Source of the DNA: an uncultured Algibacter sp.
GTDB taxonomy: Bacteria; Bacteroidota; Bacteroidia; Flavobacteriales; Flavobacteriaceae
Assembly: GCA_937958265.1 (NCBI GenBank)
Contig: CALGNX010000001.1
Coordinates: 124,001-188,000, forward strand
Direction: 5' to 3'
Length of the DNA: 64,000 nucleotides
A program made the position numbers and the translations under genes. Shown piece by piece: positions 1 through 64,000 of the stretch (position 1 is the first letter of the stretch; each line of letters opens with the position of its first letter). The notes beneath the pieces are model-generated. The model was not told the DNA's origin, ran no database searches, and worked only from the letters and a program-made list of their open reading frames with translations.

Positions 1-161
1 GTTTTTTAATAGCAGCAAAATCGGTTTTTCGTTTTGGCGATTTATCCAAAGCTAAAGATAGAAAGCTAACAGAATACATCCTTATCGGAACACTTTTAAG
101 CTTTGGTTTAGCCATAGCGTCTGGCATGAGTTACCAATATATTTTAAACCTACTCTCCTAA
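1..161 (+). CDS. DUF3307-like membrane protein, C-terminal fragment
   Basis: The window opens inside this gene. The frame starting at base 3 is open for 52 codons and ends with TAA at 159-161. The visible tail is a charged loop (KDRKLTEY) followed by one hydrophobic helix (ILIGTLLSFGLAIASG), which is how I remember small DUF3307 membrane proteins of Bacteroidota ending. Function is not established for that family. The gene is convergent with the FkbM methyltransferase; repeat copy A lies between them. Family assignment from so short a tail is tentative. Confidence 0.5.
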   Translation, partial: FLIAAKSVFRFGDLSKAKDRKLTEYILIGTLLSFGLAIASGMSYQYILNLLS

Positions 162-248
162 TTTAAAATACGTAAAAACTCTTATTTTATTTATACCCCT
201 ACCACTATTTTAATAAAAAAATTAAAACCCATAAAAACAACAACAACT

Positions 249-340
249 TGGGCGTTACCCGAAAAGGGTCGCGCTTTACGCTACAAGTCCTCGCACCTCC
301 TAAAGTCGGGCTGTGGGCTTTACGCTACAATCGCTAACGC
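249..340 (+). repeat. Dispersed 90-bp structured repeat, copy A
   Basis: Copy A of the intergenic repeat that occurs eight times in this window. It begins TGGGCGTTACCC and ends CTAACGCAAAA; the termini GCGTTA and TAACGC are complementary. Just inside the left end is a small hairpin (ACCC-GAAAA-GGGT). The unit contains two direct arms with the same core TTTACGCTACAA. It lies between two convergent genes. Confidence 0.9.
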
Positions 341-445
341 AAAAAAAAAGCAATACAGTCTATAAAACACATGCAACAAAAAAATGCTTTTAAAGCTTTA
401 AAACAAACATTTATTAATCTTAAAAAAATAAAACTACAAGAGAAA

Positions 446-1321
446 CTACCTATTTTTTAAAACCTCTTTGTAAGACCGTGTAAAAGCTTCAATTTTCGTC
501 CTTGGCACTATAACATAATCACAGGCCGATAAATCTGCATGAATTCCTATTTCTGTAATAGCCTCTAAATTAATAAGTAAATCATTTTGCTTTACAATCC
601 TAAAAAAGCTATAATTTAATCCAATAAAAAGCTCTTGAATTTCATTTTGCCTACTAATTCTAAACGTATTTTCTTTATTGTAAGCGGGAAGAATTTCTAA
701 AAGTATTATAGGCTCACTCTTAGCTATGTAGCTTTTAAAACTTATAAGAACCTCTAATTCTGCACCTTCAACATCTATTTTTAAAATTGAAATACCTTCA
801 AAATTAATTTTTGCATTTAAGTGCTCAACATCAAAAAGCGGAATATATGCTTTACGCTTAATAGCATGATTTTGCCTAAATTCCGTAATCATGGAAGCCG
901 AACTATCTACCGCCGATTTTTCGATAAAATGCAATTCGCCAACCTCTGTTTTATTAGAAACACCAACAGGAATAAGGGTTGTATTTTTAAAGTTATTCTT
1001 ACTAATTAATTTACTGGTATATCCCACACAAAACGGATTAGGCTCAAAGCCTATATATTCTATTTTGGAAGACACGCTTTTTAACTTTAATAAAGTTTGC
1101 CCTGTATTAACACCAATATCGAAAAAACGCTTTTCACCTAAAGGTAAAATAATCTTTAACACATCCAACATCCAAGGCTCCGACGTAACCAAATTTGAAT
1201 AGCCAATATTATCGCTAATAGGAATTTTAAAATTTCTATTGTTTATTGTTGTTCTTACACTGAAGTTAAAAAATTTAAAAGCATTAATTTTTTTTAAAAC
1301 TTTAACTATAAAAACATTCAT
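446..1321 (-). CDS. FkbM family methyltransferase
   Basis: Predicted 291-residue S-adenosylmethionine-dependent O-methyltransferase of the FkbM family, which methylates sugars or polyketides; the substrate here is unknown. The glycine-rich SAM motif FDIGVNTGQ is at about residues 67-75, the acidic adenosine-contacting segment FEPNP at 92-96, and the family signature KIDVEGAE at 181-188. No signal peptide or membrane segment is visible beyond a basic, moderately hydrophobic N-terminus. It stands alone on the minus strand just downstream of the large cytochrome c biogenesis gene (15 bp gap), so it may be cotranscribed with it. In Bacteroidota such genes are often tied to surface glycan decoration, but no glycan cluster is visible here. 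Confidence 0.85.
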   Translation of the reverse strand: MNVFIVKVLKKINAFKFFNFSVRTTINNRNFKIPISDNIGYSNLVTSEPWMLDVLKIILPLGEKRFFDIGVNTGQTLLKLKSVSSKIEYIGFEPNPFCVGYTSKLISKNNFKNTTLIPVGVSNKTEVGELHFIEKSAVDSSASMITEFRQNHAIKRKAYIPLFDVEHLNAKINFEGISILKIDVEGAELEVLISFKSYIAKSEPIILLEILPAYNKENTFRISRQNEIQELFIGLNYSFFRIVKQNDLLINLEAITEIGIHADLSACDYVIVPRTKIEAFTRSYKEVLKNR

Positions 1322-1336
1322 AAACTCAAATTTAAT

Positions 1337-4300
1337 TTACTTTTTATAAAACTTAGTAAAGCCACGATAAGCAAAGTAACCTAAAATAGCAACCAATGCA
1401 CACGCTATGCTAATAAATTTAATACTTACAATTTGGTCGCCACTAGCATAACTATGTAAACCGGCTAAATAGAAATTAACACCAAAATACGTCATAATTA
1501 TACTTGCAAATGCAATTATAGACATTAAATTAAAAAACCAGCGACCTCTAAGACCTGGAATTAATCGCATGTGTATAACAAAAGCATAAATCATAATACT
1601 AATAAGCGCCCAAGTCTCTTTTGGATCCCAACCCCAGTAACGGCCCCAACTTTCGTTAGCCCACATACCACCTAAAAAGTTACCAATGGTAAGCATTACC
1701 AAGCCAACAGTTAAAGCCATTTCATTAATTACCGTAATCTCTTTAATATTCAAATCCATTTTAGCTTTATTGGCTTTCGTTGTAAAAATCATGAGTAATA
1801 AAGCTACAATACCTAAAATCATACCTAATGTAAACGGCCCATAACTACCAACAATTACCGCTACATGTATCATTAACCAATAGCTATCCAAAACTGGCTG
1901 CAAATTCGCAATAGCAGGATCCATCCAATTCCAATGCGCTATCATTAAAATCATGGCTGTAACAAAAGCTGTGCTAGCAATTGTTAAATCGCTTTTTCGC
2001 CCAAAAGCCAAACCAAAAAACATGGTAGCCCAAGCCACATAAATCATAGATTCATAAGCATCACTCCAAGGCGCATGCCCAGAAATGTACCATCTTGCCA
2101 CTAAGCCAGCAGTGTGCAGCACAAATAGAGTAACTACAATCCATTTAAACACAGTAACAGCCGTATTAATAGCCTTGCTTTTATCATTAAAAATTTGAAC
2201 AATTAATACCATAAACATTAAACTGCCTGCGTATAAATACCAACTAAAAAGTTTTTTAAAAATATCATACTTATTATAAAACACTTCTGTGTTTACTTTA
2301 TCATCACTAGGCATTACAGCGTCTCCATAGCGGTGTTGTGTTTTCTTAAAAGCAGCCAACAGCTTTTCGGCCTCGCTAAAATCTTTTGTTTTTTTAGCTT
2401 CGTTAAGCGTAAACAAATATGCTCTAAATCCATTTTTTATAAAGTTTGCATATAAGGAGTCTGTTATTTTAGACTTGTCTTGTTTATAATCAAAATTTGA
2501 AATCCATGTATTATTATCATCATTAGGTATTGGAAATATTTTTAAAGAACGTCCCTCAATGGTATTATACAATAAATTTACACGTTGGTCGGTTTCTTTA
2601 AATTCTTTTTGAAATCCGTTAGGGATTTGAGCCTTGTAAGCTTCATCCAGATATGGTGCTAATTTGTACGCTCCTCTATTAGTAAAAAAATCGGCAAGCG
2701 GAATATATTTATCATCTGTACTAGCACCAATAAGCTTTCTTATAGAGTCGCCTTTTTTTGCTTTTAAATAAATAATAGGTACGTTGTACCACAGCATAGG
2801 ACTTTCTTGAATGGATAGAAACACTTGGTTTGCATCAAAACCTTCATAAGTATCTTGCTTACTTAATTTCCTTAGCATTTCAGATGCGTAGGTGTTTACA
2901 GGCATCATACGCCCACTTAAATCCTGTATTACCAAACGTCCAAATTTATCGGCATGTGCTTTGGGCGTAATATTAGCCTGAAGTATGGAATCAATTTGTG
3001 TTTTTGTAGGTTGTTTTGAGTGGTTGTGGCCATCGTTTGGGTGGTGTTCTTGGGCATTCATGTTTAAACCCGTAAACAATACTAAAACAGCAAGTAGTTT
3101 TGCTTTTTTAGCTTTTACTTTTTCTAAGTAGCGTGTTAAATCGCCAAAACGAGAGTGCTTCGAGAATAAAATAGCCATCATTCCCAAATACAGCATCATA
3201 TATCCAAAATATGTAATCATGGTACCCCAATAATCATGATTTACGGTTAAGATAGTACCCTTTTCGTCTGGATCGAAACTGGATTGAAAAAACCGATATC
3301 CGCCATGGTCTAAAATATTATTCATATAAATTTTATAATCGTAATCCTCTGTATTTTCATCTAACACTGTAACCTCGCTCGAAAAAGCCGAATAACCACG
3401 CTCTGTACCTGGATATCTCTCAGCTTCAAAATCGTTTAACTTTAAAGAAAAAGGCAATTCTAAAACCTTCGATCCGTATTTAAGCGCAATATCTAATCCT
3501 CCAATTTTAACTTGCTTATAATTACTATTTGTGCCTTTACCTCCTATTAAACCTACGCGTTGGGTTTCTCCATTAGTAGTAATATTTAAAATAACCCCAT
3601 CCTCATTATTTTTTAATAGTTCCGATTTTTTCACCACATCGAAAACACCTTTAATTACAGGTTTTGGGAATACAAGTTGCATATTTCCTATAATATATCG
3701 GGAACGTAAGTACAGCGGCTGTATACTATCCTTTACTAACTTGCCTTGGGCTCTGGTGGCCATAGTCATGTATTCGCCTTCAAATGGGGAATTTATGGTT
3801 AAAGAGTCGCCTTGATAAGTAATATTTACAGCTCCCTTAGTTGGTTTGTTTAAAGCAAAAAGTACATTATGTACACTAGCAACCTCGCCTACTTTTAAAA
3901 AATGATTGTGAGCGCCACCCGCCCCAGCTTCTACTAGTTTAAGGTATGATTCGCCATTTTCATTTGGAATAATATCCTCTTCGGCACCTACAATAAATTT
4001 TTCTAAGGTTATACTAACAGGTTGTTCGCCATATTTTGTATTAATTTCAAAATCGTTTTTTAATCGTCCGGAAAAATCAACTTCGGCACGAATTGGTAAA
4101 CGTTGGTCTACGCCATTAATTTTATAATTACCATCAATTAAAGCTGTTAAATACGTTTTTTGTGAAAGAAATGTATTTTCTGTTTCGCCTTCGCGAATAG
4201 CCATCATACCTTCAAAACTTGCGTAGCGCGTAATAAAAGCACCCAATAAAATAAAAATAAAGGCTACGTGTAAAATTAATGTTGCCCATTTTTCTTTTTT

Positions 4301-4525
4301 ATAAAGTCTGTACCTGAATATATTACCAGAAAAATTAATTATAAAAAACACCATTATCGCCTCAAACCACCAGGCGTTATAAATTAAATTTCTAGTATAT
4401 GGTGTTGGCGACATATCTTGCCCAGAATCTAAAATAGTTCCTGTTGCCATAGCAACAGCAAAAGCGATAAATAAAAAAGCAGTAAGTCTAGTTGAGAAGA
4501 AAATATTGGCTAGTTTTTTTTCCAT
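1337..4525 (-). CDS. ccsA: Fused ResB/CcsA-type cytochrome c biogenesis protein
   Basis: A 1062-residue inner-membrane protein that joins the two halves of the system II cytochrome c synthetase, which carries haem across the membrane and attaches it to CXXCH motifs. Residues 1 to about 470 are ResB/CcsB-like, with membrane helices near 10-30, 50-70 and 80-100, a large extracytoplasmic region and a helix near 440-460. The C-terminal part from about 770 is CcsA-like, with many helices and the haem-handling WWD motif (WGRYWGWDPKETW) near 955-968. Between them, near 475-505, is a hydrophobic segment that looks like an internal signal peptide followed by a histidine-rich stretch (EHHPNDGHNH). Fusion of the two parts is common in Bacteroidota and Epsilonproteobacteria. 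A minus-strand TAnnTTTG element at 4551-4558 lies 26 bp before the start. Confidence 0.93.
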   Translation of the reverse strand: MEKKLANIFFSTRLTAFLFIAFAVAMATGTILDSGQDMSPTPYTRNLIYNAWWFEAIMVFFIINFSGNIFRYRLYKKEKWATLILHVAFIFILLGAFITRYASFEGMMAIREGETENTFLSQKTYLTALIDGNYKINGVDQRLPIRAEVDFSGRLKNDFEINTKYGEQPVSITLEKFIVGAEEDIIPNENGESYLKLVEAGAGGAHNHFLKVGEVASVHNVLFALNKPTKGAVNITYQGDSLTINSPFEGEYMTMATRAQGKLVKDSIQPLYLRSRYIIGNMQLVFPKPVIKGVFDVVKKSELLKNNEDGVILNITTNGETQRVGLIGGKGTNSNYKQVKIGGLDIALKYGSKVLELPFSLKLNDFEAERYPGTERGYSAFSSEVTVLDENTEDYDYKIYMNNILDHGGYRFFQSSFDPDEKGTILTVNHDYWGTMITYFGYMMLYLGMMAILFSKHSRFGDLTRYLEKVKAKKAKLLAVLVLFTGLNMNAQEHHPNDGHNHSKQPTKTQIDSILQANITPKAHADKFGRLVIQDLSGRMMPVNTYASEMLRKLSKQDTYEGFDANQVFLSIQESPMLWYNVPIIYLKAKKGDSIRKLIGASTDDKYIPLADFFTNRGAYKLAPYLDEAYKAQIPNGFQKEFKETDQRVNLLYNTIEGRSLKIFPIPNDDNNTWISNFDYKQDKSKITDSLYANFIKNGFRAYLFTLNEAKKTKDFSEAEKLLAAFKKTQHRYGDAVMPSDDKVNTEVFYNKYDIFKKLFSWYLYAGSLMFMVLIVQIFNDKSKAINTAVTVFKWIVVTLFVLHTAGLVARWYISGHAPWSDAYESMIYVAWATMFFGLAFGRKSDLTIASTAFVTAMILMIAHWNWMDPAIANLQPVLDSYWLMIHVAVIVGSYGPFTLGMILGIVALLLMIFTTKANKAKMDLNIKEITVINEMALTVGLVMLTIGNFLGGMWANESWGRYWGWDPKETWALISIMIYAFVIHMRLIPGLRGRWFFNLMSIIAFASIIMTYFGVNFYLAGLHSYASGDQIVSIKFISIACALVAILGYFAYRGFTKFYKK

Positions 4526-4550
4526 AATAAAAAACCTTTTTTGGCTTGTG

Positions 4551-4558
4551 CAAATTTA
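4551..4558 (-). promoter_or_regulatory. Probable promoter (-7 element) of the ccsA fusion gene
   Basis: The plus strand reads CAAATTTA, giving TAAATTTG on the minus strand, an exact match to the Bacteroidota sigma-ABfrA -7 element TAnnTTTG. It lies 26 bp upstream of the start codon at 4525. No clear -33 TTG was identified. Confidence 0.5.
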
Positions 4559-4766
4559 CGGATTAATGTTTGTTTGGTTGTGTTAAAGTATTCTAAAAAT
4601 AGGAGGACATTAGCGATAAAAGAACAAAATAACATCTTACAAATTCATTTTAGAGCGCGCAGCGTAAACCTGTAAAAATGCAATGCTAGTTTTAGTTATA
4701 TTTTTATTTAATCGGGCTGTATGATAAATTGGTTTGGCTCCTCTTGGCTACCTTTTTACAAAGGTT

Positions 4767-5162
4767 TTATAATCTTGCTTCAAAAATTTTTAAGTATAAG
4801 AAAGTTCCCATTTTTCTGGCGCGCTGTTTTGCTTTCTCGGCATTTTCGCCTTTAAAAAGCTCTTGAATAGTTTCAAACCACAGGTTTAACCAAATACCAA
4901 AATGGTATTCTGTAATGGTGTTATTGTTGGTTTTATCAATTTTTAAATGAGCCTCTAGCGGGTCTCCGCTATACTTTTCAGCCAACTTCCTAGACATAAA
5001 CAAACTGGTTTCCCAAAACGAGGTTAACCTATCAAAATGAGAATCCCAATCTTTTATGGCTTCGTTAAAAATTGGACCTAATAATTGGTTAGCTCTTACT
5101 TTTGTATAAAACGATTTTACTAGTAAAGCAACATCTTCTCTATTTTGGATATCGGTTTTCAT
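4767..5162 (-). CDS. Group III truncated haemoglobin
   Basis: A 131-residue soluble globin of the truncated group III (trHb3/Ctb-like) family, implicated in oxygen, nitric oxide or nitrite handling. Group features visible are FW at 49-50, the probable proximal histidine in the LEAHLK segment (His72), and the group III signature HFGIWLNLW at 87-95. The length is typical. It sits alone on the minus strand, 240 bp from the CcsBA gene downstream. A haem protein beside a cytochrome c assembly gene is suggestive, but the gap makes cotranscription uncertain. Repeat copy B is in the divergent region upstream. Confidence 0.88.
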   Translation of the reverse strand: MKTDIQNREDVALLVKSFYTKVRANQLLGPIFNEAIKDWDSHFDRLTSFWETSLFMSRKLAEKYSGDPLEAHLKIDKTNNNTITEYHFGIWLNLWFETIQELFKGENAEKAKQRARKMGTFLYLKIFEARL

Positions 5163-5316
5163 GCTTGGTAAAAATAAAATGAGTTTTAATTTTAAAGTAA
5201 TGCAAGTTTATAATTATTTTTAGCCATAACACCATTATTTTTTTTCATTTCTATTTTTAGGGTATTTTAAAATTATTATTTGCCCTAGATTTAAGCCTTA
5301 ACCACAGGACTGCTTT

Positions 5317-5408
5317 CGCGCAAGGGATAGTAGTGGATAGCCCACAGCCCGACTTTTGGAGGTGCGCGGACTTGGAACGTATAGCCCGACCCTTTTGGGA
5401 TGCGCCCA
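5317..5408 (-). repeat. Dispersed 90-bp structured repeat, copy B
   Basis: Minus-oriented copy between two divergent genes. Read on the minus strand it begins GGGCGCATCCC and ends CCCTTGCGC. The terminal pairing is GCGCAT with TTGCGC, so one of six positions mismatches. This is the only complete copy whose ends are not perfectly complementary. Confidence 0.88.
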
Positions 5409-5459
5409 AAAAATGAAAATTGTGTAGTTGTTTTAATTATTCATTAGTATTTTAGCCGC

Positions 5460-6218
5460 ATGATTTCAGTTGTAATTTTAGGTGCTGGTAATGTAGCCAC
5501 ACATTTATTTAAGGGTTTTAAAAAAACAAATACGGTTTCGGTTGTACAATGGTATAATAGAAATTTATCGGCCATACAGCCTTACAAGAATTTGGTTGAT
5601 ATTACAGACGATTTAACGGCTTTAAAAGATGCCGATGTGTATGTTTTAGCAGTTAGCGATGATGCGATTTCAGATTTATCAAGTAAATTACCATTTACAG
5701 ATAAATTGGTTGTACATACTTCGGGCAGTATTGGTGTTTACGATTTGGATAGTAAAAACCACCGTGGCGTTTTATATCCCTTGCAGACCTTTAGTAAAGA
5801 TACGGTTTTGGATTTTGCCAATGTACCTATTTGCTACGAAACCATTCATAAAAAAAGCTACCCTATTTTAAAAACCCTTGCCCATGGTTTGGGAGGCCCA
5901 ACTAAAAGAATAAACAGCGACCAAAGACGTGTTTTGCATTTAGCAGCCGTTTTTGTTAATAATTTCACCAATCAATTATATAGAATTGGACACGAAATTA
6001 CAGAAAGTGAAGGTGCAGAGTTTGATTTACTTAAACCGCTAATTTTAGAGACTGCAAAGAAAGTGCAAGATATATCGCCTTTTAGATCGCAAACTGGCCC
6101 GGCTAAACGCAACGATAAAAAAACTATAAAAAAGCAATTAAAAGCCCTAGAAAACCCACAGCATAAAGCTATTTATGAATTGCTTACAAACGCCATAAAA
6201 AAGACACATGGAAGATAA
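5460..6218 (+). CDS. Rossmann-like / DUF2520 domain oxidoreductase-like protein
   Basis: A 252-residue cytosolic protein with an N-terminal Rossmann fold (glycine motif GAGNVATHL at 8-16, for NAD(P) binding) and an all-helical C-terminal DUF2520 half from about residue 125, resembling the dimerisation domain of beta-hydroxyacid or F420-type dehydrogenases. The reaction is unknown. It is the first gene of a plus-strand run: its last 11 bases overlap the start of the KdsC-like phosphatase, so the two are translationally coupled. The same order (DUF2520, HAD phosphatase, UbiA, Maf) is, to my knowledge, common in Flavobacteriaceae. The start is the ATG at 5460. Confidence 0.85.
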   Translation: MISVVILGAGNVATHLFKGFKKTNTVSVVQWYNRNLSAIQPYKNLVDITDDLTALKDADVYVLAVSDDAISDLSSKLPFTDKLVVHTSGSIGVYDLDSKNHRGVLYPLQTFSKDTVLDFANVPICYETIHKKSYPILKTLAHGLGGPTKRINSDQRRVLHLAAVFVNNFTNQLYRIGHEITESEGAEFDLLKPLILETAKKVQDISPFRSQTGPAKRNDKKTIKKQLKALENPQHKAIYELLTNAIKKTHGR

Positions 6219-6735
6219 AAGTTATAAAGAGTATTTGGAACATATTAAAACATTTATTTTTGATGTTGATGGTGTTTTAACAGACGGATCGCTTACCATT
6301 ACCGAAACGGGAGATATGTTAAGAACAATGAATGTTAAGGATGGTTATGCTTTAAAAACAGCGCTTGATAAAGGGTTTAACGTTGCTATAATTTCTGGCG
6401 GAACTAATGAGGGCGTACGCTCGCGGTTAGCTGCTTTAGGTATATCTGATATTTACTTAGGCGCACACAACAAAACTGAGCAATTACAGGATTATTTTAA
6501 CAAGAAAGCTATAAAGCCTGAAAGCGTTTTATATATGGGTGATGATATCCCTGACTACCCAGTTATGGAACGTGTTGGCTTACCATGCTGCCCACAAGAT
6601 GCAGTGCAAGAGATTAAAGGAATTTCAAAATATATTTCGCATAAAAAGGGCGGTCATGGTGCTGTTCGCGATGTGATTGAACAAGTTTTGAAAGTGCAAG
6701 GAAAATGGAATGGCAATTTTAGTGCAAAAATATAA
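6208..6735 (+). CDS. kdsC: KdsC-like HAD phosphatase (Kdo-8-phosphate phosphatase family)
   Basis: A 175-residue HAD phosphatase of the short C0-type KdsC group, which removes phosphate from 3-deoxy-D-manno-octulosonate 8-phosphate on the way to lipopolysaccharide. The nucleophile motif is FIFDVDGVLTDG, with Asp19 and Asp21; motif II is SGG at 63-65; motif III Lys89 follows in HNKT; motif IV is GDDIPD at 111-116. There is no cap domain, which fits KdsC tetramers. Its start overlaps the preceding DUF2520 gene by 11 bases. Other Kdo-related genes (kdsB and a KdnB-like gene) lie 10-13 kb away. Related HAD enzymes can act on other acyl-sugar phosphates, so the exact substrate is inferred. Confidence 0.82.
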   Translation: MEDKSYKEYLEHIKTFIFDVDGVLTDGSLTITETGDMLRTMNVKDGYALKTALDKGFNVAIISGGTNEGVRSRLAALGISDIYLGAHNKTEQLQDYFNKKAIKPESVLYMGDDIPDYPVMERVGLPCCPQDAVQEIKGISKYISHKKGGHGAVRDVIEQVLKVQGKWNGNFSAKI

Positions 6736-6839
6736 TTTTTGGAGCTGTTATTTACAATTAACAGTTTATAAATAGCTACCTCTAGGTTTTGCTTATAGCT
6801 TTTTTAGAATAAAATATAACTATTAAATAACTGAGAAAC

Positions 6840-7748
6840 ATCAAGTATTTAAAGCTTATCCGTTGGAAAAATTTAGTAATGCTTGTTTTAGTGCAATTAC
6901 TAATAAAATATGCCCTTTTAAACAACTTTGGTGCTCAAACTGCTCTGGATGGTCTGGGTATTTTATTATTAATTATAGCTACAACTTGCATCGCAGCAGC
7001 GGGGAACATTATAAATGACATCTGTGATGTTGAAACCGATTTGGTTAACAAACCTAATCGTATAATTATAGGAAATTTTGTTTCAGAAAAAACAGCATAT
7101 AATTTATTTCTTGGGTTAAATATTATTGGTGTTGGTGTTGGTTTTTATTTATCACACCGTGTTGGTAAGGCGCCTTTCTTTTCTTTATTTGTTATAATAT
7201 CTATACTTTTATATGTTTATGCAACGTATTTAAAAGGCACTATTTTAGTTGGCAATATTGTTATTTCTGCACTTGTTGCTTTAAGTGTAGTTATTGTAGG
7301 TACATTTGAACTAATACCTGTAATGACGCCAAACAACCAGCGCCTACAAATTGTTTTTTTTAAGATAATCTTGGATTATGCATTATTCGCTTTTTTAATA
7401 AACTTACTAAGAGAATTAGCTAAAGATATTGAGGATATTGATGGTGATTATAAAGCAGGTATGTTTACACTACCCATAGCCATTGGCAGAGAACGCGCTG
7501 GTTATGTTTTAACTTTTTTAAGTTTATTCCCCTTAATAGGAAGTGTTTTTTATGTGACCAACAACTTATACAAACAGCCTCTATCTGTAGGCTACTTTTT
7601 ACTTTTTATTGTTGGCCCGCTAATTTATTCAAGTATTAAAACATTTAGTGCGTCTACTAAAAAAGATATGCATCATATTAGCTTAATGTATAAACTCATA
7701 ATGCTTTTTGGTATGTTATCGTTGTTACTTTATTTATTTGCGCTTTAA
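6840..7748 (+). CDS. UbiA-family prenyltransferase
   Basis: An integral membrane prenyltransferase with about nine helices. The first aspartate motif is NDICDVETD (46-54 counted from the ATG at 6879) and the second is KDIEDIDGD near 185-193; these bind Mg2+ and the prenyl diphosphate. Bacteroidota members are often named geranylgeranylglycerol-phosphate geranylgeranyltransferase, but the substrate is not proven. Start problem: the first ATG (6879) falls in the first membrane helix and omits the family's N-terminus. The frame is open upstream to a TAA at 6828 and encodes KYLKLIRWKNLV, which resembles the usual beginning, but without ATG, GTG or TTG. ATC at 6840 sits where the family's ATG would be; CTG at 6831 is the alternative. 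I extend to 6840; from 6879 the product would be 289 residues. Confidence 0.82.
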   Translation: MKYLKLIRWKNLVMLVLVQLLIKYALLNNFGAQTALDGLGILLLIIATTCIAAAGNIINDICDVETDLVNKPNRIIIGNFVSEKTAYNLFLGLNIIGVGVGFYLSHRVGKAPFFSLFVIISILLYVYATYLKGTILVGNIVISALVALSVVIVGTFELIPVMTPNNQRLQIVFFKIILDYALFAFLINLLRELAKDIEDIDGDYKAGMFTLPIAIGRERAGYVLTFLSLFPLIGSVFYVTNNLYKQPLSVGYFLLFIVGPLIYSSIKTFSASTKKDMHHISLMYKLIMLFGMLSLLLYLFAL

Positions 7749-7991
7749 CGGCATTTATAGGTTAACTTTTAAATAGTAATTATCAATTAAAACCATTAAT
7801 TTCTTGTTGGCTTATTAACCCAAATAAAGTATATCCTGAAATTAGTTTTTTCTAAAAGAAAATATATTTAATGTAAAAAAATCTTAATCAACTTAACAAT
7901 AAAGTTGCACGCCTCATTTAAAAATAACCTATGTCATACATTTTTTTTGCTTTAAAAGAAGCATTAATTTTTAACAACAAAACTTAATAAA

Positions 7992-8585
7992 ATGCTAAAC
8001 GATGCACTAAAAGATTACCATATTATTTTAGCCTCTGGATCGCCAAGGAGACAAGCTTTTTTTGAAAATTTAGGACTTAATTTTGAAATAAGACTAAAAC
8101 CAACCAAAGAAATTTATCCGCCAGAACTAACACGTTTTGAAATTAGCAATTATCTAGCTGAACTTAAGGCACTACCTTTTGAATCAGAATTAAAGCCTAA
8201 TGATATATTAATTACTAGCGATACCATTGTTTGGCACGCTAACAAAGCTTTAGGAAAACCTGTAGACGAAAACGATGCTTTTAATATTTTACAAGCGTTA
8301 AGTAACCAAACACACGAGGTTATTACATCTGTATGTTTTACAAGCGCTACTTTTAAAAAAACCATTTACAACATAACAAAAGTAACTTTTAAACCTTTAA
8401 CCAAAGAAGAAATTGAGTATTACATAGCCACATACAAGCCGTTTGATAAAGCTGGTGCTTATGGTATTCAAGATTGGATTGGTCAAATAGGTGTTACAAA
8501 AATTGAGGGTTCGTACTTTAACGTTATGGGATTACCAACCCACCTTGTTTACGAAACGTTAAATGCCATGGTAAAGTCCGCTTAA
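7992..8585 (+). CDS. maf: Maf family nucleotide pyrophosphatase
   Basis: A 197-residue Maf/YhdE-type nucleoside triphosphate pyrophosphatase that hydrolyses dTTP/UTP or modified nucleotides and was historically linked to septum inhibition. The N-terminal signature LASGSPRRQAF is at 13-23; the catalytic Asp lies in TSDTIVW (Asp77), followed by LGKP. Length is standard. A 243-bp gap separates it from the prenyltransferase; the lipoprotein gene follows with its own promoter element at 8583-8590, which overlaps the stop of this gene. Confidence 0.92.
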   Translation: MLNDALKDYHIILASGSPRRQAFFENLGLNFEIRLKPTKEIYPPELTRFEISNYLAELKALPFESELKPNDILITSDTIVWHANKALGKPVDENDAFNILQALSNQTHEVITSVCFTSATFKKTIYNITKVTFKPLTKEEIEYYIATYKPFDKAGAYGIQDWIGQIGVTKIEGSYFNVMGLPTHLVYETLNAMVKSA

Positions 8586-8590
8586 CTTTG
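8583..8590 (+). promoter_or_regulatory. Promoter (-7 element) that fixes the start of the lipoprotein gene
   Basis: TAACTTTG, an exact TAnnTTTG element, overlapping the maf stop codon. Transcription would begin near 8597, which rules out the in-frame TTG at 8588 as a start and supports the ATG at 8624. Confidence 0.55.
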
Positions 8591-8623
8591 TATTTTAAGT
8601 ATGTACAGATAAACAAAAATATT

Positions 8624-9544
8624 ATGAAGGCTAAAAATATATTTTATTTAATTTTTATAACAATAATGCTGTGTAGTTCTTGTAAAAACAAAACAGTATC
8701 TAAGGATTTAGCGATACACGATTTTCCCGAAATAGCAAAAGAAAACACTACACTAAAGGAAATAATAAATCCCGAGTTTAAAACGTATTGGTATGCTGGA
8801 GAAGCAGAAATAACATCTTACAAGTTAGAACAGGCACGTTACGGAGAAATACACGAAGGCTCTGCTGTATTAATTTATGTTACCGAAAATTTTCTTCCAA
8901 ACATTCAGGTTAAAGCAGATTATCCGAACTCAAAAAATATACCCGTACTAAAATTAAACACTACTAAAAAATTTAATACTGGTATATATCCTTATTCTAT
9001 TATGCAAAGTACCTTCTACCCGGTTTCCAATAACAAACATGCCCTAAAAGTATCTAGCTCCATACAGGAATGGTGTGGGCAGGTTTATGCGCAACTTAAC
9101 AATAAAGAACAATTTGAGATTTTATCACATTCGTATTTTGAGCGTGAGGCCGACGAAAACTTTAAAATAAATAAGGCAATTTTAGAAAATGAATTATGGA
9201 CAAAACTTCGCATTAATCCAAGCGCTTTACCTACCGGAAATTTACAAATTATTCCATCTTTAGAGTTTACACGACTTAAACATAAAACCATAAAAGCTTA
9301 TAATGCTGTGGCAACTTTAAAAAACAGCACTTACACCATTAACTACCCCGAATTAAACCGAATGGTTTCTATAAAATTTAACGCTAATTTTCCTTACGGT
9401 ATTTTAGGCTGGGAAGAATCTTTTAACAGTGGCTCTGGAGTATTAACAACCAAAGCAACCAAGTTAAAAACCATTAAATCTCCATACTGGCAAAAGAATA
9501 ATAATAAAGATAAAATACTTAGGCAAACGCTACAATTAGATTAA
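8624..9544 (+). CDS. Conserved lipoprotein of unknown function next to maf
   Basis: A 306-residue predicted outer-membrane or periplasmic lipoprotein. From the ATG at 8624 the N-terminus is a lipoprotein signal (hydrophobic segment 6-16, Cys20 after CSS). The rest has no membrane segment and looks beta-rich, with segments such as YGEIHEGSAVLIYV near 75-90 and YGILGWEESF near 260. I do not recognise a characterised family. Because it sits directly behind maf, homologues may carry a transferred Maf name; nothing in the sequence supports Maf activity. An upstream in-frame TTG (8588) is excluded by the promoter element. Confidence 0.75.
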   Translation: MKAKNIFYLIFITIMLCSSCKNKTVSKDLAIHDFPEIAKENTTLKEIINPEFKTYWYAGEAEITSYKLEQARYGEIHEGSAVLIYVTENFLPNIQVKADYPNSKNIPVLKLNTTKKFNTGIYPYSIMQSTFYPVSNNKHALKVSSSIQEWCGQVYAQLNNKEQFEILSHSYFEREADENFKINKAILENELWTKLRINPSALPTGNLQIIPSLEFTRLKHKTIKAYNAVATLKNSTYTINYPELNRMVSIKFNANFPYGILGWEESFNSGSGVLTTKATKLKTIKSPYWQKNNNKDKILRQTLQLD

Positions 9545-9594
9545 ATTTACACTTTATTTACAGGTACTATTTTAAAAAATGCATCCCTAATATT

Positions 9595-10152
9595 ATGCTA
9601 TTAAATATTTTTAAAAATTATCAAAAAGAGCTTATCATATCTACTATTGTACTATTATCATTACTAATTTTAAGATATATTATTCATCTCACCATAACCA
9701 AAGTTGCCAGAAACAATGGCATAAACGAAGCTAGAATCCGGTTAGTAAGGCGCTATGTAACTGTTTTTTTATTTTTTATAGCACTACTTATAGAGTCTAT
9801 TGTGTTTGGGACAGAAATAAGAGAAATTGCTCTTATTTTTTCATCCATTTTTGCGGTAATTGGTATTGGCTTATTTGCTATTTGGTCTATTTTAAGCAAT
9901 ATAACATCTGGCATTATTATGTTTTTTAATTTCCCTTATAAAGTAGGAGACAAAATAGCCATACACGACAAAGATTTTCCTGTAACAGCTATTATTGAAG
10001 ATATTAGAGCTTTTCAATTATTTTTAAGACTAGAAAACGGCCATTTGGTAACTTACCCAAACAACCTCATGTTACAAAAAGCAGTAACTCTTGTAGAAAA
10101 AGATGCTATAGAAGTTTTTTCTAAAAACGACAGTAATCCAGAGGCCCTATAA
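9595..10152 (+). CDS. Small mechanosensitive (MscS-family) channel
   Basis: A 185-residue membrane protein with helices near 10-30, 50-68 and 75-105, the last being the pore-lining TM3-like segment, followed by an MscS-type beta domain (NFPYKVGDKIAI near 117-128). It lacks the large C-terminal alpha/beta cage of E. coli MscS, as short Bacteroidota members do. It would act as a tension-gated safety valve in the inner membrane. It is followed 22 bp later by corA; the pair looks cotranscribed. Confidence 0.82.
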   Translation: MLLNIFKNYQKELIISTIVLLSLLILRYIIHLTITKVARNNGINEARIRLVRRYVTVFLFFIALLIESIVFGTEIREIALIFSSIFAVIGIGLFAIWSILSNITSGIIMFFNFPYKVGDKIAIHDKDFPVTAIIEDIRAFQLFLRLENGHLVTYPNNLMLQKAVTLVEKDAIEVFSKNDSNPEAL

Positions 10153-10174
10153 TTATCTGTAACAAGAAAAAGTT

Positions 10175-11257
10175 ATGATAAAAAAAGTTGCAAAAAAAAT
10201 AAGAAGTCAAGTTTCTAATAAAAAAATAGGCCAAATTCCAGGCAGTATTATTTACACCGGGAAAAAATTAGACCAAAAATTATTTATTGAAGCGTTTGAT
10301 TATAATAAAAGTAAATGCGACGTTAAAGAGCTTTTAAAAGTTGAAGACTGTTTTACCTACGAAGAGGAAGACACCATTACATGGATAAACATTAATGGCT
10401 TAAACCATGTAGATGCCATAAAGGAAATTGGAGTACATTACGAGTTGCACCCGCTAGTGCTTGAAGATATTGTTAACATATCGCAACGCCCAAAAATAGA
10501 CGAATACGACAACTATATTTTTCTAGTTTTAAAGATGTTGTATTACGATGAAAACGAAAAAATAGTATCCGAGCAAGTTAGCTTTATATTAGGAGAAGAC
10601 TACGTGCTATCATTTCAGGAGTCTGAAGGCGATGTATTTAATGAGGTTAGGCAACGCATAAAGCAAGCCAAAGGCCGCATAAGAACAATGCCTTCAGATT
10701 ATTTAATATATGCACTTATTGATGCTATTGTAGATCAATATTTTAATGTTATTGAAACTTTAGGAAACAAAATTGAAGATTTTGAAACTGATATATTTTC
10801 AGGAAACGTCTCAGACGATGTAAGCCAAGATATCCAAAACCTAAAACGAGAAATACTAAGAGTGCGCCGTGCTATTTTCCCACTTCGTGAAGTTATAAAT
10901 CGTATTGAAAAAAATGAAAATAGTTTAATTAAAGAAAAAACAATTACCTATTTTAGAGATATTTACGATCACCTTATACAAGTTTCTGAAAACATTGACA
11001 TATACCGCGAGATGATTTGGAGTTTAATGGACATGTACATGACTACCATTAGTAATAAAATGAACGAAGTAATGAAGGTACTTACTATAATGTCTTCCAT
11101 ATTTATTCCGCTTACCTTTATTGCTGGTATTTACGGTATGAATTTTAAATATATTCCAGAATTAGAATATAAAAACTCATACTTTATACTTTGGGGTGTT
11201 ATGATTTTTCTATTTATTAGCATGCTTATCTACTTTAAGCGCAAAAAATGGCTATAA
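10175..11257 (+). CDS. corA: CorA-type Mg2+/Co2+ transporter
   Basis: A 360-residue CorA channel. A long cytosolic alpha/beta and helical funnel domain (1-300) is followed by two C-terminal membrane helices. The signature YGMNF near 320-325 closes the first helix and forms the selectivity loop; the protein ends with the usual basic tail KRKKWL. It would form pentamers for divalent cation uptake in the inner membrane. Located 22 bp after the MscS-type gene. No obvious rho-independent terminator follows it. Confidence 0.94.
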   Translation: MIKKVAKKIRSQVSNKKIGQIPGSIIYTGKKLDQKLFIEAFDYNKSKCDVKELLKVEDCFTYEEEDTITWININGLNHVDAIKEIGVHYELHPLVLEDIVNISQRPKIDEYDNYIFLVLKMLYYDENEKIVSEQVSFILGEDYVLSFQESEGDVFNEVRQRIKQAKGRIRTMPSDYLIYALIDAIVDQYFNVIETLGNKIEDFETDIFSGNVSDDVSQDIQNLKREILRVRRAIFPLREVINRIEKNENSLIKEKTITYFRDIYDHLIQVSENIDIYREMIWSLMDMYMTTISNKMNEVMKVLTIMSSIFIPLTFIAGIYGMNFKYIPELEYKNSYFILWGVMIFLFISMLIYFKRKKWL

Positions 11258-11582
11258 TTCAACATCTGTTTTTTCATCAGAACATACAATAATAAAGCAT
11301 ATTTAACTTTAATAAGAGCAAAGCCAGAATTACATAACCCGTTATTTAATACCGTTTAAAAGCCATGTGTTTTAAAAATTTTACGCCATAGTTTTTCTAT
11401 TAAATAAACGTAAAAAAAAACGTAAAGCTATAAATTGTTAAAATTATTGTAAGCATACTTATTACAATCCAATAATCTATTTAAGTAAATAAATACGCTT
11501 TTGGTTTCATACATAAATAAACGGCTATAATTAAATAATAATAGCTATTATATTATCTTTGTAGCCTAGTCTCTATAATTTT
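11258..11582. other. Intergenic region corA-uvrA
   Basis: 325 bp without a gene. It holds a perfect 7-bp inverted repeat (ATTGTAA at 11446-11452, TTACAAT at 11462-11468) without a T-run, so it is not an obvious terminator and could be an operator. The uvrA promoter element is at 11554-11561. Otherwise AT-rich and featureless. Confidence 0.5.
11554..11561 (+). promoter_or_regulatory. Promoter (-7 element) of uvrA
   Basis: TATCTTTG, an exact TAnnTTTG element 21 bp before the uvrA start codon. The leader would be about 15 nt. Confidence 0.6.
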
Positions 11583-14369
11583 ATGAACACAATTCTTTCC
11601 GAAGTAAATCCAAAAGAAAACATCATTATAAAAGGTGCAAAACTGCATAATTTAAAAAATATAGATGTTGTTATACCCAGAAACAAACTTGTTGTAATTA
11701 CAGGATTATCGGGTTCCGGAAAGTCTAGCTTAGCTTTCGATACACTTTATGCAGAAGGGCAACGACGTTACGTAGAAAGTTTATCGAGTTACGCCCGCCA
11801 ATTTTTAGGGCGGTTAAACAAACCAAAAGTAGATTATATTAAAGGTATTGCCCCTGCCATTGCGATAGAGCAAAAGGTTAATTCCACCAATCCGCGCTCC
11901 ACAGTAGGTACAACCACAGAAATTTACGATTATTTAAAATTACTATTTGCCAGAATAGGAAAAACATACTCCCCTGTTTCTGGTATAGAAGTTAAAAAAG
12001 ACACGGTAACAGATGTTTTAAATTATTTAAAAACCTTTCCCGACGGAGAAAAACTACTGCTCCTCGCGCCTATTCTTCTTGAAGAAGGACGCACCATGGA
12101 AGACAAACTTAAAACATTACAACAACAAGGTTATGCCAGAATAAAAGTTAACGATAATGTAGTACGTATTGATGAGGCTGGCACAATTAATAAAAAAGAC
12201 ACAGTGCTTTTAGTTATAGACCGTGTTATTACTAAAAATGAAGAAGATTTTTATAACCGATTAGCAGATGCTGTACAAACTGCTTTTTTTGAAGGTAAAG
12301 GCGAATGCACTATCGAAATACTAAAAAATAAAAAACAACGCCCCTTTAGCAATAAATTTGAAATTGATGATATTACCTTTTTAGAGCCAAACGTACATTT
12401 ATTCAGCTTTAACAACCCTTACGGCGCCTGCCCTAAGTGCGAAGGTTATGGAGATATTGTTGGTATAGACGACGATTTGGTTATTCCAAACACAAGCCTA
12501 TCTATTTACGAAAACGCAATTTTCCCATGGCGAGGAGAAAGTATGAGTTGGTATAAAGATCAATTAATTAATAATTCGCACAAATTTAATTTTCCAATTC
12601 ATAAACCCTTTCACGAATTAACAGAAAACCAAAAAAAATTAATTTGGACAGGGAACTCACATTTTGAAGGATTAAATGCATTTTTTGCCGAATTGGAATC
12701 CAAAGCCTACAAAGTACAAAACCGTGTTATGCTATCGCGCTATCGCGGAAAAACAAAATGTAAAACATGTAACGGAAAACGTTTACGTAAGGAATCCAAT
12801 TACGTAAAAATTGCAGGATCTACCATTACAGATTTGGTAGAAATGCCTTTAGATAAACTTGCTAGCTTTTTTAAGCAATTGGAACTAAACACGTACGATA
12901 CAAAAATAGCAAACAGACTATTAAAAGAAATAAACAACCGGCTAGCATTTCTTGCTAATGTAGGTTTAGATTATTTAACCTTAAACAGAAAATCCAACAC
13001 ATTATCTGGTGGCGAAAGCCAACGTATAAACCTAGCAACATCCTTAGGCAGTAGCCTGGTGGGTTCCATGTATATTCTAGACGAGCCAAGTATTGGTTTA
13101 CACCCAAAAGATACAGAACGTTTAATTCTAGTTTTAAAACAACTACGCGACTTAGGAAACACCGTAATCATTGTAGAGCATGATGAGGATATAATGAAAT
13201 CTGCAGATTACATAATTGATATTGGACCCGAAGCAGGAACTTTTGGGGGCCATGTTGTTGCCGATGGTACCTATACAGATATTTTAGCCTCAAAATCCTT
13301 AACCGCAAAATACCTAAACGAAGATTTAAAAATTGAAGTACCTAAAAAAAGACGTACTTCAAAACACCAAATCAATATTATTGGTGCGCGCGAAAACAAT
13401 TTAAAAAACATAAATGTATCGTTTCCTTTAGGCATGCTAACCGTAATTACCGGCGTTTCTGGTAGCGGAAAAAGCACCTTGGTAAAAAAGATTTTATTTC
13501 CCGCCATACAAAAAAAACTAACAGACTTTGGTGATAAACCAGGGCAATTTACCAAATTAAACGGCGACTTTAGTAACATTAACCATATCGAATTTGTAGA
13601 TCAAAACCCCATTGGCCGCTCCTCAAGATCCAACCCCGTTACATACATAAAGGCTTACGATGATATTCGCAGCTTATTTTCAAAACAAAAATTAAGTAGT
13701 ATAAGGAATTACCAAGCCAAACATTTTTCTTTTAACGTAGATGGGGGCCGTTGCGACACCTGTAAAGGCGAAGGTCAAGTCACCATTGAAATGCAATTTA
13801 TGGCAGATGTACACCTAGAATGCGAAGCCTGTAAAGGCAAGCGTTTTAAAAAAGAAGTGCTCGAAGTTACTTTTGCCAATAAAAGTATAGATGATATTCT
13901 TAACCTTACTATTGATGATGCTTTACAACTGTTCGAAGCCACCGAGCAAACTAAAATTAAAAGAAAATTACAACCCCTGCAAGATGTAGGCCTAGGCTAC
14001 GTAACCCTTGGCCAAAGTTCCTCTACCCTATCTGGAGGCGAGGCACAACGTATTAAGCTAGCCTCGTTTTTAGGAAAAGGTAACAGCAAAGAAAAAGCGC
14101 TATTTATATTCGACGAACCCACAACCGGGCTGCATTTTCACGATATACAAAAACTTTTAAAATCCTTTAACGCACTTATCGCAAAAGGGCATTCCATAAT
14201 CGTTGTAGAACATAATATCGACTTAATAAAATGCGCCGATTATATTATCGACTTGGGACCAACAGGTGGAGAAAAAGGCGGGAATTTAGTAGCAACCGGA
14301 ACACCAGAGGACATAGTAAAAATTAAAACATCAGAAACAGGACGATTTTTAAAAGACAAACTAACCTAA
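11583..14369 (+). CDS. uvrA: Excinuclease ABC subunit A
   Basis: A 928-residue DNA damage recognition ATPase of nucleotide excision repair; works as a dimer that loads UvrB. It has two ABC ATPase halves. The first Walker A is GLSGSGKSS at 41-49, with a zinc module (CPKC near 283 and CKTC near 398) and ABC signature LSGGESQRI near 473. The second Walker A is GVSGSGKST near 624, the second zinc module is CDTC near 723 with CEAC, and the signature LSGGEAQRI is near 815. Length and domains are standard. Single-gene unit with its own promoter; repeat copy C begins 14 bp after the stop. Confidence 0.95.
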   Translation: MNTILSEVNPKENIIIKGAKLHNLKNIDVVIPRNKLVVITGLSGSGKSSLAFDTLYAEGQRRYVESLSSYARQFLGRLNKPKVDYIKGIAPAIAIEQKVNSTNPRSTVGTTTEIYDYLKLLFARIGKTYSPVSGIEVKKDTVTDVLNYLKTFPDGEKLLLLAPILLEEGRTMEDKLKTLQQQGYARIKVNDNVVRIDEAGTINKKDTVLLVIDRVITKNEEDFYNRLADAVQTAFFEGKGECTIEILKNKKQRPFSNKFEIDDITFLEPNVHLFSFNNPYGACPKCEGYGDIVGIDDDLVIPNTSLSIYENAIFPWRGESMSWYKDQLINNSHKFNFPIHKPFHELTENQKKLIWTGNSHFEGLNAFFAELESKAYKVQNRVMLSRYRGKTKCKTCNGKRLRKESNYVKIAGSTITDLVEMPLDKLASFFKQLELNTYDTKIANRLLKEINNRLAFLANVGLDYLTLNRKSNTLSGGESQRINLATSLGSSLVGSMYILDEPSIGLHPKDTERLILVLKQLRDLGNTVIIVEHDEDIMKSADYIIDIGPEAGTFGGHVVADGTYTDILASKSLTAKYLNEDLKIEVPKKRRTSKHQINIIGARENNLKNINVSFPLGMLTVITGVSGSGKSTLVKKILFPAIQKKLTDFGDKPGQFTKLNGDFSNINHIEFVDQNPIGRSSRSNPVTYIKAYDDIRSLFSKQKLSSIRNYQAKHFSFNVDGGRCDTCKGEGQVTIEMQFMADVHLECEACKGKRFKKEVLEVTFANKSIDDILNLTIDDALQLFEATEQTKIKRKLQPLQDVGLGYVTLGQSSSTLSGGEAQRIKLASFLGKGNSKEKALFIFDEPTTGLHFHDIQKLLKSFNALIAKGHSIIVVEHNIDLIKCADYIIDLGPTGGEKGGNLVATGTPEDIVKIKTSETGRFLKDKLT

Positions 14370-14382
14370 TTCACTACTTAAT

Positions 14383-14533
14383 TGGGCGTTACCCAAAAAG
14401 GGTCGGGCTTTACACTATATCTTTTTAAAGTATTTTGTTATCCATCAAGCAGTTTTATTTAATTCAATTAACGCTTTAACCAACAAGGTATAACTTTAAC
14501 TTTAAAAAGGATGCCGTTTCAATCCCTAACGCA
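14383..14533 (+). repeat. Dispersed structured repeat, copy C (interrupted)
   Basis: Left part 14383-14418 (GGGCGTTACCCAAAAAGGGT onward) and right end 14515-14533 (TTTCAATCCCTAACGC) match the repeat, but the central arm is replaced by about 95 bp of unrelated AT-rich sequence. The terminal complement GCGTTA/TAACGC is still intact, so this is a decayed or interrupted copy, or a recombinant of two. Confidence 0.7.
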
Positions 14534-14938
14534 AAAAACTTAATGTAAACTACAACATTTATATAGTTAATAAACACTAGCCTTAAACCCTATATTGGCT
14601 ATAGTTAACCAATTTCTAGAAACTTAAGAAATAACGCACTTAAGTTAAAAAAACATGTAATTGAGTGGAATTACTTTAACATTTAAAAATCATTCAAATT
14701 TCAGATTTACATTTTGCAAATTAATTAACCTATCAGGTTGGGAGCAATAACCGAAAGGATAGCTATTTTTGTTTCGCTATTTTTTAAAAAAGCCTCAAAT
14801 TAAATTTGAAGCTTTTTTGTACTTTTTCAGTGTTACCAAGTTTAGGTTAATTTCAATATAAACTTAAGCCACTTATTATTGTACGACCTTGCTTATTAAA
14901 TTAACAAAATTTGATTCTCAATTAATAAACCTGAATAA
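14534..14938. other. Intergenic region after uvrA
   Basis: No convincing gene. It contains the candidate structured RNA and its terminator hairpin (14727-14818). The rest is AT-rich sequence with no coding character. Confidence 0.5.
14727..14818 (+). ncRNA. Candidate small structured RNA ending in a terminator
   Basis: Four hairpins stand in a row on the plus strand: AACCT-ATC-AGGTT (14727-14739), CC-GAAA-GG (14751-14758), ATAGC with GCTAT (14759-14780), and a strong terminator (14786-14818, stem halves TCAAAT and ATTTGA flanked by AAAAAAGC and GCTTTTTT). The nearest upstream gene ends about 360 bp away and the next gene is on the other strand. The terminator can also serve the minus-strand gene ending at 14939. 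I do not recognise an RNA family, and no promoter was pinned down. Confidence 0.25.
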
Positions 14939-15571
14939 TTACAAGCTATTTAAAGCCTCACCAATTAAAGTTTTACCAGAAATAATTTCAAAAGTCGTGT
15001 TTTTAGGAGCGTCATCGTGTAAAGCTCTAACTAACGTTTGAGCAACATCTGCCCTACTAATTTCCCCATGATTTTCTAATTTAATAGACAATTCTATTTT
15101 TCCCGCTCCTAAATTATCGTTTAAGGTTCCAGGACGAACAATGGTATAAGTTAATCCACTTTCTTTCAAAAAGTTATCGGCGTTTTGTTTCGCCTTTAAA
15201 TAGTCTTTTAGTTGCTCGGCAGCTTCTGGCTTATCTGCTCCTAAAGAACTAAGCATAACAAATTTCTTAATGTTTGCTTTTTTAGCTTCAATAATTAAGT
15301 TTTTAGCACCTTCTTGATCGACTTCAACAACCTGTTTACCACCAGATCCTGCAGCAAATATTACTTTATCTATATTTTCATCTTTAAAAGCAAGACCTAC
15401 ATCTTTTGTCAAATCTGCCAAAACAACTTTAACATTTTGAGATTTATATGCTTCGTAATACTTATTTTTTCTAACCATCGCTATAGGCGTAAAATACTGC
15501 GAAGACGTTAATAAACTAATAATTTTTTTTCCAATATTTCCGTGCGCACCCGCAACTAATATATTTTGCAT
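14939..15571 (-). CDS. NAD(P)H-binding, atypical short-chain dehydrogenase-like protein
   Basis: A 210-residue cytosolic protein of the NmrA/SDR-a5 type with the nucleotide motif GAHGNIGKK at about 8-16 and a typical VMLSSLGAD segment near 105-113. Similar proteins are flavin reductases, epimerase-like or redox-sensing proteins; the substrate is unknown. Start: an in-frame TTG exists at 15598, but the minus-strand promoter element at 15596-15603 overlaps it, so the ATG at 15571 is the real start. Monocistronic. Confidence 0.85.
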   Translation of the reverse strand: MQNILVAGAHGNIGKKIISLLTSSQYFTPIAMVRKNKYYEAYKSQNVKVVLADLTKDVGLAFKDENIDKVIFAAGSGGKQVVEVDQEGAKNLIIEAKKANIKKFVMLSSLGADKPEAAEQLKDYLKAKQNADNFLKESGLTYTIVRPGTLNDNLGAGKIELSIKLENHGEISRADVAQTLVRALHDDAPKNTTFEIISGKTLIGEALNSL

Positions 15572-15595
15572 TTTTCTTGTTTTATATGTTTTAAG

Positions 15596-15603
15596 CAAAA
15601 TTA
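15596..15603 (-). promoter_or_regulatory. Promoter (-7 element) of the NAD(P)-binding protein gene
   Basis: Minus strand reads TAATTTTG, an exact TAnnTTTG element 25 bp before the ATG at 15571. It decides the start against TTG at 15598. Confidence 0.6.
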
Positions 15604-15733
15604 TAGTTTATTAGCTTTAAGTCTTAACGTAATAGCTCATTATGCTAACTCGATAGCCAAACCATTATACGGTTTAGAAATACATTTAGCACACCTATCT
15701 TATGTGAATTAAGTGTGTAAAAGACCTATTAAA

Positions 15734-15770
15734 CAAAAAAGTTACTTCGATTACGAAGTAACTTTTTTGT
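15734..15770. terminator. Bidirectional terminator hairpin, first copy of duplicated block
   Basis: Perfect stem GTTACTTCG with CGAAGTAAC, flanked by A-run and T-run, active in either direction. It is the counterpart of the hairpin at 16066-16102. Confidence 0.75.
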
Positions 15771-15885
15771 TTAATAGTTAGGTAACTCATGTTTCTTTTT
15801 AGGAACAATCAATTGTTTACTTTATGTTTCATTAGCTACCTTATAACAACTTAACGTTTATACCAAGATAGAATGAATTATATAT

Positions 15886-15972
15886 TTATTGCAAATATTT
15901 AGATAACTTACTTTTAATTTCGTTATAATAGCTACACATGTATTTAAAGCCCTTGCCTTTATTATTTATTAC
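15886..15972 (-). pseudogene. 3' remnant of a second acyltransferase gene
   Basis: 28 codons plus TAA on the minus strand encode a peptide ending FKYMCSYYNEIKSKLSKYLQ. The intact neighbour at 16223-16771 ends FKYMYGFFNEIKGKLPKYS, so this is the tail of a paralogue. The same frame is closed by a TAG just upstream, no start codon remains, and the rest of the gene is missing. It lies within duplicated block 1. Confidence 0.75.
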
Positions 15973-16059
15973 CTAAAAACCAAACTATTATAATATTTTA
16001 CTATTTTAAAATACATATAGCATATCTATTTTGGTAAATTGAACATGTAAAAAAACACG

Positions 16060-16302
16060 TTAAATAAAAAAAGTTATTTCTATTAAGAAATAACTTTTTT
16101 TATGGTTTTGTTTGATAGCTCATGTTTCTTTTTAGGAACAATCAATTGTTTACTTTATGTTTCATTAGCTATTCATATAACACTTTAATGCTACTGCTAA
16201 GATAAAATGATTTATACATATATTACGAATATTTAGGTAACTTACCTTTAATTTCGTTAAAAAAACCATACATGTACTTAAAATCTTCATCGATATTATT
16301 TG
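16060..16302. repeat. Duplicated block, copy 2 (attached to the intact gene)
   Basis: Second copy of the block: hairpin at 16066-16102, 53-bp invariant core at 16119-16171, spacer, and the last codons of the intact acyltransferase gene. The core has near-inverted ends (TAGCT...AGCTA), and in its centre AACAA-TCAA-TTGTT can form a hairpin. Confidence 0.8.
16066..16102. terminator. Bidirectional terminator hairpin, second copy of duplicated block
   Basis: Stem AAAGTTATTTCT with AGAAATAACTTT around a short loop (ATTA), with A- and T-runs on both sides. It is about 120 bp beyond the stop of the acyltransferase gene, which it probably terminates. Confidence 0.7.
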
Positions 16303-16771
16303 TAGGATAAAAAGGTTCTGAAATTCTGTTTTGCTTATTCTCAAAATCTAAAGTAAACATGATTATTGGTACACCGGCTTGTTTTGCTATAAAGTAAAAG
16401 CCTGTTTTCCATTTAGTTACTTTTTTTCTAGTACCTTCTGGAGCCAACATCATTCTAAATTCCTCGTGTGTTTCAAATAATTTAGCAATGGAATCCACTT
16501 TTTTTTCATTGGATTGCCTGTTAATTGGCACACCCCCTAAAGCCCTAAACAAAAAGCCGAACGGCCATACAAACAACTCTTTTTTACCTATAAAATTTGT
16601 TTTAACACCAACAAGAGCTCTTAGTAACACACCTATGTAAAAATCGTGCCAACTGGTATGGGGTGCCGCTATAATTATAGCTTTTTTAACACTCTCTTTT
16701 GAAAATGATGTATTACCTAATGCTTGCCAACCTAGAATTTTAGTATAAATAAATTTAGCTAGACCTTGCAT
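16223..16771 (-). CDS. PlsC-like acyltransferase (1-acyl-glycerol-3-phosphate type)
   Basis: A 182-residue lysophospholipid-type acyltransferase. The catalytic HX4D motif is His38-TSWH-Asp43 (in APHTSWHDF) and the acceptor-binding motif is PEGTR at 111-115. It is short compared with PlsC (about 240 residues), which is usual for this Bacteroidota subgroup; the substrate is not known. Its ATG lies 1 bp after the stop of the KdnB-like dehydrogenase gene, so the two are translationally coupled. A dead fragment of a paralogue lies downstream (15886-15972). Confidence 0.85.
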   Translation of the reverse strand: MQGLAKFIYTKILGWQALGNTSFSKESVKKAIIIAAPHTSWHDFYIGVLLRALVGVKTNFIGKKELFVWPFGFLFRALGGVPINRQSNEKKVDSIAKLFETHEEFRMMLAPEGTRKKVTKWKTGFYFIAKQAGVPIIMFTLDFENKQNRISEPFYPTNNIDEDFKYMYGFFNEIKGKLPKYS

Positions 16772-16772
16772 A

Positions 16773-17855
16773 TTACATTTTATTATAAAGTGTCCTTAAT
16801 TTTTCTCTGGTAATCGTTTCTTTCCAATTTTCACCTATTGCATTTTCCCAAAGCGGCTCTAAACTTAAGGCAACATTAATCATAATATCAAACTCACTTT
16901 CCTCTAATTTCTCACAAATACCTTTAGGCAACTCAATATTATGTTTGGCCTTCATTTGTTTAAAAACTTTAACACCCTCGGGGTAAAACTCTTCTAAATG
17001 GTCAAATACAATACAGTTACCAATACCGTGTTTTGTACCTAATAAATAGCCAAGACCATAACTCATAGCATGTGCAATACCTACTTGCGAATATGCTATA
17101 CTCATGCCACCATGCCACGAGGCCATCATTAATTTTTCCTGGGCTTCTGCTTTGGAAAGCTTACCCTCTAAAAATATTTCCTTACACAAGTCTAAAGACA
17201 TTTTACCATAAGTTTCGCTAAATGTGTTTAAGTAAGTACCTGTAAGCGATTCAATACAATGGATATAACAATCCATACCTGTATAAAACCATTGGTTTTT
17301 AGGAACATCTTCTGTTAATTCTGAATCTAGAAATACTTGATCAAAAGGTGTGTAATCAGAATTAATTCCTAGTTTTCTTTCGGGACCTGTAAGCACTGTA
17401 GTCCTGGAAACCTCTGCCCCAGTTCCAGATATTGTTGGAATACCCACGTGATATACTGCAGGGTTCTTAACTAAATCCCATCCTTGATAATCTTTGGCTT
17501 CCCCATCATTATTAATCATTATGGAAACTGCCTTAGCCAAATCTAACAATGTGCCTCCTCCTATTCCTATAATTCCAGATGGGTGCGCTTTCGATTTTAA
17601 AATAATATCCTCGACAAGCTCGTCTACTTGCGTAGTTTTCGGTTCTTCATTTGCCGAAATAAAAATAATTCTATCTTCGTAAGAAAGTGATATTCTTGAT
17701 ATTAACGCTAGATTGTTTTTAAAAACATCGTCAATAAAATAAATAAAAGGGGCATGAATACTTAATCGTTTTGGGGCTAAAACTTCGTTTAATTGACTGA
17801 AACTACCTCTGCCAAAAATTACCTTTGGCACCATTGGAAAGTTTTTATAACTCAT
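16773..17855 (-). CDS. Iron-containing alcohol dehydrogenase, KdnB-like (Kdo 8-oxidase)
   Basis: A 360-residue group III Fe-dependent alcohol dehydrogenase. The dinucleotide motif GGGTLLD is at 99-105. The metal ligands Asp195, His199, His262 and His276 are all present (in GMDCYIHC, IAHAMSYG and TKHGIG). The sequence resembles KdnB, the enzyme that oxidises C8 of Kdo so that the aminotransferase KdnA can make 8-amino-Kdo, as described in Shewanella. Context supports this: kdsB lies two genes upstream on the same strand. No kdnA is in the window. Alternatives are glycerol- or lactaldehyde-type dehydrogenases. The following acyltransferase starts 1 bp after the stop. Confidence 0.8.
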   Translation of the reverse strand: MSYKNFPMVPKVIFGRGSFSQLNEVLAPKRLSIHAPFIYFIDDVFKNNLALISRISLSYEDRIIFISANEEPKTTQVDELVEDIILKSKAHPSGIIGIGGGTLLDLAKAVSIMINNDGEAKDYQGWDLVKNPAVYHVGIPTISGTGAEVSRTTVLTGPERKLGINSDYTPFDQVFLDSELTEDVPKNQWFYTGMDCYIHCIESLTGTYLNTFSETYGKMSLDLCKEIFLEGKLSKAEAQEKLMMASWHGGMSIAYSQVGIAHAMSYGLGYLLGTKHGIGNCIVFDHLEEFYPEGVKVFKQMKAKHNIELPKGICEKLEESEFDIMINVALSLEPLWENAIGENWKETITREKLRTLYNKM

Positions 17856-18011
17856 TTAAAATGTTTTCATTTAACAATTGTAAAAGTACCATTATTTTAA
17901 ATTCTACTAAATTAATAAGGAAAATAAATTTAAGAAAACAAGCTGTTTTTTACTGTACTGATATGTTTTTTTGTTTTCTTATTTTATTGAACTAATTACA
18001 ATATGTGATGG

Positions 18012-18716
18012 TTAATTTAATAATTTTAAAATTTCTGGTAAACTGTTTATAGTTTTATAGATTTTACCTTTTTTTTCATCTTCGCTAGCTTCTTCATGCG
18101 CCCATGTGGTATGAAATGGTATATGTATGGCTTGCGCACCTATGCTTACTAACGGAAGAATATCAGATTTTAAAGAATTCCCTACCATTAAAAACTCAGA
18201 CGGATTAATATCTAAATGATTTAATAACTTGGAATAATTAGCTTCTTTTTTATCGCTTAAAACCTCAATATGATGAAAATAGTTTGTGAGACCAGATTTT
18301 TCTAATTTCTGTTCTTGATCAAATAAATCGCCTTTTGTAGCTAATATTAATTTATATTTTTTTGATAATGTTTTTAGTACAACTTCCACACCGTCTAGTA
18401 ACTCCACAGGCTTTTCCAACATCGCTTTACCTATATTTAAAATAGTTTCGATTGTTTTAGCAGATATGTTATAGTTTGATAGTTCCAAAGCAGCCTCTAC
18501 CATAGATAGGGTAAAAGCCTTAACACCATAGCCGTATATTGATAAATTACTTATCTCCATTTTAAAAAGCTCCTGGTCTATTTTATTAGGCGTTTCGTAT
18601 TTAGATAAAAGTTTAGAGAATGTGGCTTCGGCTTCTCTAAAATAGGTTTCGTTTACCCAAAGTGTATCATCTGCATCAAAACCTATTACTTTAATATTTT
18701 CGTAATTTTTATTCAA
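18012..18716 (-). CDS. HAD superfamily phosphatase
   Basis: A 234-residue haloacid dehalogenase-type hydrolase with the nucleophile motif GFDADDTLW (Asp14, Asp16), an alpha-helical cap (about 25-110), motif II in ILATKGD near 140-146, and motif IV near VGNSLKSDI (about 177-185). It resembles YjjG/Gph-like phosphatases; the substrate is unknown. It sits between kdsB (59 bp upstream) and the KdnB-like gene, so a role in the same sugar pathway is possible. AT-rich intergenic DNA (17856-18011) separates it from the next gene. Confidence 0.85.
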   Translation of the reverse strand: MNKNYENIKVIGFDADDTLWVNETYFREAEATFSKLLSKYETPNKIDQELFKMEISNLSIYGYGVKAFTLSMVEAALELSNYNISAKTIETILNIGKAMLEKPVELLDGVEVVLKTLSKKYKLILATKGDLFDQEQKLEKSGLTNYFHHIEVLSDKKEANYSKLLNHLDINPSEFLMVGNSLKSDILPLVSIGAQAIHIPFHTTWAHEEASEDEKKGKIYKTINSLPEILKLLN

Positions 18717-18775
18717 TCTTATCGTTTTAAAAAATGTATGCTTAAAATTTAGTCTTTTAAGGTGGTAATTTTATT

Positions 18776-19504
18776 CTATTTCCATAGTTTTTTAGCGCGC
18801 TCTAAATCTTCTGGTGTATCAATTTCCACGCCTTGCACGTTGGTTTCAACCATTTTAATGCGTTTGCCGTATTCTAAATACCTTAATTGCTCTAGTTTTT
18901 CCGATGCTTCTAGTACTTGCATGGGTAGTGTGTAAAAATCTAAAATAGCTTGTTTTCTAAAAGCATAAACACCTTTATGCTTAAAATACTTTACAGGAAC
19001 ACTTTTATCTCTAGGAAAAGGAATTGGGCTGCGAGAAAAATACAAAGCGAAATTGGATTGATCCAAAACAACTTTTACCGTATTGGGATTTTTTATTTCC
19101 TCTTCATCTGTAATATGTACCATTAAGGATGCTAAATCGACTGTTTTATTATGGTCTGCTTTAAAAACATCTATAAGTTTTACTAATGATTCTTTATCGG
19201 TAAAGGGTTCATCACCTTGCACGTTAATAACAACATCAATATCCATAAACTCAACGGCTTCAGCAATTCTATCGCTTCCGCAATCGTGTTCTTTTTTACT
19301 CATAATGGCTTTGCCGCCATTATTTAAAATTTCATTATATATAATTTCACTATCTGTTACTACAAAAACATCGTTAAACAATTGTGTTGCTACTGTGGCT
19401 TCGTATGTTCTTTGAATTACCGTTTTACCGCCTAGGTCTTGCATTAGTTTTCCTGGAAATCGAGAGGCTGCATAGCGTGCAGGAATCATTGAGATTATTT
19501 TCAC
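18776..19504 (-). CDS. kdsB: 3-deoxy-manno-octulosonate cytidylyltransferase
   Basis: A 242-residue CMP-Kdo synthetase, which activates Kdo with CTP before its transfer to lipid A. The nucleotide-binding N-terminus [13 protein letters not shown] is at 6-18 and the VQGDEPF segment is near 95-101. Length is standard. In Shewanella the KdsB homologue prefers 8-amino-Kdo, and the KdnB-like gene downstream makes that worth considering here. It is first in a minus-strand group with the HAD phosphatase, the KdnB-like gene and the acyltransferase. Confidence 0.93.
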
Positions 19505-19984
19505 AGTATTAATTTATTTATTTTTTAAATTCTATTTTCGAAAATAGACAAATATTATTAATTTTTAATTGTGCTTACTTTAAAATTAAAATTATTGTGA
19601 ATTTATTTTTTTATGTTCTTTCGATTTTTTGATTTACTTATTAGCTAATTAATAAGAAATTGAAGCTTAAACTGGCTAGTTACACTCTTTCTTTACATGA
19701 AGATGTAAGGCTAATAACAAAATACAGGTGCTAATATTATGTTAGGCAAAAGAATTTGCTCTGGTTCTATTTTGGTATTGCTAAATACCATAAAACGTTA
19801 AACTACACTTGTATTTGTGCTTAAACCGAGTAAAACGTGCGCAAGGGATAGTAGCGGATAGCCCACAGCCCGACGAAGGAGGTGCGCGGACTTGTAGCGA
19901 ATAGCCCGACCCTTGGGTTGCGCCCAAAACCGTATTTTGTGTTTAAGATATTACTTGTTTATTTTAGCGTATGGTTAAGCTACT
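19505..19984. other. Intergenic region kdsB-helicase
   Basis: 480 bp without a gene. It contains repeat copy D (19838-19926); the rest is AT-rich sequence in which I see no coding or RNA signal. Confidence 0.5.
19838..19926 (-). repeat. Dispersed 90-bp structured repeat, copy D
   Basis: Minus-oriented copy. Read on the minus strand it begins GGGCGCAACCC and ends CCCTTGCGCA: termini GCGCAA and TTGCGC are perfectly complementary, the alternative pair shared with copy F. It lies between two minus-strand genes. Confidence 0.9.
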
Positions 19985-21415
19985 TTAATTTTCTTCAAAA
20001 AATTCATTTTTAAAGCCTATTAAATACAGCTTTTCTTTCGCTCTTGTTATTGCGGTATATAGCCAGCGTAAATAATCTTTATCGATACCATTTGGCAGGT
20101 AGGGCTGCTCTACAAAAACGGTATTCCATTGGCCACCCTGCGATTTGTGGCAGGTTATAGCGTATGAGAATTTTACTTGTAAGGCATTAAAATGCTTATT
20201 ACTTTTTACTTTTAAAAATTTTTTATACTTGCTGGTTTCGTCCTCAAAATCTTTCATAATTTCTTGGTATAACCTATTGGAGTCTTCGTAGGGTAAAGAT
20301 GGTGTTTCGGCGTTTATGGTGTCTAATAATAGTACCGTATCAAAAGGAATCATTTTAGGGTAATCGACCATTCGAACTTTAACTTCAGCAAAACGAAAGC
20401 CGTACAGTTCTTGAATGGTTAAAATTTCTAGTACTTCAATAATATCGCCATTTGCAATAAAACCAGCTTCAGTCGTTGGTTTTAGCCAGAAGTAATTATT
20501 TTTTACGACCATTAAATAATCGCCTGCTGTTAGTTCATGCTCATTAAATAATATACGGCTTCTTATTTGTTGGTTGTATAGGTTGGCTCTTTTGTTACTC
20601 CTTACTATTATGGCGGTTTCCTCCTTACCTAAATCGCTGTAAGAATCGTTTATAGAATCCATAATTTCATAACCATCTACAAGGCGAATAATATCTGTAT
20701 AGGTTGCTAAATTAAACTTAAAGGCCTCGAAAAAAGTACTTAATAATGTTTCGCGTAAAAGGGTTGCATTTGCTAAAATTCCAGAATTTTCCTCTTGCCT
20801 TACAACTTCATCTAGCTCCATTCTGGTTACTTTTTTATTATAATTCAATGCTAGTGTATTTTCATCCAAAGCCGGGCTAATATCCAATTTTACAGGCGGT
20901 AATTGTGCTGTATCCCCTATTAAAAGAAGTTTGCAGTCTTGCCCATTATATACGTATTGCATCAAATCGTCTAGTAAGGATCCGTTTTCGAACAATTTAG
21001 AGTCGCCAGGTGTGTCTGGAATCATGGAGGCTTCGTCTACAATAAAAATTGTGTTTTTATGCTTATTGGGTTGTAATACAAATTTTACACCACCACCGCC
21101 TTGGTTCTTTTTAGGGAAATATATTTTTTTATGAATAGTAAATGCTTGCTTTCCTGAATAGTTGGATATAACTTTTGCTGCTCTTCCTGTTGGTGCCATA
21201 AGTACAGCGCTTTTTTTTGCTTGCGATAAATTGCTTACAATAGCGCCTACAATAGTTGTTTTTCCTGTACCAGCGTAACCTTTTAATAAATAAAGTGCAT
21301 TTGGAGCTTCTGAAAAAATAAACTCTGATAATTGCTGCAAAACAATATTTTGATTTGCCGTTGGTTGAAACGGAAATTGCTGTTTGATAAGGAAATAAAA
21401 TTGAGAAGCCGTCAT
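19985..21415 (-). CDS. RecD-like superfamily 1 DNA helicase/ATPase
   Basis: A 476-residue stand-alone SF1B helicase related to RecD2. Walker A is GYAGTGKTT near 46-54, Walker B is DEASM near 131-135, and helicase motif V (AITCHKSQGGQWN) and motif VI (RWLYTAITRAKEKLY) are near 420-432 and 452-466. There is no RecB/RecC nearby and no N-terminal extension of RecD2. It probably acts in DNA repair or replication. The gene is divergent from the 245-aa protein gene. Its promoter element is at 21442-21449. Confidence 0.9.
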   Translation of the reverse strand: MTASQFYFLIKQQFPFQPTANQNIVLQQLSEFIFSEAPNALYLLKGYAGTGKTTIVGAIVSNLSQAKKSAVLMAPTGRAAKVISNYSGKQAFTIHKKIYFPKKNQGGGGVKFVLQPNKHKNTIFIVDEASMIPDTPGDSKLFENGSLLDDLMQYVYNGQDCKLLLIGDTAQLPPVKLDISPALDENTLALNYNKKVTRMELDEVVRQEENSGILANATLLRETLLSTFFEAFKFNLATYTDIIRLVDGYEIMDSINDSYSDLGKEETAIIVRSNKRANLYNQQIRSRILFNEHELTAGDYLMVVKNNYFWLKPTTEAGFIANGDIIEVLEILTIQELYGFRFAEVKVRMVDYPKMIPFDTVLLLDTINAETPSLPYEDSNRLYQEIMKDFEDETSKYKKFLKVKSNKHFNALQVKFSYAITCHKSQGGQWNTVFVEQPYLPNGIDKDYLRWLYTAITRAKEKLYLIGFKNEFFEEN

Positions 21416-21441
21416 TTAATTTATAACTATTAATTTTTATT

Positions 21442-21449
21442 CAAATATA
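21442..21449 (-). promoter_or_regulatory. Probable promoter (-7 element) of the helicase gene
   Basis: Minus strand TATATTTG, an exact TAnnTTTG element 26 bp before the helicase start. It is back to back with the plus-strand element at 21496-21503. Confidence 0.45.
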
Positions 21450-21495
21450 GAAATGATTTTTATGCCCTTTGGTTTTAACGAATAAAAAAAAATTG

Positions 21496-21503
21496 TAGAT
21501 TTG
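21496..21503 (+). promoter_or_regulatory. Promoter of the 245-aa/DUF3822/rsmD operon
   Basis: TAGATTTG, an exact TAnnTTTG element, with a possible -33 TTTGG at 21468-21472 (23-bp spacing). It is 41 bp before the start of the first gene. Confidence 0.55.
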
Positions 21504-21544
21504 CTGAATACCTTTATATTTAACTTTTAATTAAATAACAAACT

Positions 21545-22282
21545 ATGTTGAATTTTTCACTTATTGCAATTGCTGTTATCGTAGCCACATTTGTGTTGGT
21601 TAAGTTAGTAGATAAATTTATCCCTATTAAATTTAAACCCGTTTTAACAGTTGCACTTTGGGTATTAATTGGGTATTTAGGTTACCAAACATATACTTCT
21701 ATTTACGAACCTATTAAATTTAATAAACTTAAGAATGAACGTTATGCAGTTGTTATTGAAAGTTTAAAAGATATTAGGGATTCTCAATTAGCACACAGAC
21801 AGGTTACTGGTGTGTTTGCACATAATTTTGATGCTTTAATAAAATTTATTGATACAGCACAATTTACTATTACACAACGAAGAGATTCTAGTGTTATTGA
21901 TGATGTGTTAACCAAAAGATATGGAGTTGATACATTTAAAGATATTTATATTGTTGATACTTTAGGAACACAATCTGTAAAGGATTCTCTATTTAAAAAT
22001 TCCGACCGATACAAAACCATGATGAATATCCCTTTTGGACAGGAAGGCGCTAAGTTTAAAATGGAATCTGGACTTATTGAGCAGAATTCTATTAACATTC
22101 CAGTTTTTGAAGTTTCAGCCAAAAAGAATCTTATTTTGTTTGACCAAAATAAAGATTTATTGGCTCAGGAAAACCAAGTTATATCTGTTGATGGGGTTAA
22201 TGGCGATGCTTTAAAAGTTGGCTCTATGGAAGAAGTTAAAACTAATGGAAACTGGCCGAAAACATATGGCACCAACGAATAG
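21545..22282 (+). CDS. Conserved membrane protein of unknown function (rsmD operon)
   Basis: A 245-residue protein with two N-terminal membrane helices (about 3-20 and 32-50) separated by a short basic loop, then a long soluble, charged region. I do not recognise a characterised family. The soluble part includes the segment YAVVIESLKDIRDSQLAHRQ near 67-86, as in a coiled or helical stalk. It is the first gene of an overlapping three-gene operon with a DUF3822 protein and the rRNA methyltransferase RsmD: the next gene starts inside it, 17 bases before its stop ends. Confidence 0.7.
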   Translation: MLNFSLIAIAVIVATFVLVKLVDKFIPIKFKPVLTVALWVLIGYLGYQTYTSIYEPIKFNKLKNERYAVVIESLKDIRDSQLAHRQVTGVFAHNFDALIKFIDTAQFTITQRRDSSVIDDVLTKRYGVDTFKDIYIVDTLGTQSVKDSLFKNSDRYKTMMNIPFGQEGAKFKMESGLIEQNSINIPVFEVSAKKNLILFDQNKDLLAQENQVISVDGVNGDALKVGSMEEVKTNGNWPKTYGTNE

Positions 22283-23081
22283 TAGTTTTAATAAACTAAC
22301 CGATTTAGATTTGTCCATTCAACTAAGCTTGAGTGGACTTTCTTTTTGTATAAAAAAGTTAAACACCATTGTATATTTAAAGGAAGTTATTTTTGATAAA
22401 CAATTAAACCCTTTAGCGGTTTTAAATGAATTAAAAGATTTATTTAGAACAGAAACAGCTTTAAATAATACGTTTTCAAATGTTGTAATTATTCATGATA
22501 ATGAATTAGCTACATTAGTTCCAAGCGCTTTATTTGATAAAAATTATTTGACAGATTATTTAAAGTTTAATTCTAAAATTTTAAAATCAGATTTTATTGC
22601 TTACGATGCTATTACAGAAAATAATAGTGTTAATGTTTACGTACCCTATGTTAATATAAACAACTTTATTTATGACAAATTTGGTGCTTTTACCTATAAA
22701 CATGTAAGCACGGTATTAATCGCTTCCATTTTAAAAATAGAGGTAAATTGTAACGAAACTAAAGTATATATAAACGTAAGTTCTAAACACTTTGAAATAG
22801 TTGTGCTAGACAAGAATAAGCTCTTACTTGCTAACTATTTTAAATATAGCACTAAAGAAGATTTTATTTATTACACTTTGTTTACCATTGAACAATTAAA
22901 ACTAAATACAGAAACACTTAGTTTGCGCTTTCTTGGCGCTATTACATTGGATGATCCCATTTATAAAATTGCCTATAAATACATTAGAAATGTAGGTTTT
23001 GGCAAAAGAAACGACGGTTTTAAATATTTGGAACAACCAGAAACAGACTATTGCAATTTCACTTTACTAAAAAGTTTTTAA
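22266..23081 (+). CDS. DUF3822 family protein
   Basis: A 271-residue soluble protein resembling the DUF3822 family found in Bacteroidota, whose fold resembles an actin-like/ASKHA ATPase; no function is known to me. The start is the ATG at 22266, overlapping the upstream gene by 17 bases; an earlier in-frame start at 22218 would overlap further and adds no family sequence. The stop overlaps the ATG of rsmD (TAATG), so the two genes are translationally coupled. That constant partnership suggests a role close to ribosome assembly, but this is inference. Confidence 0.8.
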   Translation: MAPTNSSFNKLTDLDLSIQLSLSGLSFCIKKLNTIVYLKEVIFDKQLNPLAVLNELKDLFRTETALNNTFSNVVIIHDNELATLVPSALFDKNYLTDYLKFNSKILKSDFIAYDAITENNSVNVYVPYVNINNFIYDKFGAFTYKHVSTVLIASILKIEVNCNETKVYINVSSKHFEIVVLDKNKLLLANYFKYSTKEDFIYYTLFTIEQLKLNTETLSLRFLGAITLDDPIYKIAYKYIRNVGFGKRNDGFKYLEQPETDYCNFTLLKSF

Positions 23082-23620
23082 TGAGAATTATATCAGGTTT
23101 ATATAAAAGTAGAAAAATTATAGCCCCAAAAAATTTACCGGTGCGCCCTACCACAGACATGGCTAAGGAATCGCTATTTAATATTTTAAATAATTTATAT
23201 TATTTTGATGATATTACGGTTTTAGATCTTTTTGCAGGAACTGGAAATATTAGCTATGAGTTCGCGTCTAGAGGAACAGAACAAATTACCTGTGTAGATC
23301 AGGACCATGGATGTATTAAGTTTATTAATAAAACTAGCGAAGCTTTTGGCATGCCTATACAGACTATTAAAAGCGATGTTTTCAAGTTTTTAGAAAAAAC
23401 AAATGTAAAGTCCGATATTATTTTTGCCGACCCACCGTATAATTTTGATCAAGGGTTGTTTGAAAATATTGCTAATTTAGTATTTAATAATAATTTACTT
23501 TTAGAAAACGGTATTTTAATTATTGAACATTCAAAGCATACCGATTTATCTGCTATTCCAAATTTTTCGTATTTAAAAAGCTACGGTGGTAATGTTTTTA
23601 GTTTTTTTGAAAGCGTATAA
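23081..23620 (+). CDS. rsmD: 16S rRNA (guanine966-N2)-methyltransferase RsmD
   Basis: A 179-residue RsmD-family N2-guanine methyltransferase acting on 16S rRNA in the assembled small subunit. The N-terminus MRIISGLYKSRKI and the motif RPTTDMAKE (22-30) are typical; the SAM motif DLFAGTGNIS is at 49-58 and the catalytic DPPY at 117-120. The start is the ATG at 23081, which overlaps the DUF3822 stop. It is the last gene of the operon and is followed by a hairpin at 23650-23683. Confidence 0.93.
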   Translation: MRIISGLYKSRKIIAPKNLPVRPTTDMAKESLFNILNNLYYFDDITVLDLFAGTGNISYEFASRGTEQITCVDQDHGCIKFINKTSEAFGMPIQTIKSDVFKFLEKTNVKSDIIFADPPYNFDQGLFENIANLVFNNNLLLENGILIIEHSKHTDLSAIPNFSYLKSYGGNVFSFFESV

Positions 23621-23649
23621 CATATTTTATTAGCAAAAAAATAAAGTAC

Positions 23650-23683
23650 AAACCCCTCTTTAAATTAATAAAGAAGGGTTTGT
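23650..23683. terminator. Shared terminator between rsmD and rnpB
   Basis: Stem AAACCC.TCTTTA with TAAAGA.GGGTTT around a short loop, followed by T-runs. It serves rsmD on the plus strand and the RNase P RNA on the minus strand. Confidence 0.75.
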
Positions 23684-23690
23684 TTTTACT

Positions 23691-24078
23691 AGAGCAAATC
23701 TATAAGCCGGATTCTGTATATTATATTTTTGCTTAAAAGCCAAAATATGGCGTTTTAGTAATAACACAATACCCTTATCATTTATCTACGTGTATTGTTA
23801 CCAATATACTTTAGCTGCCTACCCTCTAGCATCGCGCGTGCACGCTCAAGCACTAGTTTACATGACATTGCACCACATAGAGTTTACCTGGTTTCACTAC
23901 AGCATGACCTGTACATACTTTCTGTTGCACTTTTCCTAATCTCGCGACTGGTGGCTATTAACCACTATGATGCACTATGGTGTCCGGACTTTCCTCTTTA
24001 AATACTACACTTATTTCGATTAAAAAATACAATCTTAAAATTGAAATAAATGCAGTAAAAAAGCGATAAGGCGATTTA
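23691..24078 (-). ncRNA. rnpB: RNase P RNA
   Basis: About 388-nt catalytic RNA of ribonuclease P, which trims the 5' leader of pre-tRNAs. Universal elements visible on the minus strand, in order: GAGGAAAGTCCGGACACC, the ACAGAAAGTA block, GGTAAACTC, the GATAAATGATAAGG segment, and the 3' end ACAGAATCCGGCTTAT, which pairs with the TCCGGA region. The 5' end is set from the promoter element TACTTTTG just upstream; the 3' end is set by the terminator. Ends are approximate to a few bases. Confidence 0.93.
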
Positions 24079-24084
24079 CTGGCG

Positions 24085-24092
24085 CAAAAGTA
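24085..24092 (-). promoter_or_regulatory. rnpB promoter (-7 element)
   Basis: Minus strand TACTTTTG, an exact TAnnTTTG element placed so that transcription starts at the expected 5' end of RNase P RNA. Confidence 0.65.
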
Positions 24093-24260
24093 CGAATACA
24101 ATAGTATTAATTCTAAATTCTAAGACCTAAAAATTAAATTTAAACGATTTACCAATTTATTTATAAAAATAAACTATGTAATTGGGTTTAACTCGAATAC
24201 TACCTTAATAGAAACTAATTTTATGCATGCTTAAAAAAGTGAAATTTGTATAATTTAATT

Positions 24261-24878
24261 TTAAAGCAAATAGATAAAATTAAGAAAAGCAACCCCACCT
24301 GTTAAGCATCCTAAAATAAAATCCATTTTAGTTGCAATACGACTTAGTTTACGCTCAATTTTAGTTGCTACTATAGCAAATATCGCATATAAGGAAAAGG
24401 ACCCTGCCGTGGATCCTAAAGAAAAATAAAAACTATTTAATACTGAATATTCAAAATAATTTGCCCCTATTAAAAAAGAAATAGCCGTAAAATAGAATGG
24501 AATAGAAAATGTATTTAGCAAAGCCATACCAACCCCCTGTAGATATGCTCTAGAATTTTTTATTTCTATTTTATTTTTTTTATTTTTTGATATGACATGT
24601 AATCTGAAAAAATTAAAAGATAATAACAAAAGTAATACTGTACCTATCTTTTGTATTATGGTTATATATTCCGAGTTTTTCATTACTACACTAGCTAAGT
24701 AGGCACCAATGTTAGCCTGAACAAATAAAACCGTAGCAAAACCTCCAATTAAATAAAAGGCAGGTTTTTTTCCGCTTTGCAAACTAAATTTTACAACGGT
24801 TAAATTTAAAAAACTTGGTACAATACATCCCATAGCAGCTGTAGCATACCCCATAAGGATAATGATGAAAATGGTCAT
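24261..24878 (-). CDS. LysE/RhtB-like exporter family protein
   Basis: A 205-residue membrane protein with six predicted helices, resembling the LysE family of amino-acid and small-molecule exporters. Hydrophobic segments are near 1-22, 42-62, 70-90, 110-135, 145-170 and 185-205; the loop after the first carries VVKFSLQSGKKPAF. It is monocistronic, between rnpB and glyA on the minus strand. The substrate is unknown and the family call rests on topology and general resemblance. Confidence 0.7.
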   Translation of the reverse strand: MTIFIIILMGYATAAMGCIVPSFLNLTVVKFSLQSGKKPAFYLIGGFATVLFVQANIGAYLASVVMKNSEYITIIQKIGTVLLLLLSFNFFRLHVISKNKKNKIEIKNSRAYLQGVGMALLNTFSIPFYFTAISFLIGANYFEYSVLNSFYFSLGSTAGSFSLYAIFAIVATKIERKLSRIATKMDFILGCLTGGVAFLNFIYLL

Positions 24879-25276
24879 AATTTAATAAATATTAGTCGCA
24901 ATAAACAATTTTTAAGTGTAGTTTGTTATTGCATTTGCTGTATAAGATAACACATATAATAAAGCACTATATATAACATACGCAATTTGTTTTTATTCAT
25001 ATTTATTGCAAATCTAAAAATGAAGCGTTTAGTTTATTAAATTTATTTAACTAAGCGTTAATTATAATTAAGACACTTCCTATTGTTGTTGAGATAAGCA
25101 TTGAAGCGACATCTCAAGTAATAAATAACGCCCTCCCTAATAAATTAATAAGAATAAACTATTAAAACCTGTTACAGATAAAATATTGGATAAATCGAGA
25201 ACATTTTCGCGTAGCGCCTAAACAAAAAAATCCTGCGTATTGCAGGATTTTTTTGTTTAAAATACACCATTTTATA
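24879..25276. other. Intergenic region between the exporter and glyA
   Basis: 398 bp without a gene. Apart from the glyA terminator at 25221-25258 I see nothing in it. Confidence 0.5.
25221..25258. terminator. glyA terminator
   Basis: Stem ATCCTGC with GCAGGAT flanked by A7 and T7 runs, 18 bp after the glyA stop on the minus strand; the flanking runs make it usable in both directions. Confidence 0.8.
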
Positions 25277-26560
25277 TTATTTCACAGACTCTACAAATAA
25301 TGGTTTATCCTTCATCATTGCATTTACTGTTGCTTTTACAGCTCTTAAAACTGCTTCGTTTTCAAAATTGGTAATTACTTCATCAATCAAATCAACAATA
25401 GCAGCCATATCAATTGCTTTTAACCCGCGTGTTGTGATAGCACTTGTTCCTAGACGTATTCCTGAAGTTACAAATGGTGATTTATCATCAAAAGGCACCA
25501 TATTTTTATTAACAGTAATATCTGCTTTTACCAAGGCTTCTTCCGCTTGTTTACCAGATATATTTTTGTTTCGTAAATCAATTAACATGCAATGGTTGTC
25601 TGTACCACCAGAAATAATTTTATAGTCTTTTGCTACCAAAGCATTGGCCATTGCAGATGCATTATCTTTTACTTGTAATTGATAATGTAAAAAATCATCG
25701 GTTAGTGCTTCGCCAAAAGCAATAGCTTTAGCTGCAATAACATGCATTAAGGGACCGCCCTGATTACCAGGAAAAATTGCAGAATCCAACAGTGAAGACA
25801 TTTTTCTTAAATTTCCATTTTTCAGTTTTATTCCAAATGGATTATCAAAATCTTTACCCATCATTATCATCCCACCTCTTGGTCCTCTTAAGGTTTTATG
25901 TGTAGTCGTAGTAACAATATGGCAATGTGGTAATGGATCATTTAAAATCCCTTTAGCTATCATACCCGATGGGTGCGATATATCTGCCAATAAAATAGCA
26001 CCAACACTATCTGCTATAATTCTAAAGCGCTCAAAATCTATATCCCGCGAATATGCAGAAGCTCCAGCAATTATTAATTTAGGCTGTTCTTTAGTTGCTA
26101 TTTCCTGTATTTTATCGTAATTCAGTACACCTGTTTCTTTTTCTACACCATAAAATTTAGGATTGTATAAACGACCAGAAAAATTAACTGGCGATCCGTG
26201 TGTTAAGTGTCCACCATGAGATAAATCGAAACCCAAAATAGTATCTCCAGGTTTAATACATGCATGATACACGGCTGTATTTGCCTGGCTACCAGAATGC
26301 GGCTGTACATTTACATAGGCCGCTCCAAATAAAGTTTTTGCTCTATCAATAGCAATTTGCTCTACTTCATCCACAACTTCGCAACCTCCATAATACCGTT
26401 TTCCTGGGTAACCCTCGGCATATTTATTGGTTAAAACAGAGCCTGCAGCTTCCATAACCTGGTTGCTTACAAAGTTTTCTGATGCAATAAGTTCGATACC
26501 ATGAAATTGGCGTTCTTTTTCAGCCTCAATAAGTTCAAAAATTTGTTCGTCGCGTTGCAT
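25277..26560 (-). CDS. glyA: Serine hydroxymethyltransferase
   Basis: A 427-residue PLP enzyme that interconverts serine and glycine with tetrahydrofolate, the main source of one-carbon units. The family N-terminus [11 protein letters not shown] is near 22-32. The PLP-binding lysine is in [14 protein letters not shown] near residue 223. Length is standard. Monocistronic, with a promoter element at 26623-26630 and a strong terminator at 25221-25258. Confidence 0.96.
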
Positions 26561-26622
26561 AAATAAATGTTTTTTTTTACTTCTAAATAATTTAGAAGCT
26601 GTTATGGGTGTAAAATGTTCTA

Positions 26623-26630
26623 CAAAAATA
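26623..26630 (-). promoter_or_regulatory. Probable promoter (-7 element) of glyA
   Basis: Minus strand TATTTTTG, an exact TAnnTTTG element, 63 bp before the glyA start. Confidence 0.45.
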
Positions 26631-26774
26631 AGGAATAGATTAGTATTTATTAATAATCTTGTTTAAACTTTTTTTACTTTAAAAAGTTTTTGTTTTAAGA
26701 TATCAACGATTTACCAACCGTTAATTTTAACGTATATTTTAGATAATTTCCGCCCATTCCAAGAAAAAAAAGCG

Positions 26775-26782
26775 TAGGTTTG
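26775..26782 (+). promoter_or_regulatory. Promoter (-7 element) of the fumarylacetoacetase gene
   Basis: TAGGTTTG, an exact TAnnTTTG element 35 bp before the start codon. Confidence 0.55.
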
Positions 26783-26817
26783 ATTTAGGTTTTAACAGAA
26801 ATTAAATTACTAAAGCT

Positions 26818-28101
26818 ATGCCATTATCCGCTAATAATCCAGATAGAATTTCGTGGTTACATGTTGGAAAAAACTCCGACTTTCCAATTCAAAATTTACC
26901 TTTTGGTGTTTTCTTAACGCGTGACGATATTATTACAATAGGAACACGTATTGGCGACACTGCTATAGATTTGGGTGCACTGCATCAATTAGGTTATTTT
27001 AAAGATATTCCTTTAACAGAAGATATATTTCTGCAAGATACACTCAACGATTTTATTGCGGATGGCAGAAAAACATGGCGCGCGGTTAGAAACAGAATTG
27101 CTGAAATTTTTGATGCAAATAACGACAGTTTAAAAAATAACACGAAACACAAGGAGGCCATACTTTTTCGTTTGGATGAAATTGAAATGCAACTGCCTGT
27201 TCAAATTGGAGATTATACAGATTTTCACTCCAGTTTAGAATCTGCCACGAATGCTGCAACTATTTTAAAAGGAACAGATAATACATTATTACCAAACTGG
27301 CTTCATATTCCCATAGGGTACCATGGAAGAAGCTCTTCTGTAATACCATCTGGTATACCAGTGCACCGCCCACAAGGTCAAACATTACCAGAGGGCGAAA
27401 CTACACCCGTTTTTGGGCCGAGTAAGTTAATTGATTTTGAGTTGGAAATGGCTTTTATTACTACCGATGCCAACGATTTAGGAGAACCAATCCCTATTGC
27501 AGATGCAGAGGAATACATTTTTGGTTTAGTAATGCTTAATGATTGGAGTGCTCGCGATATACAAAAATGGGAATATGCACCATTAGGACCATTTTTAGCT
27601 AAAAATTTCGCCTCGTCTATATCGCCATGGATTGTTACTTTAGATGCCTTAGAGCCCTTTCGTATTGAAAGCCCAAAACCATTAAAAAAGCAATTTGATT
27701 ATCTTAAATATGAAGGTAAAAAGAGTTACGATATAAACTTAGAAATCTCCATACAGCCACAAGGCGCAAAGGAAAACATAGTAAGTAAATCGAACTTTAA
27801 ATACATGTACTGGAATATGTCGCAGCAATTAGCACATCATACCATAAATGGGTGCCCTGTTAACTCTGGAGATATGATGGGAAGCGGCACTATATCTGGC
27901 CCTACCGAAGATAGTTATGGCTCCATGCTTGAGTTATCTTGGAATGGCACAAAACCACTTAAATTAAAAGACGGTAGCGAGCGTAGCTTTATAAACGACA
28001 ACGATACCGTAATAATGCGTGGCCATTGCGAAAAAGATGGTACTCGAATTGGTTTTGGAGAAGTCTCAACCAAATTATTACCCGTTTACACAAAAAAATA
28101 A
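26818..28101 (+). CDS. fahA: Fumarylacetoacetase
   Basis: A 427-residue hydrolase that splits fumarylacetoacetate to fumarate and acetoacetate, the last step of tyrosine/homogentisate catabolism. The small N-terminal SH3-like domain (about 1-115) precedes the FAH catalytic fold. Metal-site and active-site segments visible are DYTDFHSSLESATN near 133-146, the GYHGRSSSVIPSG loop near 167-179, FELEMAF, and NDWSARDIQKWEYAPLGPF near 240-258. Length matches eukaryotic-type FAH. It is monocistronic; no other homogentisate genes are in the window. A terminator palindrome follows. Confidence 0.94.
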   Translation: MPLSANNPDRISWLHVGKNSDFPIQNLPFGVFLTRDDIITIGTRIGDTAIDLGALHQLGYFKDIPLTEDIFLQDTLNDFIADGRKTWRAVRNRIAEIFDANNDSLKNNTKHKEAILFRLDEIEMQLPVQIGDYTDFHSSLESATNAATILKGTDNTLLPNWLHIPIGYHGRSSSVIPSGIPVHRPQGQTLPEGETTPVFGPSKLIDFELEMAFITTDANDLGEPIPIADAEEYIFGLVMLNDWSARDIQKWEYAPLGPFLAKNFASSISPWIVTLDALEPFRIESPKPLKKQFDYLKYEGKKSYDINLEISIQPQGAKENIVSKSNFKYMYWNMSQQLAHHTINGCPVNSGDMMGSGTISGPTEDSYGSMLELSWNGTKPLKLKDGSERSFINDNDTVIMRGHCEKDGTRIGFGEVSTKLLPVYTKK

Positions 28102-28125
28102 GATATTTATTACTTAAAAAGTATT

Positions 28126-28150
28126 AAGCTAACCAATTGGTTAGCTTTTA
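28126..28150 (+). terminator. Terminator after fahA
   Basis: Palindrome AAGCTAACCAATTGGTTAGCTT followed by a short T-run, 25 bp after the stop codon. Confidence 0.65.
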
Positions 28151-28216
28151 TTCTGTATAAGAGTTATTTTGGCATTCTTATTGACTAGATAACAAAACAA
28201 CTCTTTATACAGACTT

Positions 28217-29392
28217 ATGAGAAAAATATTACTTTACACATACTTGCTTTCTGTTTTACTAGCCTGTAGCACAAGCAAGCAAATGGAAAAAGCCATAAAC
28301 TCGGGTAATTACAATCAAGCTATAAGCAGCGCTATTAGTAAATTACGCGTAAATAAAAACAGCAAACGCAAAAAAGATATTATTATAATGCTAAAAGATG
28401 CATATAGTAAAGCTGCTAAACGCGACTTAAACGCTATATCATTTTTAAAAAAAGATAATAATCCAGAAAATTTCTTGCCCATTTACGATACCTACGTCTC
28501 TTTAAATAATAGACAAGAACTTATAAAACCTTTACTTCCTTTAAATATAAACGGTAAAGCAATAAATTTCAACTTTAATAATTATACTAATGCTATTATT
28601 AAGTTTAAAAATGAAGCCTCGCAACAAATTTACAACAACGTTTTAGTATTATTAAATTCTACAAAAAAATCAGATTACCGTTTAGCTTACAATGAGTTAC
28701 TTAATATTGAGGATATTAACCCCAATTATAAAGATGTGCGCCAACTCATGGACACGGCACACAATAAAGGAATTGATTTTGTTTTAGTGAACATGATTAA
28801 CACTTCCAATAAAATTATACCTGTAAGATTAGAAAAAGATTTATTAAATTTTAGCAATTACGGACTTAACAAATTTTGGACTGTTTACCACAGCACACCA
28901 CAAGATAAAGTAAACTACAATTTTAACATGCGCGTAAACTTAAGAGACATTAATATATCTCCAGAACAAATTAAAGAGCGTCAAATTATTAAAGAAAAAC
29001 AAATAACAGACGGAAAAAAAGATTTAATTGAAAACGGTAAAACCGTTAAAGACAGCCTTGGAAACACCATAAGAATTGACAACATAAAAACAGTACGATG
29101 CTCATATTATGAGTTTACGCAATTTAAGGCAACACAAGTAACAGGAAATGTAGAATATATCAACTTAAATACCAACCAACTGGTAGATGCCTTTCCTGTA
29201 AGTAGCGAATTTATTTTCGAGCATATTTACGCCACATCTACCGGAGATCGACGTGCTTTAAACACCAACTTAATACCTTTCTTAGAATTACGATCAGTTC
29301 CATTTCCTACTGCAGAACAGATGGTTTATGATACCGGAGAAGATTTAAAACTACAAATAAAAAACATAATTAACAGTTACAACTTTAATTAA
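28217..29392 (+). CDS. Conserved lipoprotein with repeat-like helical N-terminal half
   Basis: A 391-residue predicted lipoprotein: signal segment 1-16 and lipobox LLAC with Cys17. Residues about 20-170 are helical with spaced Asn/Tyr/Ala positions (NSGNYNQAISSAISKL, SDYRLAYNELLNIEDIN) as in TPR-like repeats. The C-terminal half is likely beta-rich and includes a charged helix IKERQIIKEKQITDGKKD near 255-272. I do not recognise a characterised family; such proteins are common in Flavobacteriaceae. Monocistronic, between two terminators. Confidence 0.72.
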   Translation: MRKILLYTYLLSVLLACSTSKQMEKAINSGNYNQAISSAISKLRVNKNSKRKKDIIIMLKDAYSKAAKRDLNAISFLKKDNNPENFLPIYDTYVSLNNRQELIKPLLPLNINGKAINFNFNNYTNAIIKFKNEASQQIYNNVLVLLNSTKKSDYRLAYNELLNIEDINPNYKDVRQLMDTAHNKGIDFVLVNMINTSNKIIPVRLEKDLLNFSNYGLNKFWTVYHSTPQDKVNYNFNMRVNLRDINISPEQIKERQIIKEKQITDGKKDLIENGKTVKDSLGNTIRIDNIKTVRCSYYEFTQFKATQVTGNVEYINLNTNQLVDAFPVSSEFIFEHIYATSTGDRRALNTNLIPFLELRSVPFPTAEQMVYDTGEDLKLQIKNIINSYNFN

Positions 29393-29419
29393 AAAATAAC
29401 CTAAAAACAGTCAGAACAT

Positions 29420-29456
29420 AAAAAACGCTCAAATTTCAACTTGGGCGTTTTTTTTA
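29420..29456 (+). terminator. Terminator after the lipoprotein gene
   Basis: Stem AAAAACGCTCAA with TTGGGCGTTTTT around TTTCAAC-type loop, then T8. It follows the stop by about 28 bp. Confidence 0.75.
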
Positions 29457-29572
29457 TGCCAAAAAAATAAATCTGGACTATAATTTTTAATTTAAAAAAG
29501 CCATTTAAAAGCTATTTTAACCTTTTAACGCAACCTTTTGTAAAATTTTACATCTAACATAAAATAACTAAC

Positions 29573-30076
29573 ATGAAAAAAATTTTACTATTAGGTCTAA
29601 TTATGTTTAATTCCTCTTGCATATATCTAGGGCATGAGGAGGATGATATTACAGACCCTTTTGAGTCTAGCTACAAAGCCATAACTTTAAACAGAGAAGC
29701 CTTTGAACAATCTACTGTACTCTTAGAGGAGCAACCACACGAAACTTCAGGCAGAATATACGTAAAAGATAATTATTTAATTATTAACGAACCCAATAAA
29801 GGATTTCATATTTACAACAACGTAAACCCTAAGCTACCCATAAATATTGGTTTTTTAAAAGTATTAGGCGCCACAAATATTTCTATTAAAAATAATGTGG
29901 CTTACATTAATAACGCCCGAGATTTAATAGCTGTAAAACTAAATAGCGAATTCAATACTATCGAAATTACAAAACGTGTAAAAAACATGTTTCCAGAAAA
30001 AGTATCGCCAGATGGCTTTCTCCCAGATTTGGAAGAAAATGAAGTATTAGTAAATTGGGTTTTAAAAACAAATTAA
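29573..30076 (+). CDS. Short lipoprotein with LVIVD-like propeller repeats (first of pair)
   Basis: A 167-residue predicted lipoprotein: hydrophobic signal (MKKILLLGLIMFNSSC) with the acylated Cys at 16. The mature part has LVIVD/beta-propeller-like blades, seen in GFHIYNNVNPKLPINIGFLK near 83-102 and NISIKNNVAYINNARDLIAV near 105-124. It is far too short for a full propeller. Six bases separate it from the next lipoprotein, which has the same repeat type; the two probably work or assemble together. Function unknown. Confidence 0.7.
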   Translation: MKKILLLGLIMFNSSCIYLGHEEDDITDPFESSYKAITLNREAFEQSTVLLEEQPHETSGRIYVKDNYLIINEPNKGFHIYNNVNPKLPINIGFLKVLGATNISIKNNVAYINNARDLIAVKLNSEFNTIEITKRVKNMFPEKVSPDGFLPDLEENEVLVNWVLKTN

Positions 30077-30082
30077 GCAAAA

Positions 30083-30814
30083 ATGAAAAAACATATATTT
30101 TACATCATCCTAATTATCGCTTTCAGTTGCGATTCAGACGGTCAACTGGATACAGTAAGCCAAGATACAGGTCAAGGCGGCTCTTTAGCCCAGTTCACAA
30201 TCGTTAACAATTATCTATACACCGTCGATCAATCATCTTTAAATGTTTTTAATATTTCTAATTTAGAAAAACCTGTACAAGTCAATACCTCCTTTATTGG
30301 TTTTGATATAGAAACCTTATTTCATTTTAACAACGACCTTTACGTAGGCTCTCAAACAGGAATGTTTATTTATAGTTTAGATAACCCAGAAGAACCTAAG
30401 CAACTGGCCGCAGTTTCACACTTTAGAGCTTGCGATCCTGTAGTAGCCAAACAAAATTATGCATTTGTTACTTTAGATGGTAGCGCAGGTTGCGGAGGCA
30501 CCTTAAGCGTATTGGAAGTTTACGATACATCTAACATAAGCGAGCCCGTACTAATTTCTAGAAGAAACCTTGTAGCGCCAAAAGGCCTAGGCTTATTTAA
30601 TAATTTTCTATTTGTTTGCGACGATGAGATTAAAATATTTGACATTTCAAATATTAACGAAATAAAATTAGTACACGCATTAAATGTATCCGCATTCGAT
30701 GTTATTATACGAGGTAACGAATTAATAGCCATTGGCAACACTAATTTATATCAATATCAATTAAATGAAAATGATATAAAAAATACAACACTACTAAGCA
30801 CATTAAACATTTAA
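30083..30814 (+). CDS. Lipoprotein with LVIVD beta-propeller repeats (second of pair)
   Basis: A 243-residue predicted lipoprotein (MKKHIFYIILIIAFSC, Cys16). The mature protein is built of LVIVD-type repeats (LVIVD family, often surface-located in Bacteroidota); examples are LNVFNISNLEKPVQVN near 54-69, MFIYSLDNPEEPKQLA, LEVYDTSNISEPVLIS and IKIFDISNINEIKLVH, four to five blades in all. Two Cys (near 117 and 137) may pair. It is cotranscribed with the shorter lipoprotein upstream. Function unknown; adhesion or ligand binding is a guess from the fold. Confidence 0.75.
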   Translation: MKKHIFYIILIIAFSCDSDGQLDTVSQDTGQGGSLAQFTIVNNYLYTVDQSSLNVFNISNLEKPVQVNTSFIGFDIETLFHFNNDLYVGSQTGMFIYSLDNPEEPKQLAAVSHFRACDPVVAKQNYAFVTLDGSAGCGGTLSVLEVYDTSNISEPVLISRRNLVAPKGLGLFNNFLFVCDDEIKIFDISNINEIKLVHALNVSAFDVIIRGNELIAIGNTNLYQYQLNENDIKNTTLLSTLNI

Positions 30815-30836
30815 TCTCAAAACATATTTAAAATCA

Positions 30837-30870
30837 AACAAAAATCTCCCATTTTAAGGGAGATTTTTGT
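30837..30870. terminator. Terminator between convergent genes
   Basis: Stem AAAAATCTCCC with GGGAGATTTTT around a 7-base loop. It serves the lipoprotein pair and ytxJ from opposite sides. Confidence 0.75.
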
Positions 30871-30900
30871 TCATAAACACTTATATTTCCTTATATTTAT

Positions 30901-31290
30901 TTACACAAAACGGTTTAAATCCACCTCGTTAATAGCACCATGAGAATCGTGCGCTACCACTACACCATTTTTTATTACTAAAATTTGTGGCGATTGGTGC
31001 ATAACTTGAAATTTAAAACCAACCTCATTAGAAACATCACGATAGTTAAGCAAATCCAAATAATACAAATCCAAATCAGCCTCAGTTAAGCTATACCCAT
31101 CCACAAACTGATTCATCACCATACTACTAATACCGCATCTTGTGGAATGTTTAAATATAACCTGCGTTTTTGTTTTCGATTTTTTCGCAATAACCTCCAA
31201 CTGCTTCACATCAGTTAACGCAATCCAAGGCAAAACTTTTTCTTCTTTAGGCTCAGAGTTACCACCAAATAATTTATTTATAAATCCCAT
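30901..31290 (-). CDS. ytxJ: YtxJ-like bacillithiol-system thioredoxin-fold protein
   Basis: A 129-residue thioredoxin-fold protein resembling YtxJ/BrxC, a monothiol bacilliredoxin that removes bacillithiol from proteins. The active-site segment is FKHSTRCGISSM near 47-58, with a single Cys in a CGIS motif, and the cis-Pro region MHQSPQILVI near 97-106. Bacteroidota of this group generally make bacillithiol. It is a single gene, convergent with the lipoprotein pair; repeat copy E lies upstream. Confidence 0.85.
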   Translation of the reverse strand: MGFINKLFGGNSEPKEEKVLPWIALTDVKQLEVIAKKSKTKTQVIFKHSTRCGISSMVMNQFVDGYSLTEADLDLYYLDLLNYRDVSNEVGFKFQVMHQSPQILVIKNGVVVAHDSHGAINEVDLNRFV

Positions 31291-31736
31291 ACTTATTTTG
31301 TTTTTTGTTCTCTTTAATATATTTTTTTACACTATTATGGCGTTACCACAAGGGTCGGGCTTTACGTTGCAAGTCCTCGCTCCTCCTGCGTCGGGCTGTG
31401 GGCTTTCCACTGCAATCCCTAACGCACCTCAATTACCTTCGCATTAGGCGACTAAACACTATCCAATTTAATTATCAAACTAAAACTACTACACCCAGTT
31501 TTGCTCTAGTCTATTTTCAAACAAAGTAAACCTAGCTACCATAGTGCTATTGTAATATAAGATACTAAGTCGCAATACCAATTAAAGCATTACAAGCCGA
31601 CAAAAAGTCACTCGTAAACAGCTTGGTTAAGACATTTTGTCTGCAAAATATAATTGGTAAGATAATTGTCTTTTAGTAAAAGTAATCAAAATAAAAATAA
31701 ATTTCTTTTAAAACGGAAATACAAAACATATAAATT
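31291..31736. other. Divergent region ytxJ-clpB
   Basis: 446 bp without a gene. It holds repeat copy E (31337-31425) and a small inverted repeat AGACA-TTT-TGTCT at 31630-31642, about 95 bp before clpB, which could be an operator. Otherwise featureless. Confidence 0.5.
31337..31425 (+). repeat. Dispersed 90-bp structured repeat, copy E
   Basis: Plus-oriented copy starting ATGGCGTTACC and ending CCCTAACGC. Termini GCGTTA and TAACGC are complementary. The left inner hairpin is shortened to ACC-ACAA-GGGT. It lies between divergent genes. Confidence 0.88.
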
Positions 31737-34343
31737 ATGAATTTAAATAATTACACCATAAAATCGCAAGAAGCCATACAGCAAGCACAACAAATTGCAC
31801 AGCGCTTCAATCACCAACAAATTGAAAACGAACACCTATTTAAAGGGCTTTTTAAGGTTGATGAAAACGTTACACCCTTTTTATTAAAAAAACTAAATGT
31901 AAACGTTAACATTCTAGAACAAACACTCGATAAACAATTACAAAGTTTCCCTAAAGTTACAGGCAGTGAATTAATGCTTTCTCGAGAGGTAGGAAAAACA
32001 CTAAACGAAGCCGAAAACATTTCTAAAAAAATGAAAGACGATTTCGTTTCTATTGAACATTTAATACTTGCTATTTTTAAGTCTAATAGTAAAATAGCAC
32101 AAATATTAAAAGATCAAGGTATTACAGAAAAAACACTAACTGCTGCTATTAACGAATTGAGAAAAGGCGAAAACGTAACATCACAAAGCCAAGAGGAAAC
32201 CTACAACGCATTGAATAAATATGCTAAAAATTTAAATCAATTAGCTAAAAACGGAAAACTAGATCCTGTAATTGGCCGCGATGAGGAAATTAGACGAATC
32301 CTTCAAATTCTAACAAGACGAACAAAAAACAACCCCATATTAATTGGCGAACCCGGTACAGGAAAAACTGCAATAGCAGAAGGCTTAGCGCACCGCATAA
32401 TAGATGGCGATATACCAGACAACCTTAAGGACAAACAAATTTTCGCACTCGATATGGGATCGTTAATTGCAGGGGCGAAATTTAAAGGTGAATTTGAAGA
32501 GCGCTTAAAAGCTGTAATAAAAGAAGTAACCACAAGCAATGGCGATATTGTTTTATTTATAGATGAAATCCATACACTGGTTGGCGCTGGAGGTGGCCAA
32601 GGCGCTATGGACGCAGCAAATATTTTAAAACCAGCTTTAGCACGCGGTGAACTTCGTGCTATTGGAGCAACCACACTGGATGAATACCAAAAATATTTTG
32701 AAAAAGATAAAGCACTCGAGCGTCGTTTCCAAAAAGTAATGGTAAACGAGCCAGATACAGAAAGCGCCATTTCCATACTACGTGGTATTAAGGAGAAATA
32801 CGAAACACACCACAAAGTACGCATAAAAGACGAAGCTATTATTGGTGCTGTAGAACTTTCAACAAGATATATTACAAACCGATTTTTACCAGATAAAGCT
32901 ATCGATTTAATGGATGAAGCCGCGGCAAAGCTACGCATGGAAATCAATTCGAAACCAGAAGAATTAGATGTTCTAGATAGAAAAATAATGCAATTAGAAA
33001 TTGAAATTGAAGCTATTAAACGAGAAAAGGACGAGACAAAATTAAAATCCTTGCGCTCGGAACTAGCAAATATTAAAGAAGCAAGAAACGCTCTTAATGC
33101 CAAATGGAAATCTGAAAAACATGTGGTTGATAACATCCAGAACACAAAACAAGCTATTGAGAATTTTAAAATAGAAGCAGAAAAAGCAGAACGCGAAGGT
33201 AATTATGGCAGCGTTGCAGAACTACGCTACGGCAAAATAAAAGAGGCACAAGAAGAACTTGAAATGTTCCAAAAGCAACTGCTAGAACAAGCCGAAACTT
33301 CTTTAATTAAAGAAGAAGTTACTTATGATAATATTGCAGAAGTTGTTGCTAAATGGACAGGCATTCCCGTTACAAAAATGCTACAAAGCGATCGCGAAAA
33401 GCTTTTAAAATTAGAAGATGAATTACACAAACGCGTTGTAGGCCAAGAAGAAGCTATTGAAGCTGTGAGCGATGCTGTAAGACGTAGTCGTGCTGGCTTA
33501 CAAAATCCGCAAAAGCCGCTTGGAAGCTTTTTGTTTCTTGGCACAACAGGTGTTGGTAAAACAGAACTTGCTAAAGCCTTAGCTGAATATTTATTTGACG
33601 ATGAAAATGCTTTAACAAGAATTGATATGAGCGAATATCAAGAGCGCCACGCTGTAAGCAGATTGGTAGGAGCGCCTCCAGGTTATGTAGGTTACGATGA
33701 AGGTGGGCAATTAACCGAGGCTGTACGCAGAAAACCTTATTCGGTTGTTCTTTTAGATGAAATTGAAAAAGCCCACCCAGACACCTTTAATATTTTATTA
33801 CAAGTATTAGACGAAGGGCATCTAACAGACAATAAAGGACGTGTAGCAGATTTTAAAAATACAATTATAATTATGACGTCCAACATGGGAAGCCAAATTA
33901 TACAAGACCGTTTTAATGCAACAAACGACATATACTCGGCCATGGAAACTTCAAAAATTGACGTAATGGCTTTATTAAAACAAACGGTGCGCCCCGAATT
34001 TTTAAATAGAATTGACGATACCGTAATGTTTACACCTTTAAGTAAAAAAGACATTACAGCCATTGTTGCTTTACAAATAAAAAGTATAACTAAAATGATA
34101 GCAAAACAAGGAATTACTTTTGATGCTACACAACAAGCTATGCACTATTTAGCAAACAAGGGATATAACCCAGAGTATGGCGCAAGACCCGTAAAACGTG
34201 TTATCCAAAAAGAAGTTTTAAATAATTTAAGTAAAGAAGTACTAGCTGGAAAAATTACAACAGATAGTATTATTCTACTAGATGCCTTTGATGAAAAATT
34301 AGTTTTTAGAAACCAAGAAAACTTAGTTTTAAAAAATGCTTGA
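31737..34343 (+). CDS. clpB: ATP-dependent chaperone ClpB
   Basis: An 868-residue Hsp100 disaggregase that rescues aggregated proteins with DnaK. Clp N-domain repeats lie at about 1-145; the first AAA+ module has Walker [10 protein letters not shown] near 204-212 and DEIHTL; the coiled-coil middle domain spans about 405-525; the second AAA+ module has Walker [10 protein letters not shown] near 602-610; a ClpB D2-small domain ends the protein. Length is standard. Monocistronic. A possible stress operator (inverted repeat at 31630-31642) lies upstream. Confidence 0.96.
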
Positions 34344-35184
34344 AAATTAGTTACTATTATGTATTGAAACACGAAACTATAAATTACTTTAGGTATAGAT
34401 ATATTAACCAATTATAAGAATATTGTAAAAAATATACGCACAAGTTTAAAATATGCTAAAGAAGATAAGATTATGAAAAACGACTCATAGCTTTTTTAAC
34501 TAATTTTTAAAAAAGCAAAACCAGTGCGTAACAATATTTAAAAACTTGATTATTATTTACAATAAAGGAGCTCACAGCGGTAATATTTTTGAAAATAAAA
34601 AAAGCCAAGATTTAACAACTTTAAATCTTGGTTTTTATGTGTTGTATTTTTTTTCGCTGATAAATTAGAAATTATTTATAATACCCTAATTTCAACAAAG
34701 TACTCTCTAATAATTTTAGCTGTAAAAGATTTATTATTTACATCGATAAATTTTAAAATATCAATGCATTTGGATAATTTTGGAAACACATAACTATTAC
34801 TAGTTATGGTTTTTCAGTAATAAAAATAATCATATCCAGCTTACTACAGACTTTAATAAACAATTCTTTTTAAAAAATATTCTACGATATACAAATTGAA
34901 CTCAATACAATTTAAATTATTTTATGCAACACAATATCTTTGAAGTTTTTTACAATTTCACAAAATAATTTATTGTAGCTATTAGTAGAATTCACCTTAA
35001 CAAGTAAATACAGACAAAAACACAAAAATAAGCGTAATTAAGTACTAAATCCCAGCAACTACACTTGTTTTCATCACAATAAACACAATTTTAAGTCTAA
35101 TAAATTCAATTAAATGCATATTTTTGCAAGCCTTTATTCGTTTAGCTTAAGGGTTTATAATAAATTAAACAGTCATTAAATTAT
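34344..35184. other. Long gene-poor region clpB-deoC
   Basis: 841 bp with no confident gene. It contains a possible hairpin at 34490-34516 (GCTTTTTTA with TAAAAAAGC), a near-perfect terminator at 34605-34636, and on the minus strand an open stretch of about 40 codons (near 34690-34818, peptide including FPKLSKCIDILKFIDVNNKS) with only GTG as possible start. The latter could be a gene remnant or chance. Confidence 0.4.
34605..34636. terminator. Orphan terminator hairpin
   Basis: Perfect 11-bp stem CCAAGATTTAA with TTAAATCTTGG around CAACT, A-run before and T-run after. It is 260 bp beyond clpB and 550 bp before deoC, so what it terminates is unclear; clpB read-through or an unannotated transcript are both possible. 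Confidence 0.75.
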
Positions 35185-35922
35185 ATGGACATTTCTAATT
35201 ATATAGATCACTCTCTATTATCACCAGCGGCAACAGAGCGAGATATAATTGAATTATGCGAAGCAGCAAAAGAACATTATTTTTATAGTGTTTGCTTAAA
35301 TAGCTGTTATGTGTCTTTAGCACATCAATTCTTAAATGAATCTGATATCAAAATATGTGCAGCCATCGGTTTTCCATTAGGAGCCTCCTCTACAGAAACC
35401 AAAGTTTTTGAGGCCTTAAAGGCCATTGAAAATGGTGCTGAAGAAATTGATATGGTAATTAATATAGGTTACCTAAAAAGCAGAAATTATGTATTGGTAT
35501 TAAAGGATATATTAGATGTAAAATCTGCAATAGGAAAAGTACCTTTAAAAGTAATTATTGAAATATCTGAATTAAATAAAAATGAAATTGTAAAAGCCTC
35601 TGAAATATGTGTAGATGCAAAAATTAATTTTATTCAAACTTCAACAGGTTTTTCAAAAAACGGTACAACTTTAACTGCGGTTAAAATAATTAAGAAAACA
35701 GTAAAAAACAAAACTAAGATAAAGGCTTTTGGTGGTATTAATGATTTCGATACAGCTATAAAATATATTGACGCTGGAGCTCACCGAATAGGTACAACTA
35801 CGATTTTAAAACCAAGAAAAAGCAACAGTGAAATTAGAAACACTAAAGTATATAAAGCTTATGTTGAAACTGTTTTAAACTCAAACAAACCTTCTAATTC
35901 AGAACTCATCAAAGAACACTAA
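35185..35922 (+). CDS. deoC: Deoxyribose-phosphate aldolase family protein with altered Schiff-base site
   Basis: A 245-residue DeoC-family TIM barrel; the family splits 2-deoxyribose 5-phosphate into acetaldehyde and glyceraldehyde 3-phosphate. Family segments are clear: IDHSLL at 7-12, SVCLNSCYVSLA at 35-46, EIDMVINIGYLKS at 87-99 (catalytic Asp89), KVIIEISEL at 122-130 and KIKAFGG at 178-184 (Lys180, the helper lysine). But the segment that normally reads FIKTSTGF, whose Lys forms the Schiff base (Lys167 in E. coli), reads FIQTSTGF here: Gln151, codon CAA at 35635-35637. The helper region also differs (AFGGIN for ASGGIR). It may be inactive, use another lysine, or have a new role. Monocistronic. 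Confidence 0.85.
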   Translation: MDISNYIDHSLLSPAATERDIIELCEAAKEHYFYSVCLNSCYVSLAHQFLNESDIKICAAIGFPLGASSTETKVFEALKAIENGAEEIDMVINIGYLKSRNYVLVLKDILDVKSAIGKVPLKVIIEISELNKNEIVKASEICVDAKINFIQTSTGFSKNGTTLTAVKIIKKTVKNKTKIKAFGGINDFDTAIKYIDAGAHRIGTTTILKPRKSNSEIRNTKVYKAYVETVLNSNKPSNSELIKEH

Positions 35923-36333
35923 AAAGATATTGCCTAAATGAAGAGCAATAACTACAAATATATTTATTCATATTAAACACGAACTTTAAATTAATGTAAT
36001 TTATCACTTTTAATTAAAGGTTAATTTCTATGTACTTCTTAAGACTAAATACATATTAAACTAAAAGCCAGTAGATTAAAATTAAAAACTATAATTCTCT
36101 CAAGTAATTAACTAAAATCACTTCAACAAAACCTAGTTTTCAATTAAAAATAAACACTTTATTTTTCTTTGAATATGACACTTGTAAAGCTAAGTAAATC
36201 AACAATACTTAAAAGTATATGTTAACATTTAAAACATCAATATTGCTAACTTAAGCTCATTATTGTTAAAAAAACCGAATCCTTGGTTAATGTTTAAAAT
36301 ATAATTTAGTTTTGAGCAACTAAATTTAAAACT
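35923..36333. other. Intergenic region deoC-GH11-like gene
   Basis: 411 bp of AT-rich sequence with no gene. Only the promoter element at 36307-36314 stands out. Confidence 0.5.
36307..36314 (+). promoter_or_regulatory. Promoter (-7 element) of the GH11-like gene
   Basis: TAGTTTTG, an exact TAnnTTTG element 20 bp before the start codon, giving a leader of about 13 nt. Confidence 0.6.
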
Positions 36334-37410
36334 ATGAAAACAAAAAAACTTAATTTTTCAATTTGTACATTATCAATAATGATGTTGCTAACATTACAAA
36401 CATTTGCACAGAAATATTGTTCTAGCACTCAAAAACGACCTCTAGCAAACAAAAATGTCTCTAATAACAAAGACACAACATTTGAACTTTACAAGTCAAA
36501 CCGGAGTGGCAAAGCGTGTATGAACATTAAAAACGCTGGTAAAAATCAAAAAAAAGTAAATGGATATTGGGGTGGAAAAATTGAAAACGTTTTGATACGA
36601 GAATCAAAAAGACAAAAACCTGCCACAAACGATAAACTAAGCTACAATATATCATTTTCTCAAATGGATAACAATGTATATCACGGCGCTTACGGTTGGT
36701 GGCGTGGCGGAAGTGGCGTTAATGGCGTTGTAGAATGGTATATTGTGCAAGGCTATAATAGTAAGAAAAACCCTACTTACGGAATGACTAAAGCGAAAGG
36801 GACTTATAAAGATGCTGGAGGCACTTATGAAGTTTGGTTTAAAAATATAAGCAACCAAGGTTCTGTATATTCCGATATAACAAGTTTTACACAAATTAAA
36901 TGTGTACGAACGTCATCTGTTGGACGAAAAAGCTCTAAAACATTAAATCTTCAAAAGCATTTTAATAATATGATTTCGAGAACAAGATTAACAAAGGTAG
37001 GTACACTGTTTGAGTCTTCTTATTGTATTGAAGGTTTTGGCGCTAACAGTAGAGCTAAATTTAAATTAGATGCTAAATTTTCTAGCCCTAGCAAACGTAG
37101 TAAATCTGCAAGTATTACAAAAGAAGAGTTGGAAGCAACTATTTTGGATACACCAATACACAATAATCCAGGAGGAAATTTAAAAGTTTTTCCAAACCCC
37201 GCAACAGATAGTTTCACTATTAATACGGGAGATTTAAAACAATCTAACATTACGATCACCAATTTGTTAGGTAAAACTGTTTATAGCAAAACGCTTGAAA
37301 ACAACAACTTGGAATTCGTAAAAAGCAATCAATTTGACTCAGGAATGTATTTCATTACAGTAACAGATAAACAAAACAAAAAACACACAGTTAAACTAAT
37401 AATAAAATAA
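36334..37410 (+). CDS. Secreted GH11 (xylanase)-like protein with type IX sorting domain
   Basis: A 358-residue secreted protein. Signal peptide at 1-25 (cut after TFAQ). Residues about 48-245 follow the glycoside hydrolase 11 pattern: YGWWRG at 120-125, then VVEWYIV with the probable nucleophile Glu134, GTYKDAGGTYEVW at 156-168, the thumb-like stretch and TSFTQIKCVRTS, and CIEGFGANS with the probable acid/base Glu233. The 99-residue gap between the glutamates fits GH11 (about 94). The usual thumb PSI is changed to GSV. Residues 282-358 are a T9SS C-terminal sorting domain (LKVFPNPATDSF, then GMYFITVTD). It stands alone, with no xylan locus nearby. The xylanase call is from pattern only. Confidence 0.68.
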   Translation: MKTKKLNFSICTLSIMMLLTLQTFAQKYCSSTQKRPLANKNVSNNKDTTFELYKSNRSGKACMNIKNAGKNQKKVNGYWGGKIENVLIRESKRQKPATNDKLSYNISFSQMDNNVYHGAYGWWRGGSGVNGVVEWYIVQGYNSKKNPTYGMTKAKGTYKDAGGTYEVWFKNISNQGSVYSDITSFTQIKCVRTSSVGRKSSKTLNLQKHFNNMISRTRLTKVGTLFESSYCIEGFGANSRAKFKLDAKFSSPSKRSKSASITKEELEATILDTPIHNNPGGNLKVFPNPATDSFTINTGDLKQSNITITNLLGKTVYSKTLENNNLEFVKSNQFDSGMYFITVTDKQNKKHTVKLIIK

Positions 37411-37435
37411 TTACTTCTACTTAAAAGTACTTTAC

Positions 37436-37475
37436 AAAGCGGTTGTGTCACTAAGTGATACAATCGCTTTTTTTA
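37436..37475 (+). terminator. Terminator after the GH11-like gene
   Basis: Long stem AAAGCGGTTGT...ACAATCGCTTT with inner GTCAC/GTGAT, then T7. Confidence 0.75.
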
Positions 37476-37796
37476 TATCTAATAGTTAGTATAAAATAGA
37501 TATTTTCAATACGTATCCATGTCTCAAAACAGATTTGTAACATCTCGTTTCGAAGACTAAAAAAACATTGTTTTATATGCACTACAATTATAACGTAAAG
37601 GGTTTCAATTAATTTTACACGATAATTTGCGGTTTTTGTTTTTAATGGGAAAATAGAAAAAACAATAACTATGTTTAAAAATAAATATTCCCTGTTTTAG
37701 TAATTGATAAAAAAAAGGTCTTGTAACAAATAAAAAACAATCTCTAAAATTCAAAAAGGAATTTATATAAAGACGATATCCTTAAAAGTTATACAT
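37476..37796. other. Intergenic region before the CAP lipoprotein gene
   Basis: 321 bp of AT-rich sequence between convergent genes; no gene, repeat or clear second terminator seen. Confidence 0.5.
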
Positions 37797-38288
37797 CTAT
37801 AATTTTATAAAAATATTAGTAAAAAACCATTTTCCTTCCTTATTTTTTTCAGCAGAAACATCAAAATACGTATAATCTCCTTCTAAGTTTTTTTTATGCT
37901 GTGTACTCTTTAACCAAGCACGAACAACCGATTGGGCTGAACGATAACCACGGGCAACATTTTCAGAAACTTTTACAGCACCAATTTTTAATTTTAAAAA
38001 ATCACTACGCGTATAAAAATTGTGGTGTGAAACTTCATTATTATTTATCATGTAGTCCGTGTGACTGTGTGCAACAGATTTCACTAAGCCCTTGGTTAAT
38101 AACGTATTTAAGCCTAGGCCTACTCTATGCGTGTTTATTAATTCTAAAATTTCAAATTCAATAACTTTTTCTTTCTTTTGCTCTAATTGCATTTCCATTA
38201 TTTCAACAGCCTCATCATCCGAATCTGTTGAACATGAAAAAAACAAAACCAAAAACATAAAAAAAACACTAAAAAACCTACAAACCAT
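37797..38288 (-). CDS. CAP/SCP-domain lipoprotein
   Basis: A 163-residue lipoprotein: hydrophobic signal at 4-18 and Cys19 in FFSC. An acidic linker is followed by a CAP domain (cysteine-rich secretory protein/allergen V5/PR-1 fold), with LELINTHRVGLGLNTL near 48-63, AHSHTDYMI near 72-80, VSHHNFYTR near 85-93, SENVARGY near 108-115 and a C-terminal FTNIFIKL. The CAP His/Glu pocket residues are present. Related YkwD-like proteins are extracellular; function unknown. It is divergent from nothing close: the next gene upstream on this strand is pdxH, which ends 170 bp away. Confidence 0.82.
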   Translation of the reverse strand: MVCRFFSVFFMFLVLFFSCSTDSDDEAVEIMEMQLEQKKEKVIEFEILELINTHRVGLGLNTLLTKGLVKSVAHSHTDYMINNNEVSHHNFYTRSDFLKLKIGAVKVSENVARGYRSAQSVVRAWLKSTQHKKNLEGDYTYFDVSAEKNKEGKWFFTNIFIKL

Positions 38289-38457
38289 ACCTATAAACGT
38301 ATTTAAATGCGTTTTACCGTTTCAAGGTAAGTGTTTTTTAGCATAAACCATAGAATTAGGTAGGTTTACTACTTTAAAAGTCGTTTTATCTAAAAAAAAT
38401 GCTTTTAATCGATGATATATCATTCTATTGCGTAAGTAATTGCGTTCAATTAATCTT

Positions 38458-39105
38458 TCAGGGCGATAATCTGTTGGCAGTCCAACTACAATTTTCTTGA
38501 AGTTTAAACCTTACGCGATCGTGAAGCCGATTAGGCCGTCCTTGCCAAAATTCTATTTCTACTGGTTTAACAATATAGCCACCCCAAAATTTTGGCCGTG
38601 GAATTTCTTTATCTTTATATTCATCCTCTAATTTAGAGAGCTTTGTTTCTAAGTAACTCCTATCGCTAACAATTTCACTTTGATTGGATGCAATAGCTCC
38701 CAATTGGCTTCCTCTGGGGCGCGATTCGAAATAGCTATCACTTAAATTACTAGCTATTTTTTCTGCCTTACCTTTAATAATAACCTGACGTTCTGCTGCG
38801 TGCCAAAAAAAAGATAAGCATACATTCGGGTTTAAAGCTATAGCTTTTCCTTTTTCACTTTCATAGTTGCTGTAAAACACAAAACCTTCATCGTTAAATT
38901 TTTTAAGCAATACGACTCTACTTTTAGGATAACCATCTAACCCCATGGTAGAAATTGTCATAGCATTAGTTTCTCCTTCTTTAAAATAGGTATCTACTTC
39001 GTTAAACCATTTTTCAAATAATTCTAAAGGATTTTCTGCTAACTCCTTTAAAAGTAATGCACCCTTATTGTAAGATTTTCTATAATTACTCAAGTCCTTT
39101 TCCAT
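38458..39105 (-). CDS. pdxH: Pyridoxamine 5'-phosphate oxidase
   Basis: A 215-residue FMN enzyme that makes pyridoxal 5'-phosphate from PNP or PMP. Family segments: NAMTISTMGLDGYPKSRVVLLK near 51-72 (FMN site), FFWHAAERQVIIKG near 100-113, and SRPRGSQLGAIASNQS near 130-145, which binds FMN and substrate. The C-terminus ends NRLSP, as in most PdxH. Start: ATG at 39105; the TTG three codons upstream gives no extra family sequence. Monocistronic. Confidence 0.93.
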   Translation of the reverse strand: MEKDLSNYRKSYNKGALLLKELAENPLELFEKWFNEVDTYFKEGETNAMTISTMGLDGYPKSRVVLLKKFNDEGFVFYSNYESEKGKAIALNPNVCLSFFWHAAERQVIIKGKAEKIASNLSDSYFESRPRGSQLGAIASNQSEIVSDRSYLETKLSKLEDEYKDKEIPRPKFWGGYIVKPVEIEFWQGRPNRLHDRVRFKLQENCSWTANRLSP

Positions 39106-39252
39106 AGTCTGCAATTTACGAGATATTTAAAATATCATGAAATTAAAAATTTATGAATTTAAGAAAATTCAAAAATTACGTAACCAAAACTACGCTGTTT
39201 ACTTTTACTCATTTAAATATTTTTTTTTAACTTTGATTTAAATACCCTATTA

Positions 39253-39669
39253 ATGTACTTTGAAAAATATATTTTTAATAAAACAATTAAACACACTAAA
39301 TTCGAAATGCCTTTCGGAAATTTTTATTGTTGCGATAAATTCATAGTCAGCGAGTTGCATGAAGGCGTTCATTTTGATTGGAAAAAACTAGAGTTAGTGG
39401 TGGAAAAAACTGTGGAATTTTATGGTAAAAAACGTAAATTAGGTTTTATATCCAATCGTATTAACCATTACTCTGTAGATCCTAGTATTTGGACTAAAGG
39501 AGAAAAAAAATATAATTTAATTGAATTTAGTGCCATTGTTATTTATAACCAAGGCAATTTAATGAATGCTTCTATTGAAAAAAAATTCACCAATACACCT
39601 ATAAAAACATTTAGAAGCTTACAAGACGCTATTACATATATAGTAAACCTAAAAGAATTACAGTTTTAA
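39253..39669 (+). CDS. Conserved hypothetical protein, STAS/SpoIIAA-like
   Basis: A 138-residue soluble protein with no signal or membrane segment. It is mixed alpha/beta, with segments such as WKKLELVVEKTVEFYGKKRK near 43-62 and LGFISNRINHYSVDPSIW near 63-80. The overall pattern resembles small STAS/SpoIIAA-like proteins of flavobacteria, but I do not recognise a characterised family. It is monocistronic and convergent with rnz. Confidence 0.6.
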   Translation: MYFEKYIFNKTIKHTKFEMPFGNFYCCDKFIVSELHEGVHFDWKKLELVVEKTVEFYGKKRKLGFISNRINHYSVDPSIWTKGEKKYNLIEFSAIVIYNQGNLMNASIEKKFTNTPIKTFRSLQDAITYIVNLKELQF

Positions 39670-39744
39670 TTAAATCTTGCTTCACGTATATCTGAATAAA
39701 TAGATATTTAGATTTAGCATTTATTTAATTTTCAAACAAAAAAG

Positions 39745-40650
39745 CTAGAAGCAGAATACTTTGCCATCTTCAGCTAATTGAACTTTATCAAACACGTCCT
39801 CAGCTTCTGTTTTAAAAGGCTCTATGCTACCGTAACGTGTTGAATAATGACCAAGTATTAAAGTACCTACGTTAGCTTGTTTAGCTATATTAGCAGCTTC
39901 TTTTGCTGTAGCATGTTTAGTTTTTACTGCAATATGAGCATGTTGGTCCAAGAATGTAGATTCATGGTATAAAACATCTGTATTCCTTATAATTGGTACA
40001 ATATCTTCCTTATACATTGTGTCGCTACAAAAGGCATAACTTTTAGGTTTTTCTCCGGGCTTTGTAACACTTTCGTTCTTTATTAAAACACCATCTTCAT
40101 TTTCAACATCGAAACCCTGCGTAAGTTTTCTGTAATAAGCCGTATTAATATTAGCATCTTCTGCTAAATACTTTTGTAATTTTCTTGGACCTTCCTTTTC
40201 TTTAAACAAATATCCGTTTGTATAAACCCTATGATTTAGCGGAATGGTGTGGACTTCAACCTTATCATCTTCAAAAATTAATTCGGTTTTTTTTGATGTT
40301 AATTCATGAAAATACAAATTGTAATTTGTCCAAGAATCAGCTAATTTCATTTGTAGTGTTACAATTTCCTTTATACCCTTTGGCCCATAAATATGTAGAT
40401 CTGTTTCTCTTGTTAATAACCTAAACGTTGAAATTAAACCTACTAAACCAAAAAAATGATCACCATGCAAATGCGATATAAAAATATGCTTAATTCTATT
40501 AAACTTAATTTTATGCCTACGCAGTTCCACCTGGGTACCCTCTCCACAATCAATTAAAAACATATGATTATTTATTTCCAATACCTGCGACGTGGTATTA
40601 TTTAAAGTTCTAGGGGTGGCACTATAACAGCCTAAAATAGTTAAATTCAT
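39745..40650 (-). CDS. rnz: Ribonuclease Z
   Basis: A 301-residue metallo-beta-lactamase-fold nuclease that cuts the 3' trailer of tRNA precursors. The zinc motif HLHGDH is at 60-65 (in ISHLHGDHFFGL); further metal ligands are in FCSDT near 209-213 and GHYSTRY near 268-274. Length fits the short bacterial form. It is the last gene of a minus-strand operon with pyrR, an unknown gene, pyrB and a STAS-like gene. Confidence 0.93.
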   Translation of the reverse strand: MNLTILGCYSATPRTLNNTTSQVLEINNHMFLIDCGEGTQVELRRHKIKFNRIKHIFISHLHGDHFFGLVGLISTFRLLTRETDLHIYGPKGIKEIVTLQMKLADSWTNYNLYFHELTSKKTELIFEDDKVEVHTIPLNHRVYTNGYLFKEKEGPRKLQKYLAEDANINTAYYRKLTQGFDVENEDGVLIKNESVTKPGEKPKSYAFCSDTMYKEDIVPIIRNTDVLYHESTFLDQHAHIAVKTKHATAKEAANIAKQANVGTLILGHYSTRYGSIEPFKTEAEDVFDKVQLAEDGKVFCF

Positions 40651-40720
40651 TTTTGTTATTTCTAATTCTTTGTTAAGTAAATTTACCCAAAAAATGCAAA
40701 ATAATACTCTGCTTACTTAC

Positions 40721-41053
40721 TTAAAAGCCTAAGTCGCGTTCCATATCTTCCATTTCTACAATATCATACGCTTCTTTAAGAGTTGGAACTAGAACAAGTG
40801 TATCTGGCACGGCATCCAAATTAACTTTATTGGAAACAATTATAAAAGAATGATTGCCCATTTTATGTTTTTTAGACAACAGTAAAAACTCTGCTACTTC
40901 CAATTCGCTTAACATATCTAAAGACGTTAATGCGATTATAATGTTATTATTCTCAAACTTTGGGTACAAAGTTTGTAATTTTTTAACCAATTCAATAACC
41001 GAAGTTTTTTCTTGAGTTATAATTGCTATATTTTCATTTTGCTCAAAAATCAT
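40721..41053 (-). CDS. Small STAS-like protein upstream of rnz
   Basis: A 110-residue soluble alpha/beta protein. Its pattern (NIIIALTSLDMLSELEVAEFL near 37-57, then NHSFIIVSN near 67-75) resembles a STAS/anti-sigma-antagonist fold, but the phosphorylatable Ser of SpoIIAA is not evident. Homologues are probably sometimes mislabelled ribonuclease Z from their position. It starts 3 bp after the pyrB stop and ends 70 bp before rnz. Function unknown. Confidence 0.7.
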   Translation of the reverse strand: MIFEQNENIAIITQEKTSVIELVKKLQTLYPKFENNNIIIALTSLDMLSELEVAEFLLLSKKHKMGNHSFIIVSNKVNLDAVPDTLVLVPTLKEAYDIVEMEDMERDLGF

Positions 41054-41056
41054 AAT

Positions 41057-41986
41057 TTATTGTTTTATTTTGGATGCCAATAAGTAAATAACGGCCATTC
41101 TTACCGCCACACCATTTTGTACCTGATCTAATATAATAGATTGGCTAGAGTCGGCAACATCACTCGTAATTTCTACACCTCTATTAATTGGCCCAGGATG
41201 CATAATCACAATTTCTTTATCCAGCGTATTTAATAAGTCTTTAGTTACCCCATATTGCTGGGTATACTCTCTAGTAGATGGAAAATAACTAATATCCATG
41301 CGCTCGTTTTGCACACGCAACATATTTGCAACGTCACACCAATTTAATGCTTTCCGCAAATTAGTTTCCACTTTAACACCAAGCTTATCTATATATTTTG
41401 GTAGTAACGTTTTTGGTCCACAAACCATAACTTCTGCACCCTGTAATTTTAAAGCAAATATGTTTGATAACGCTACCCTACTATGTAAAATATCGCCAAC
41501 AATAACTACTTTCTTACCAGCAACATTCCCTAATTTCTCTCTTATGGAATAAGAATCTAATAAAGCTTGTGTTGGGTGTTCGTGAGCCCCGTCTCCAGCA
41601 TTAATAATGCTAGCATTAACATGCTTAGATAAAAACACACCTGCGCCAGGATTAGGGTGGCGCATAACCACCATATCCACTTTCATTGATAAAATATTAT
41701 TAACAGTATCGATTAAAGTTTCTCCTTTTTTAACGGATGATTGTGAAGATGAAAAATTAAGCACATCAGCAGATAATCGTTTTTCTGCAAGCTCAAAAGA
41801 TAGTTTTGTTCTTGTTGAATTTTCAAAAAACAAATTAGCAATCGTAATATCTCTAAGCGAAGGCACCTTTTTAATTGGTCTATTAATTACTTCCTTGAAA
41901 TGATCGGCAGTTTTAAAAATAAGATCAATATCCGCTTCCTGAAGATATTTAATTCCTAATAAGTGATTCACACTTAATTCGCTCAT
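41057..41986 (-). CDS. pyrB: Aspartate carbamoyltransferase catalytic subunit
   Basis: A 309-residue ATCase, the first committed step of pyrimidine synthesis (carbamoyl phosphate plus aspartate). Carbamoyl phosphate loop STRTK at 57-61; the MRHPNPGAG segment near 109-117 and the aspartate-site segment HPGPINRG near 266-273 are intact. No pyrI regulatory subunit is seen, as expected for this class. It lies in an operon downstream of pyrR and a 118-aa gene (26-bp gap), and 3 bp before the STAS-like gene. Confidence 0.95.
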   Translation of the reverse strand: MSELSVNHLLGIKYLQEADIDLIFKTADHFKEVINRPIKKVPSLRDITIANLFFENSTRTKLSFELAEKRLSADVLNFSSSQSSVKKGETLIDTVNNILSMKVDMVVMRHPNPGAGVFLSKHVNASIINAGDGAHEHPTQALLDSYSIREKLGNVAGKKVVIVGDILHSRVALSNIFALKLQGAEVMVCGPKTLLPKYIDKLGVKVETNLRKALNWCDVANMLRVQNERMDISYFPSTREYTQQYGVTKDLLNTLDKEIVIMHPGPINRGVEITSDVADSSQSIILDQVQNGVAVRMAVIYLLASKIKQ

Positions 41987-42012
41987 TGTTTTTTGTATTC
42001 AAAAGCAAACTA

Positions 42013-42369
42013 TTAGTTTGCGGTTACACTTGATAATTTAAACTCTAAATCACGTTCTATATCGCCAGAAATAAAATTAAGTTGCACAGTTGCTTCTTTC
42101 AAAAAATCGAACTCCTTTAAAACAGGAAGCATACACTTAAATAACTTTTCGGCATTTTTACCGTAAGAAAAAAAACGACCATGCGAGTTATCTATCGCTA
42201 TTTCATGCATATCATGCTGCCCCAACTCCATAGGGATAACACGCATTAACTTAGCATCTACGGTATGTATTAAATCTAAATTTGGGAATGCACCAAAACC
42301 TATAATAACAGAATCCTTGTTAACGTCCTTCTGCTTAAAGCTTAGTAAATTAATGTTTAAAGGTTTCAT
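42013..42369 (-). CDS. Unknown small protein between pyrR and pyrB
   Basis: A 118-residue soluble protein. Segments such as SVIIGFGAFPNLDLIHTVDA near 20-39, MHEIAIDNSHGRFFSYG near 54-70 and the C-terminal VQLNFISGDIERDLEFKL near 95-112 suggest an alpha/beta fold. I do not recognise a family. Tight placement (44 bp after pyrR, 26 bp before pyrB) suggests a role in, or control of, pyrimidine synthesis, but that is inference from position only. Confidence 0.6.
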   Translation of the reverse strand: MKPLNINLLSFKQKDVNKDSVIIGFGAFPNLDLIHTVDAKLMRVIPMELGQHDMHEIAIDNSHGRFFSYGKNAEKLFKCMLPVLKEFDFLKEATVQLNFISGDIERDLEFKLSSVTAN

Positions 42370-42413
42370 TATAATGGCTCTTAGTCGTTTAGTTTACTTG
42401 CAATCCATTCAAA

Positions 42414-42953
42414 CTATTTTTCAATTAGGTAAACTGAATCTTCATTGTCCTGCTCATACCAGTTCACTTTTACTTTTTCTTTATTTATAACATCCACTTG
42501 CCGCCCCCTATAATTAGGTTGTATTGGTAAATGCCTACTAAAACGTCTATCAATAAGAGTTAATAGTTCAATTTCATTAGGCCTTCCAAAGGATTGTATA
42601 GCTGTTAAAGCTGCCCTTATACTTCGACCAGTGTGCAAAACATCATCAATAAAAACAATATTTTTATCTTCAACTATAAAATTAATATTTGTACTATTAG
42701 CCTTTAATGGTTTATTACCTCTCCTAAAATCATCTCTGTAAAACGTAATATCTAAATGGCCTAATTCAATATTTTTAACGTTGTAATCTTCCTTTAATAT
42801 TTTAGCCAATCTATCTGCTAAGAAAACACCGCGAGGCTGTAAACCAATAAGTACCGTGTTGGAAAAATTATTATGTTTTTCAATAAGTTGACAAGCCAAT
42901 CTATGAAGAATGATGTTTACCTCTTTAGCATTAAGTAAAACTTTTTGACTCAT
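42414..42953 (-). CDS. pyrR: PyrR: uracil phosphoribosyltransferase / pyrimidine regulator
   Basis: A 179-residue PyrR-type phosphoribosyltransferase. The PRPP loop FIDDVLHTGRS is at 101-111; the family ends as PyrR does. In Bacillus PyrR binds pyr mRNA and controls attenuation; here there is no visible attenuator, because the promoter element lies only 26 bp before the start. Start: ATG at 42953. An upstream TTG at 43043 would run through repeat copy F and the promoter, so it is rejected. First gene of the pyrR-unknown-pyrB-STAS-rnz operon. Confidence 0.9.
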   Translation of the reverse strand: MSQKVLLNAKEVNIILHRLACQLIEKHNNFSNTVLIGLQPRGVFLADRLAKILKEDYNVKNIELGHLDITFYRDDFRRGNKPLKANSTNINFIVEDKNIVFIDDVLHTGRSIRAALTAIQSFGRPNEIELLTLIDRRFSRHLPIQPNYRGRQVDVINKEKVKVNWYEQDNEDSVYLIEK

Positions 42954-42978
42954 ATAATATTCAACTGAATTAGTGTAA

Positions 42979-42986
42979 CAAATATA
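42979..42986 (-). promoter_or_regulatory. Promoter (-7 element) of the pyrR operon
   Basis: Minus strand TATATTTG, an exact TAnnTTTG element 26 bp before the ATG at 42953. It fixes the pyrR start and leaves a leader of about 18 nt. Confidence 0.6.
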
Positions 42987-43029
42987 ACGCAAAAAATTAA
43001 AAATAAAACCATTGGCAATAATCTTTATT

Positions 43030-43120
43030 TGGGCGCAACCCAAAAGGGTCGGGCTTTACGCTACAAGTCCGCGCACCTCCTAAGGTCGGGCTGTGGGCTT
43101 TCTGCTGCAATCCCTTGCGC
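43030..43120 (+). repeat. Dispersed 90-bp structured repeat, copy F
   Basis: Plus-oriented copy starting TGGGCGCAACCC and ending CCCTTGCGC. Termini GCGCAA and TTGCGC are perfectly complementary, the same alternative pair as copy D. It lies just upstream of the pyrR promoter, about 45 bp from it. Confidence 0.9.
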
Positions 43121-43554
43121 AAAAATAGCTAGTCAGTCAATTTCAATTACCAAGAAGCATAATAAAAAAAACAACTTTTATTTATCCTTAAATTTAAAAT
43201 AAACCTTTAATAATTTAAATTAGATTTCATTTAAATAAAAATTCAAGACTTCAATTAAACAAAAAAGCCTTTTAGCCATTACCATTTATTAAATACTAAT
43301 ATTTAACTATTTGATTTTAAGAGAAAAGAACCAGGAATTTAAATAGCAGGAATTACAAACTAGTTTTGGTATTATATTAAAAACATAATCTGTTTAACTA
43401 TTTAGATTTTAAACACCTTCTAGGTCGTTTATACTTTCATTGTATTAAAAGATACAAATGTTTATTTAAATTAATCATTAAATAAAATGCAACGTTAATA
43501 ATTATTTCCTTTTAATTACATTACTAGCTAAATAGAATTATAATAAGCATAAAA
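43121..43554. other. Intergenic region pyrR-rpsA
   Basis: About 430 bp of AT-rich DNA between two minus-strand units, with no gene or structured element beyond repeat copy F at its left and the rpsA terminator at its right. Confidence 0.5.
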
Positions 43555-43579
43555 AAAGCCTCCAAATTGGAGGCTTTAA
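43550..43579. terminator. rpsA terminator
   Basis: Stem AAAGCCTCC with GGAGGCTTT around a 5-base loop, with a T7 run on the minus strand, 25 bp after the rpsA stop. Confidence 0.85.
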
Positions 43580-43603
43580 AAATATTAAATTAACTAAGAA
43601 AAA

Positions 43604-45451
43604 TTATTTTATTTTCCCGTCCATTTTATCTTTAAGAGCTTGTAAAGCGTCATTAGCATCTCCTAAAGTAGGTTTTGCTTCTGCAGCAGCACTAGCGGCT
43701 TTTTTAACGGCAGCTTTTACATTTGCCATTTCTTCAGCCTTAAAAATAGCAGTATGCGATGCCACTACTCTTTTAAACTCTTTGTTAAATTCAATAATCT
43801 TGAATTCTGCTTCTTCACCTTTAGCAAGCTTCTTACCATCTTCTTTTTCTAGATGACGTGAAGGAACAAAAGCAACAATATCCTCATTAAACTCAATAGT
43901 AGCACCTTTATCAACTATTTCAGCAATAGTTGCTTTATGTACCGTTTCTAAAGCGAATTCAGTTTCATATTTATCCCAAGGATTGCTTGTTGTTTGTTTG
44001 TGACCTAAACTTAATTTACGTCCTTCAACATCCAATTCTAAAACAATAACTTCTAACTTATCGCCAACTGCACAAAACTCAGATGGATGCTTAATTTTCT
44101 TAGTCCATGATAAATCAGAGATGTAAATTAATCCATCAATACCTTCTTCTAATTCAACAAAAACACCAAAGTTAGTAAAGTTACGTACTATACCTGTATG
44201 GTTTGAAGCCAATGGGTATTTAGTAGTAATATCTGTCCATGGATCTTGCGTTAATTGCTTAATACCAAGAGACATTTTACGATCTTCTCTATCTAAAGTT
44301 AAAATAACTGCATCAACTTCATCTCCAACAGAAACGAAATCTTGAGCAGAACGTAAATGTGTAGACCAAGACATTTCAGAAACGTGAATTAATCCTTCAA
44401 CACCATCTGCAACCTCTATAAATGCACCGTAATCTGCAATTACTACAACTTTACCTTTAACCTTATCACCAACAGCTACAGTATCAGCAAGTGCTTCCCA
44501 TGGGTGTTTAGATAATTGCTTAAGACCTAATTGTATTCTAGATTTATTTTCATCAAAATCAAGAATTACAACATTTAATTTTTGATCTAATTCTACAATC
44601 TCATTTGGATGATTAATTCTAGACCAAGATAAATCTGTTATATGAACTAATCCATCAACACCACCTAAATCGATAAAGACACCGTAAGACGTAATGTTTT
44701 TAACAACACCCTCTAATACTTGACCTTTTTCTAACTGACCAATTATTTCTTTCTTTTGTTCTTCAATATCAGCCTCAATTAAAGCTTTATGAGAAACTAC
44801 TACGTTCTTAAATTCATGATTGATTTTAACAACCTTAAATTCCATAGTTTTATTTACATACTGGTCGTAATCTCTAATTGGTTTAACATCAATTTGAGAA
44901 CCTGGTAAGAATGCTTCAATTCCAAAAACATCAACAATCATACCTCCTTTAGTTCTGCACTTAACAAAACCATTAACAATTTCTCCAGTTTCGTGAGCTT
45001 TATTAACACGATCCCAAGCTTGTATAACACGTGCTTTTCTGTGAGATAGTACTAATTGTCCTGTTGCGTCTTCACGAACATCAATTAATACTTCAACCTT
45101 ATCACCTACTTTTAGGTCTGGATTGTAACGAAATTCGTTTAACGATATTACACCTTCAGATTTTGCATTAATATCAATAATGGCATCTCTATCAGAAATA
45201 TGCACTACTGTACCTTCTACAACTTCGTCATCTAATGTGTCAACAAAATTTTCAGCTACTAATTTTTCAAATTCCTGTAATTGTTGGTCATCAACTTCAT
45301 CAATACCTTCTTGATAATTGTGCCAGTTAAATTCTTTTAAAAACTTTTCAGGATTTGCTCTTGCTTCAGATACTACTGGAGCCTCTACTTGTGGATTTGC
45401 CACGGCATCAGCCGATACTTCAGCTTCTACTTGTTTTGCTTTTTCAGCCAT
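43604..45451 (-). CDS. rpsA: 30S ribosomal protein S1
   Basis: A 615-residue S1 protein that helps mRNA bind the 30S subunit; important in Bacteroidota, where Shine-Dalgarno use is weak. A low-complexity Ala/Glu/Val-rich N-terminus (1-40) is followed by about six S1 OB-fold repeats between 75 and 570, seen in recurring segments such as GYGVFIDLGGVDGLVHITDLSW-type (near 262-283), DYGAFIEVADGVEGLIHVSEMSW and NFGVFVELEEGIDGL. An Ala/Lys-rich tail ends the protein. Monocistronic; its promoter element is at 45608-45615. Confidence 0.96.
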   Translation of the reverse strand: MAEKAKQVEAEVSADAVANPQVEAPVVSEARANPEKFLKEFNWHNYQEGIDEVDDQQLQEFEKLVAENFVDTLDDEVVEGTVVHISDRDAIIDINAKSEGVISLNEFRYNPDLKVGDKVEVLIDVREDATGQLVLSHRKARVIQAWDRVNKAHETGEIVNGFVKCRTKGGMIVDVFGIEAFLPGSQIDVKPIRDYDQYVNKTMEFKVVKINHEFKNVVVSHKALIEADIEEQKKEIIGQLEKGQVLEGVVKNITSYGVFIDLGGVDGLVHITDLSWSRINHPNEIVELDQKLNVVILDFDENKSRIQLGLKQLSKHPWEALADTVAVGDKVKGKVVVIADYGAFIEVADGVEGLIHVSEMSWSTHLRSAQDFVSVGDEVDAVILTLDREDRKMSLGIKQLTQDPWTDITTKYPLASNHTGIVRNFTNFGVFVELEEGIDGLIYISDLSWTKKIKHPSEFCAVGDKLEVIVLELDVEGRKLSLGHKQTTSNPWDKYETEFALETVHKATIAEIVDKGATIEFNEDIVAFVPSRHLEKEDGKKLAKGEEAEFKIIEFNKEFKRVVASHTAIFKAEEMANVKAAVKKAASAAAEAKPTLGDANDALQALKDKMDGKIK

Positions 45452-45925
45452 TTAAAATAAATAAGCAATGTTTATTATAGTTATAATTAAACACTACATT
45501 TTGTATTCTGTTATGCTTCAGGATTTTAAGCGACTATCACACAGAAGTGTTATATAAGTTTTAATTCTATTCCTTTTCTTAATCCCGACTAATCACCAAA
45601 AGGAGTGCAAAAATACATATTATTACTTAACATGCCTAATTTATTTAAATCAATTAACCTTCTTATAATTAGCGTATTACAAAAAAACATATAAATTTTA
45701 TCTGTACTTTAAACACTTTTTTACTTTATTGCGCAACAGTGTGAAAAATTTAAACACACTAAATTACGCAAATATGATGGTTAAAAATGAATCTTATAAT
45801 TTGTTAATTAGAATATTATACCATCCAAAAAACGTGTTTATAAATCAATTTTGTTTATTTCTCTACAAACCATTTAAAGATGTCAGATTTTTATTATATT
45901 CACACCTAATTTTAAACTAAAAATC
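45452..45925. other. Divergent region rpsA-LysM gene
   Basis: 474 bp. Contains the rpsA promoter and long leader. A 63-codon open stretch at 45729-45920 has no protein-like pattern and is taken as chance. No promoter for the LysM gene was pinned down. Confidence 0.5.
45608..45615 (-). promoter_or_regulatory. Probable rpsA promoter (-7 element)
   Basis: Minus strand TATTTTTG, an exact TAnnTTTG element, 157 bp before the start, giving a leader of about 150 nt that could carry autoregulation, as S1 genes elsewhere do. Confidence 0.45.
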
Positions 45926-46303
45926 ATGGTTAAAGCAAAATATCAAGACGTATTAAATTTAGGAGAGTCTTTAAACATCCAAGACGGTGATGTATCAGAA
46001 GAAAATGGAGTTCTTAAAATGAAAGGAACTGCTGCATCGCCTTACGAAAAAAATCTTCTTTGGGATAAAATTAAAGAAATTGGAGGAGAAAATCCAACGG
46101 ACATCATGGCAGATATTCAAGTTGCAGATGAAAGCATTTACGCTAAGCATACCGTTAAAAGTGGCGAAACATTAGGTAAAATTGCAAAGCAATACTATGG
46201 TAGTCCTTCAAAATACAATGCTATTTTTGAAGCAAATTCTAATATTTTAAAAAATCCAGACGTTATTAAAATAGACCAAGAATTAATCATACCTAATTTA
46301 TAG
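45926..46303 (+). CDS. BON-LysM domain protein (Kbp/YgaU-like)
   Basis: A 125-residue soluble protein with an N-terminal BON-like region (about 8-65) and a C-terminal LysM module (72-122: HTVKSGETLGKIAKQYYG, then IKIDQELIIP). It has the layout of E. coli Kbp (YgaU), a cytosolic potassium-sensing protein, and lacks a signal peptide, as Kbp does. Monocistronic with a strong terminator. Function beyond the fold is inferred from Kbp. Confidence 0.87.
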   Translation: MVKAKYQDVLNLGESLNIQDGDVSEENGVLKMKGTAASPYEKNLLWDKIKEIGGENPTDIMADIQVADESIYAKHTVKSGETLGKIAKQYYGSPSKYNAIFEANSNILKNPDVIKIDQELIIPNL

Positions 46304-46331
46304 AAAATTAGCAGACTTATTATAATTAAAC

Positions 46332-46373
46332 AAAAAAACCGAACCTATATAAACTTATAGGATTCGGTTTTTT
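46332..46373 (+). terminator. Terminator after the BON-LysM gene
   Basis: Stem AAAACCGAACCTATA with TATAGGATTCGGTTTT around TAAACT, then a T-run, 28 bp after the stop. Confidence 0.85.
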
Positions 46374-46877
46374 GTTGTTATATAGAGAATTAAAACACAA
46401 TAATAATTTATTAAAAACACTTACAGCATTCTATCTACCTATAAAGATAATGCTACATTTACTAGCCACATCTTCTCCACAACAAAATCAAACTTAAACA
46501 CCAATTACATCTCTAAACTTTTAGTTAAGCACAGTTGAGGAGGCTAGACCCCATACTTTAAATTAACAAACCTCACCAAGAATAGACTTAAAATACTTTA
46601 CTTACTAATATCCTATTTTTTAACTAAATCTCTAGAATTATTTAGTGTGATAGTTATAAATTTGCAATTAATTTTTATTTAGGATAACAAATATCTTAGA
46701 CAACCCAGCGTGATTAACTTCGTAATATATTTTAATTTATTTTTAATAGACAGGATTGTAAAACCCAGAGCAGAAAAACAAATAAAACATAAACTCTACT
46801 TACAGGTGTTATTTATTTAGCACAAATTTTACAGGAAAAAAATTTAAACAACAAACAAAAAAAGAGATAAAAAAGCC
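46374..46877. other. Intergenic region before the S1/P1 nuclease gene
   Basis: 504 bp without a gene. A plus-strand TAAATTTG at 46657-46664 matches the promoter element and would give a leader of about 205 nt for the nuclease gene. I see no riboswitch or repeat. Confidence 0.4.
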
Positions 46878-47660
46878 ATGAAATTATTCTACACCATTAT
46901 AGTATCAATACTTTTCATTTTTCCATTTCAAAGCCATAGTGCTGAAGATTTTTGGGGACAAACAGGCCATCGCGTTGTTGGCGAGATAGCAGATACGCAT
47001 TTAAACAAAAAAGCAAAACGAAAAATAAAGCGTTTATTAAAAAGAAAGTCTCTAGCTTTCGTTTCAACTTTTATGGATGAAATTAAATCTGATAAGCGCT
47101 ACAATGAATTTTATACTTGGCACTATATTAATATGCCATTAAACGAACGCTATGAAGACTCTAAAAAAAACCCTAAAGGAGACTTAGTTACAGGTATTAA
47201 TTACTGCAAAAAAATTATAGCCAACAAGACAGCTTCTGATGCAGATAAAGCTTTTTACTTAAAGCTTTTGGTTCATTTAATTGGAGATTTACACCAACCA
47301 CTTCATATTGGTTTACAAGAAGATAAGGGCGGGAATGACCACAAGGTACAGTGGTTTAGTGGAGATTCAAACTTACACCGCGTTTGGGATACTGAAATGA
47401 TTAAAAATTATAATATGGGCTATAATGAATTAGCTGAAAACGCAGATTTTTTATCTAAAAAAGAAATTAAAATCATTCAAAAAGGTTCTGTTATCGATTG
47501 GGTAAATGAAACACATGAGTTAACTAAAAAAGTTTATGCCTCTGCTACGCTTAATGAAAATTTAAAATACCGGTATTCTTATGACTATTTAACAACTGTT
47601 AGAAGCCAGCTACAAATTGCAGGCATAAGACTAGCGCAAATTCTGAATGATATATTTTAA
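46878..47660 (+). CDS. S1/P1 nuclease, secreted
   Basis: A 260-residue exported zinc nuclease of the S1/P1 family, which degrades single-stranded DNA and RNA and removes 3' phosphates. Signal peptide at 1-22; the mature protein starts AEDFWGQTGH, placing the zinc-binding Trp near the N-terminus as the family requires. Other zinc ligands: TWHYIN near 93-98, HLIGDLHQPLHIG near 132-144, and GGNDHKVQWF with LHRVWD near 150-171. Length is standard. Monocistronic. Confidence 0.92.
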   Translation: MKLFYTIIVSILFIFPFQSHSAEDFWGQTGHRVVGEIADTHLNKKAKRKIKRLLKRKSLAFVSTFMDEIKSDKRYNEFYTWHYINMPLNERYEDSKKNPKGDLVTGINYCKKIIANKTASDADKAFYLKLLVHLIGDLHQPLHIGLQEDKGGNDHKVQWFSGDSNLHRVWDTEMIKNYNMGYNELAENADFLSKKEIKIIQKGSVIDWVNETHELTKKVYASATLNENLKYRYSYDYLTTVRSQLQIAGIRLAQILNDIF

Positions 47661-48000
47661 CAGAAAAATAAAAAAAAACAGGCAATATTGCTTCTTGTTT
47701 TATCGATTAACTAGCTATAGTTCTAAATTAAAGAATACTTCAAATAACACCTAATCCCAATTAAAAACTAAAAGAAGGCTAATAACCCGTTTTTATCGCA
47801 CCTCTTTTTCAAAATAAAATAAAACCGTAGCTAAGGCTATGCTTTGGTTTTCTTTCTCATATAGGTACGATATAATTCAAGTTCTTTGGCCTAATTTTAA
47901 ATCATATTTGGAATAAGAGCCTGAAACAAAAAAATCCTTTTTCAAATAAATGAAAAAGGATTTTTTTTGTTTTTAAAAATTATGAGTTCACAAAAACTTA
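47661..48000. other. Convergent intergenic region
   Basis: 340 bp between convergent genes. A weak hairpin (near 47672-47702, AGGCAATATTGCTTCTTG) follows the nuclease gene, and a strong terminator for lpdA lies at 47928-47969. Nothing else seen. Confidence 0.5.
47928..47969. terminator. lpdA terminator
   Basis: Stem AAAATCCTTTTTCA with TGAAAAAGGATTTT around AATAAA, flanked by long A- and T-runs. Confidence 0.8.
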
Positions 48001-49401
48001 CTACATATGTAAAGCACGATCTTCGGTAGCAGCTAAAGCAGCTTCCTTAATAGCTTCTGCATAGGTAGGATGTGCATGAGACATGCGTGAAACATCTTCC
48101 GCAGAAGCACGAAATTCCATAGCTGTTACAGCTTCTGCAATTAAATCGGCACAACGCGCCCCTATCATGTGTACACCTAAAATTTCGTCCGTTTTTTTAT
48201 CTGCTAGAATCTTAACAAAACCATCTGTATCCATACTTGCTCTACTTCTTCCTAAAGCGCGCATTGGAAAAGACCCTGATTTATATGCTACTCCTGCTTC
48301 TTTAAGTTCCTCTTCAGTCTTACCAACCGCTGCAACTTCTGGCCAAGTATAAACCACACCAGGAATTAAATTATAGTCTATATGTGGCTTTTGCCCAGCA
48401 ATAGTTTCGGCTACAAATATACCTTCTTCTTCAGCTTTGTGAGCTAACATATTACCTTTTATAACATCGCCTATTGCATATATATTAGGTGCTGTGGTTT
48501 GTAATTGAGCATTTACCTCTACACGCCCTCTATTATCTAGTTTTATACCTAGAGCCTCTACATTTAATCCTTCAGTATAAGCGCTACGACCTACTGAAAT
48601 TAAACAGTAATCGCCTTTAAACTCAACTTCTTCTCCTTTTTTGTTTTCTGCCTTAACAATAACCTCGTCACCAACACGCTCTACAGCTGTTACTTTATGA
48701 GACATTTGCATTTTAAATTTAGCTTTTTTGAAAACCTTATTAAGCTCTTTAGATAAAGCCGCATCCATATTAGGAATAATACGGTCTAGATACTCCACAA
48801 CTGTTACTTCTGCTCCCAAACGACGGTACACTTGGCCAAGCTCCAAACCAATAACACCACCACCAATAACTATCATGTGTTTTGGGATTTCCTTTAACTT
48901 TAAAGCTTCTGTAGAGGTTATAATACGCTCTTTGTCTAATTCTATAAATGGTAATTTAGATGGCTTACTACCTGTTGCAATAATGGTGTTTTTTGCTTGA
49001 ATTTCTGTAGTTTCGTCTCCTGTTATTAGTATATGAGTAGCGTCTTTAAAACTTCCTAAACCTTGATAAACATCAATATTATTCTTCTTCATTAAAAAGT
49101 CAATCCCGCCTGTAGTTTGATCGACAACGGCCTGTTTGCGGCCAATCATTTTCTCTAAATTCACCTTAATATCGCCAGGAATTTCTATACCATGCTCCTC
49201 AAAATGCTTTACTGCATCATCGTAATGATGAGACGAATCTAAAAGTGCTTTACTTGGTATACAGCCCACGTTTAAACAAGTGCCTCCTAACGTTGCATAT
49301 TTTTCTATAAGGGCAGTTTTCATGCCTAATTGCGCGCAACGAATAGCTGCTACGTATCCTCCAGGACCAGAACCTATTATGGCTACATCGTATGAATTCA
49401 T
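48001..49401 (-). CDS. lpdA: Dihydrolipoyl dehydrogenase
   Basis: A 466-residue FAD disulfide oxidoreductase (E3), which reoxidises lipoyl groups of the pyruvate, oxoglutarate and branched-chain dehydrogenases and the glycine cleavage system. FAD motif IGSGPGGYVAA at 9-19, redox-active cysteines Cys42 and Cys47 in GGTCLNVGCIPSK, NAD motif VIGGGVIGLELG near 177-188, FAD segment IYAIGD, and the C-terminal catalytic HAHPTYAEA near 441-449. Monocistronic. Two minus-strand TAnnTTTG elements lie at 49433-49440 and 49442-49449. Confidence 0.95.
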   Translation of the reverse strand: MNSYDVAIIGSGPGGYVAAIRCAQLGMKTALIEKYATLGGTCLNVGCIPSKALLDSSHHYDDAVKHFEEHGIEIPGDIKVNLEKMIGRKQAVVDQTTGGIDFLMKKNNIDVYQGLGSFKDATHILITGDETTEIQAKNTIIATGSKPSKLPFIELDKERIITSTEALKLKEIPKHMIVIGGGVIGLELGQVYRRLGAEVTVVEYLDRIIPNMDAALSKELNKVFKKAKFKMQMSHKVTAVERVGDEVIVKAENKKGEEVEFKGDYCLISVGRSAYTEGLNVEALGIKLDNRGRVEVNAQLQTTAPNIYAIGDVIKGNMLAHKAEEEGIFVAETIAGQKPHIDYNLIPGVVYTWPEVAAVGKTEEELKEAGVAYKSGSFPMRALGRSRASMDTDGFVKILADKKTDEILGVHMIGARCADLIAEAVTAMEFRASAEDVSRMSHAHPTYAEAIKEAALAATEDRALHM

Positions 49402-49488
49402 ATAATTATCTTGATATTTATTAATCTAAATTCAAAAATACAAATTTAGATTTAAGGCATTTAAATGATTTAGAGTTTTTTTAGGAAA

Positions 49489-51087
49489 TTATTTTAATTT
49501 ATCTATATCACTTAAGATCCATTCCAATTCTGTATCCACATGAGCCTGGCTGTCTTTTAAATTTGGTAATACTTTTACATCGGGCTTAATACCATAACCA
49601 TGAGGTTCTTGTTTTTGTGGCGCCTCAATTTGCATAAGCCCAATTCTTACTTTTATTTTAGAGGTTGGTAATTCATATATTTTATAAATTCCTGCTACAG
49701 TACCATTATATGCCCCACCCGTTTCTTCGCCTACAAATACGGCACGCTTTGTAGCCTTTAAATGTGTGGATATTAGTGATGATGCTGAAAAGGAATTCCC
49801 ATTTATAAGTACATACATATTACCCTTATAATTAAGAGTTTTAGGCGTTTTTACTTTAGTGTGTTTTTTAAAATTATAGAAAATTTTATCATTTTGTTTT
49901 TTTGTTTTAAAAAAATTATCAACCAAAAACACTGGATAAATTAGAGCGCCTAATACTTTTATTACATTTGGCGTTGTATTGCTCATTATTGCTTTTGCCA
50001 TAGGAAGCCTACTATTTACCTCACTTTCTTTTAAAAATTGATAATCTGTAGCGGTTAAATAGCCGTACAGGTAATCGATTTCACTAAGACGACCACCGCC
50101 ATTATCCCTTAAATCTAAAATAAAATGCTTTGTTTTTGCAGAATCTATTTTAGCAAAACTTTCTTTGTAAAATTTTTTATAGTTACCATTAGTAAAGCCC
50201 CTAATTTTCATGTAGGCCACACGACTGTCGTTACCTATAAATTTAAAATTTCTAGTATATTGCTTTCGCTTTGCTAAATAGCCAAATTTCTTGTTGTTTT
50301 TCTTGTTTATTCGCTTGGCTAACTTTTTACGTTGTCTTTCTTGTTTACTAAGTTTTACTTGTTTTTTAACTTCAGCGAAAGCGGTATCATTCATCTTAAT
50401 ATTTCCCTTCTTTTTTACCTTGGGTATACGTTTAAAAATTTTAGAAATTATAGTGTCTTCAGATTTAAAAGTAATGGTTAAGCTATCTTTATAGCCTTTA
50501 TCTTTGTAATAAAAAGCGGAAAATCCTTTAGCCACAAATCTATTATGTAGTGTTTTATTAAAACCATCGGAAGCAAAACGTGTTTTATACAATTTAGCTA
50601 AGTTCGATGCAGATTCTCCGTTTATAGTTAAGACTTCACTACCTACCAAAGTAGAATCTGCACCCCTATATGCCTTAACCCAAAGTTTATCTTCTAAATA
50701 ACTAAAATCCAAATCATTAAACTCAAATTTCTGCTTATTTAAAACGGTTCTTTCTTTTTTGGTAAATCTTTTTTTTGCCGGACTTAAAGCAACGTGGCCT
50801 TGCCTAACATGAGTAATAACGGGTGCTAGTTTTTTATAAAATGATCTTGAATCCAAAGATGTGTTTATAGTTTTTTTAAGACTATCAAATTTATAATCTA
50901 AAACATCCTTTGGTGTGTATTGATACAATTTAGGGTGGTGGCGCTGTAATTGGGTGTAAATTTTATCCACATCAACACACAAATCGCTTATCGTATGCAA
51001 TTGGGTTATTTGTTTATTATGCTTCGCAATACTCTTACAAGACCATATAAAAATAAGTGTCGAAAAATATAAAATTATTTTTTTCAT
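49489..51087 (-). CDS. S41 family peptidase, lipoprotein
   Basis: A 532-residue carboxy-terminal-processing-type serine peptidase. The ATG at 51087 gives a short lipoprotein signal (FSTLIFIWSC, Cys near 17); the GTG two codons upstream is less likely. A charged Lys/Arg-rich stretch (KLSKQERQRKKLAKRINK near 245-262) lies in a central insertion. The catalytic S41 part follows, with HFILDLRDNGGG near 332-343 and NGNSFSASSLIS near 429-440 carrying the nucleophile Ser. No PDZ is obvious. Likely a periplasmic or surface protease; divergent from smpB. Confidence 0.85.
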   Translation of the reverse strand: MKKIILYFSTLIFIWSCKSIAKHNKQITQLHTISDLCVDVDKIYTQLQRHHPKLYQYTPKDVLDYKFDSLKKTINTSLDSRSFYKKLAPVITHVRQGHVALSPAKKRFTKKERTVLNKQKFEFNDLDFSYLEDKLWVKAYRGADSTLVGSEVLTINGESASNLAKLYKTRFASDGFNKTLHNRFVAKGFSAFYYKDKGYKDSLTITFKSEDTIISKIFKRIPKVKKKGNIKMNDTAFAEVKKQVKLSKQERQRKKLAKRINKKNNKKFGYLAKRKQYTRNFKFIGNDSRVAYMKIRGFTNGNYKKFYKESFAKIDSAKTKHFILDLRDNGGGRLSEIDYLYGYLTATDYQFLKESEVNSRLPMAKAIMSNTTPNVIKVLGALIYPVFLVDNFFKTKKQNDKIFYNFKKHTKVKTPKTLNYKGNMYVLINGNSFSASSLISTHLKATKRAVFVGEETGGAYNGTVAGIYKIYELPTSKIKVRIGLMQIEAPQKQEPHGYGIKPDVKVLPNLKDSQAHVDTELEWILSDIDKLK

Positions 51088-51159
51088 AAACACTAAAATA
51101 CAAGTAATTGTTAAATTTAGGTATAGATTAATGTTTCTTTAACTTTTGAATACATTCCC

Positions 51160-51191
51160 TTGAAATGCTTACAATAATTTATGTAATTTTG
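51160..51191 (+). promoter_or_regulatory. smpB promoter, leaderless
   Basis: TTG at 51160-51162, a 21-bp spacer, then TAATTTTG at 51184-51191: a complete Bacteroidota promoter (TTG-N21-TAnnTTTG). Transcription would begin within one or two bases of the ATG at 51198, so the mRNA is probably leaderless. It rules out the upstream in-frame ATG at 51165. Confidence 0.65.
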
Positions 51192-51197
51192 TATTTC

Positions 51198-51656
51198 ATG
51201 CAGAAAAAAATAAACATACAGAATAAGAAAGCGCGCTTTCAATACGAGATTTTAGATAAATACATTGCAGGTATTGTTTTAACCGGTACCGAAATAAAAT
51301 CTATTAGAAGCGGTAAAGCTTCAATTACAGAAAGTTTTTGCGAGTTTAGCGAAAAAGGCGAACTATTTGTGGTTAATATGACTATACAAGAATACGCTTT
51401 TGGGAACTATTATAACCACAAACCTAAAGCCACTAGAAAGTTACTTTTAAACAAAAAAGAGCTAAAAAAACTAGGAAAGGAAGTTCAAAACACAGGATTA
51501 ACCATAATACCTTTAAATTTATTTATTAACGAAAAAGGATTTGCTAAATTAAATATTGCTTTAGCAAAAGGGAAAAAGTTATTCGATAAACGAGAAACCA
51601 TAAAGGATCGAGATAATAAGAGAAATTTAGATAGAATTAAAAAAATATATAAGTAA
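51198..51656 (+). CDS. smpB: SsrA-binding protein SmpB
   Basis: A 152-residue SmpB, partner of tmRNA in ribosome rescue. The OB-fold segments KARFQYEILDKYIAGIVL near 9-26 and GTEIKSIRSGKASITES near 28-44 are standard; the C-terminal tail KKLFDKRETIKDRDNKRN is the helix that enters the empty mRNA channel. Start: ATG at 51198, since a longer version from 51165 adds a hydrophobic piece foreign to the family and overlaps the promoter. No tmRNA gene is in the window. Confidence 0.95.
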   Translation: MQKKINIQNKKARFQYEILDKYIAGIVLTGTEIKSIRSGKASITESFCEFSEKGELFVVNMTIQEYAFGNYYNHKPKATRKLLLNKKELKKLGKEVQNTGLTIIPLNLFINEKGFAKLNIALAKGKKLFDKRETIKDRDNKRNLDRIKKIYK

Positions 51657-51699
51657 ACAAAAACGCTTATTTATAATTTAAAGGTTACAATTTTTTATT

Positions 51700-52254
51700 A
51701 TGAAAAACTTATTTGCTTTTATTTTTATACTTTTTATACACTCTAGTCTATACGCTCAAAAAAAAACAAGACATACAGGTAGTAAAGATTTTAAAACCGA
51801 TTTAACACTTGTTTTGACGTTAGATAGTACAATTAATAATTTTTACGACGTTATTTCTGCAGATAAAGAAACTGAAAGGAATTGGAAACAATTTAAATTT
51901 CTTTTTAAACCCAATGCAAAGTTAATTCCCTCTGGTGAAGACAAGCAAGGGAATTATAGATTGCATTACATGACGCCCGACGATTATATTAAATCTTCTG
52001 AGCCATGGTTTAATAAAAACGGTTATTTTGAAAATGAAATACATAGAAAGACCAACATATTTGGGAACATGGCTATGGTTATAAGTACTTATCAAGCTTT
52101 TAATAGCAAAACAGATACGAAACCATTTATTCGTGGTATTAAGAATATGCAACTCCTTTACGATGGCGAACGTTGGTGGATAGTAAATGTATTTTGGGCC
52201 CAAGAAAATGAAGATTTCCCTATCTCTAAACAATATTTGCCAAAAAAATTATAA
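51700..52254 (+). CDS. Exported NTF2/SnoaL-like protein
   Basis: A 184-residue secreted protein with a signal peptide (1-19, cut after SLYAQ). The mature protein resembles nuclear transport factor 2/DUF4440-like cone folds: an N-terminal helical region (LTLDSTINNFYDVISADK near 41-58) and C-terminal strands (KNMQLLYDGERWWIVNVFW near 150-168). Similar proteins bind or isomerise small molecules, but no catalytic residue is evident. It starts 43 bp after smpB and may share its transcript. Confidence 0.7.
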   Translation: MKNLFAFIFILFIHSSLYAQKKTRHTGSKDFKTDLTLVLTLDSTINNFYDVISADKETERNWKQFKFLFKPNAKLIPSGEDKQGNYRLHYMTPDDYIKSSEPWFNKNGYFENEIHRKTNIFGNMAMVISTYQAFNSKTDTKPFIRGIKNMQLLYDGERWWIVNVFWAQENEDFPISKQYLPKKL

Positions 52255-52391
52255 AGCAGCAAAAACATTTTATTTTAATAACACTATTTATTATCTAATA
52301 CTACTACAGTTATTTCCTGCTTAAATATGCTAATAAATTTTATTTAGCTTTCGTTATTAAAATTATTTTATGCGAACCCAAACAAAAACAC

Positions 52392-53003
52392 ATGGAACAT
52401 AAAGCGTCTTCAAAAAAAGAAGAAAAATATTGGTCTAAACGTTATTTAGAAAACCAAACAGGCTGGGATATTGGCGAACCATCAAAACCATTAAAAACTT
52501 ACATTGATCAATTACAAAATAAAGATTTAAAAATTTTAATTCCTGGAGCAGGTAATTCGCATGAAGCAGAATATTTATTTAAAAAGGGATTTAAAAATGT
52601 ATATGTTTTGGATATTGCCAGTGAGCCCCTTACAGCATTAAAAAACAGGGTGCCAGACTTCCCTATTGACCATATAATAAAAGGCGATTTTTTTACTCAT
52701 AAAGCACAGTACGATTTAATTTTGGAACAAACCTTTTTTTGTGCCTTCTCTCCAACAGTATCGAATCGAGAAAATTATGCCTCAAAAATGCATGAATTAC
52801 TAAAAAAAGATGGGAAATTAGTAGGTTTATGGTTTGATATACCTTTAACCAACAATATAAGTAAGCCTCCTTTTGGAGGTACTAAAACAGAATATCTAAA
52901 TTACTTAAAACCATTTTTTAAAGTAAAAACTTTTAAGGCCTGTTATAATTCTATTAATGCTAGAGCAAATATTGAGCTATTTGGCATTTTTCAAAAAATA
53001 TAA
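52392..53003 (+). CDS. TPMT-family S-adenosylmethionine methyltransferase
   Basis: A 203-residue soluble methyltransferase of the thiopurine S-methyltransferase family. Features are the N-terminal KYWSKRYLENQTGWDIGEPS near 12-31 and the SAM motif ILIPGAGNSHEAEYL near 55-69, with VYVLDIA near 76-82 and DLILEQTFFCAF near 113-124. Bacterial members detoxify selenite or tellurite, or methylate thiols; the substrate here is open. Monocistronic, 137 bp after the NTF2-like gene. Confidence 0.85.
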   Translation: MEHKASSKKEEKYWSKRYLENQTGWDIGEPSKPLKTYIDQLQNKDLKILIPGAGNSHEAEYLFKKGFKNVYVLDIASEPLTALKNRVPDFPIDHIIKGDFFTHKAQYDLILEQTFFCAFSPTVSNRENYASKMHELLKKDGKLVGLWFDIPLTNNISKPPFGGTKTEYLNYLKPFFKVKTFKACYNSINARANIELFGIFQKI

Positions 53004-53229
53004 TTCTGGCAGTATTATTTAGACTACTATTATTATAATTTCACAAACAATATACAATGAAAGCCCCCTTGAATATAAAAAAAAGAAAACATATAACTAG
53101 CTTATCTGTTTTTTGAATAGAAATTTTAAGAATTTACAATAAAAACATTTTATTTTTAAACGAACGCATAAGGTAGAGGTTACAAGCAATTAAGCCTTTA
53201 ACAACAACCATTAAGTTTTAAAGTACGAG

Positions 53230-53871
53230 TTAATTTTTATTCTCCAACAAAGGCACAAAACGAAACTCTCCAAACTCCTCTTGCTCAAATTCTTTTGGGC
53301 CCTTTCTGGTAAACATATTCATAACCTGCACATCATCACCCACCGGAATAACAAGCTTACCCCCTATTTTTAATTGGCTAAGCAATGGTTTTGGCACATA
53401 CGGTGCACCTGCGGTTACAATAACACCATCAAAAGGTGCTTCCTCCTCTAAACCCAAGTAACCGTCTCCAAAAATCAGTTTTTTTGCTCGATAGCCTAAT
53501 TTAGGTAAAAATTTACTTGTTTTTTTAAACAGCTCATGTTGCCGCTCAATACTAAATACTTTTGCCCCCAAATCACAAAGTACGGCAGTTTGGTAACCAC
53601 TTCCTGTGCCAATTTCTAAAATTTTATCACCAGGCTTAATTTCTAATAATTCCGACTGAAATGCAACCGTATAGGGCTGAGATATGGTTTGGTCTGCTCC
53701 AATAGGAAAAGCCTTATCTTGATAAGCATGATCTAAAAAACTAGAATCCATAAATAAATGCCTTGGTATTTTACCTATAGACGCGAGCACTTTAGCATCA
53801 ACAATACCTTTGCTTTTCAACACATTAACAAGTTGCTGCCTTAATCCTTGGTGTTTAAAAGTATCTTTCAA
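53230..53871 (-). CDS. pcm: Protein-L-isoaspartate O-methyltransferase
   Basis: A 213-residue PCMT, which methylates isoaspartyl residues to start repair of aged proteins. The substrate-binding QTISQPYTVAFQ near 60-71 and SAM motif ILEIGTGSGYQTAVL near 84-98 are intact; the post-motif DGVIVTAGAPYVP is near 147-159. The N-terminus (about 1-40) is the usual helical lead. Monocistronic, divergent from the Gfo/Idh gene. Confidence 0.93.
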   Translation of the reverse strand: MKDTFKHQGLRQQLVNVLKSKGIVDAKVLASIGKIPRHLFMDSSFLDHAYQDKAFPIGADQTISQPYTVAFQSELLEIKPGDKILEIGTGSGYQTAVLCDLGAKVFSIERQHELFKKTSKFLPKLGYRAKKLIFGDGYLGLEEEAPFDGVIVTAGAPYVPKPLLSQLKIGGKLVIPVGDDVQVMNMFTRKGPKEFEQEEFGEFRFVPLLENKN

Positions 53872-53980
53872 TTTTGATAACGTTTGAGCGGTTAAAATTA
53901 AGAAAAGATTTTAAGTGAGACACGGTTATTCAGATTTTATTTTTCGCTTAATTAATATAAAAAAATCATTTTAATAATGC

Positions 53981-53988
53981 TATTTTTG
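53981..53988 (+). promoter_or_regulatory. Promoter (-7 element) of the Gfo/Idh/MocA gene
   Basis: TATTTTTG, an exact TAnnTTTG element 17 bp before the start codon at 54006. Confidence 0.5.
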
Positions 53989-54005
53989 TTTTAAACGTAA
54001 AAAAT

Positions 54006-54965
54006 ATGCTTAAAGTTGGTGTGCTTGGTGCTGGTCATCTAGGAAAAATTCATTTAAGACTTCTTAAACAATCGGAAAAATACAATCTTGTTGGTTTTTA
54101 TGATGCCGATGATGAAAATGGTAAAATGGTAGAAAAAGAATTTGGTTATAAATTTTTTAAATCCATGGATGCTTTAATTAATGCTGTTGATGTGGTTGAT
54201 ATTGTAACCCCTACACTATCGCATTACGACTGTGCCAAACAAGCCATTGCAAAAGGCAAACATATTTTTATTGAGAAGCCTATAACCAATACAATTGCCG
54301 AGGCTGAGGCTATTAGAATACTGTTGGCAAAACATAATTTACGCGGTCAAGTGGGCCATGTGGAGCGTTTTAATCCGGCATACCTCGCAGTGAAAAATGA
54401 AATTAATTCACCTATGTTTATAGAAACACATCGCCTTGCGGAATTTAACCCAAGAGGTACAGACGTTCCTGTAGTTTTGGATTTAATGATACATGATATT
54501 GATATTATTTTAAGTATTGTAAAATCCAAAGTAAAAAATGTTTCAGCAAGTGGTGTTGCTGTTATTAGCGATACACCAGATATAGCAAACGCTAGACTTG
54601 AATTTGAAAACGGCTGTGTGGCGAACTTAACAGCGAGTAGAATTTCACTTAAAAAAATGCGTAAAGCACGTTTTTTTCAAAAAGACGCTTACATTTCTGT
54701 AGATTTTCTAGAAAAAAAATGTGAAATTGTAAAAATGAAAGACGCACCAGAAACACCTGGGGATTTTGATATGATTTTACAAAATGCTGAGGGCGTTAAA
54801 AAGCAAATTTATTTTGATAATCCTGCTGTACCCGATAACAATTCAATTTTAGATGAATTAGAAACTTTTGCAGATGCCATAAACACGAACACAACACCTG
54901 TTGTAACGCTTCATGATGGTACTGAGGCCTTACGTGTGGCTACGCAAATTATTAATTGTTTTTAA
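54006..54965 (+). CDS. Gfo/Idh/MocA family oxidoreductase
   Basis: A 319-residue NAD(P)-dependent oxidoreductase with a Rossmann domain (GAGHLGKIH at 8-16; EKPIT near 93-97 with the family's catalytic Lys) and the alpha/beta C-terminal domain, which carries HVERFNPA near 117-124 and a YxxDLMIHDID-like segment (VVLDLMIHDIDI) near 156-167. Family members act on sugars, inositol or other polyols; the substrate is unknown. It is the first of a plus-strand series with a 3-hydroxyacyl-CoA dehydrogenase, YggS and an exonuclease. Confidence 0.88.
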   Translation: MLKVGVLGAGHLGKIHLRLLKQSEKYNLVGFYDADDENGKMVEKEFGYKFFKSMDALINAVDVVDIVTPTLSHYDCAKQAIAKGKHIFIEKPITNTIAEAEAIRILLAKHNLRGQVGHVERFNPAYLAVKNEINSPMFIETHRLAEFNPRGTDVPVVLDLMIHDIDIILSIVKSKVKNVSASGVAVISDTPDIANARLEFENGCVANLTASRISLKKMRKARFFQKDAYISVDFLEKKCEIVKMKDAPETPGDFDMILQNAEGVKKQIYFDNPAVPDNNSILDELETFADAINTNTTPVVTLHDGTEALRVATQIINCF

Positions 54966-55055
54966 AAACACTTTACGAATAAAAATAGCATAGTACGAAA
55001 ACTCTAAAACAAAAATAATATTACTGCAAAAAAGTAAAAAAATCGTTTAAAAAAA

Positions 55056-55946
55056 ATGAAAAATATTGCTGTTATTGGAGCTGGAACAATGGGAAATGGC
55101 ATTGCGCATACCTTTGCTCAGTATGGTTTTAAAGTACAGTTAATAGATATTAATAAAACAGCCTTAAAAAAAGGTTTACAAACCATAACTTCCAATTTGG
55201 ATCGTATGGTAACCAAAGAGAAAATTACGTTAAAAGAAAAGTCGGAAACTTTAAGTAATATTACAACATTTACAAATATTAAAGCAGGTGTTAATTTAGC
55301 CTGCTTAGTGATTGAAGCTGCTACTGAGGATTTGAATCTAAAACTTGAAATATTTAAACAATTAAACGATGCTTGCTCAAATTCAGCCATATTAGCTACT
55401 AATACATCGTCTATATCCATAACAGAAATTGCTGCAGTAACCTCAAAACCAGAACGCGTTATCGGAATGCATTTTATGAACCCAGTCCCTATTATGAACT
55501 TGGTAGAAATTATTCGTGGTTACAATACAAGTAATGCCGTTACTACAGCAGTTATAGAATTATCTAAAAAACTAGGCAAAAAACCTGTAGTTGTAAACGA
55601 TTATCCTGGGTTTGTTGCAAATCGTATTTTAATGCCCATGATTAATGAGGCTATAGAAACATTATACAACGGTGTTTCAAGTGTCGAGGGCATCGACGCG
55701 GTAATGAAATTAGGAATGGCTCACCCCATGGGACCTTTACAACTTGCAGATTTTATTGGTTTGGATGTGTGCCTTTCTATTTTAAACGTTATGCACAACG
55801 GTTATAAAAATCCAAAATATGCACCATGCCCACTTTTAGTTAATATGGTAAATGCTGGCAAACTAGGTATAAAATCTGGTGCCGGGTTTTACGACTACTC
55901 GGCAGGTAAAAAGGCTGAGCATGTTTCGAAACAATTTATAAAATAA
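55056..55946 (+). CDS. 3-hydroxybutyryl-CoA dehydrogenase family protein
   Basis: A 296-residue NAD-dependent L-3-hydroxyacyl-CoA dehydrogenase. NAD motif GAGTMGNGIA at 7-16; the catalytic His is in GMHFMNPVPIM near 137-147, with Glu/Ser/Asn partners in VIEAATED near 87-94 and GFVANRILMPMINEA near 187-201. Length matches PaaH/Hbd. Role in fatty acid or phenylacetate-type beta-oxidation is likely, though no partner genes are here. It starts 90 bp after the Gfo/Idh gene. Confidence 0.92.
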   Translation: MKNIAVIGAGTMGNGIAHTFAQYGFKVQLIDINKTALKKGLQTITSNLDRMVTKEKITLKEKSETLSNITTFTNIKAGVNLACLVIEAATEDLNLKLEIFKQLNDACSNSAILATNTSSISITEIAAVTSKPERVIGMHFMNPVPIMNLVEIIRGYNTSNAVTTAVIELSKKLGKKPVVVNDYPGFVANRILMPMINEAIETLYNGVSSVEGIDAVMKLGMAHPMGPLQLADFIGLDVCLSILNVMHNGYKNPKYAPCPLLVNMVNAGKLGIKSGAGFYDYSAGKKAEHVSKQFIK

Positions 55947-56039
55947 ACCGTGTCTATTCAAACATAATAGTCTTACTATACTTAAACTAAATTTTAAAAA
56001 GATAAATATTTAATTAAAAAAAAGAATTTTAGCTAATAA

Positions 56040-56702
56040 ATGAGTATTACAGAAAATCTAAACCATATAAAAGCATCAATACCAAGCAATGTAAGCTTGG
56101 TAGCAGTATCCAAAACCAAACCAGTAAGCGATTTAATGGAAGCTTACCATGCTGGCCAGCGCATTTTCGGAGAAAATAAAATACAGGAAATGGCTGAAAA
56201 ATTTGAGGTTATGCCAAAAGATATTCAATGGCACATGATTGGGCACGTACAACGTAATAAGGTAAAAGACATGGCTAAGTTTGTAACCCTTATTCATGGT
56301 GTAGATAGTTTTAAATTACTAAAAGAAATAAACAAACAAGCCGAAAAGCACGACAGAATTATAGATTGTTTACTTCAAATCAAAATAGCTTCGGAGGACT
56401 CCAAATTTGGAATGACTTTTGAAAATGCCTCAGAAATAACCCAATCCTCCAAAGTTCTAGAATTTAAAAACGTTCGTATAACAGGTGTAATGGGTATGGC
56501 TACACTTACAAATGATGAAAAACAAATTGAAAATGAGTTTAACCGCTTAAAATTTGCATTTAACGCTTTAAAAGCACTTCAATCTGAAAATAACACCTTA
56601 AATACTATTAGTATGGGTATGAGTGGCGATTATAAATTAGCTATCAATTGCGGTAGTACTATGGTTCGGGTTGGAAGTAGTATATTTGGTAAAAGAAATT
56701 AA
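56040..56702 (+). CDS. YggS-family PLP homeostasis protein
   Basis: A 220-residue monomeric PLP-binding protein of the YggS/PROSC family, a single alanine-racemase-like barrel that holds PLP and keeps its balance. The PLP Lys is in AVSKTKP near residue 26 and the phosphate-binding MGMSGDYKLAI is near 194-204. It lacks the second racemase domain, as the family does. Its stop (TAA at 56700-56702) is followed by another TAA at 56703 in the same frame, and then by the exonuclease gene in that same frame. Confidence 0.93.
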   Translation: MSITENLNHIKASIPSNVSLVAVSKTKPVSDLMEAYHAGQRIFGENKIQEMAEKFEVMPKDIQWHMIGHVQRNKVKDMAKFVTLIHGVDSFKLLKEINKQAEKHDRIIDCLLQIKIASEDSKFGMTFENASEITQSSKVLEFKNVRITGVMGMATLTNDEKQIENEFNRLKFAFNALKALQSENNTLNTISMGMSGDYKLAINCGSTMVRVGSSIFGKRN

Positions 56703-56717
56703 TAAAAAAAGCATACT

Positions 56718-58082
56718 ATCTACGCAATTTTAGACATAGAAACTACTGGAGGTAAATTTAATGAGGAAGGTATAACCGAAATTGCCATATATAAATTTGA
56801 TGGCCATAAGGTTATTGATCAATTTATTAGCTTGGTAAACCCAGAGCGCGACATACAACCATTTGTTGTAAATCTTACAGGAATAAACAGTAATATGCTT
56901 CGTAATGCACCTAAATTTTACGAAGTAGCCCGACGTATTGTAGAAATTACAGAAGGCTGTATTTTAGTGGCACACAATGCACAGTTTGATTATCGTATTT
57001 TAAGTACCGAGTTTAGGCGATTAGGTTTTGATTTTGATCGTAAATCTTTATGTACCGTAGAGCTCGCTAAAGAATTGATACCAGACTTACCATCGTATAG
57101 TCTCGGTAAGCTCGTGCGCTCTTTAGGCATTCCTGTAACAGATAGACACCGTGCTTCGGGCGATGCTTTAGCTACAGTTAAACTCTTTAAATTGTTATTA
57201 GATAAAGATACAACTAAAAGTATCATTCAAAAATCCATTCAACTTAATCCAAAAAATAAAATAAACGCTAAACACCTTAACATTATAGAGCAACTACCTG
57301 CTGTAACAGGTGTGTATTATATGCATAAAGCAAACGGCGATATTATTTATATTGGTAAAAGTAAAAATATTAAAAGCAGAGTAAATCAACACTTTACAAA
57401 TACCAACTCAAAGTCAAAAAAACTTCAACTACAAGTTGCAGACGTAACTTACCAAGCCACAGGTAGCGAACTAGTTGCGCTTTTAAAAGAAAGTGAAGAA
57501 ATAAAACGTGTAAAACCAACATTTAATAAAGCCCTACGCCGCGCCATTTTTACACACGCTTTATACGTCGTAAAGGACGAAAATAATTATTTAAATTTAA
57601 AAATAAATCTAGCCGACGGACGTAAAAAAGCAATAACAACCTTTTCAAATGCGCAAAGCGGAAAAAATTTTATAACAAGAGTTAATGAGGATTTTAAACT
57701 TTGTTTAAAACTTACAGGCCTTCAAAAACCTAAAACCAGCTGTTTTAATTACAATATTAAAAAATGTAACGGTGCTTGCTTAAAACAAGAATCGCCAGAG
57801 ATTTATAATAAACGTGTGGAGGAACTTATTGATAAGTACAGCTACGCCAGTAAAAATATGATAATAATAGACAAAGGTCGAGAAGTTGATGAGCGAAGCG
57901 CTATACTAATAGAAAATGGTGTTTTTAAAGGTATTGGTTTCTTTAACTTAAACTATCAAATTACCAATCGTAAAGTTTTAGAATCTATTATTACACCCAT
58001 GGCAAACAATAGAGACTCCCAACACATAATTCAAAATTATTTAAGAAAAAACAAACGCTTAAAAATAATTACGTTGGATTAA
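56718..58082 (+). CDS. DEDDh exonuclease/GIY-YIG (DnaQ-UvrC-like) protein with non-canonical start
   Basis: A 454-residue protein joining a DnaQ-like 3'-5' exonuclease to a GIY-YIG nuclease. Exonuclease motif I is ILDIETTGG (Asp6, Glu8 if 56718 is residue 1), motif II AHNAQFD near 85-91, motif III HRASGDA near 144-150. GIY-YIG: GVYYMHKANGDIIYIGKSKN near 198-217; a UvrC-like C-terminus follows. Start problem: from the TAA at 56703 to motif I there is no ATG, GTG or TTG. The codon exactly where the family begins (xYAILDIETTGG) is ATC at 56718-56720. The first normal start (TTG 56832) would delete motif I. It is in the same frame as yggS, 15 bp after its stop. An ATC start, or a mutated/inactive start, is inferred. 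Confidence 0.8.
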   Translation: MYAILDIETTGGKFNEEGITEIAIYKFDGHKVIDQFISLVNPERDIQPFVVNLTGINSNMLRNAPKFYEVARRIVEITEGCILVAHNAQFDYRILSTEFRRLGFDFDRKSLCTVELAKELIPDLPSYSLGKLVRSLGIPVTDRHRASGDALATVKLFKLLLDKDTTKSIIQKSIQLNPKNKINAKHLNIIEQLPAVTGVYYMHKANGDIIYIGKSKNIKSRVNQHFTNTNSKSKKLQLQVADVTYQATGSELVALLKESEEIKRVKPTFNKALRRAIFTHALYVVKDENNYLNLKINLADGRKKAITTFSNAQSGKNFITRVNEDFKLCLKLTGLQKPKTSCFNYNIKKCNGACLKQESPEIYNKRVEELIDKYSYASKNMIIIDKGREVDERSAILIENGVFKGIGFFNLNYQITNRKVLESIITPMANNRDSQHIIQNYLRKNKRLKIITLD

Positions 58083-58249
58083 TTTTCAACCCTCTTTCCT
58101 CCTAATAAGGATTAATGAGTTTTAGTAAGAAAATTAGAGACCAATATTATTTAAAAAATAACAAAAAATAGAATTTAGTATAATCACTAATTTACAAACA
58201 AATATCTTCATAATATTAAAACTACAAATATTTTCTTACTTTTAGATTT

Positions 58250-59101
58250 ATGAAAAAACCATTAAAACCAAATTGGAAAACAAAACTTCATGATATTATT
58301 TATGAAGCAGATACACCCTCCGGAAAGCTTTTTGATGTTCTTTTATTCGTCACCATTATCGCTAGTATCATTTTAGTTATGCTAGAAAGTATTGAAAGCT
58401 TTGATAAAAACCACCACGATCTTTTAAACATATCAGAATGGGTAATTACCATTCTTTTTTCCATTGAATATATTGCTAGAATAATAACCGTAAAAAAACC
58501 ACTAAATTATGTATTTAGTTTTTATGGTGTAATCGATTTATTATCCACAATACCTAAATACATATCGCTTTTATTTGGGGGTATACACGCCTTAGCTGCG
58601 TTACGCGCATTGCGGTTACTTCGTATCTTCAGGATTTTAAAATTAGCCCGTTACATGGGCGCCTCCAACATGCTATCCACCGCGTTAAAGGCAAGTCGTG
58701 TTAAAATATCGGTATTCCTGTTCGCAGTACTTATAGTCTGCATAATATTTGGTACATTAATGTATTTAATAGAAGGCGCAGAAAGCGGTTTTACAAGCAT
58801 TCCAGTAAGTGTATATTGGTGCATAGTAACCCTTACAACTGTTGGCTTTGGCGATATTGCTCCCATAACCCCATTAGGTCAATTATTAGCCGCAATAATC
58901 ATGATTTTAGGTTACGGTATTATAGCCGTACCAACAGGTATTGTATCTGCAGAATATACGGCTCAAAATAATAACAATAAAAAAAATACCACAGAACCAA
59001 CAGTACATTTAAATTCCCAATCTTGCGAAAACTGCCTAGCAGAAAAACATAGAGACAAGGCAGATTACTGTTATAATTGTGGAGAACGCTTATACATTTA
59101 G
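58250..59101 (+). CDS. Voltage-gated K+ channel with C-terminal zinc ribbon
   Basis: A 283-residue six-helix ion transporter. Membrane segments run from about 25 to 235. The S4 voltage sensor ALRALRLLRIFRILKLARY near 120-138 has regularly spaced Arg, and the pore carries the K+ selectivity filter TTVGFGD near 196-202. Residues from about 240 are an Asn/Thr-rich linker and then a cysteine module CENC...CYNCGERLYI (259-283), two CxxC pairs 13 residues apart, like a zinc ribbon. That appendage may sense metal or redox, or anchor the tail. Monocistronic; repeat copy G starts 5 bp after the stop. Confidence 0.85.
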   Translation: MKKPLKPNWKTKLHDIIYEADTPSGKLFDVLLFVTIIASIILVMLESIESFDKNHHDLLNISEWVITILFSIEYIARIITVKKPLNYVFSFYGVIDLLSTIPKYISLLFGGIHALAALRALRLLRIFRILKLARYMGASNMLSTALKASRVKISVFLFAVLIVCIIFGTLMYLIEGAESGFTSIPVSVYWCIVTLTTVGFGDIAPITPLGQLLAAIIMILGYGIIAVPTGIVSAEYTAQNNNNKKNTTEPTVHLNSQSCENCLAEKHRDKADYCYNCGERLYI

Positions 59102-59105
59102 CCTT

Positions 59106-59197
59106 TGGGCGTTACCCGAAAAGGGTCGCGCTTTCCGTTTCAAGTCCGCGCACCTCCTAAAGTCGGGCTGTGGGCTATCCACTACAATCCCTAACGC
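59106..59197 (+). repeat. Dispersed 90-bp structured repeat, copy G
   Basis: Plus-oriented copy beginning 5 bp after the K+ channel stop. Starts TGGGCGTTACCC, ends CCCTAACGC; termini complementary. Followed by a poly-A run of 15 or more. Confidence 0.9.
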
Positions 59198-59305
59198 AAA
59201 AAAAAAAAAAAAACAGATTTTAACTATTCTAAAAAAACTATTACATAAAACTTCAAATTCTAATAAGCAAACTAACTTTATTTTTTTTAAACCATTTATT
59301 CAAAT

Positions 59306-59313
59306 TAACTTTG
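59306..59313 (+). promoter_or_regulatory. Promoter (-7 element) of miaA
   Basis: TAACTTTG, an exact TAnnTTTG element 16 bp before the GTG start of miaA; leader of about 10 nt. Confidence 0.55.
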
Positions 59314-59329
59314 CTACATAAAAAAACAC

Positions 59330-60262
59330 GTGATAAACCCACAAACCAAATATCTAATTTCCATTGTAGGGCCAACTGCAATAGGCAAAACAGCACTAAG
59401 TATTAAATTAGCGCAGTACTTTAAAACGGATATTATTTCGGCAGATTCACGTCAGTTTTTTAAAGAAATGGAAATAGGGACAGCTGCACCAACCAAAACA
59501 GAATTAGCAGCAGCAAACCATCATTTTATTCACCATAAATCCATAATGGACAATTACAGCGTTGGTACGTTTGAAAAAGACGCATTAAAAACCTTAGACC
59601 AACTATTTAAAAATAAAAATGTAGTTATAATGGTTGGCGGCTCAGGATTATACAGCGATGCTGTTAAAAACGGCTTGGACTATTTTCCAAAAGTAGATGC
59701 AACCATAAGAGAAAATCTAAATACAAAACTAAATAAAAACGGCTTAGCAATACTGCAAGAACAATTACTAAAGCTAGATCCAATATCCTATAACAGTATA
59801 GCTATAAACAACCCACACCGTGTTATACGAGCTTTAGAAATTTGTATTGGTACCAAACAACCATACTCATCGTTTTTAAACAAACCAAAAAACAAACGTA
59901 ATTTTAAAACAATAACAATTGGATTAACCGCAGAAAGAGCATTAATATACCAACGTATAAACCAACGTGTAGATCTTATGCTAAAAAACGGATTGTTGGA
60001 TGAAGTTACCAGCCTACTAGAACACAGAAACCTAAACGCCTTAAATACTGTGGGCTATAAAGAATTATTTAACTTTATAGACCATACCTGGGATTTAGAA
60101 TTTGCAATTTCTGAAATTAAAAAAAATACCAGACGCTTTGCAAAACGCCAACTCACTTGGTTTAAAAGAAACGAAAACACAATCTGGTTTGATTTTAGCA
60201 CACCAACAGAAAACATAATAAGTACCCTACAACCTTACTTAAGTAATATAAAAAATGATTAA
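59330..60262 (+). CDS. miaA: tRNA dimethylallyltransferase
   Basis: A 310-residue enzyme that puts a dimethylallyl group on A37 of tRNAs reading UNN codons. P-loop GPTAIGKTA at 14-22; SADSRQFFKEMEIGTA near 41-56 and the DMAPP-site GGSGLY near 103-108 are intact. The start is GTG at 59330. The stop overlaps the start of the GNAT gene by 8 bases. A promoter element lies just upstream and repeat copy G farther up. Confidence 0.95.
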   Translation: MINPQTKYLISIVGPTAIGKTALSIKLAQYFKTDIISADSRQFFKEMEIGTAAPTKTELAAANHHFIHHKSIMDNYSVGTFEKDALKTLDQLFKNKNVVIMVGGSGLYSDAVKNGLDYFPKVDATIRENLNTKLNKNGLAILQEQLLKLDPISYNSIAINNPHRVIRALEICIGTKQPYSSFLNKPKNKRNFKTITIGLTAERALIYQRINQRVDLMLKNGLLDEVTSLLEHRNLNALNTVGYKELFNFIDHTWDLEFAISEIKKNTRRFAKRQLTWFKRNENTIWFDFSTPTENIISTLQPYLSNIKND

Positions 60263-60935
60263 CGAAACCGTATTAGACAATCCTGTTTGGTTCGCACTAA
60301 AAGAGCAACACATCAATTATTGTGCAGATTATGGGCCTGTAAAATTTTACAACCCAGAATATACCCCATTTGGAGCTTTTACAAATAATGAAGATACCAC
60401 TGAAGCCATTAAAAGCTTTTCAAAACTAGCAACCAGCTTTATTATTTTTGGCAACCAACCCAAGTTACCAGAAAACTTTCAACCAGCAATTAGGTATTGT
60501 GGTTACCAAATGATATTGCATGAAAAAATTAAGCATCCCATAACCGAAGAAATTATCGAGTTAAACCAAGAACATTACAACGACTTAATGGCCTTAGTAA
60601 AACTAGCATACCCTTTATTTTTTAAAGAAAAAACCAATAAATTAGGTCGTTATTATGGCATATATAAAAATAAAACATTAGTAGCGGTAGCAGGCGAACG
60701 CATACAAACTAAACATTATACCGAAATTAGTAGTGTAATTACACACCCCGAGCATACCGGTAAAGGTTACGCTAAACAAATTATAACACATGCTACAAAT
60801 AATATTTTTAATGTCAATAAAACACCATTTTTACACGTTGATGAAACAAATACAAACCCCATTAATTTATATAAAAAATTAGGCTTTAGCCTACGACGAA
60901 AATTAAATTTCTGGAAAATAAACGTTCCTAATTAA
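60255..60935 (+). CDS. GNAT family N-acetyltransferase
   Basis: A 226-residue protein with a C-terminal FR47/GNAT domain. Acetyl-CoA-binding motif region SVITHPEHTGKGYAKQII near 161-178 and the C-terminal NPINLYKKLGFSLRRK near 202-217 are typical. The N-terminal 110 residues look like a degenerate second GNAT fold. The acceptor substrate is unknown. It overlaps miaA by 8 bases, so the two are translationally coupled; a terminator follows. Confidence 0.85.
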   Translation: MINETVLDNPVWFALKEQHINYCADYGPVKFYNPEYTPFGAFTNNEDTTEAIKSFSKLATSFIIFGNQPKLPENFQPAIRYCGYQMILHEKIKHPITEEIIELNQEHYNDLMALVKLAYPLFFKEKTNKLGRYYGIYKNKTLVAVAGERIQTKHYTEISSVITHPEHTGKGYAKQIITHATNNIFNVNKTPFLHVDETNTNPINLYKKLGFSLRRKLNFWKINVPN

Positions 60936-60955
60936 AAAAACGCTAAAACAAAAGA

Positions 60956-61000
60956 AATTGAAAATACAGCAACAAGCTGTATTTTCAATTACCTTTTTTT
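60956..61000 (+). terminator. Terminator after the miaA-GNAT operon
   Basis: 15-bp stem AATTGAAAATACAGC with its complement around AACAA, followed by T8. Confidence 0.85.
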
Positions 61001-61020
61001 TATCACTTCAATAAATTTAT

Positions 61021-61575
61021 ATGAATACCTTTTTAAAACGCATTTTAATACTACTATCCATATTAGCACTAGGCCTGTTTTTATATTCTACTTTTGTGGA
61101 AAACCTCTTCAGCTCACGCTTAAGCCCAAAAGACACTGTAGAATTTAAATTGAACGATTTAACACTTGAGGTTTTTTATAACAGACCACAACGAAAAAAC
61201 CGTGAAATATTTGGAGCCTTAGTACCTTTTAACAAAGTATGGCGTACCGGAGCAAACGAAGCTACTACATTTGAAACCAATAAACCATTAACAATAAAAG
61301 GCCTCTCGCTTCCTGCTGGAAAATACACACTATGGACGGTGCCAAAACATGCTACATGGAAAGTTATTTTTAACTCAAAACAATACGCATGGGGTGTAAA
61401 TGCCGAAATGGAACCTATGTGGGACCCAAATTACGATATTGTAAGTATTGAAGTTCCTGTTCAAAAATTAGAGAACTATGTCGAGCAATTTACTATTGCT
61501 TTTGATAATTCTACAGACAACCTGTTTCTAACCATGGCTTGGGACGATGTTAAAATTGCTGTGCCATTAAAATAA
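61021..61575 (+). CDS. DUF2911 domain protein, membrane-anchored
   Basis: A 184-residue protein with one N-terminal hydrophobic helix (about 8-27), probably an uncleaved anchor or signal, then a DUF2911 domain. The family's recurring pattern of Tyr, Arg and Trp residues is visible: YNRPQRKNREIFGALVP near 53-69, WRTGANEATTFETN near 74-87, LPAGKYTLWTVP near 96-107, WDPNYDIVSIEV near 136-147 and LTMAWDDVKIAVPL near the end. Function unknown. Monocistronic, 20 bp after the terminator of the previous operon. Confidence 0.85.
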   Translation: MNTFLKRILILLSILALGLFLYSTFVENLFSSRLSPKDTVEFKLNDLTLEVFYNRPQRKNREIFGALVPFNKVWRTGANEATTFETNKPLTIKGLSLPAGKYTLWTVPKHATWKVIFNSKQYAWGVNAEMEPMWDPNYDIVSIEVPVQKLENYVEQFTIAFDNSTDNLFLTMAWDDVKIAVPLK

Positions 61576-61709
61576 CCTATCTAAAAGCTAGATAAGAACC
61601 ATACAAACCACGTTTAAATTACAATATCTCGAATTATAAAAACCTATTATACGTGGTTCATTTTAAAAACATATTAAATTAATATAGTCCTAAAAATGGA
61701 TTAAATAAA

Positions 61710-62285
61710 TTATAAAACAGTAGCATTAAAACGCCTTAATAAAAACCTAGCAAGTTTATAAAACATAAAGCCAGATACTGCGCCAAATGCTAGGCCACAA
61801 ACAATATCAATAGGGTAATGTACACCAACATAAATTCTGCTATAAGCCACAATAATACTCCAAAATAAAAGTAGGAAAATAAGATTTTTATAAAACGGTT
61901 TTAAAAGTAAACCCGTAAAAATAGCTGCGGCCATAGAGTTTGAAGAGTGCCCTGAAAAAAAACCGTACTTACCACAGCGCACTGCAATAAACCGAATACT
62001 ATCAGCAATTTCCTCTACTCTGCACGGTCTAGGCCTCATAAAGGTACGTTTAAAAACATTTGTTATTTGGTCTGTAAACGTAATCATCAATACAATTACT
62101 ACTATAAAAATTAATAAAGCTTTTAAGCCATAGTTCTTGTACAAGAAAAATAATAACAAAACATATAGCGGGATAAAAGAAAACTTACTTGTTATAACTA
62201 ACCATAAGGTATCCCAAGGCGCAGACCCTAAATTATTTAAAAATATAAAAAGTTCTGTATCGTAATTTAAAAGCTGTTCAATCAT
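61710..62285 (-). CDS. PAP2-family phosphatase
   Basis: A 191-residue membrane phosphatase of the PAP2 superfamily (lipid or undecaprenyl pyrophosphate phosphatase-like). The three-part motif is present: KRTFMRPRP near 70-78, the catalytic FSGHSSNS near 108-115, and SRIYVGVHYPID near 148-159. Five to six membrane helices. Start: ATG at 62285; a longer frame beginning at 62309 starts inside repeat copy H and only adds repeat-derived residues, so it is rejected. Follows the 75-aa gene on the same strand. Confidence 0.9.
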   Translation of the reverse strand: MIEQLLNYDTELFIFLNNLGSAPWDTLWLVITSKFSFIPLYVLLLFFLYKNYGLKALLIFIVVIVLMITFTDQITNVFKRTFMRPRPCRVEEIADSIRFIAVRCGKYGFFSGHSSNSMAAAIFTGLLLKPFYKNLIFLLLFWSIIVAYSRIYVGVHYPIDIVCGLAFGAVSGFMFYKLARFLLRRFNATVL

Positions 62286-62296
62286 GGAGGTCTGTT

Positions 62297-62386
62297 TGGG
62301 CGTTACCACAAGGGTCGGGCTTTACATTGCAAGTCCTCGCACCTCCAAAAGTCGGGCTGTGGGCTTTACATTGCAATCCCTAACGC
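62297..62386 (+). repeat. Dispersed 90-bp structured repeat, copy H
   Basis: Plus-oriented copy in the 104-bp gap between two minus-strand genes: 12 bp before the PAP2 start and 3 bp from the stop of the 75-aa gene. Starts TGGGCGTTACC, ends CCCTAACGC; termini complementary. Both internal arms read TTTACATTGCAA, a variant shared by the two arms within this copy. Confidence 0.9.
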
Positions 62387-62389
62387 AAA

Positions 62390-62617
62390 TTAGTTATCAT
62401 ATTTTGCGACTTCATTATCATAAAAATCAGTAGCCTCATTTATAGCATTTTCAGTTTCAGCTTCCAATTCACCCTGGTCTTCAGCATCAAAATCTTCGAA
62501 CCATTCCACCTCATCATTTTCAAGATTAATAATAAACCTTGGAAACTCGGTATGAATAACATAAATAGCATTTGGAAACTCGGTATTGTCACCGAGTATA
62601 AATTTTGGAAGACTCAT
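62390..62617 (-). CDS. Small acidic conserved protein
   Basis: A 75-residue, strongly acidic soluble protein. The first half is beta-like (PNAIYVIHTEFPRFIINLEN near 15-34) and the second half a helix rich in Asp/Glu (WFEDFDAEDQGELEAETENA near 39-58). No domain is recognised. It starts 10 bp after the MATE gene's stop on the same strand, so it is probably cotranscribed with it; repeat copy H separates it from PAP2. Confidence 0.65.
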   Translation of the reverse strand: MSLPKFILGDNTEFPNAIYVIHTEFPRFIINLENDEVEWFEDFDAEDQGELEAETENAINEATDFYDNEVAKYDN

Positions 62618-62627
62618 TTTTTATTTT

Positions 62628-64000
62628 TTATTTATTGGACAAAATTAACCTTTTAGTTAAATAATTAAACCTTAAATACAATAAAATTGAAGCCGTAGTT
62701 AAACCTGCAAGCAAACCTAACCAAATTCCAAAACTACCATACATAGTCTCTTTACCTAAAAACCAACTAATAGGAAAACCTACTAGCCAATAGGACACAA
62801 AAGTAAGTATTGTAGGTATTTTTACATCCTGTAAACCGCGTAAAGCCCCCAAAACTACAACTTGAATACTATCGCTTATTTGAAAAATAGCCGCCGCAAT
62901 TAATAATTTTGAAGCGATACTAACTACCTCCATATTATCCGTTAAATTTTCAGCATCGCTATAATCAACATATATCATTGGTAAATAATCGTGAAAAACA
63001 AAGAAAATTAAAGCAAAACCTGTAGCCAAGATAATACCCATTAAAAATAAAGATAGTGCTATTCTGCGTAGCTCAAAATAGGCTTTTAGCCCCTTTTGGT
63101 TCCCTACCCTAATCATAGCTGCAACGCTTAAACCCATTGCAACCATAAATGTCATGGAGCCTAAATTTAAGGCTATTTGATTTGCAGCTTGTGGGTTTTT
63201 ACCCAACAGACCACTAAGCCAAACAGCAGCTGTAAAAATAGCAACCTCAAAAAGCATTTGAAGTGCACTTGGTGTTCCTAGATTAATAATTTTTTTAAGC
63301 ATCTTGGAATCCAAAACAAAAATTTTAATTTTAGTAACAACTCTTTTCGATTTATCATTACGCTTTAGTAAAAACCACAAATACCAAACCATTATAAGTC
63401 TAGACACCAAAGTACCGTAAGCTGCACCAACAATTCCCAATTCAGGAAAACCAAATTTCCCAAAAATAAATACGTAATTTAAAACAACATTTATAACATT
63501 ACCTAAAAGTGTAGCATACATGGGCGCTTTAGTCATAGATAATCCATCACTAAATTGTTTAAACCCTTGAAACACGATAAGTGGAATTAACGATACGGCT
63601 ACAAAGTCTAAATACGGAAGGGCTAACTCAACAACCTCCTTAGGTTGTTTCATTAAAAACATTAAAGGTTTGGCAAAAAAAACCAACAAAAAAAGAAGTA
63701 GCCCCAAGACAGTACACAAAAACAAACCATGCTTAAAGGTAGATTTACCTAAAGCAAAATTTTTTGCCGCATCAGCTTCTGCAACTAAAGGCGTTATTGC
63801 TGTAGAAAACCCTATACCTAAAGACATGGCAATAAACATAAAACTATTGCCTAACGATACTGCTGCTAACTCTGCTGTGCCCAACTGGCCAACCATTATA
63901 TTATCTACAAAGCTAACAAAGGTATGCCCTAGCATACCTAACATAACAGGTGCAGAAAGTTTCCAGTTGTATTTAAATTCTTTTGTGTAATCGGCTAATT
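62628..64000 (-). CDS. MATE family efflux transporter, 5' end outside window
   Basis: A multidrug and toxic compound extrusion carrier; about 457 residues are visible and the frame stays open to the window edge (upstream residues read DYTKEFKYNWKLSAPVMLG), so the N-terminus is cut off. Twelve hydrophobic segments are visible in the usual two-bundle layout; the first repeat shows DNIMVGQLGTAELAAVSLGN near the start and GQLG-like spacing. It exports cationic compounds or drugs with Na+ or H+. First of a minus-strand group with the acidic protein and PAP2. Confidence 0.92.
   Translation of the reverse strand, partial: LADYTKEFKYNWKLSAPVMLGMLGHTFVSFVDNIMVGQLGTAELAAVSLGNSFMFIAMSLGIGFSTAITPLVAEADAAKNFALGKSTFKHGLFLCTVLGLLLFLLVFFAKPLMFLMKQPKEVVELALPYLDFVAVSLIPLIVFQGFKQFSDGLSMTKAPMYATLLGNVINVVLNYVFIFGKFGFPELGIVGAAYGTLVSRLIMVWYLWFLLKRNDKSKRVVTKIKIFVLDSKMLKKIINLGTPSALQMLFEVAIFTAAVWLSGLLGKNPQAANQIALNLGSMTFMVAMGLSVAAMIRVGNQKGLKAYFELRRIALSLFLMGIILATGFALIFFVFHDYLPMIYVDYSDAENLTDNMEVVSIASKLLIAAAIFQISDSIQVVVLGALRGLQDVKIPTILTFVSYWLVGFPISWFLGKETMYGSFGIWLGLLAGLTTASILLYLRFNYLTKRLILSNK

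Follow-up and report, generated by a model that had tools for sequence, protein, structure and literature searches.

A Flavo-1-related intergenic repeat of Algibacter that resembles a very small mobile element more than a conventional RNA gene

We have studied a short repeat in a 64,000-nt stretch of DNA (the window) from an uncultured Algibacter sp. Eight copies had been predicted from the sequence, and all eight were borne out when the window was re-inspected (Table 1). A repeat model recovered exactly these eight, with E values of 7e-11 to 2e-25 at a threshold of E<=10; seven of them were among the 42 genome copies from which the model had been made. The copies are not a product of chance, since the 10-mer GGGCGTTACC occurs four times in the window and 0.06 times in shuffles. 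As predicted, they lie in both orientations, B and D being opposite to A, C, E, F, G and H. They are also always between genes by the gene caller which we used, but the list of open reading frames contains longer or overlapping frames, dropped or shortened by that caller, which touch copies E (31142-31447), F (42414-43043), G (59079-59321) and H (61710-62309). Copy C starts 13 nt past the stop of gene 11583-14369 and copy G 4 nt past that of gene 58250-59101.

Table 1. Repeat copies in the window and the parts of copy A; strand signs refer to the strand that folds and matches Flavo-1.
Feature	Type	Position	Strand	Ends and remarks
Copy A	I	249..340	-	GCGTTA/TAACGC; direct inspection, Rfam Flavo-1 match, repeat model
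Copy A, outer stem		252-257 / 335-340		
Copy A, small hairpin		258-260 / 266-268		
Copy A, second stem		271-273 / 332-334		
Copy A, arms		275-286 and 319-330		
Copy B	I	5317..5408	+	GCGCA/TGCGC plus one mismatch
Copy C	II (centre)	14383..14533	-	GCGTTA/TAACGC; long hairpin, loop about 60 nt
Copy D	I	19838..19926	+	GCGCAA/TTGCGC
Copy E	I	31337..31425	-	GCGTTA/TAACGC
Copy F	I	43030..43120	-	GCGCAA/TTGCGC; query yielding plasmid relatives
Copy G	I	59106..59197	-	GCGTTA/TAACGC; one broken pair (G.G) in second stem
Copy H	I	62297..62386	-	GCGTTA/TAACGC

The two kinds of end that had been described are present in the copies named for them, and so is the single mismatch of copy B, which recurs in five of the six congeners with a model match at this site. 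Other details of the original prediction needed revision. Copy C, called interrupted, lies where it was placed but is better read as the same ends around a different centre (type II). The inner hairpin, CCC-loop-GGG, is present in A, B, C, F and G and not in D, E and H; in D the CCC and GGG are just two bases apart, and E and H carry ACCACAAGGGT at this position. The sequence TTTACGCTACAA, expected in both arms, stands in both in copy A alone.

What kind of element is this? The classes first considered left out the Rfam family Flavo-1 (RF01705), which matches seven of the eight copies at E<=1, over model positions 1-76 and with one and the same element strand in every case; copy G has no match at this threshold. 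The gathering cut-off of 42 bits is reached by one of the eight, copy C (51.2 bits in the window search), which falls below it in the genome-wide search (36.5 bits), and the six others score 24.9-34.8 bits. Genome-wide, 9 of 63 Flavo-1 matches reach the gathering score and several type II copies exceed the cut-off. Judged by these matches, the repeat is a Flavo-1 relative, a variant of an already known family. Like the Flavo-1 RNA, the window copies have on this strand a stem interrupted by 3x3 internal loops; in contrast to it, the 90-base type also possesses an outer stem and a side hairpin, has another centre, and behaves as a dispersed repeat. Flavo-1 was listed in 2010 by Weinberg et al. 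as a candidate structured RNA, likely RNA and not cis-regulatory (entry in PMC2864571). In Flavobacterium psychrophilum its matches were described as lying "indistinctly" sense or antisense of transcribed regions, many of them outside, and this 2021 transcriptome study obtained no hint of a function (PMC9723704). In the open-licence literature we found no account of the element as a dispersed repeat.

The fold of the repeat is well supported by paired variation. On the strand complementary to that of TTTACGCTACAA, the two arms have the pattern TT-GNA-NN-GNA-AA and form pairs with one another; around G-N-A the bases are variable, and the GNA/GNA mismatches persist uncorrected. In 42 type-I copies 98.5% of 822 cells are paired, 7 of 20 pairs are changed on both sides, and 36 double-changed cells were counted against 6.1 in shuffles. 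In 81 copies of three genomes these figures rise to 15 of 20 pairs and to 202 cells against 40.5, so that the predicted compensatory variation of the ends is confirmed genome-wide and extends beyond the ends. Compensatory change is also seen between species at single orthologous sites (copy D and the centre of copy B), with two double changes among eight orthologous pairs. Such change at fixed sites points to selection on copies where they stand, and a dead insertion would have no need of it. Further pair types in the 42 copies were not above shuffles (9 against 7.3; 73 of 500), and the folding energy of single copies showed no excess of stability over shuffles. The centres were classed by simple text patterns, which left some type-I copies in "other" or "IV".

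Is it the folded single strand, or the double-stranded DNA, which is under selection? On the Flavo-1 strand we counted 46 G.U and 6 A.C wobbles in 1557 cells of the 81 copies, and 19 and 3 when 76 copies were aligned with MAFFT; counted by pair positions, the ratio is 11 to 3 (p 0.057). Selection therefore probably acts on the folded single strand, namely the Flavo-1 strand. The excess of G.U over A.C makes it less likely that the covariation is due solely to a double-stranded palindrome or to correction templated by the hairpin. We had at one stage taken the scarcity of G.U in the 42 copies (3 of 822 cells) as a sign of DNA, and dropped this in view of the 46 of 1557 cells.

The repeat is not confined to the window. 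We found 114 element places in the source genome (150 candidates scored), and all 10 same-genus genomes carry it with 40-105 matches each, counts which are lower bounds, as 107 candidates were scored per genome. In other genera of the same family 12 of 15 genomes had 1-23 matches, and in other families 3 of 15 had 1-5. Of 121 copies, one is inside a doubtful ORF call, six are at locus ends and the rest lie between genes. The 114 classed copies stand in tandem (71), divergent (22) and convergent (21) settings, compared with 193, 81 and 49 for reference intergenic stretches of at least 120 bp, and median distances are 66 nt to gene 3' ends and 138 nt to 5' ends. In tandem settings the Flavo-1 strand runs with the genes 34 times and against them 37 times, by which we rejected a gene-linked 3' element of fixed orientation. 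Closer than 60 nt to 3' ends, 17 copies run with and 35 against the gene strand, orthologous copies being counted separately.

Could the Flavo-1 strand be a functional RNA in place, perhaps a protein-binding hairpin, a 3'-UTR or antisense element or a processing site, whose copies are retained since each one works? We regard this as a serious but somewhat unlikely alternative. The preference for G.U over A.C and the compensatory changes at single sites would fit it, as does the slower change of the element relative to its flanks in ten orthologous pairs from the congeners G002 and G004 (33 of 892 positions differ in the element, 72 of 1084 in the 3' flank and 243 of 1074 in the partly unalignable 5' flank), and the entry by Weinberg et al. 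classes Flavo-1 as likely RNA (PMC2864571). However, the even orientation to tandem genes speaks against it, as does the inconsistent placement of Flavo-1 in the published transcript data cited above (PMC9723704). Downstream of the Flavo-1 strand we found mostly A's and no T-run (AAA in 70 of 98 copies). Likewise, one simple scan of up to 100 nt upstream of 121 copies for TANNTTTG, which we take to be a promoter motif, gave 11 sense and 20 antisense occurrences and thus no sense excess.

More is learned from the orthologous sites in congeners. The site of copy B holds a model match in six of eight congeners, being decayed in G001 and empty in G009; that of copy C in seven of eight, where the centres are of four or more kinds; and that of copy D in three of eight, with ends GCGCAA/GTGCGC in G001 and GCGCCA/TGGCGC in G002 and G004. 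The site of copy H is empty in all eight congeners tested, and copies can therefore be new. An exact empty site was not obtained, the relatives' flanks being too diverged. No target-site duplication was visible at site H, which has no close empty site for comparison, or in flank profiles. Between the close pair G002 and G004 the element is stable, aligning in both species at 14 of 16 comparable sites. For nine of 52 G004 copies the G002 pieces examined contained a counterpart, with the element in both at all nine; at one of these (C2:369126) the flank past the GCGTTA end does not align. Of nine further G002 copies, five aligned across the element, two were at rearrangements and two had no counterpart in the G004 pieces examined. 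Exact empty sites were not found among the copies compared in this pair.

It may be that the repeat is a fossil REP or MITE family, in which hairpin-templated correction and gene conversion produced the paired changes and which has no present function or movement. An exchange of the centre with kept ends at a fixed site (G004 L100:4870 and G002 L122:6636) and the decayed copies L052, L078 and L082 are in its favour. We nevertheless consider it quite improbable. Templated correction should treat G.T and A.C alike, and the inequality of G.U and A.C (11 to 3 by pair positions, with the p value given above) thus counts against it; so do the uncorrected GNA/GNA mismatches and the absence of copy H from the eight congeners.

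Plasmids provide a second view of the element. With copy F as query 60 plasmid records match, and with the form on p5482, which itself has two copies, 81 match. A close relative of the repeat is found in several contexts on Bacteroidales plasmids from gut bacteria, and between unlike plasmid contexts the shared match spans little more than the element. At site 2 of p5482, homology to other plasmids stops 1 nt past the GCGTTA end; in small plasmids, what lies past the break starts 5-6 nt farther along. This break point is a single arrangement common to p5482-like records and not many events.

Could the repeat be a folded single-strand recombination site, like attC in logic and not in sequence, where a putative recombinase brings unrelated stretches of DNA together, for the most part at its GCGTTA end? 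The p5482 break suggests this, and so do two G002/G004 sites: at one, the GCGTTA-side DNA, which by our reading carries a DNA-methylase-like ORF, has no match in the pieces examined of the other genome, and at the other a 2.9-kb block of four ORFs replaces the element. In addition, the GCGTTA-side flank is less than 75% identical in five of the ten pairs and the other flank in none, although this asymmetry is confounded, as the end opposite GCGTTA tends to be near coding ends. Against this stand the small number of cases, met during the search for empty sites, and the presence of the element in both species at most of the comparable sites, so that we hold it to be unlikely. Integron attC sites also fold on one strand, with conserved ends, a variable centre and a position often near a gene stop; the repeat differs in its long conserved sequence and in copies scattered in both orientations, with no cassette arrays seen. 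The attC consensus is RYYYAAC ... GTTRRRY, with AAC/GTT inward; in the repeat this is inside-out, GTT being outermost on the Flavo-1 strand.

The original prediction also named a REP element or a miniature element moved in trans. REP sequences are defined as palindromes of 20-40 bp tagged GTAG or CGTC (definition in PMC3733652). The repeat resembles REP/BIME elements and REPINs with their RAYT in being short, intergenic, near 3' ends, numerous and folded on one strand, but it is about 90 bp long, the GTAG/CGTC tag is not conserved, and it is seldom near a Y1 gene. Only one of 32 distinct Y1 stretches (0 of 14 and 1 of 20, two places being in both), drawn from 51 Y1 matches with 12 of 13 same-genus matches included, has a copy nearby. 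The source genome has one Y1_Tnp match, inside an R-M gene on a contig other than that of the window, and the element is abundant in G007 (99 matches) and G005 (40; a 92% complete genome), neither of which has a Y1 match. A REP with its own RAYT is therefore not supported, and neither is the RAYT as mover, for which adjacency to the element was not the rule. A protein of Y1 subclass 2.6 might still act on the folded strand, as its published description (PMC6006769) and one G001 copy lying some 530 bp away from a Y1 ORF would allow; the same neighbourhood count and the two genomes lacking Y1 make this very unlikely. The repeat shares with MITEs a non-autonomous size, complementary ends and dispersal in both orientations, whereas its complementary ends are just 6 bp, no target duplication was seen, and ends and interior covary. 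For the element moved in trans, the absence of copy H from congeners and the plasmid contexts are favourable, but no moving transposase was found in a genome-wide search that covered Y1_Tnp, nor a target duplication or exact empty site.

On balance, the behaviour of the repeat is closer to that of a minute mobile element than to that of a usual RNA gene. We give about an even chance to its being a non-autonomous, fold-dependent mobile DNA repeat related to Flavo-1 and moved by a putative trans-acting enzyme. The fold with its compensatory changes, the strand preference and the dispersed intergenic placement agree with this, as do the absence of copy H from the congeners, the one centre exchange and one unit in different plasmid contexts. 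Counting against it are the lack of a transposase in the Y1_Tnp search, of a target duplication and of an exact empty site, the stability of copies between G002 and G004, the compensatory change at fixed sites, the further pair types not above shuffles and the ordinary folding energies of single copies. The working form would be the Flavo-1 strand folded on itself: after the outer stem GCGTTA/TAACGC would come a small hairpin to the side and the second stem, and then two arms paired via symmetric GNA/GNA internal loops and closed by an exchangeable centre. We hypothesize that the enzyme recognises this folded strand, most simply as single-stranded DNA, rather than RNA, exposed at replication or conjugation, and that the repeat spreads by transposition. 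A unit of about TTTGGGCG...TAACGC would be inserted between genes, in either orientation and frequently close to 3' ends. Many copies would then persist for long, trade centres with other copies through recombination and in some cases lie at the ends of rearrangements.

For Flavo-1 relatives, these data describe the anatomy, with its outer stem, GNA/GNA arms and exchangeable centre, as well as the strand, the copy number, an expansion at genus level and carriage on plasmids; whether they are RNA or mobile DNA can now be tested directly. Should the repeat be a mobile site read by its fold, it would add to the cases in which DNA moves in the form of folded single strands; should it act in place, about 100 conserved copies per genome would form an unexplained genome layer. 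A bolder and rather improbable thought is that Flavo-1, rather than being an RNA gene, is the trace of a Bacteroidota-wide system of single-stranded DNA recombination or transposition, with hairpin sites read by their fold and not by their sequence, exchangeable centres, travel on conjugative plasmids, amplification to some 100 chromosomal copies and an enzyme that differs from the attC integrases and RAYTs known so far.

In phages there was no match to the element, and two viral contigs have one model match of 77 bits each.

All eight copies of the repeat were confirmed at their positions in the window, and R1, a covariance model built from 42 genome copies that include seven of these eight, recovered exactly these eight in the window (see table). 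The intergenic repeat is real, and the observation is stronger than it had been stated. The 10-mer GGGCGTTACC was observed four times, compared with 0.06 in shuffles. Copy C had been described as interrupted; instead, it has the ends common to the other copies with a different centre.

Positions of the element copies and of other features (strand, the Flavo-1 strand of the element)
Feature	Position	Strand	Remark
Copy A	window 249-340	-	
Copy B	window 5317-5408	+	
Copy C	window 14383-14533	-	type II, long-hairpin centre
Copy D	window 19838-19926	+	
Copy E	window 31337-31425	-	
Copy F	window 43030-43120	-	
Copy G	window 59106-59197	-	
Copy H	window 62297-62386	-	
Terminator-like hairpin	window 43549-43620		at gene 43604-45451; weak Phe_leader match, 33.3 bits (cut-off 55)
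Y1_Tnp domain	L001, C27:53590-53889		in frame in an R-M ORF
Synteny break of close species	L118:4421-4509 vs L097:12040-12240		at or near element
Four-ORF block, 2.9 kb	L115:15302-15391 vs L308:8611-11500		where element would be

Two RNA families matched in the window at curated cut-offs: RNase P, and Flavo-1 (RF01705) once, at copy C. With the threshold relaxed to E<=1, Flavo-1 matched every window copy but G, always on the same element strand, which we call the Flavo-1 strand, and six of these seven matches were under the cut-off (24.9-34.8 bits vs 42). Across the whole genome Flavo-1 was found at 63 places, nine of them above the cut-off, and here copy C scored 36.5, under it. Related to Flavo-1, the element represents a new, expanded variant.

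RNAalifold without hints recovered the outer stem, the second stem, the arm pairs and the side hairpin, and in the same structure drawn by hand for 42 copies 98.5% of 822 cells were paired, falling to 20-53% when partners were slid out of register. Both sides had changed at 7 of 20 pairs, and 36 cells were double-changed, where shuffles gave 6.1 (sd 2.1) and never reached that number in 500 trials; further pair types showed no excess (9 vs 7.3). The paired variation of the ends, noted at the outset, holds beyond the window: in 81 copies from three genomes, related by common ancestry and in an alignment fitted to the model, 97.2% of cells were paired, 15 of 20 pairs were double-changed (10.8 in shuffles, 1 of 500 as high) and there were 202 double-changed cells against 40.5 (sd 7.0). 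Single copies (three copies, both strands, DNA and RNA parameters) folded no better than shuffles, so the evidence for the fold is covariation, not stability. Both arms read TT-GNA-NN-GNA-AA on the Flavo-1 strand, with covariation at the central two bases; within the GNA triplets G and A are fully or almost invariant, and the middle base varies freely. Facing GNA triplets that form sheared G.A pairs are known from DNA as well as from RNA. Other palindromes, of CCGATAGYTATCGG and CCTGAGCGCAGACGAAGG type, are nested inside loops of some copies (L070, L074, L122, L127).

Which strand is read? What is a G.U wobble on one strand becomes an A.C mismatch on its complement, and both were counted. On the Flavo-1 strand we found 46 G.U and 6 A.C among 1557 cells (81 copies), and 3 and 0 among 822 cells (42 copies). 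The count was repeated after MAFFT alignment of 76 copies, of which the three genomes supplied 42, 31 and 3; these were drawn from 121 after removal of 10 known orthologues and 35 failing a length and motif filter. It gave 19 and 3 by cells and, counted by pair positions, 11 and 3, a difference that is not significant (p 0.057). Since G.U exceeds A.C, the folded Flavo-1 strand, whether RNA or single-stranded DNA, is most likely the form that selection reads. By reasoning, hairpin-templated correction alone should produce no such preference.

The best-supported mechanism, to which we give an even chance, is that of a mobile repeat that is non-autonomous and recognised as a folded single strand; its main rival is an RNA role in place. 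Among 121 copies in three genomes, surveyed with a simple gene caller, one lay inside an ORF call, itself doubtful, and six at locus ends; the other 114 lay between tandem (71), divergent (22) and convergent (21) genes, compared with 193, 81 and 49 for intergenic stretches of the larger loci that were 120 bp or longer. Where the flanking genes were tandem, the Flavo-1 strand was that of the genes in 34 cases and opposite in 37. Copies lay a median of 66 nt from gene 3' ends and 138 nt from 5' ends; of those closer than 60 nt to a 3' end, 35 had the Flavo-1 strand opposed to the gene and 17 had it in agreement. Promoter-like TANNTTTG motifs on either side are mostly directed away from the element (upstream 20 away, 11 toward; downstream 26 and 7), and TTT precedes GGGCG in 70 of the 98 copies with that end located. 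After the TAACGC end, many copies of the comparison genomes G002 and G004 have a weak conserved extension of ~16 bases, by eye ~GCRRGTATATYTGCTAA, weaker in the own genome.

As for dispersal, copies were collected genome-wide and in relatives, as had been proposed. BLAST with copy A listed 40 places in the own genome, and R1 found 114 at E<=0.001 (150 candidates scored). In a 40-genome survey, with 107 candidates scored in most genomes, all ten same-genus genomes (own one counted) had at least 40-105 R1 matches, 12 of 15 from other genera of the family had 1-23 (zero in G013, G017 and G018), and 3 of 15 from other families had 1-5. Algibacter was in the title of 63 of the 80 named contigs listed for the type-I core (the ~90-base form); the remainder were Hyunsoonleella, Mariniflexile, Jejuia and uncultured Flavobacteriaceae.

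Relatives also occur on plasmids. Copy F matched 60 plasmid records of Bacteroides, Parabacteroides and Phocaeicola at 60-80% identity; the first three regions tested scored 68.8-69.9 bits with R1 and 25-31, under the cut-off, with Flavo-1. The form on the Bacteroidales plasmid p5482 matched 81 records; for 80 of these the match spanned 80% of the query or more, and for the weakest, a Vibrio record, it spanned 36%. p5482 has two copies in unlike surroundings, and larger plasmids have one each, beside other genes. At p5482 site 2, homology to other plasmids ends 1 nt past the GCGTTA end, and small-plasmid sequence begins 5-6 nt further on. A similar short stretch, ~TACCTT..GGGTGGGTGGG, precedes the GCGTTA end on several Bacteroidales plasmids, at p5482 site 1 and in L297, L300, L301 and L306.

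Five sites were compared in eight of the nine other congeners (~75-80% DNA identity). Site B had model matches in six, with place and orientation kept, and was decayed in G001 and empty in G009; its centre is a hairpin in four species, the two sides varying together. Site C matched in seven, with centres of several kinds, and site D in three, with ends GCGCAA/TTGCGC in the own genome, GCGCAA/GTGCGC in G001 and GCGCCA/TGGCGC in G002 and G004. Site G matched in two, with decayed remnants in others, and site H in none of the eight. From these patterns, many copies are old, some are decaying and at least one probably arrived recently. In ten orthologous copies of the closer pair G002/G004, the element differed at 33 of 892 positions, the 3' flanks at 72 of 1084 and the 5' flanks, partly unalignable, at 243 of 1074. 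An eleventh pair, with equal ends at one site, differs in its centre, which is of type I in one species and of Flavo-1 type in the other. Eight of the ortholog pairs had changes in 11 of 157 paired cells (two double and five single, still paired; four broken). At two G002/G004 sites a rearrangement ends at the element or close to it. At one synteny break (see table), unmatched DNA with a methylase-like ORF lies on one side.

That the element is dispersed and folded leads us to infer that an enzyme supplied in trans may move it in the form of single-stranded DNA. A RAYT or Y1 gene accompanying the copies, sought as had been proposed, did not emerge as a rule: among 32 distinct Y1 stretches searched with R1, out of 51 Y1 matches in the survey, one contained a copy, and G007 and G005, with at least 99 and at least 40 element matches, gave no Y1_Tnp match among the 40 genomes. 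According to PMC6006769, 'atypical secondary structures' flank one Bacteroidetes subclass (2.6), which is a lead for the mover. The own genome has one Y1_Tnp (RAYT and IS200 type) match, between two methylase parts of an Eco57I/MmeI/TaqI_C R-M ORF; long open frames suggest the same arrangement in G001-G004. After this domain, the ORF carries GGGCTTRAGCCC palindromes in coding frame.
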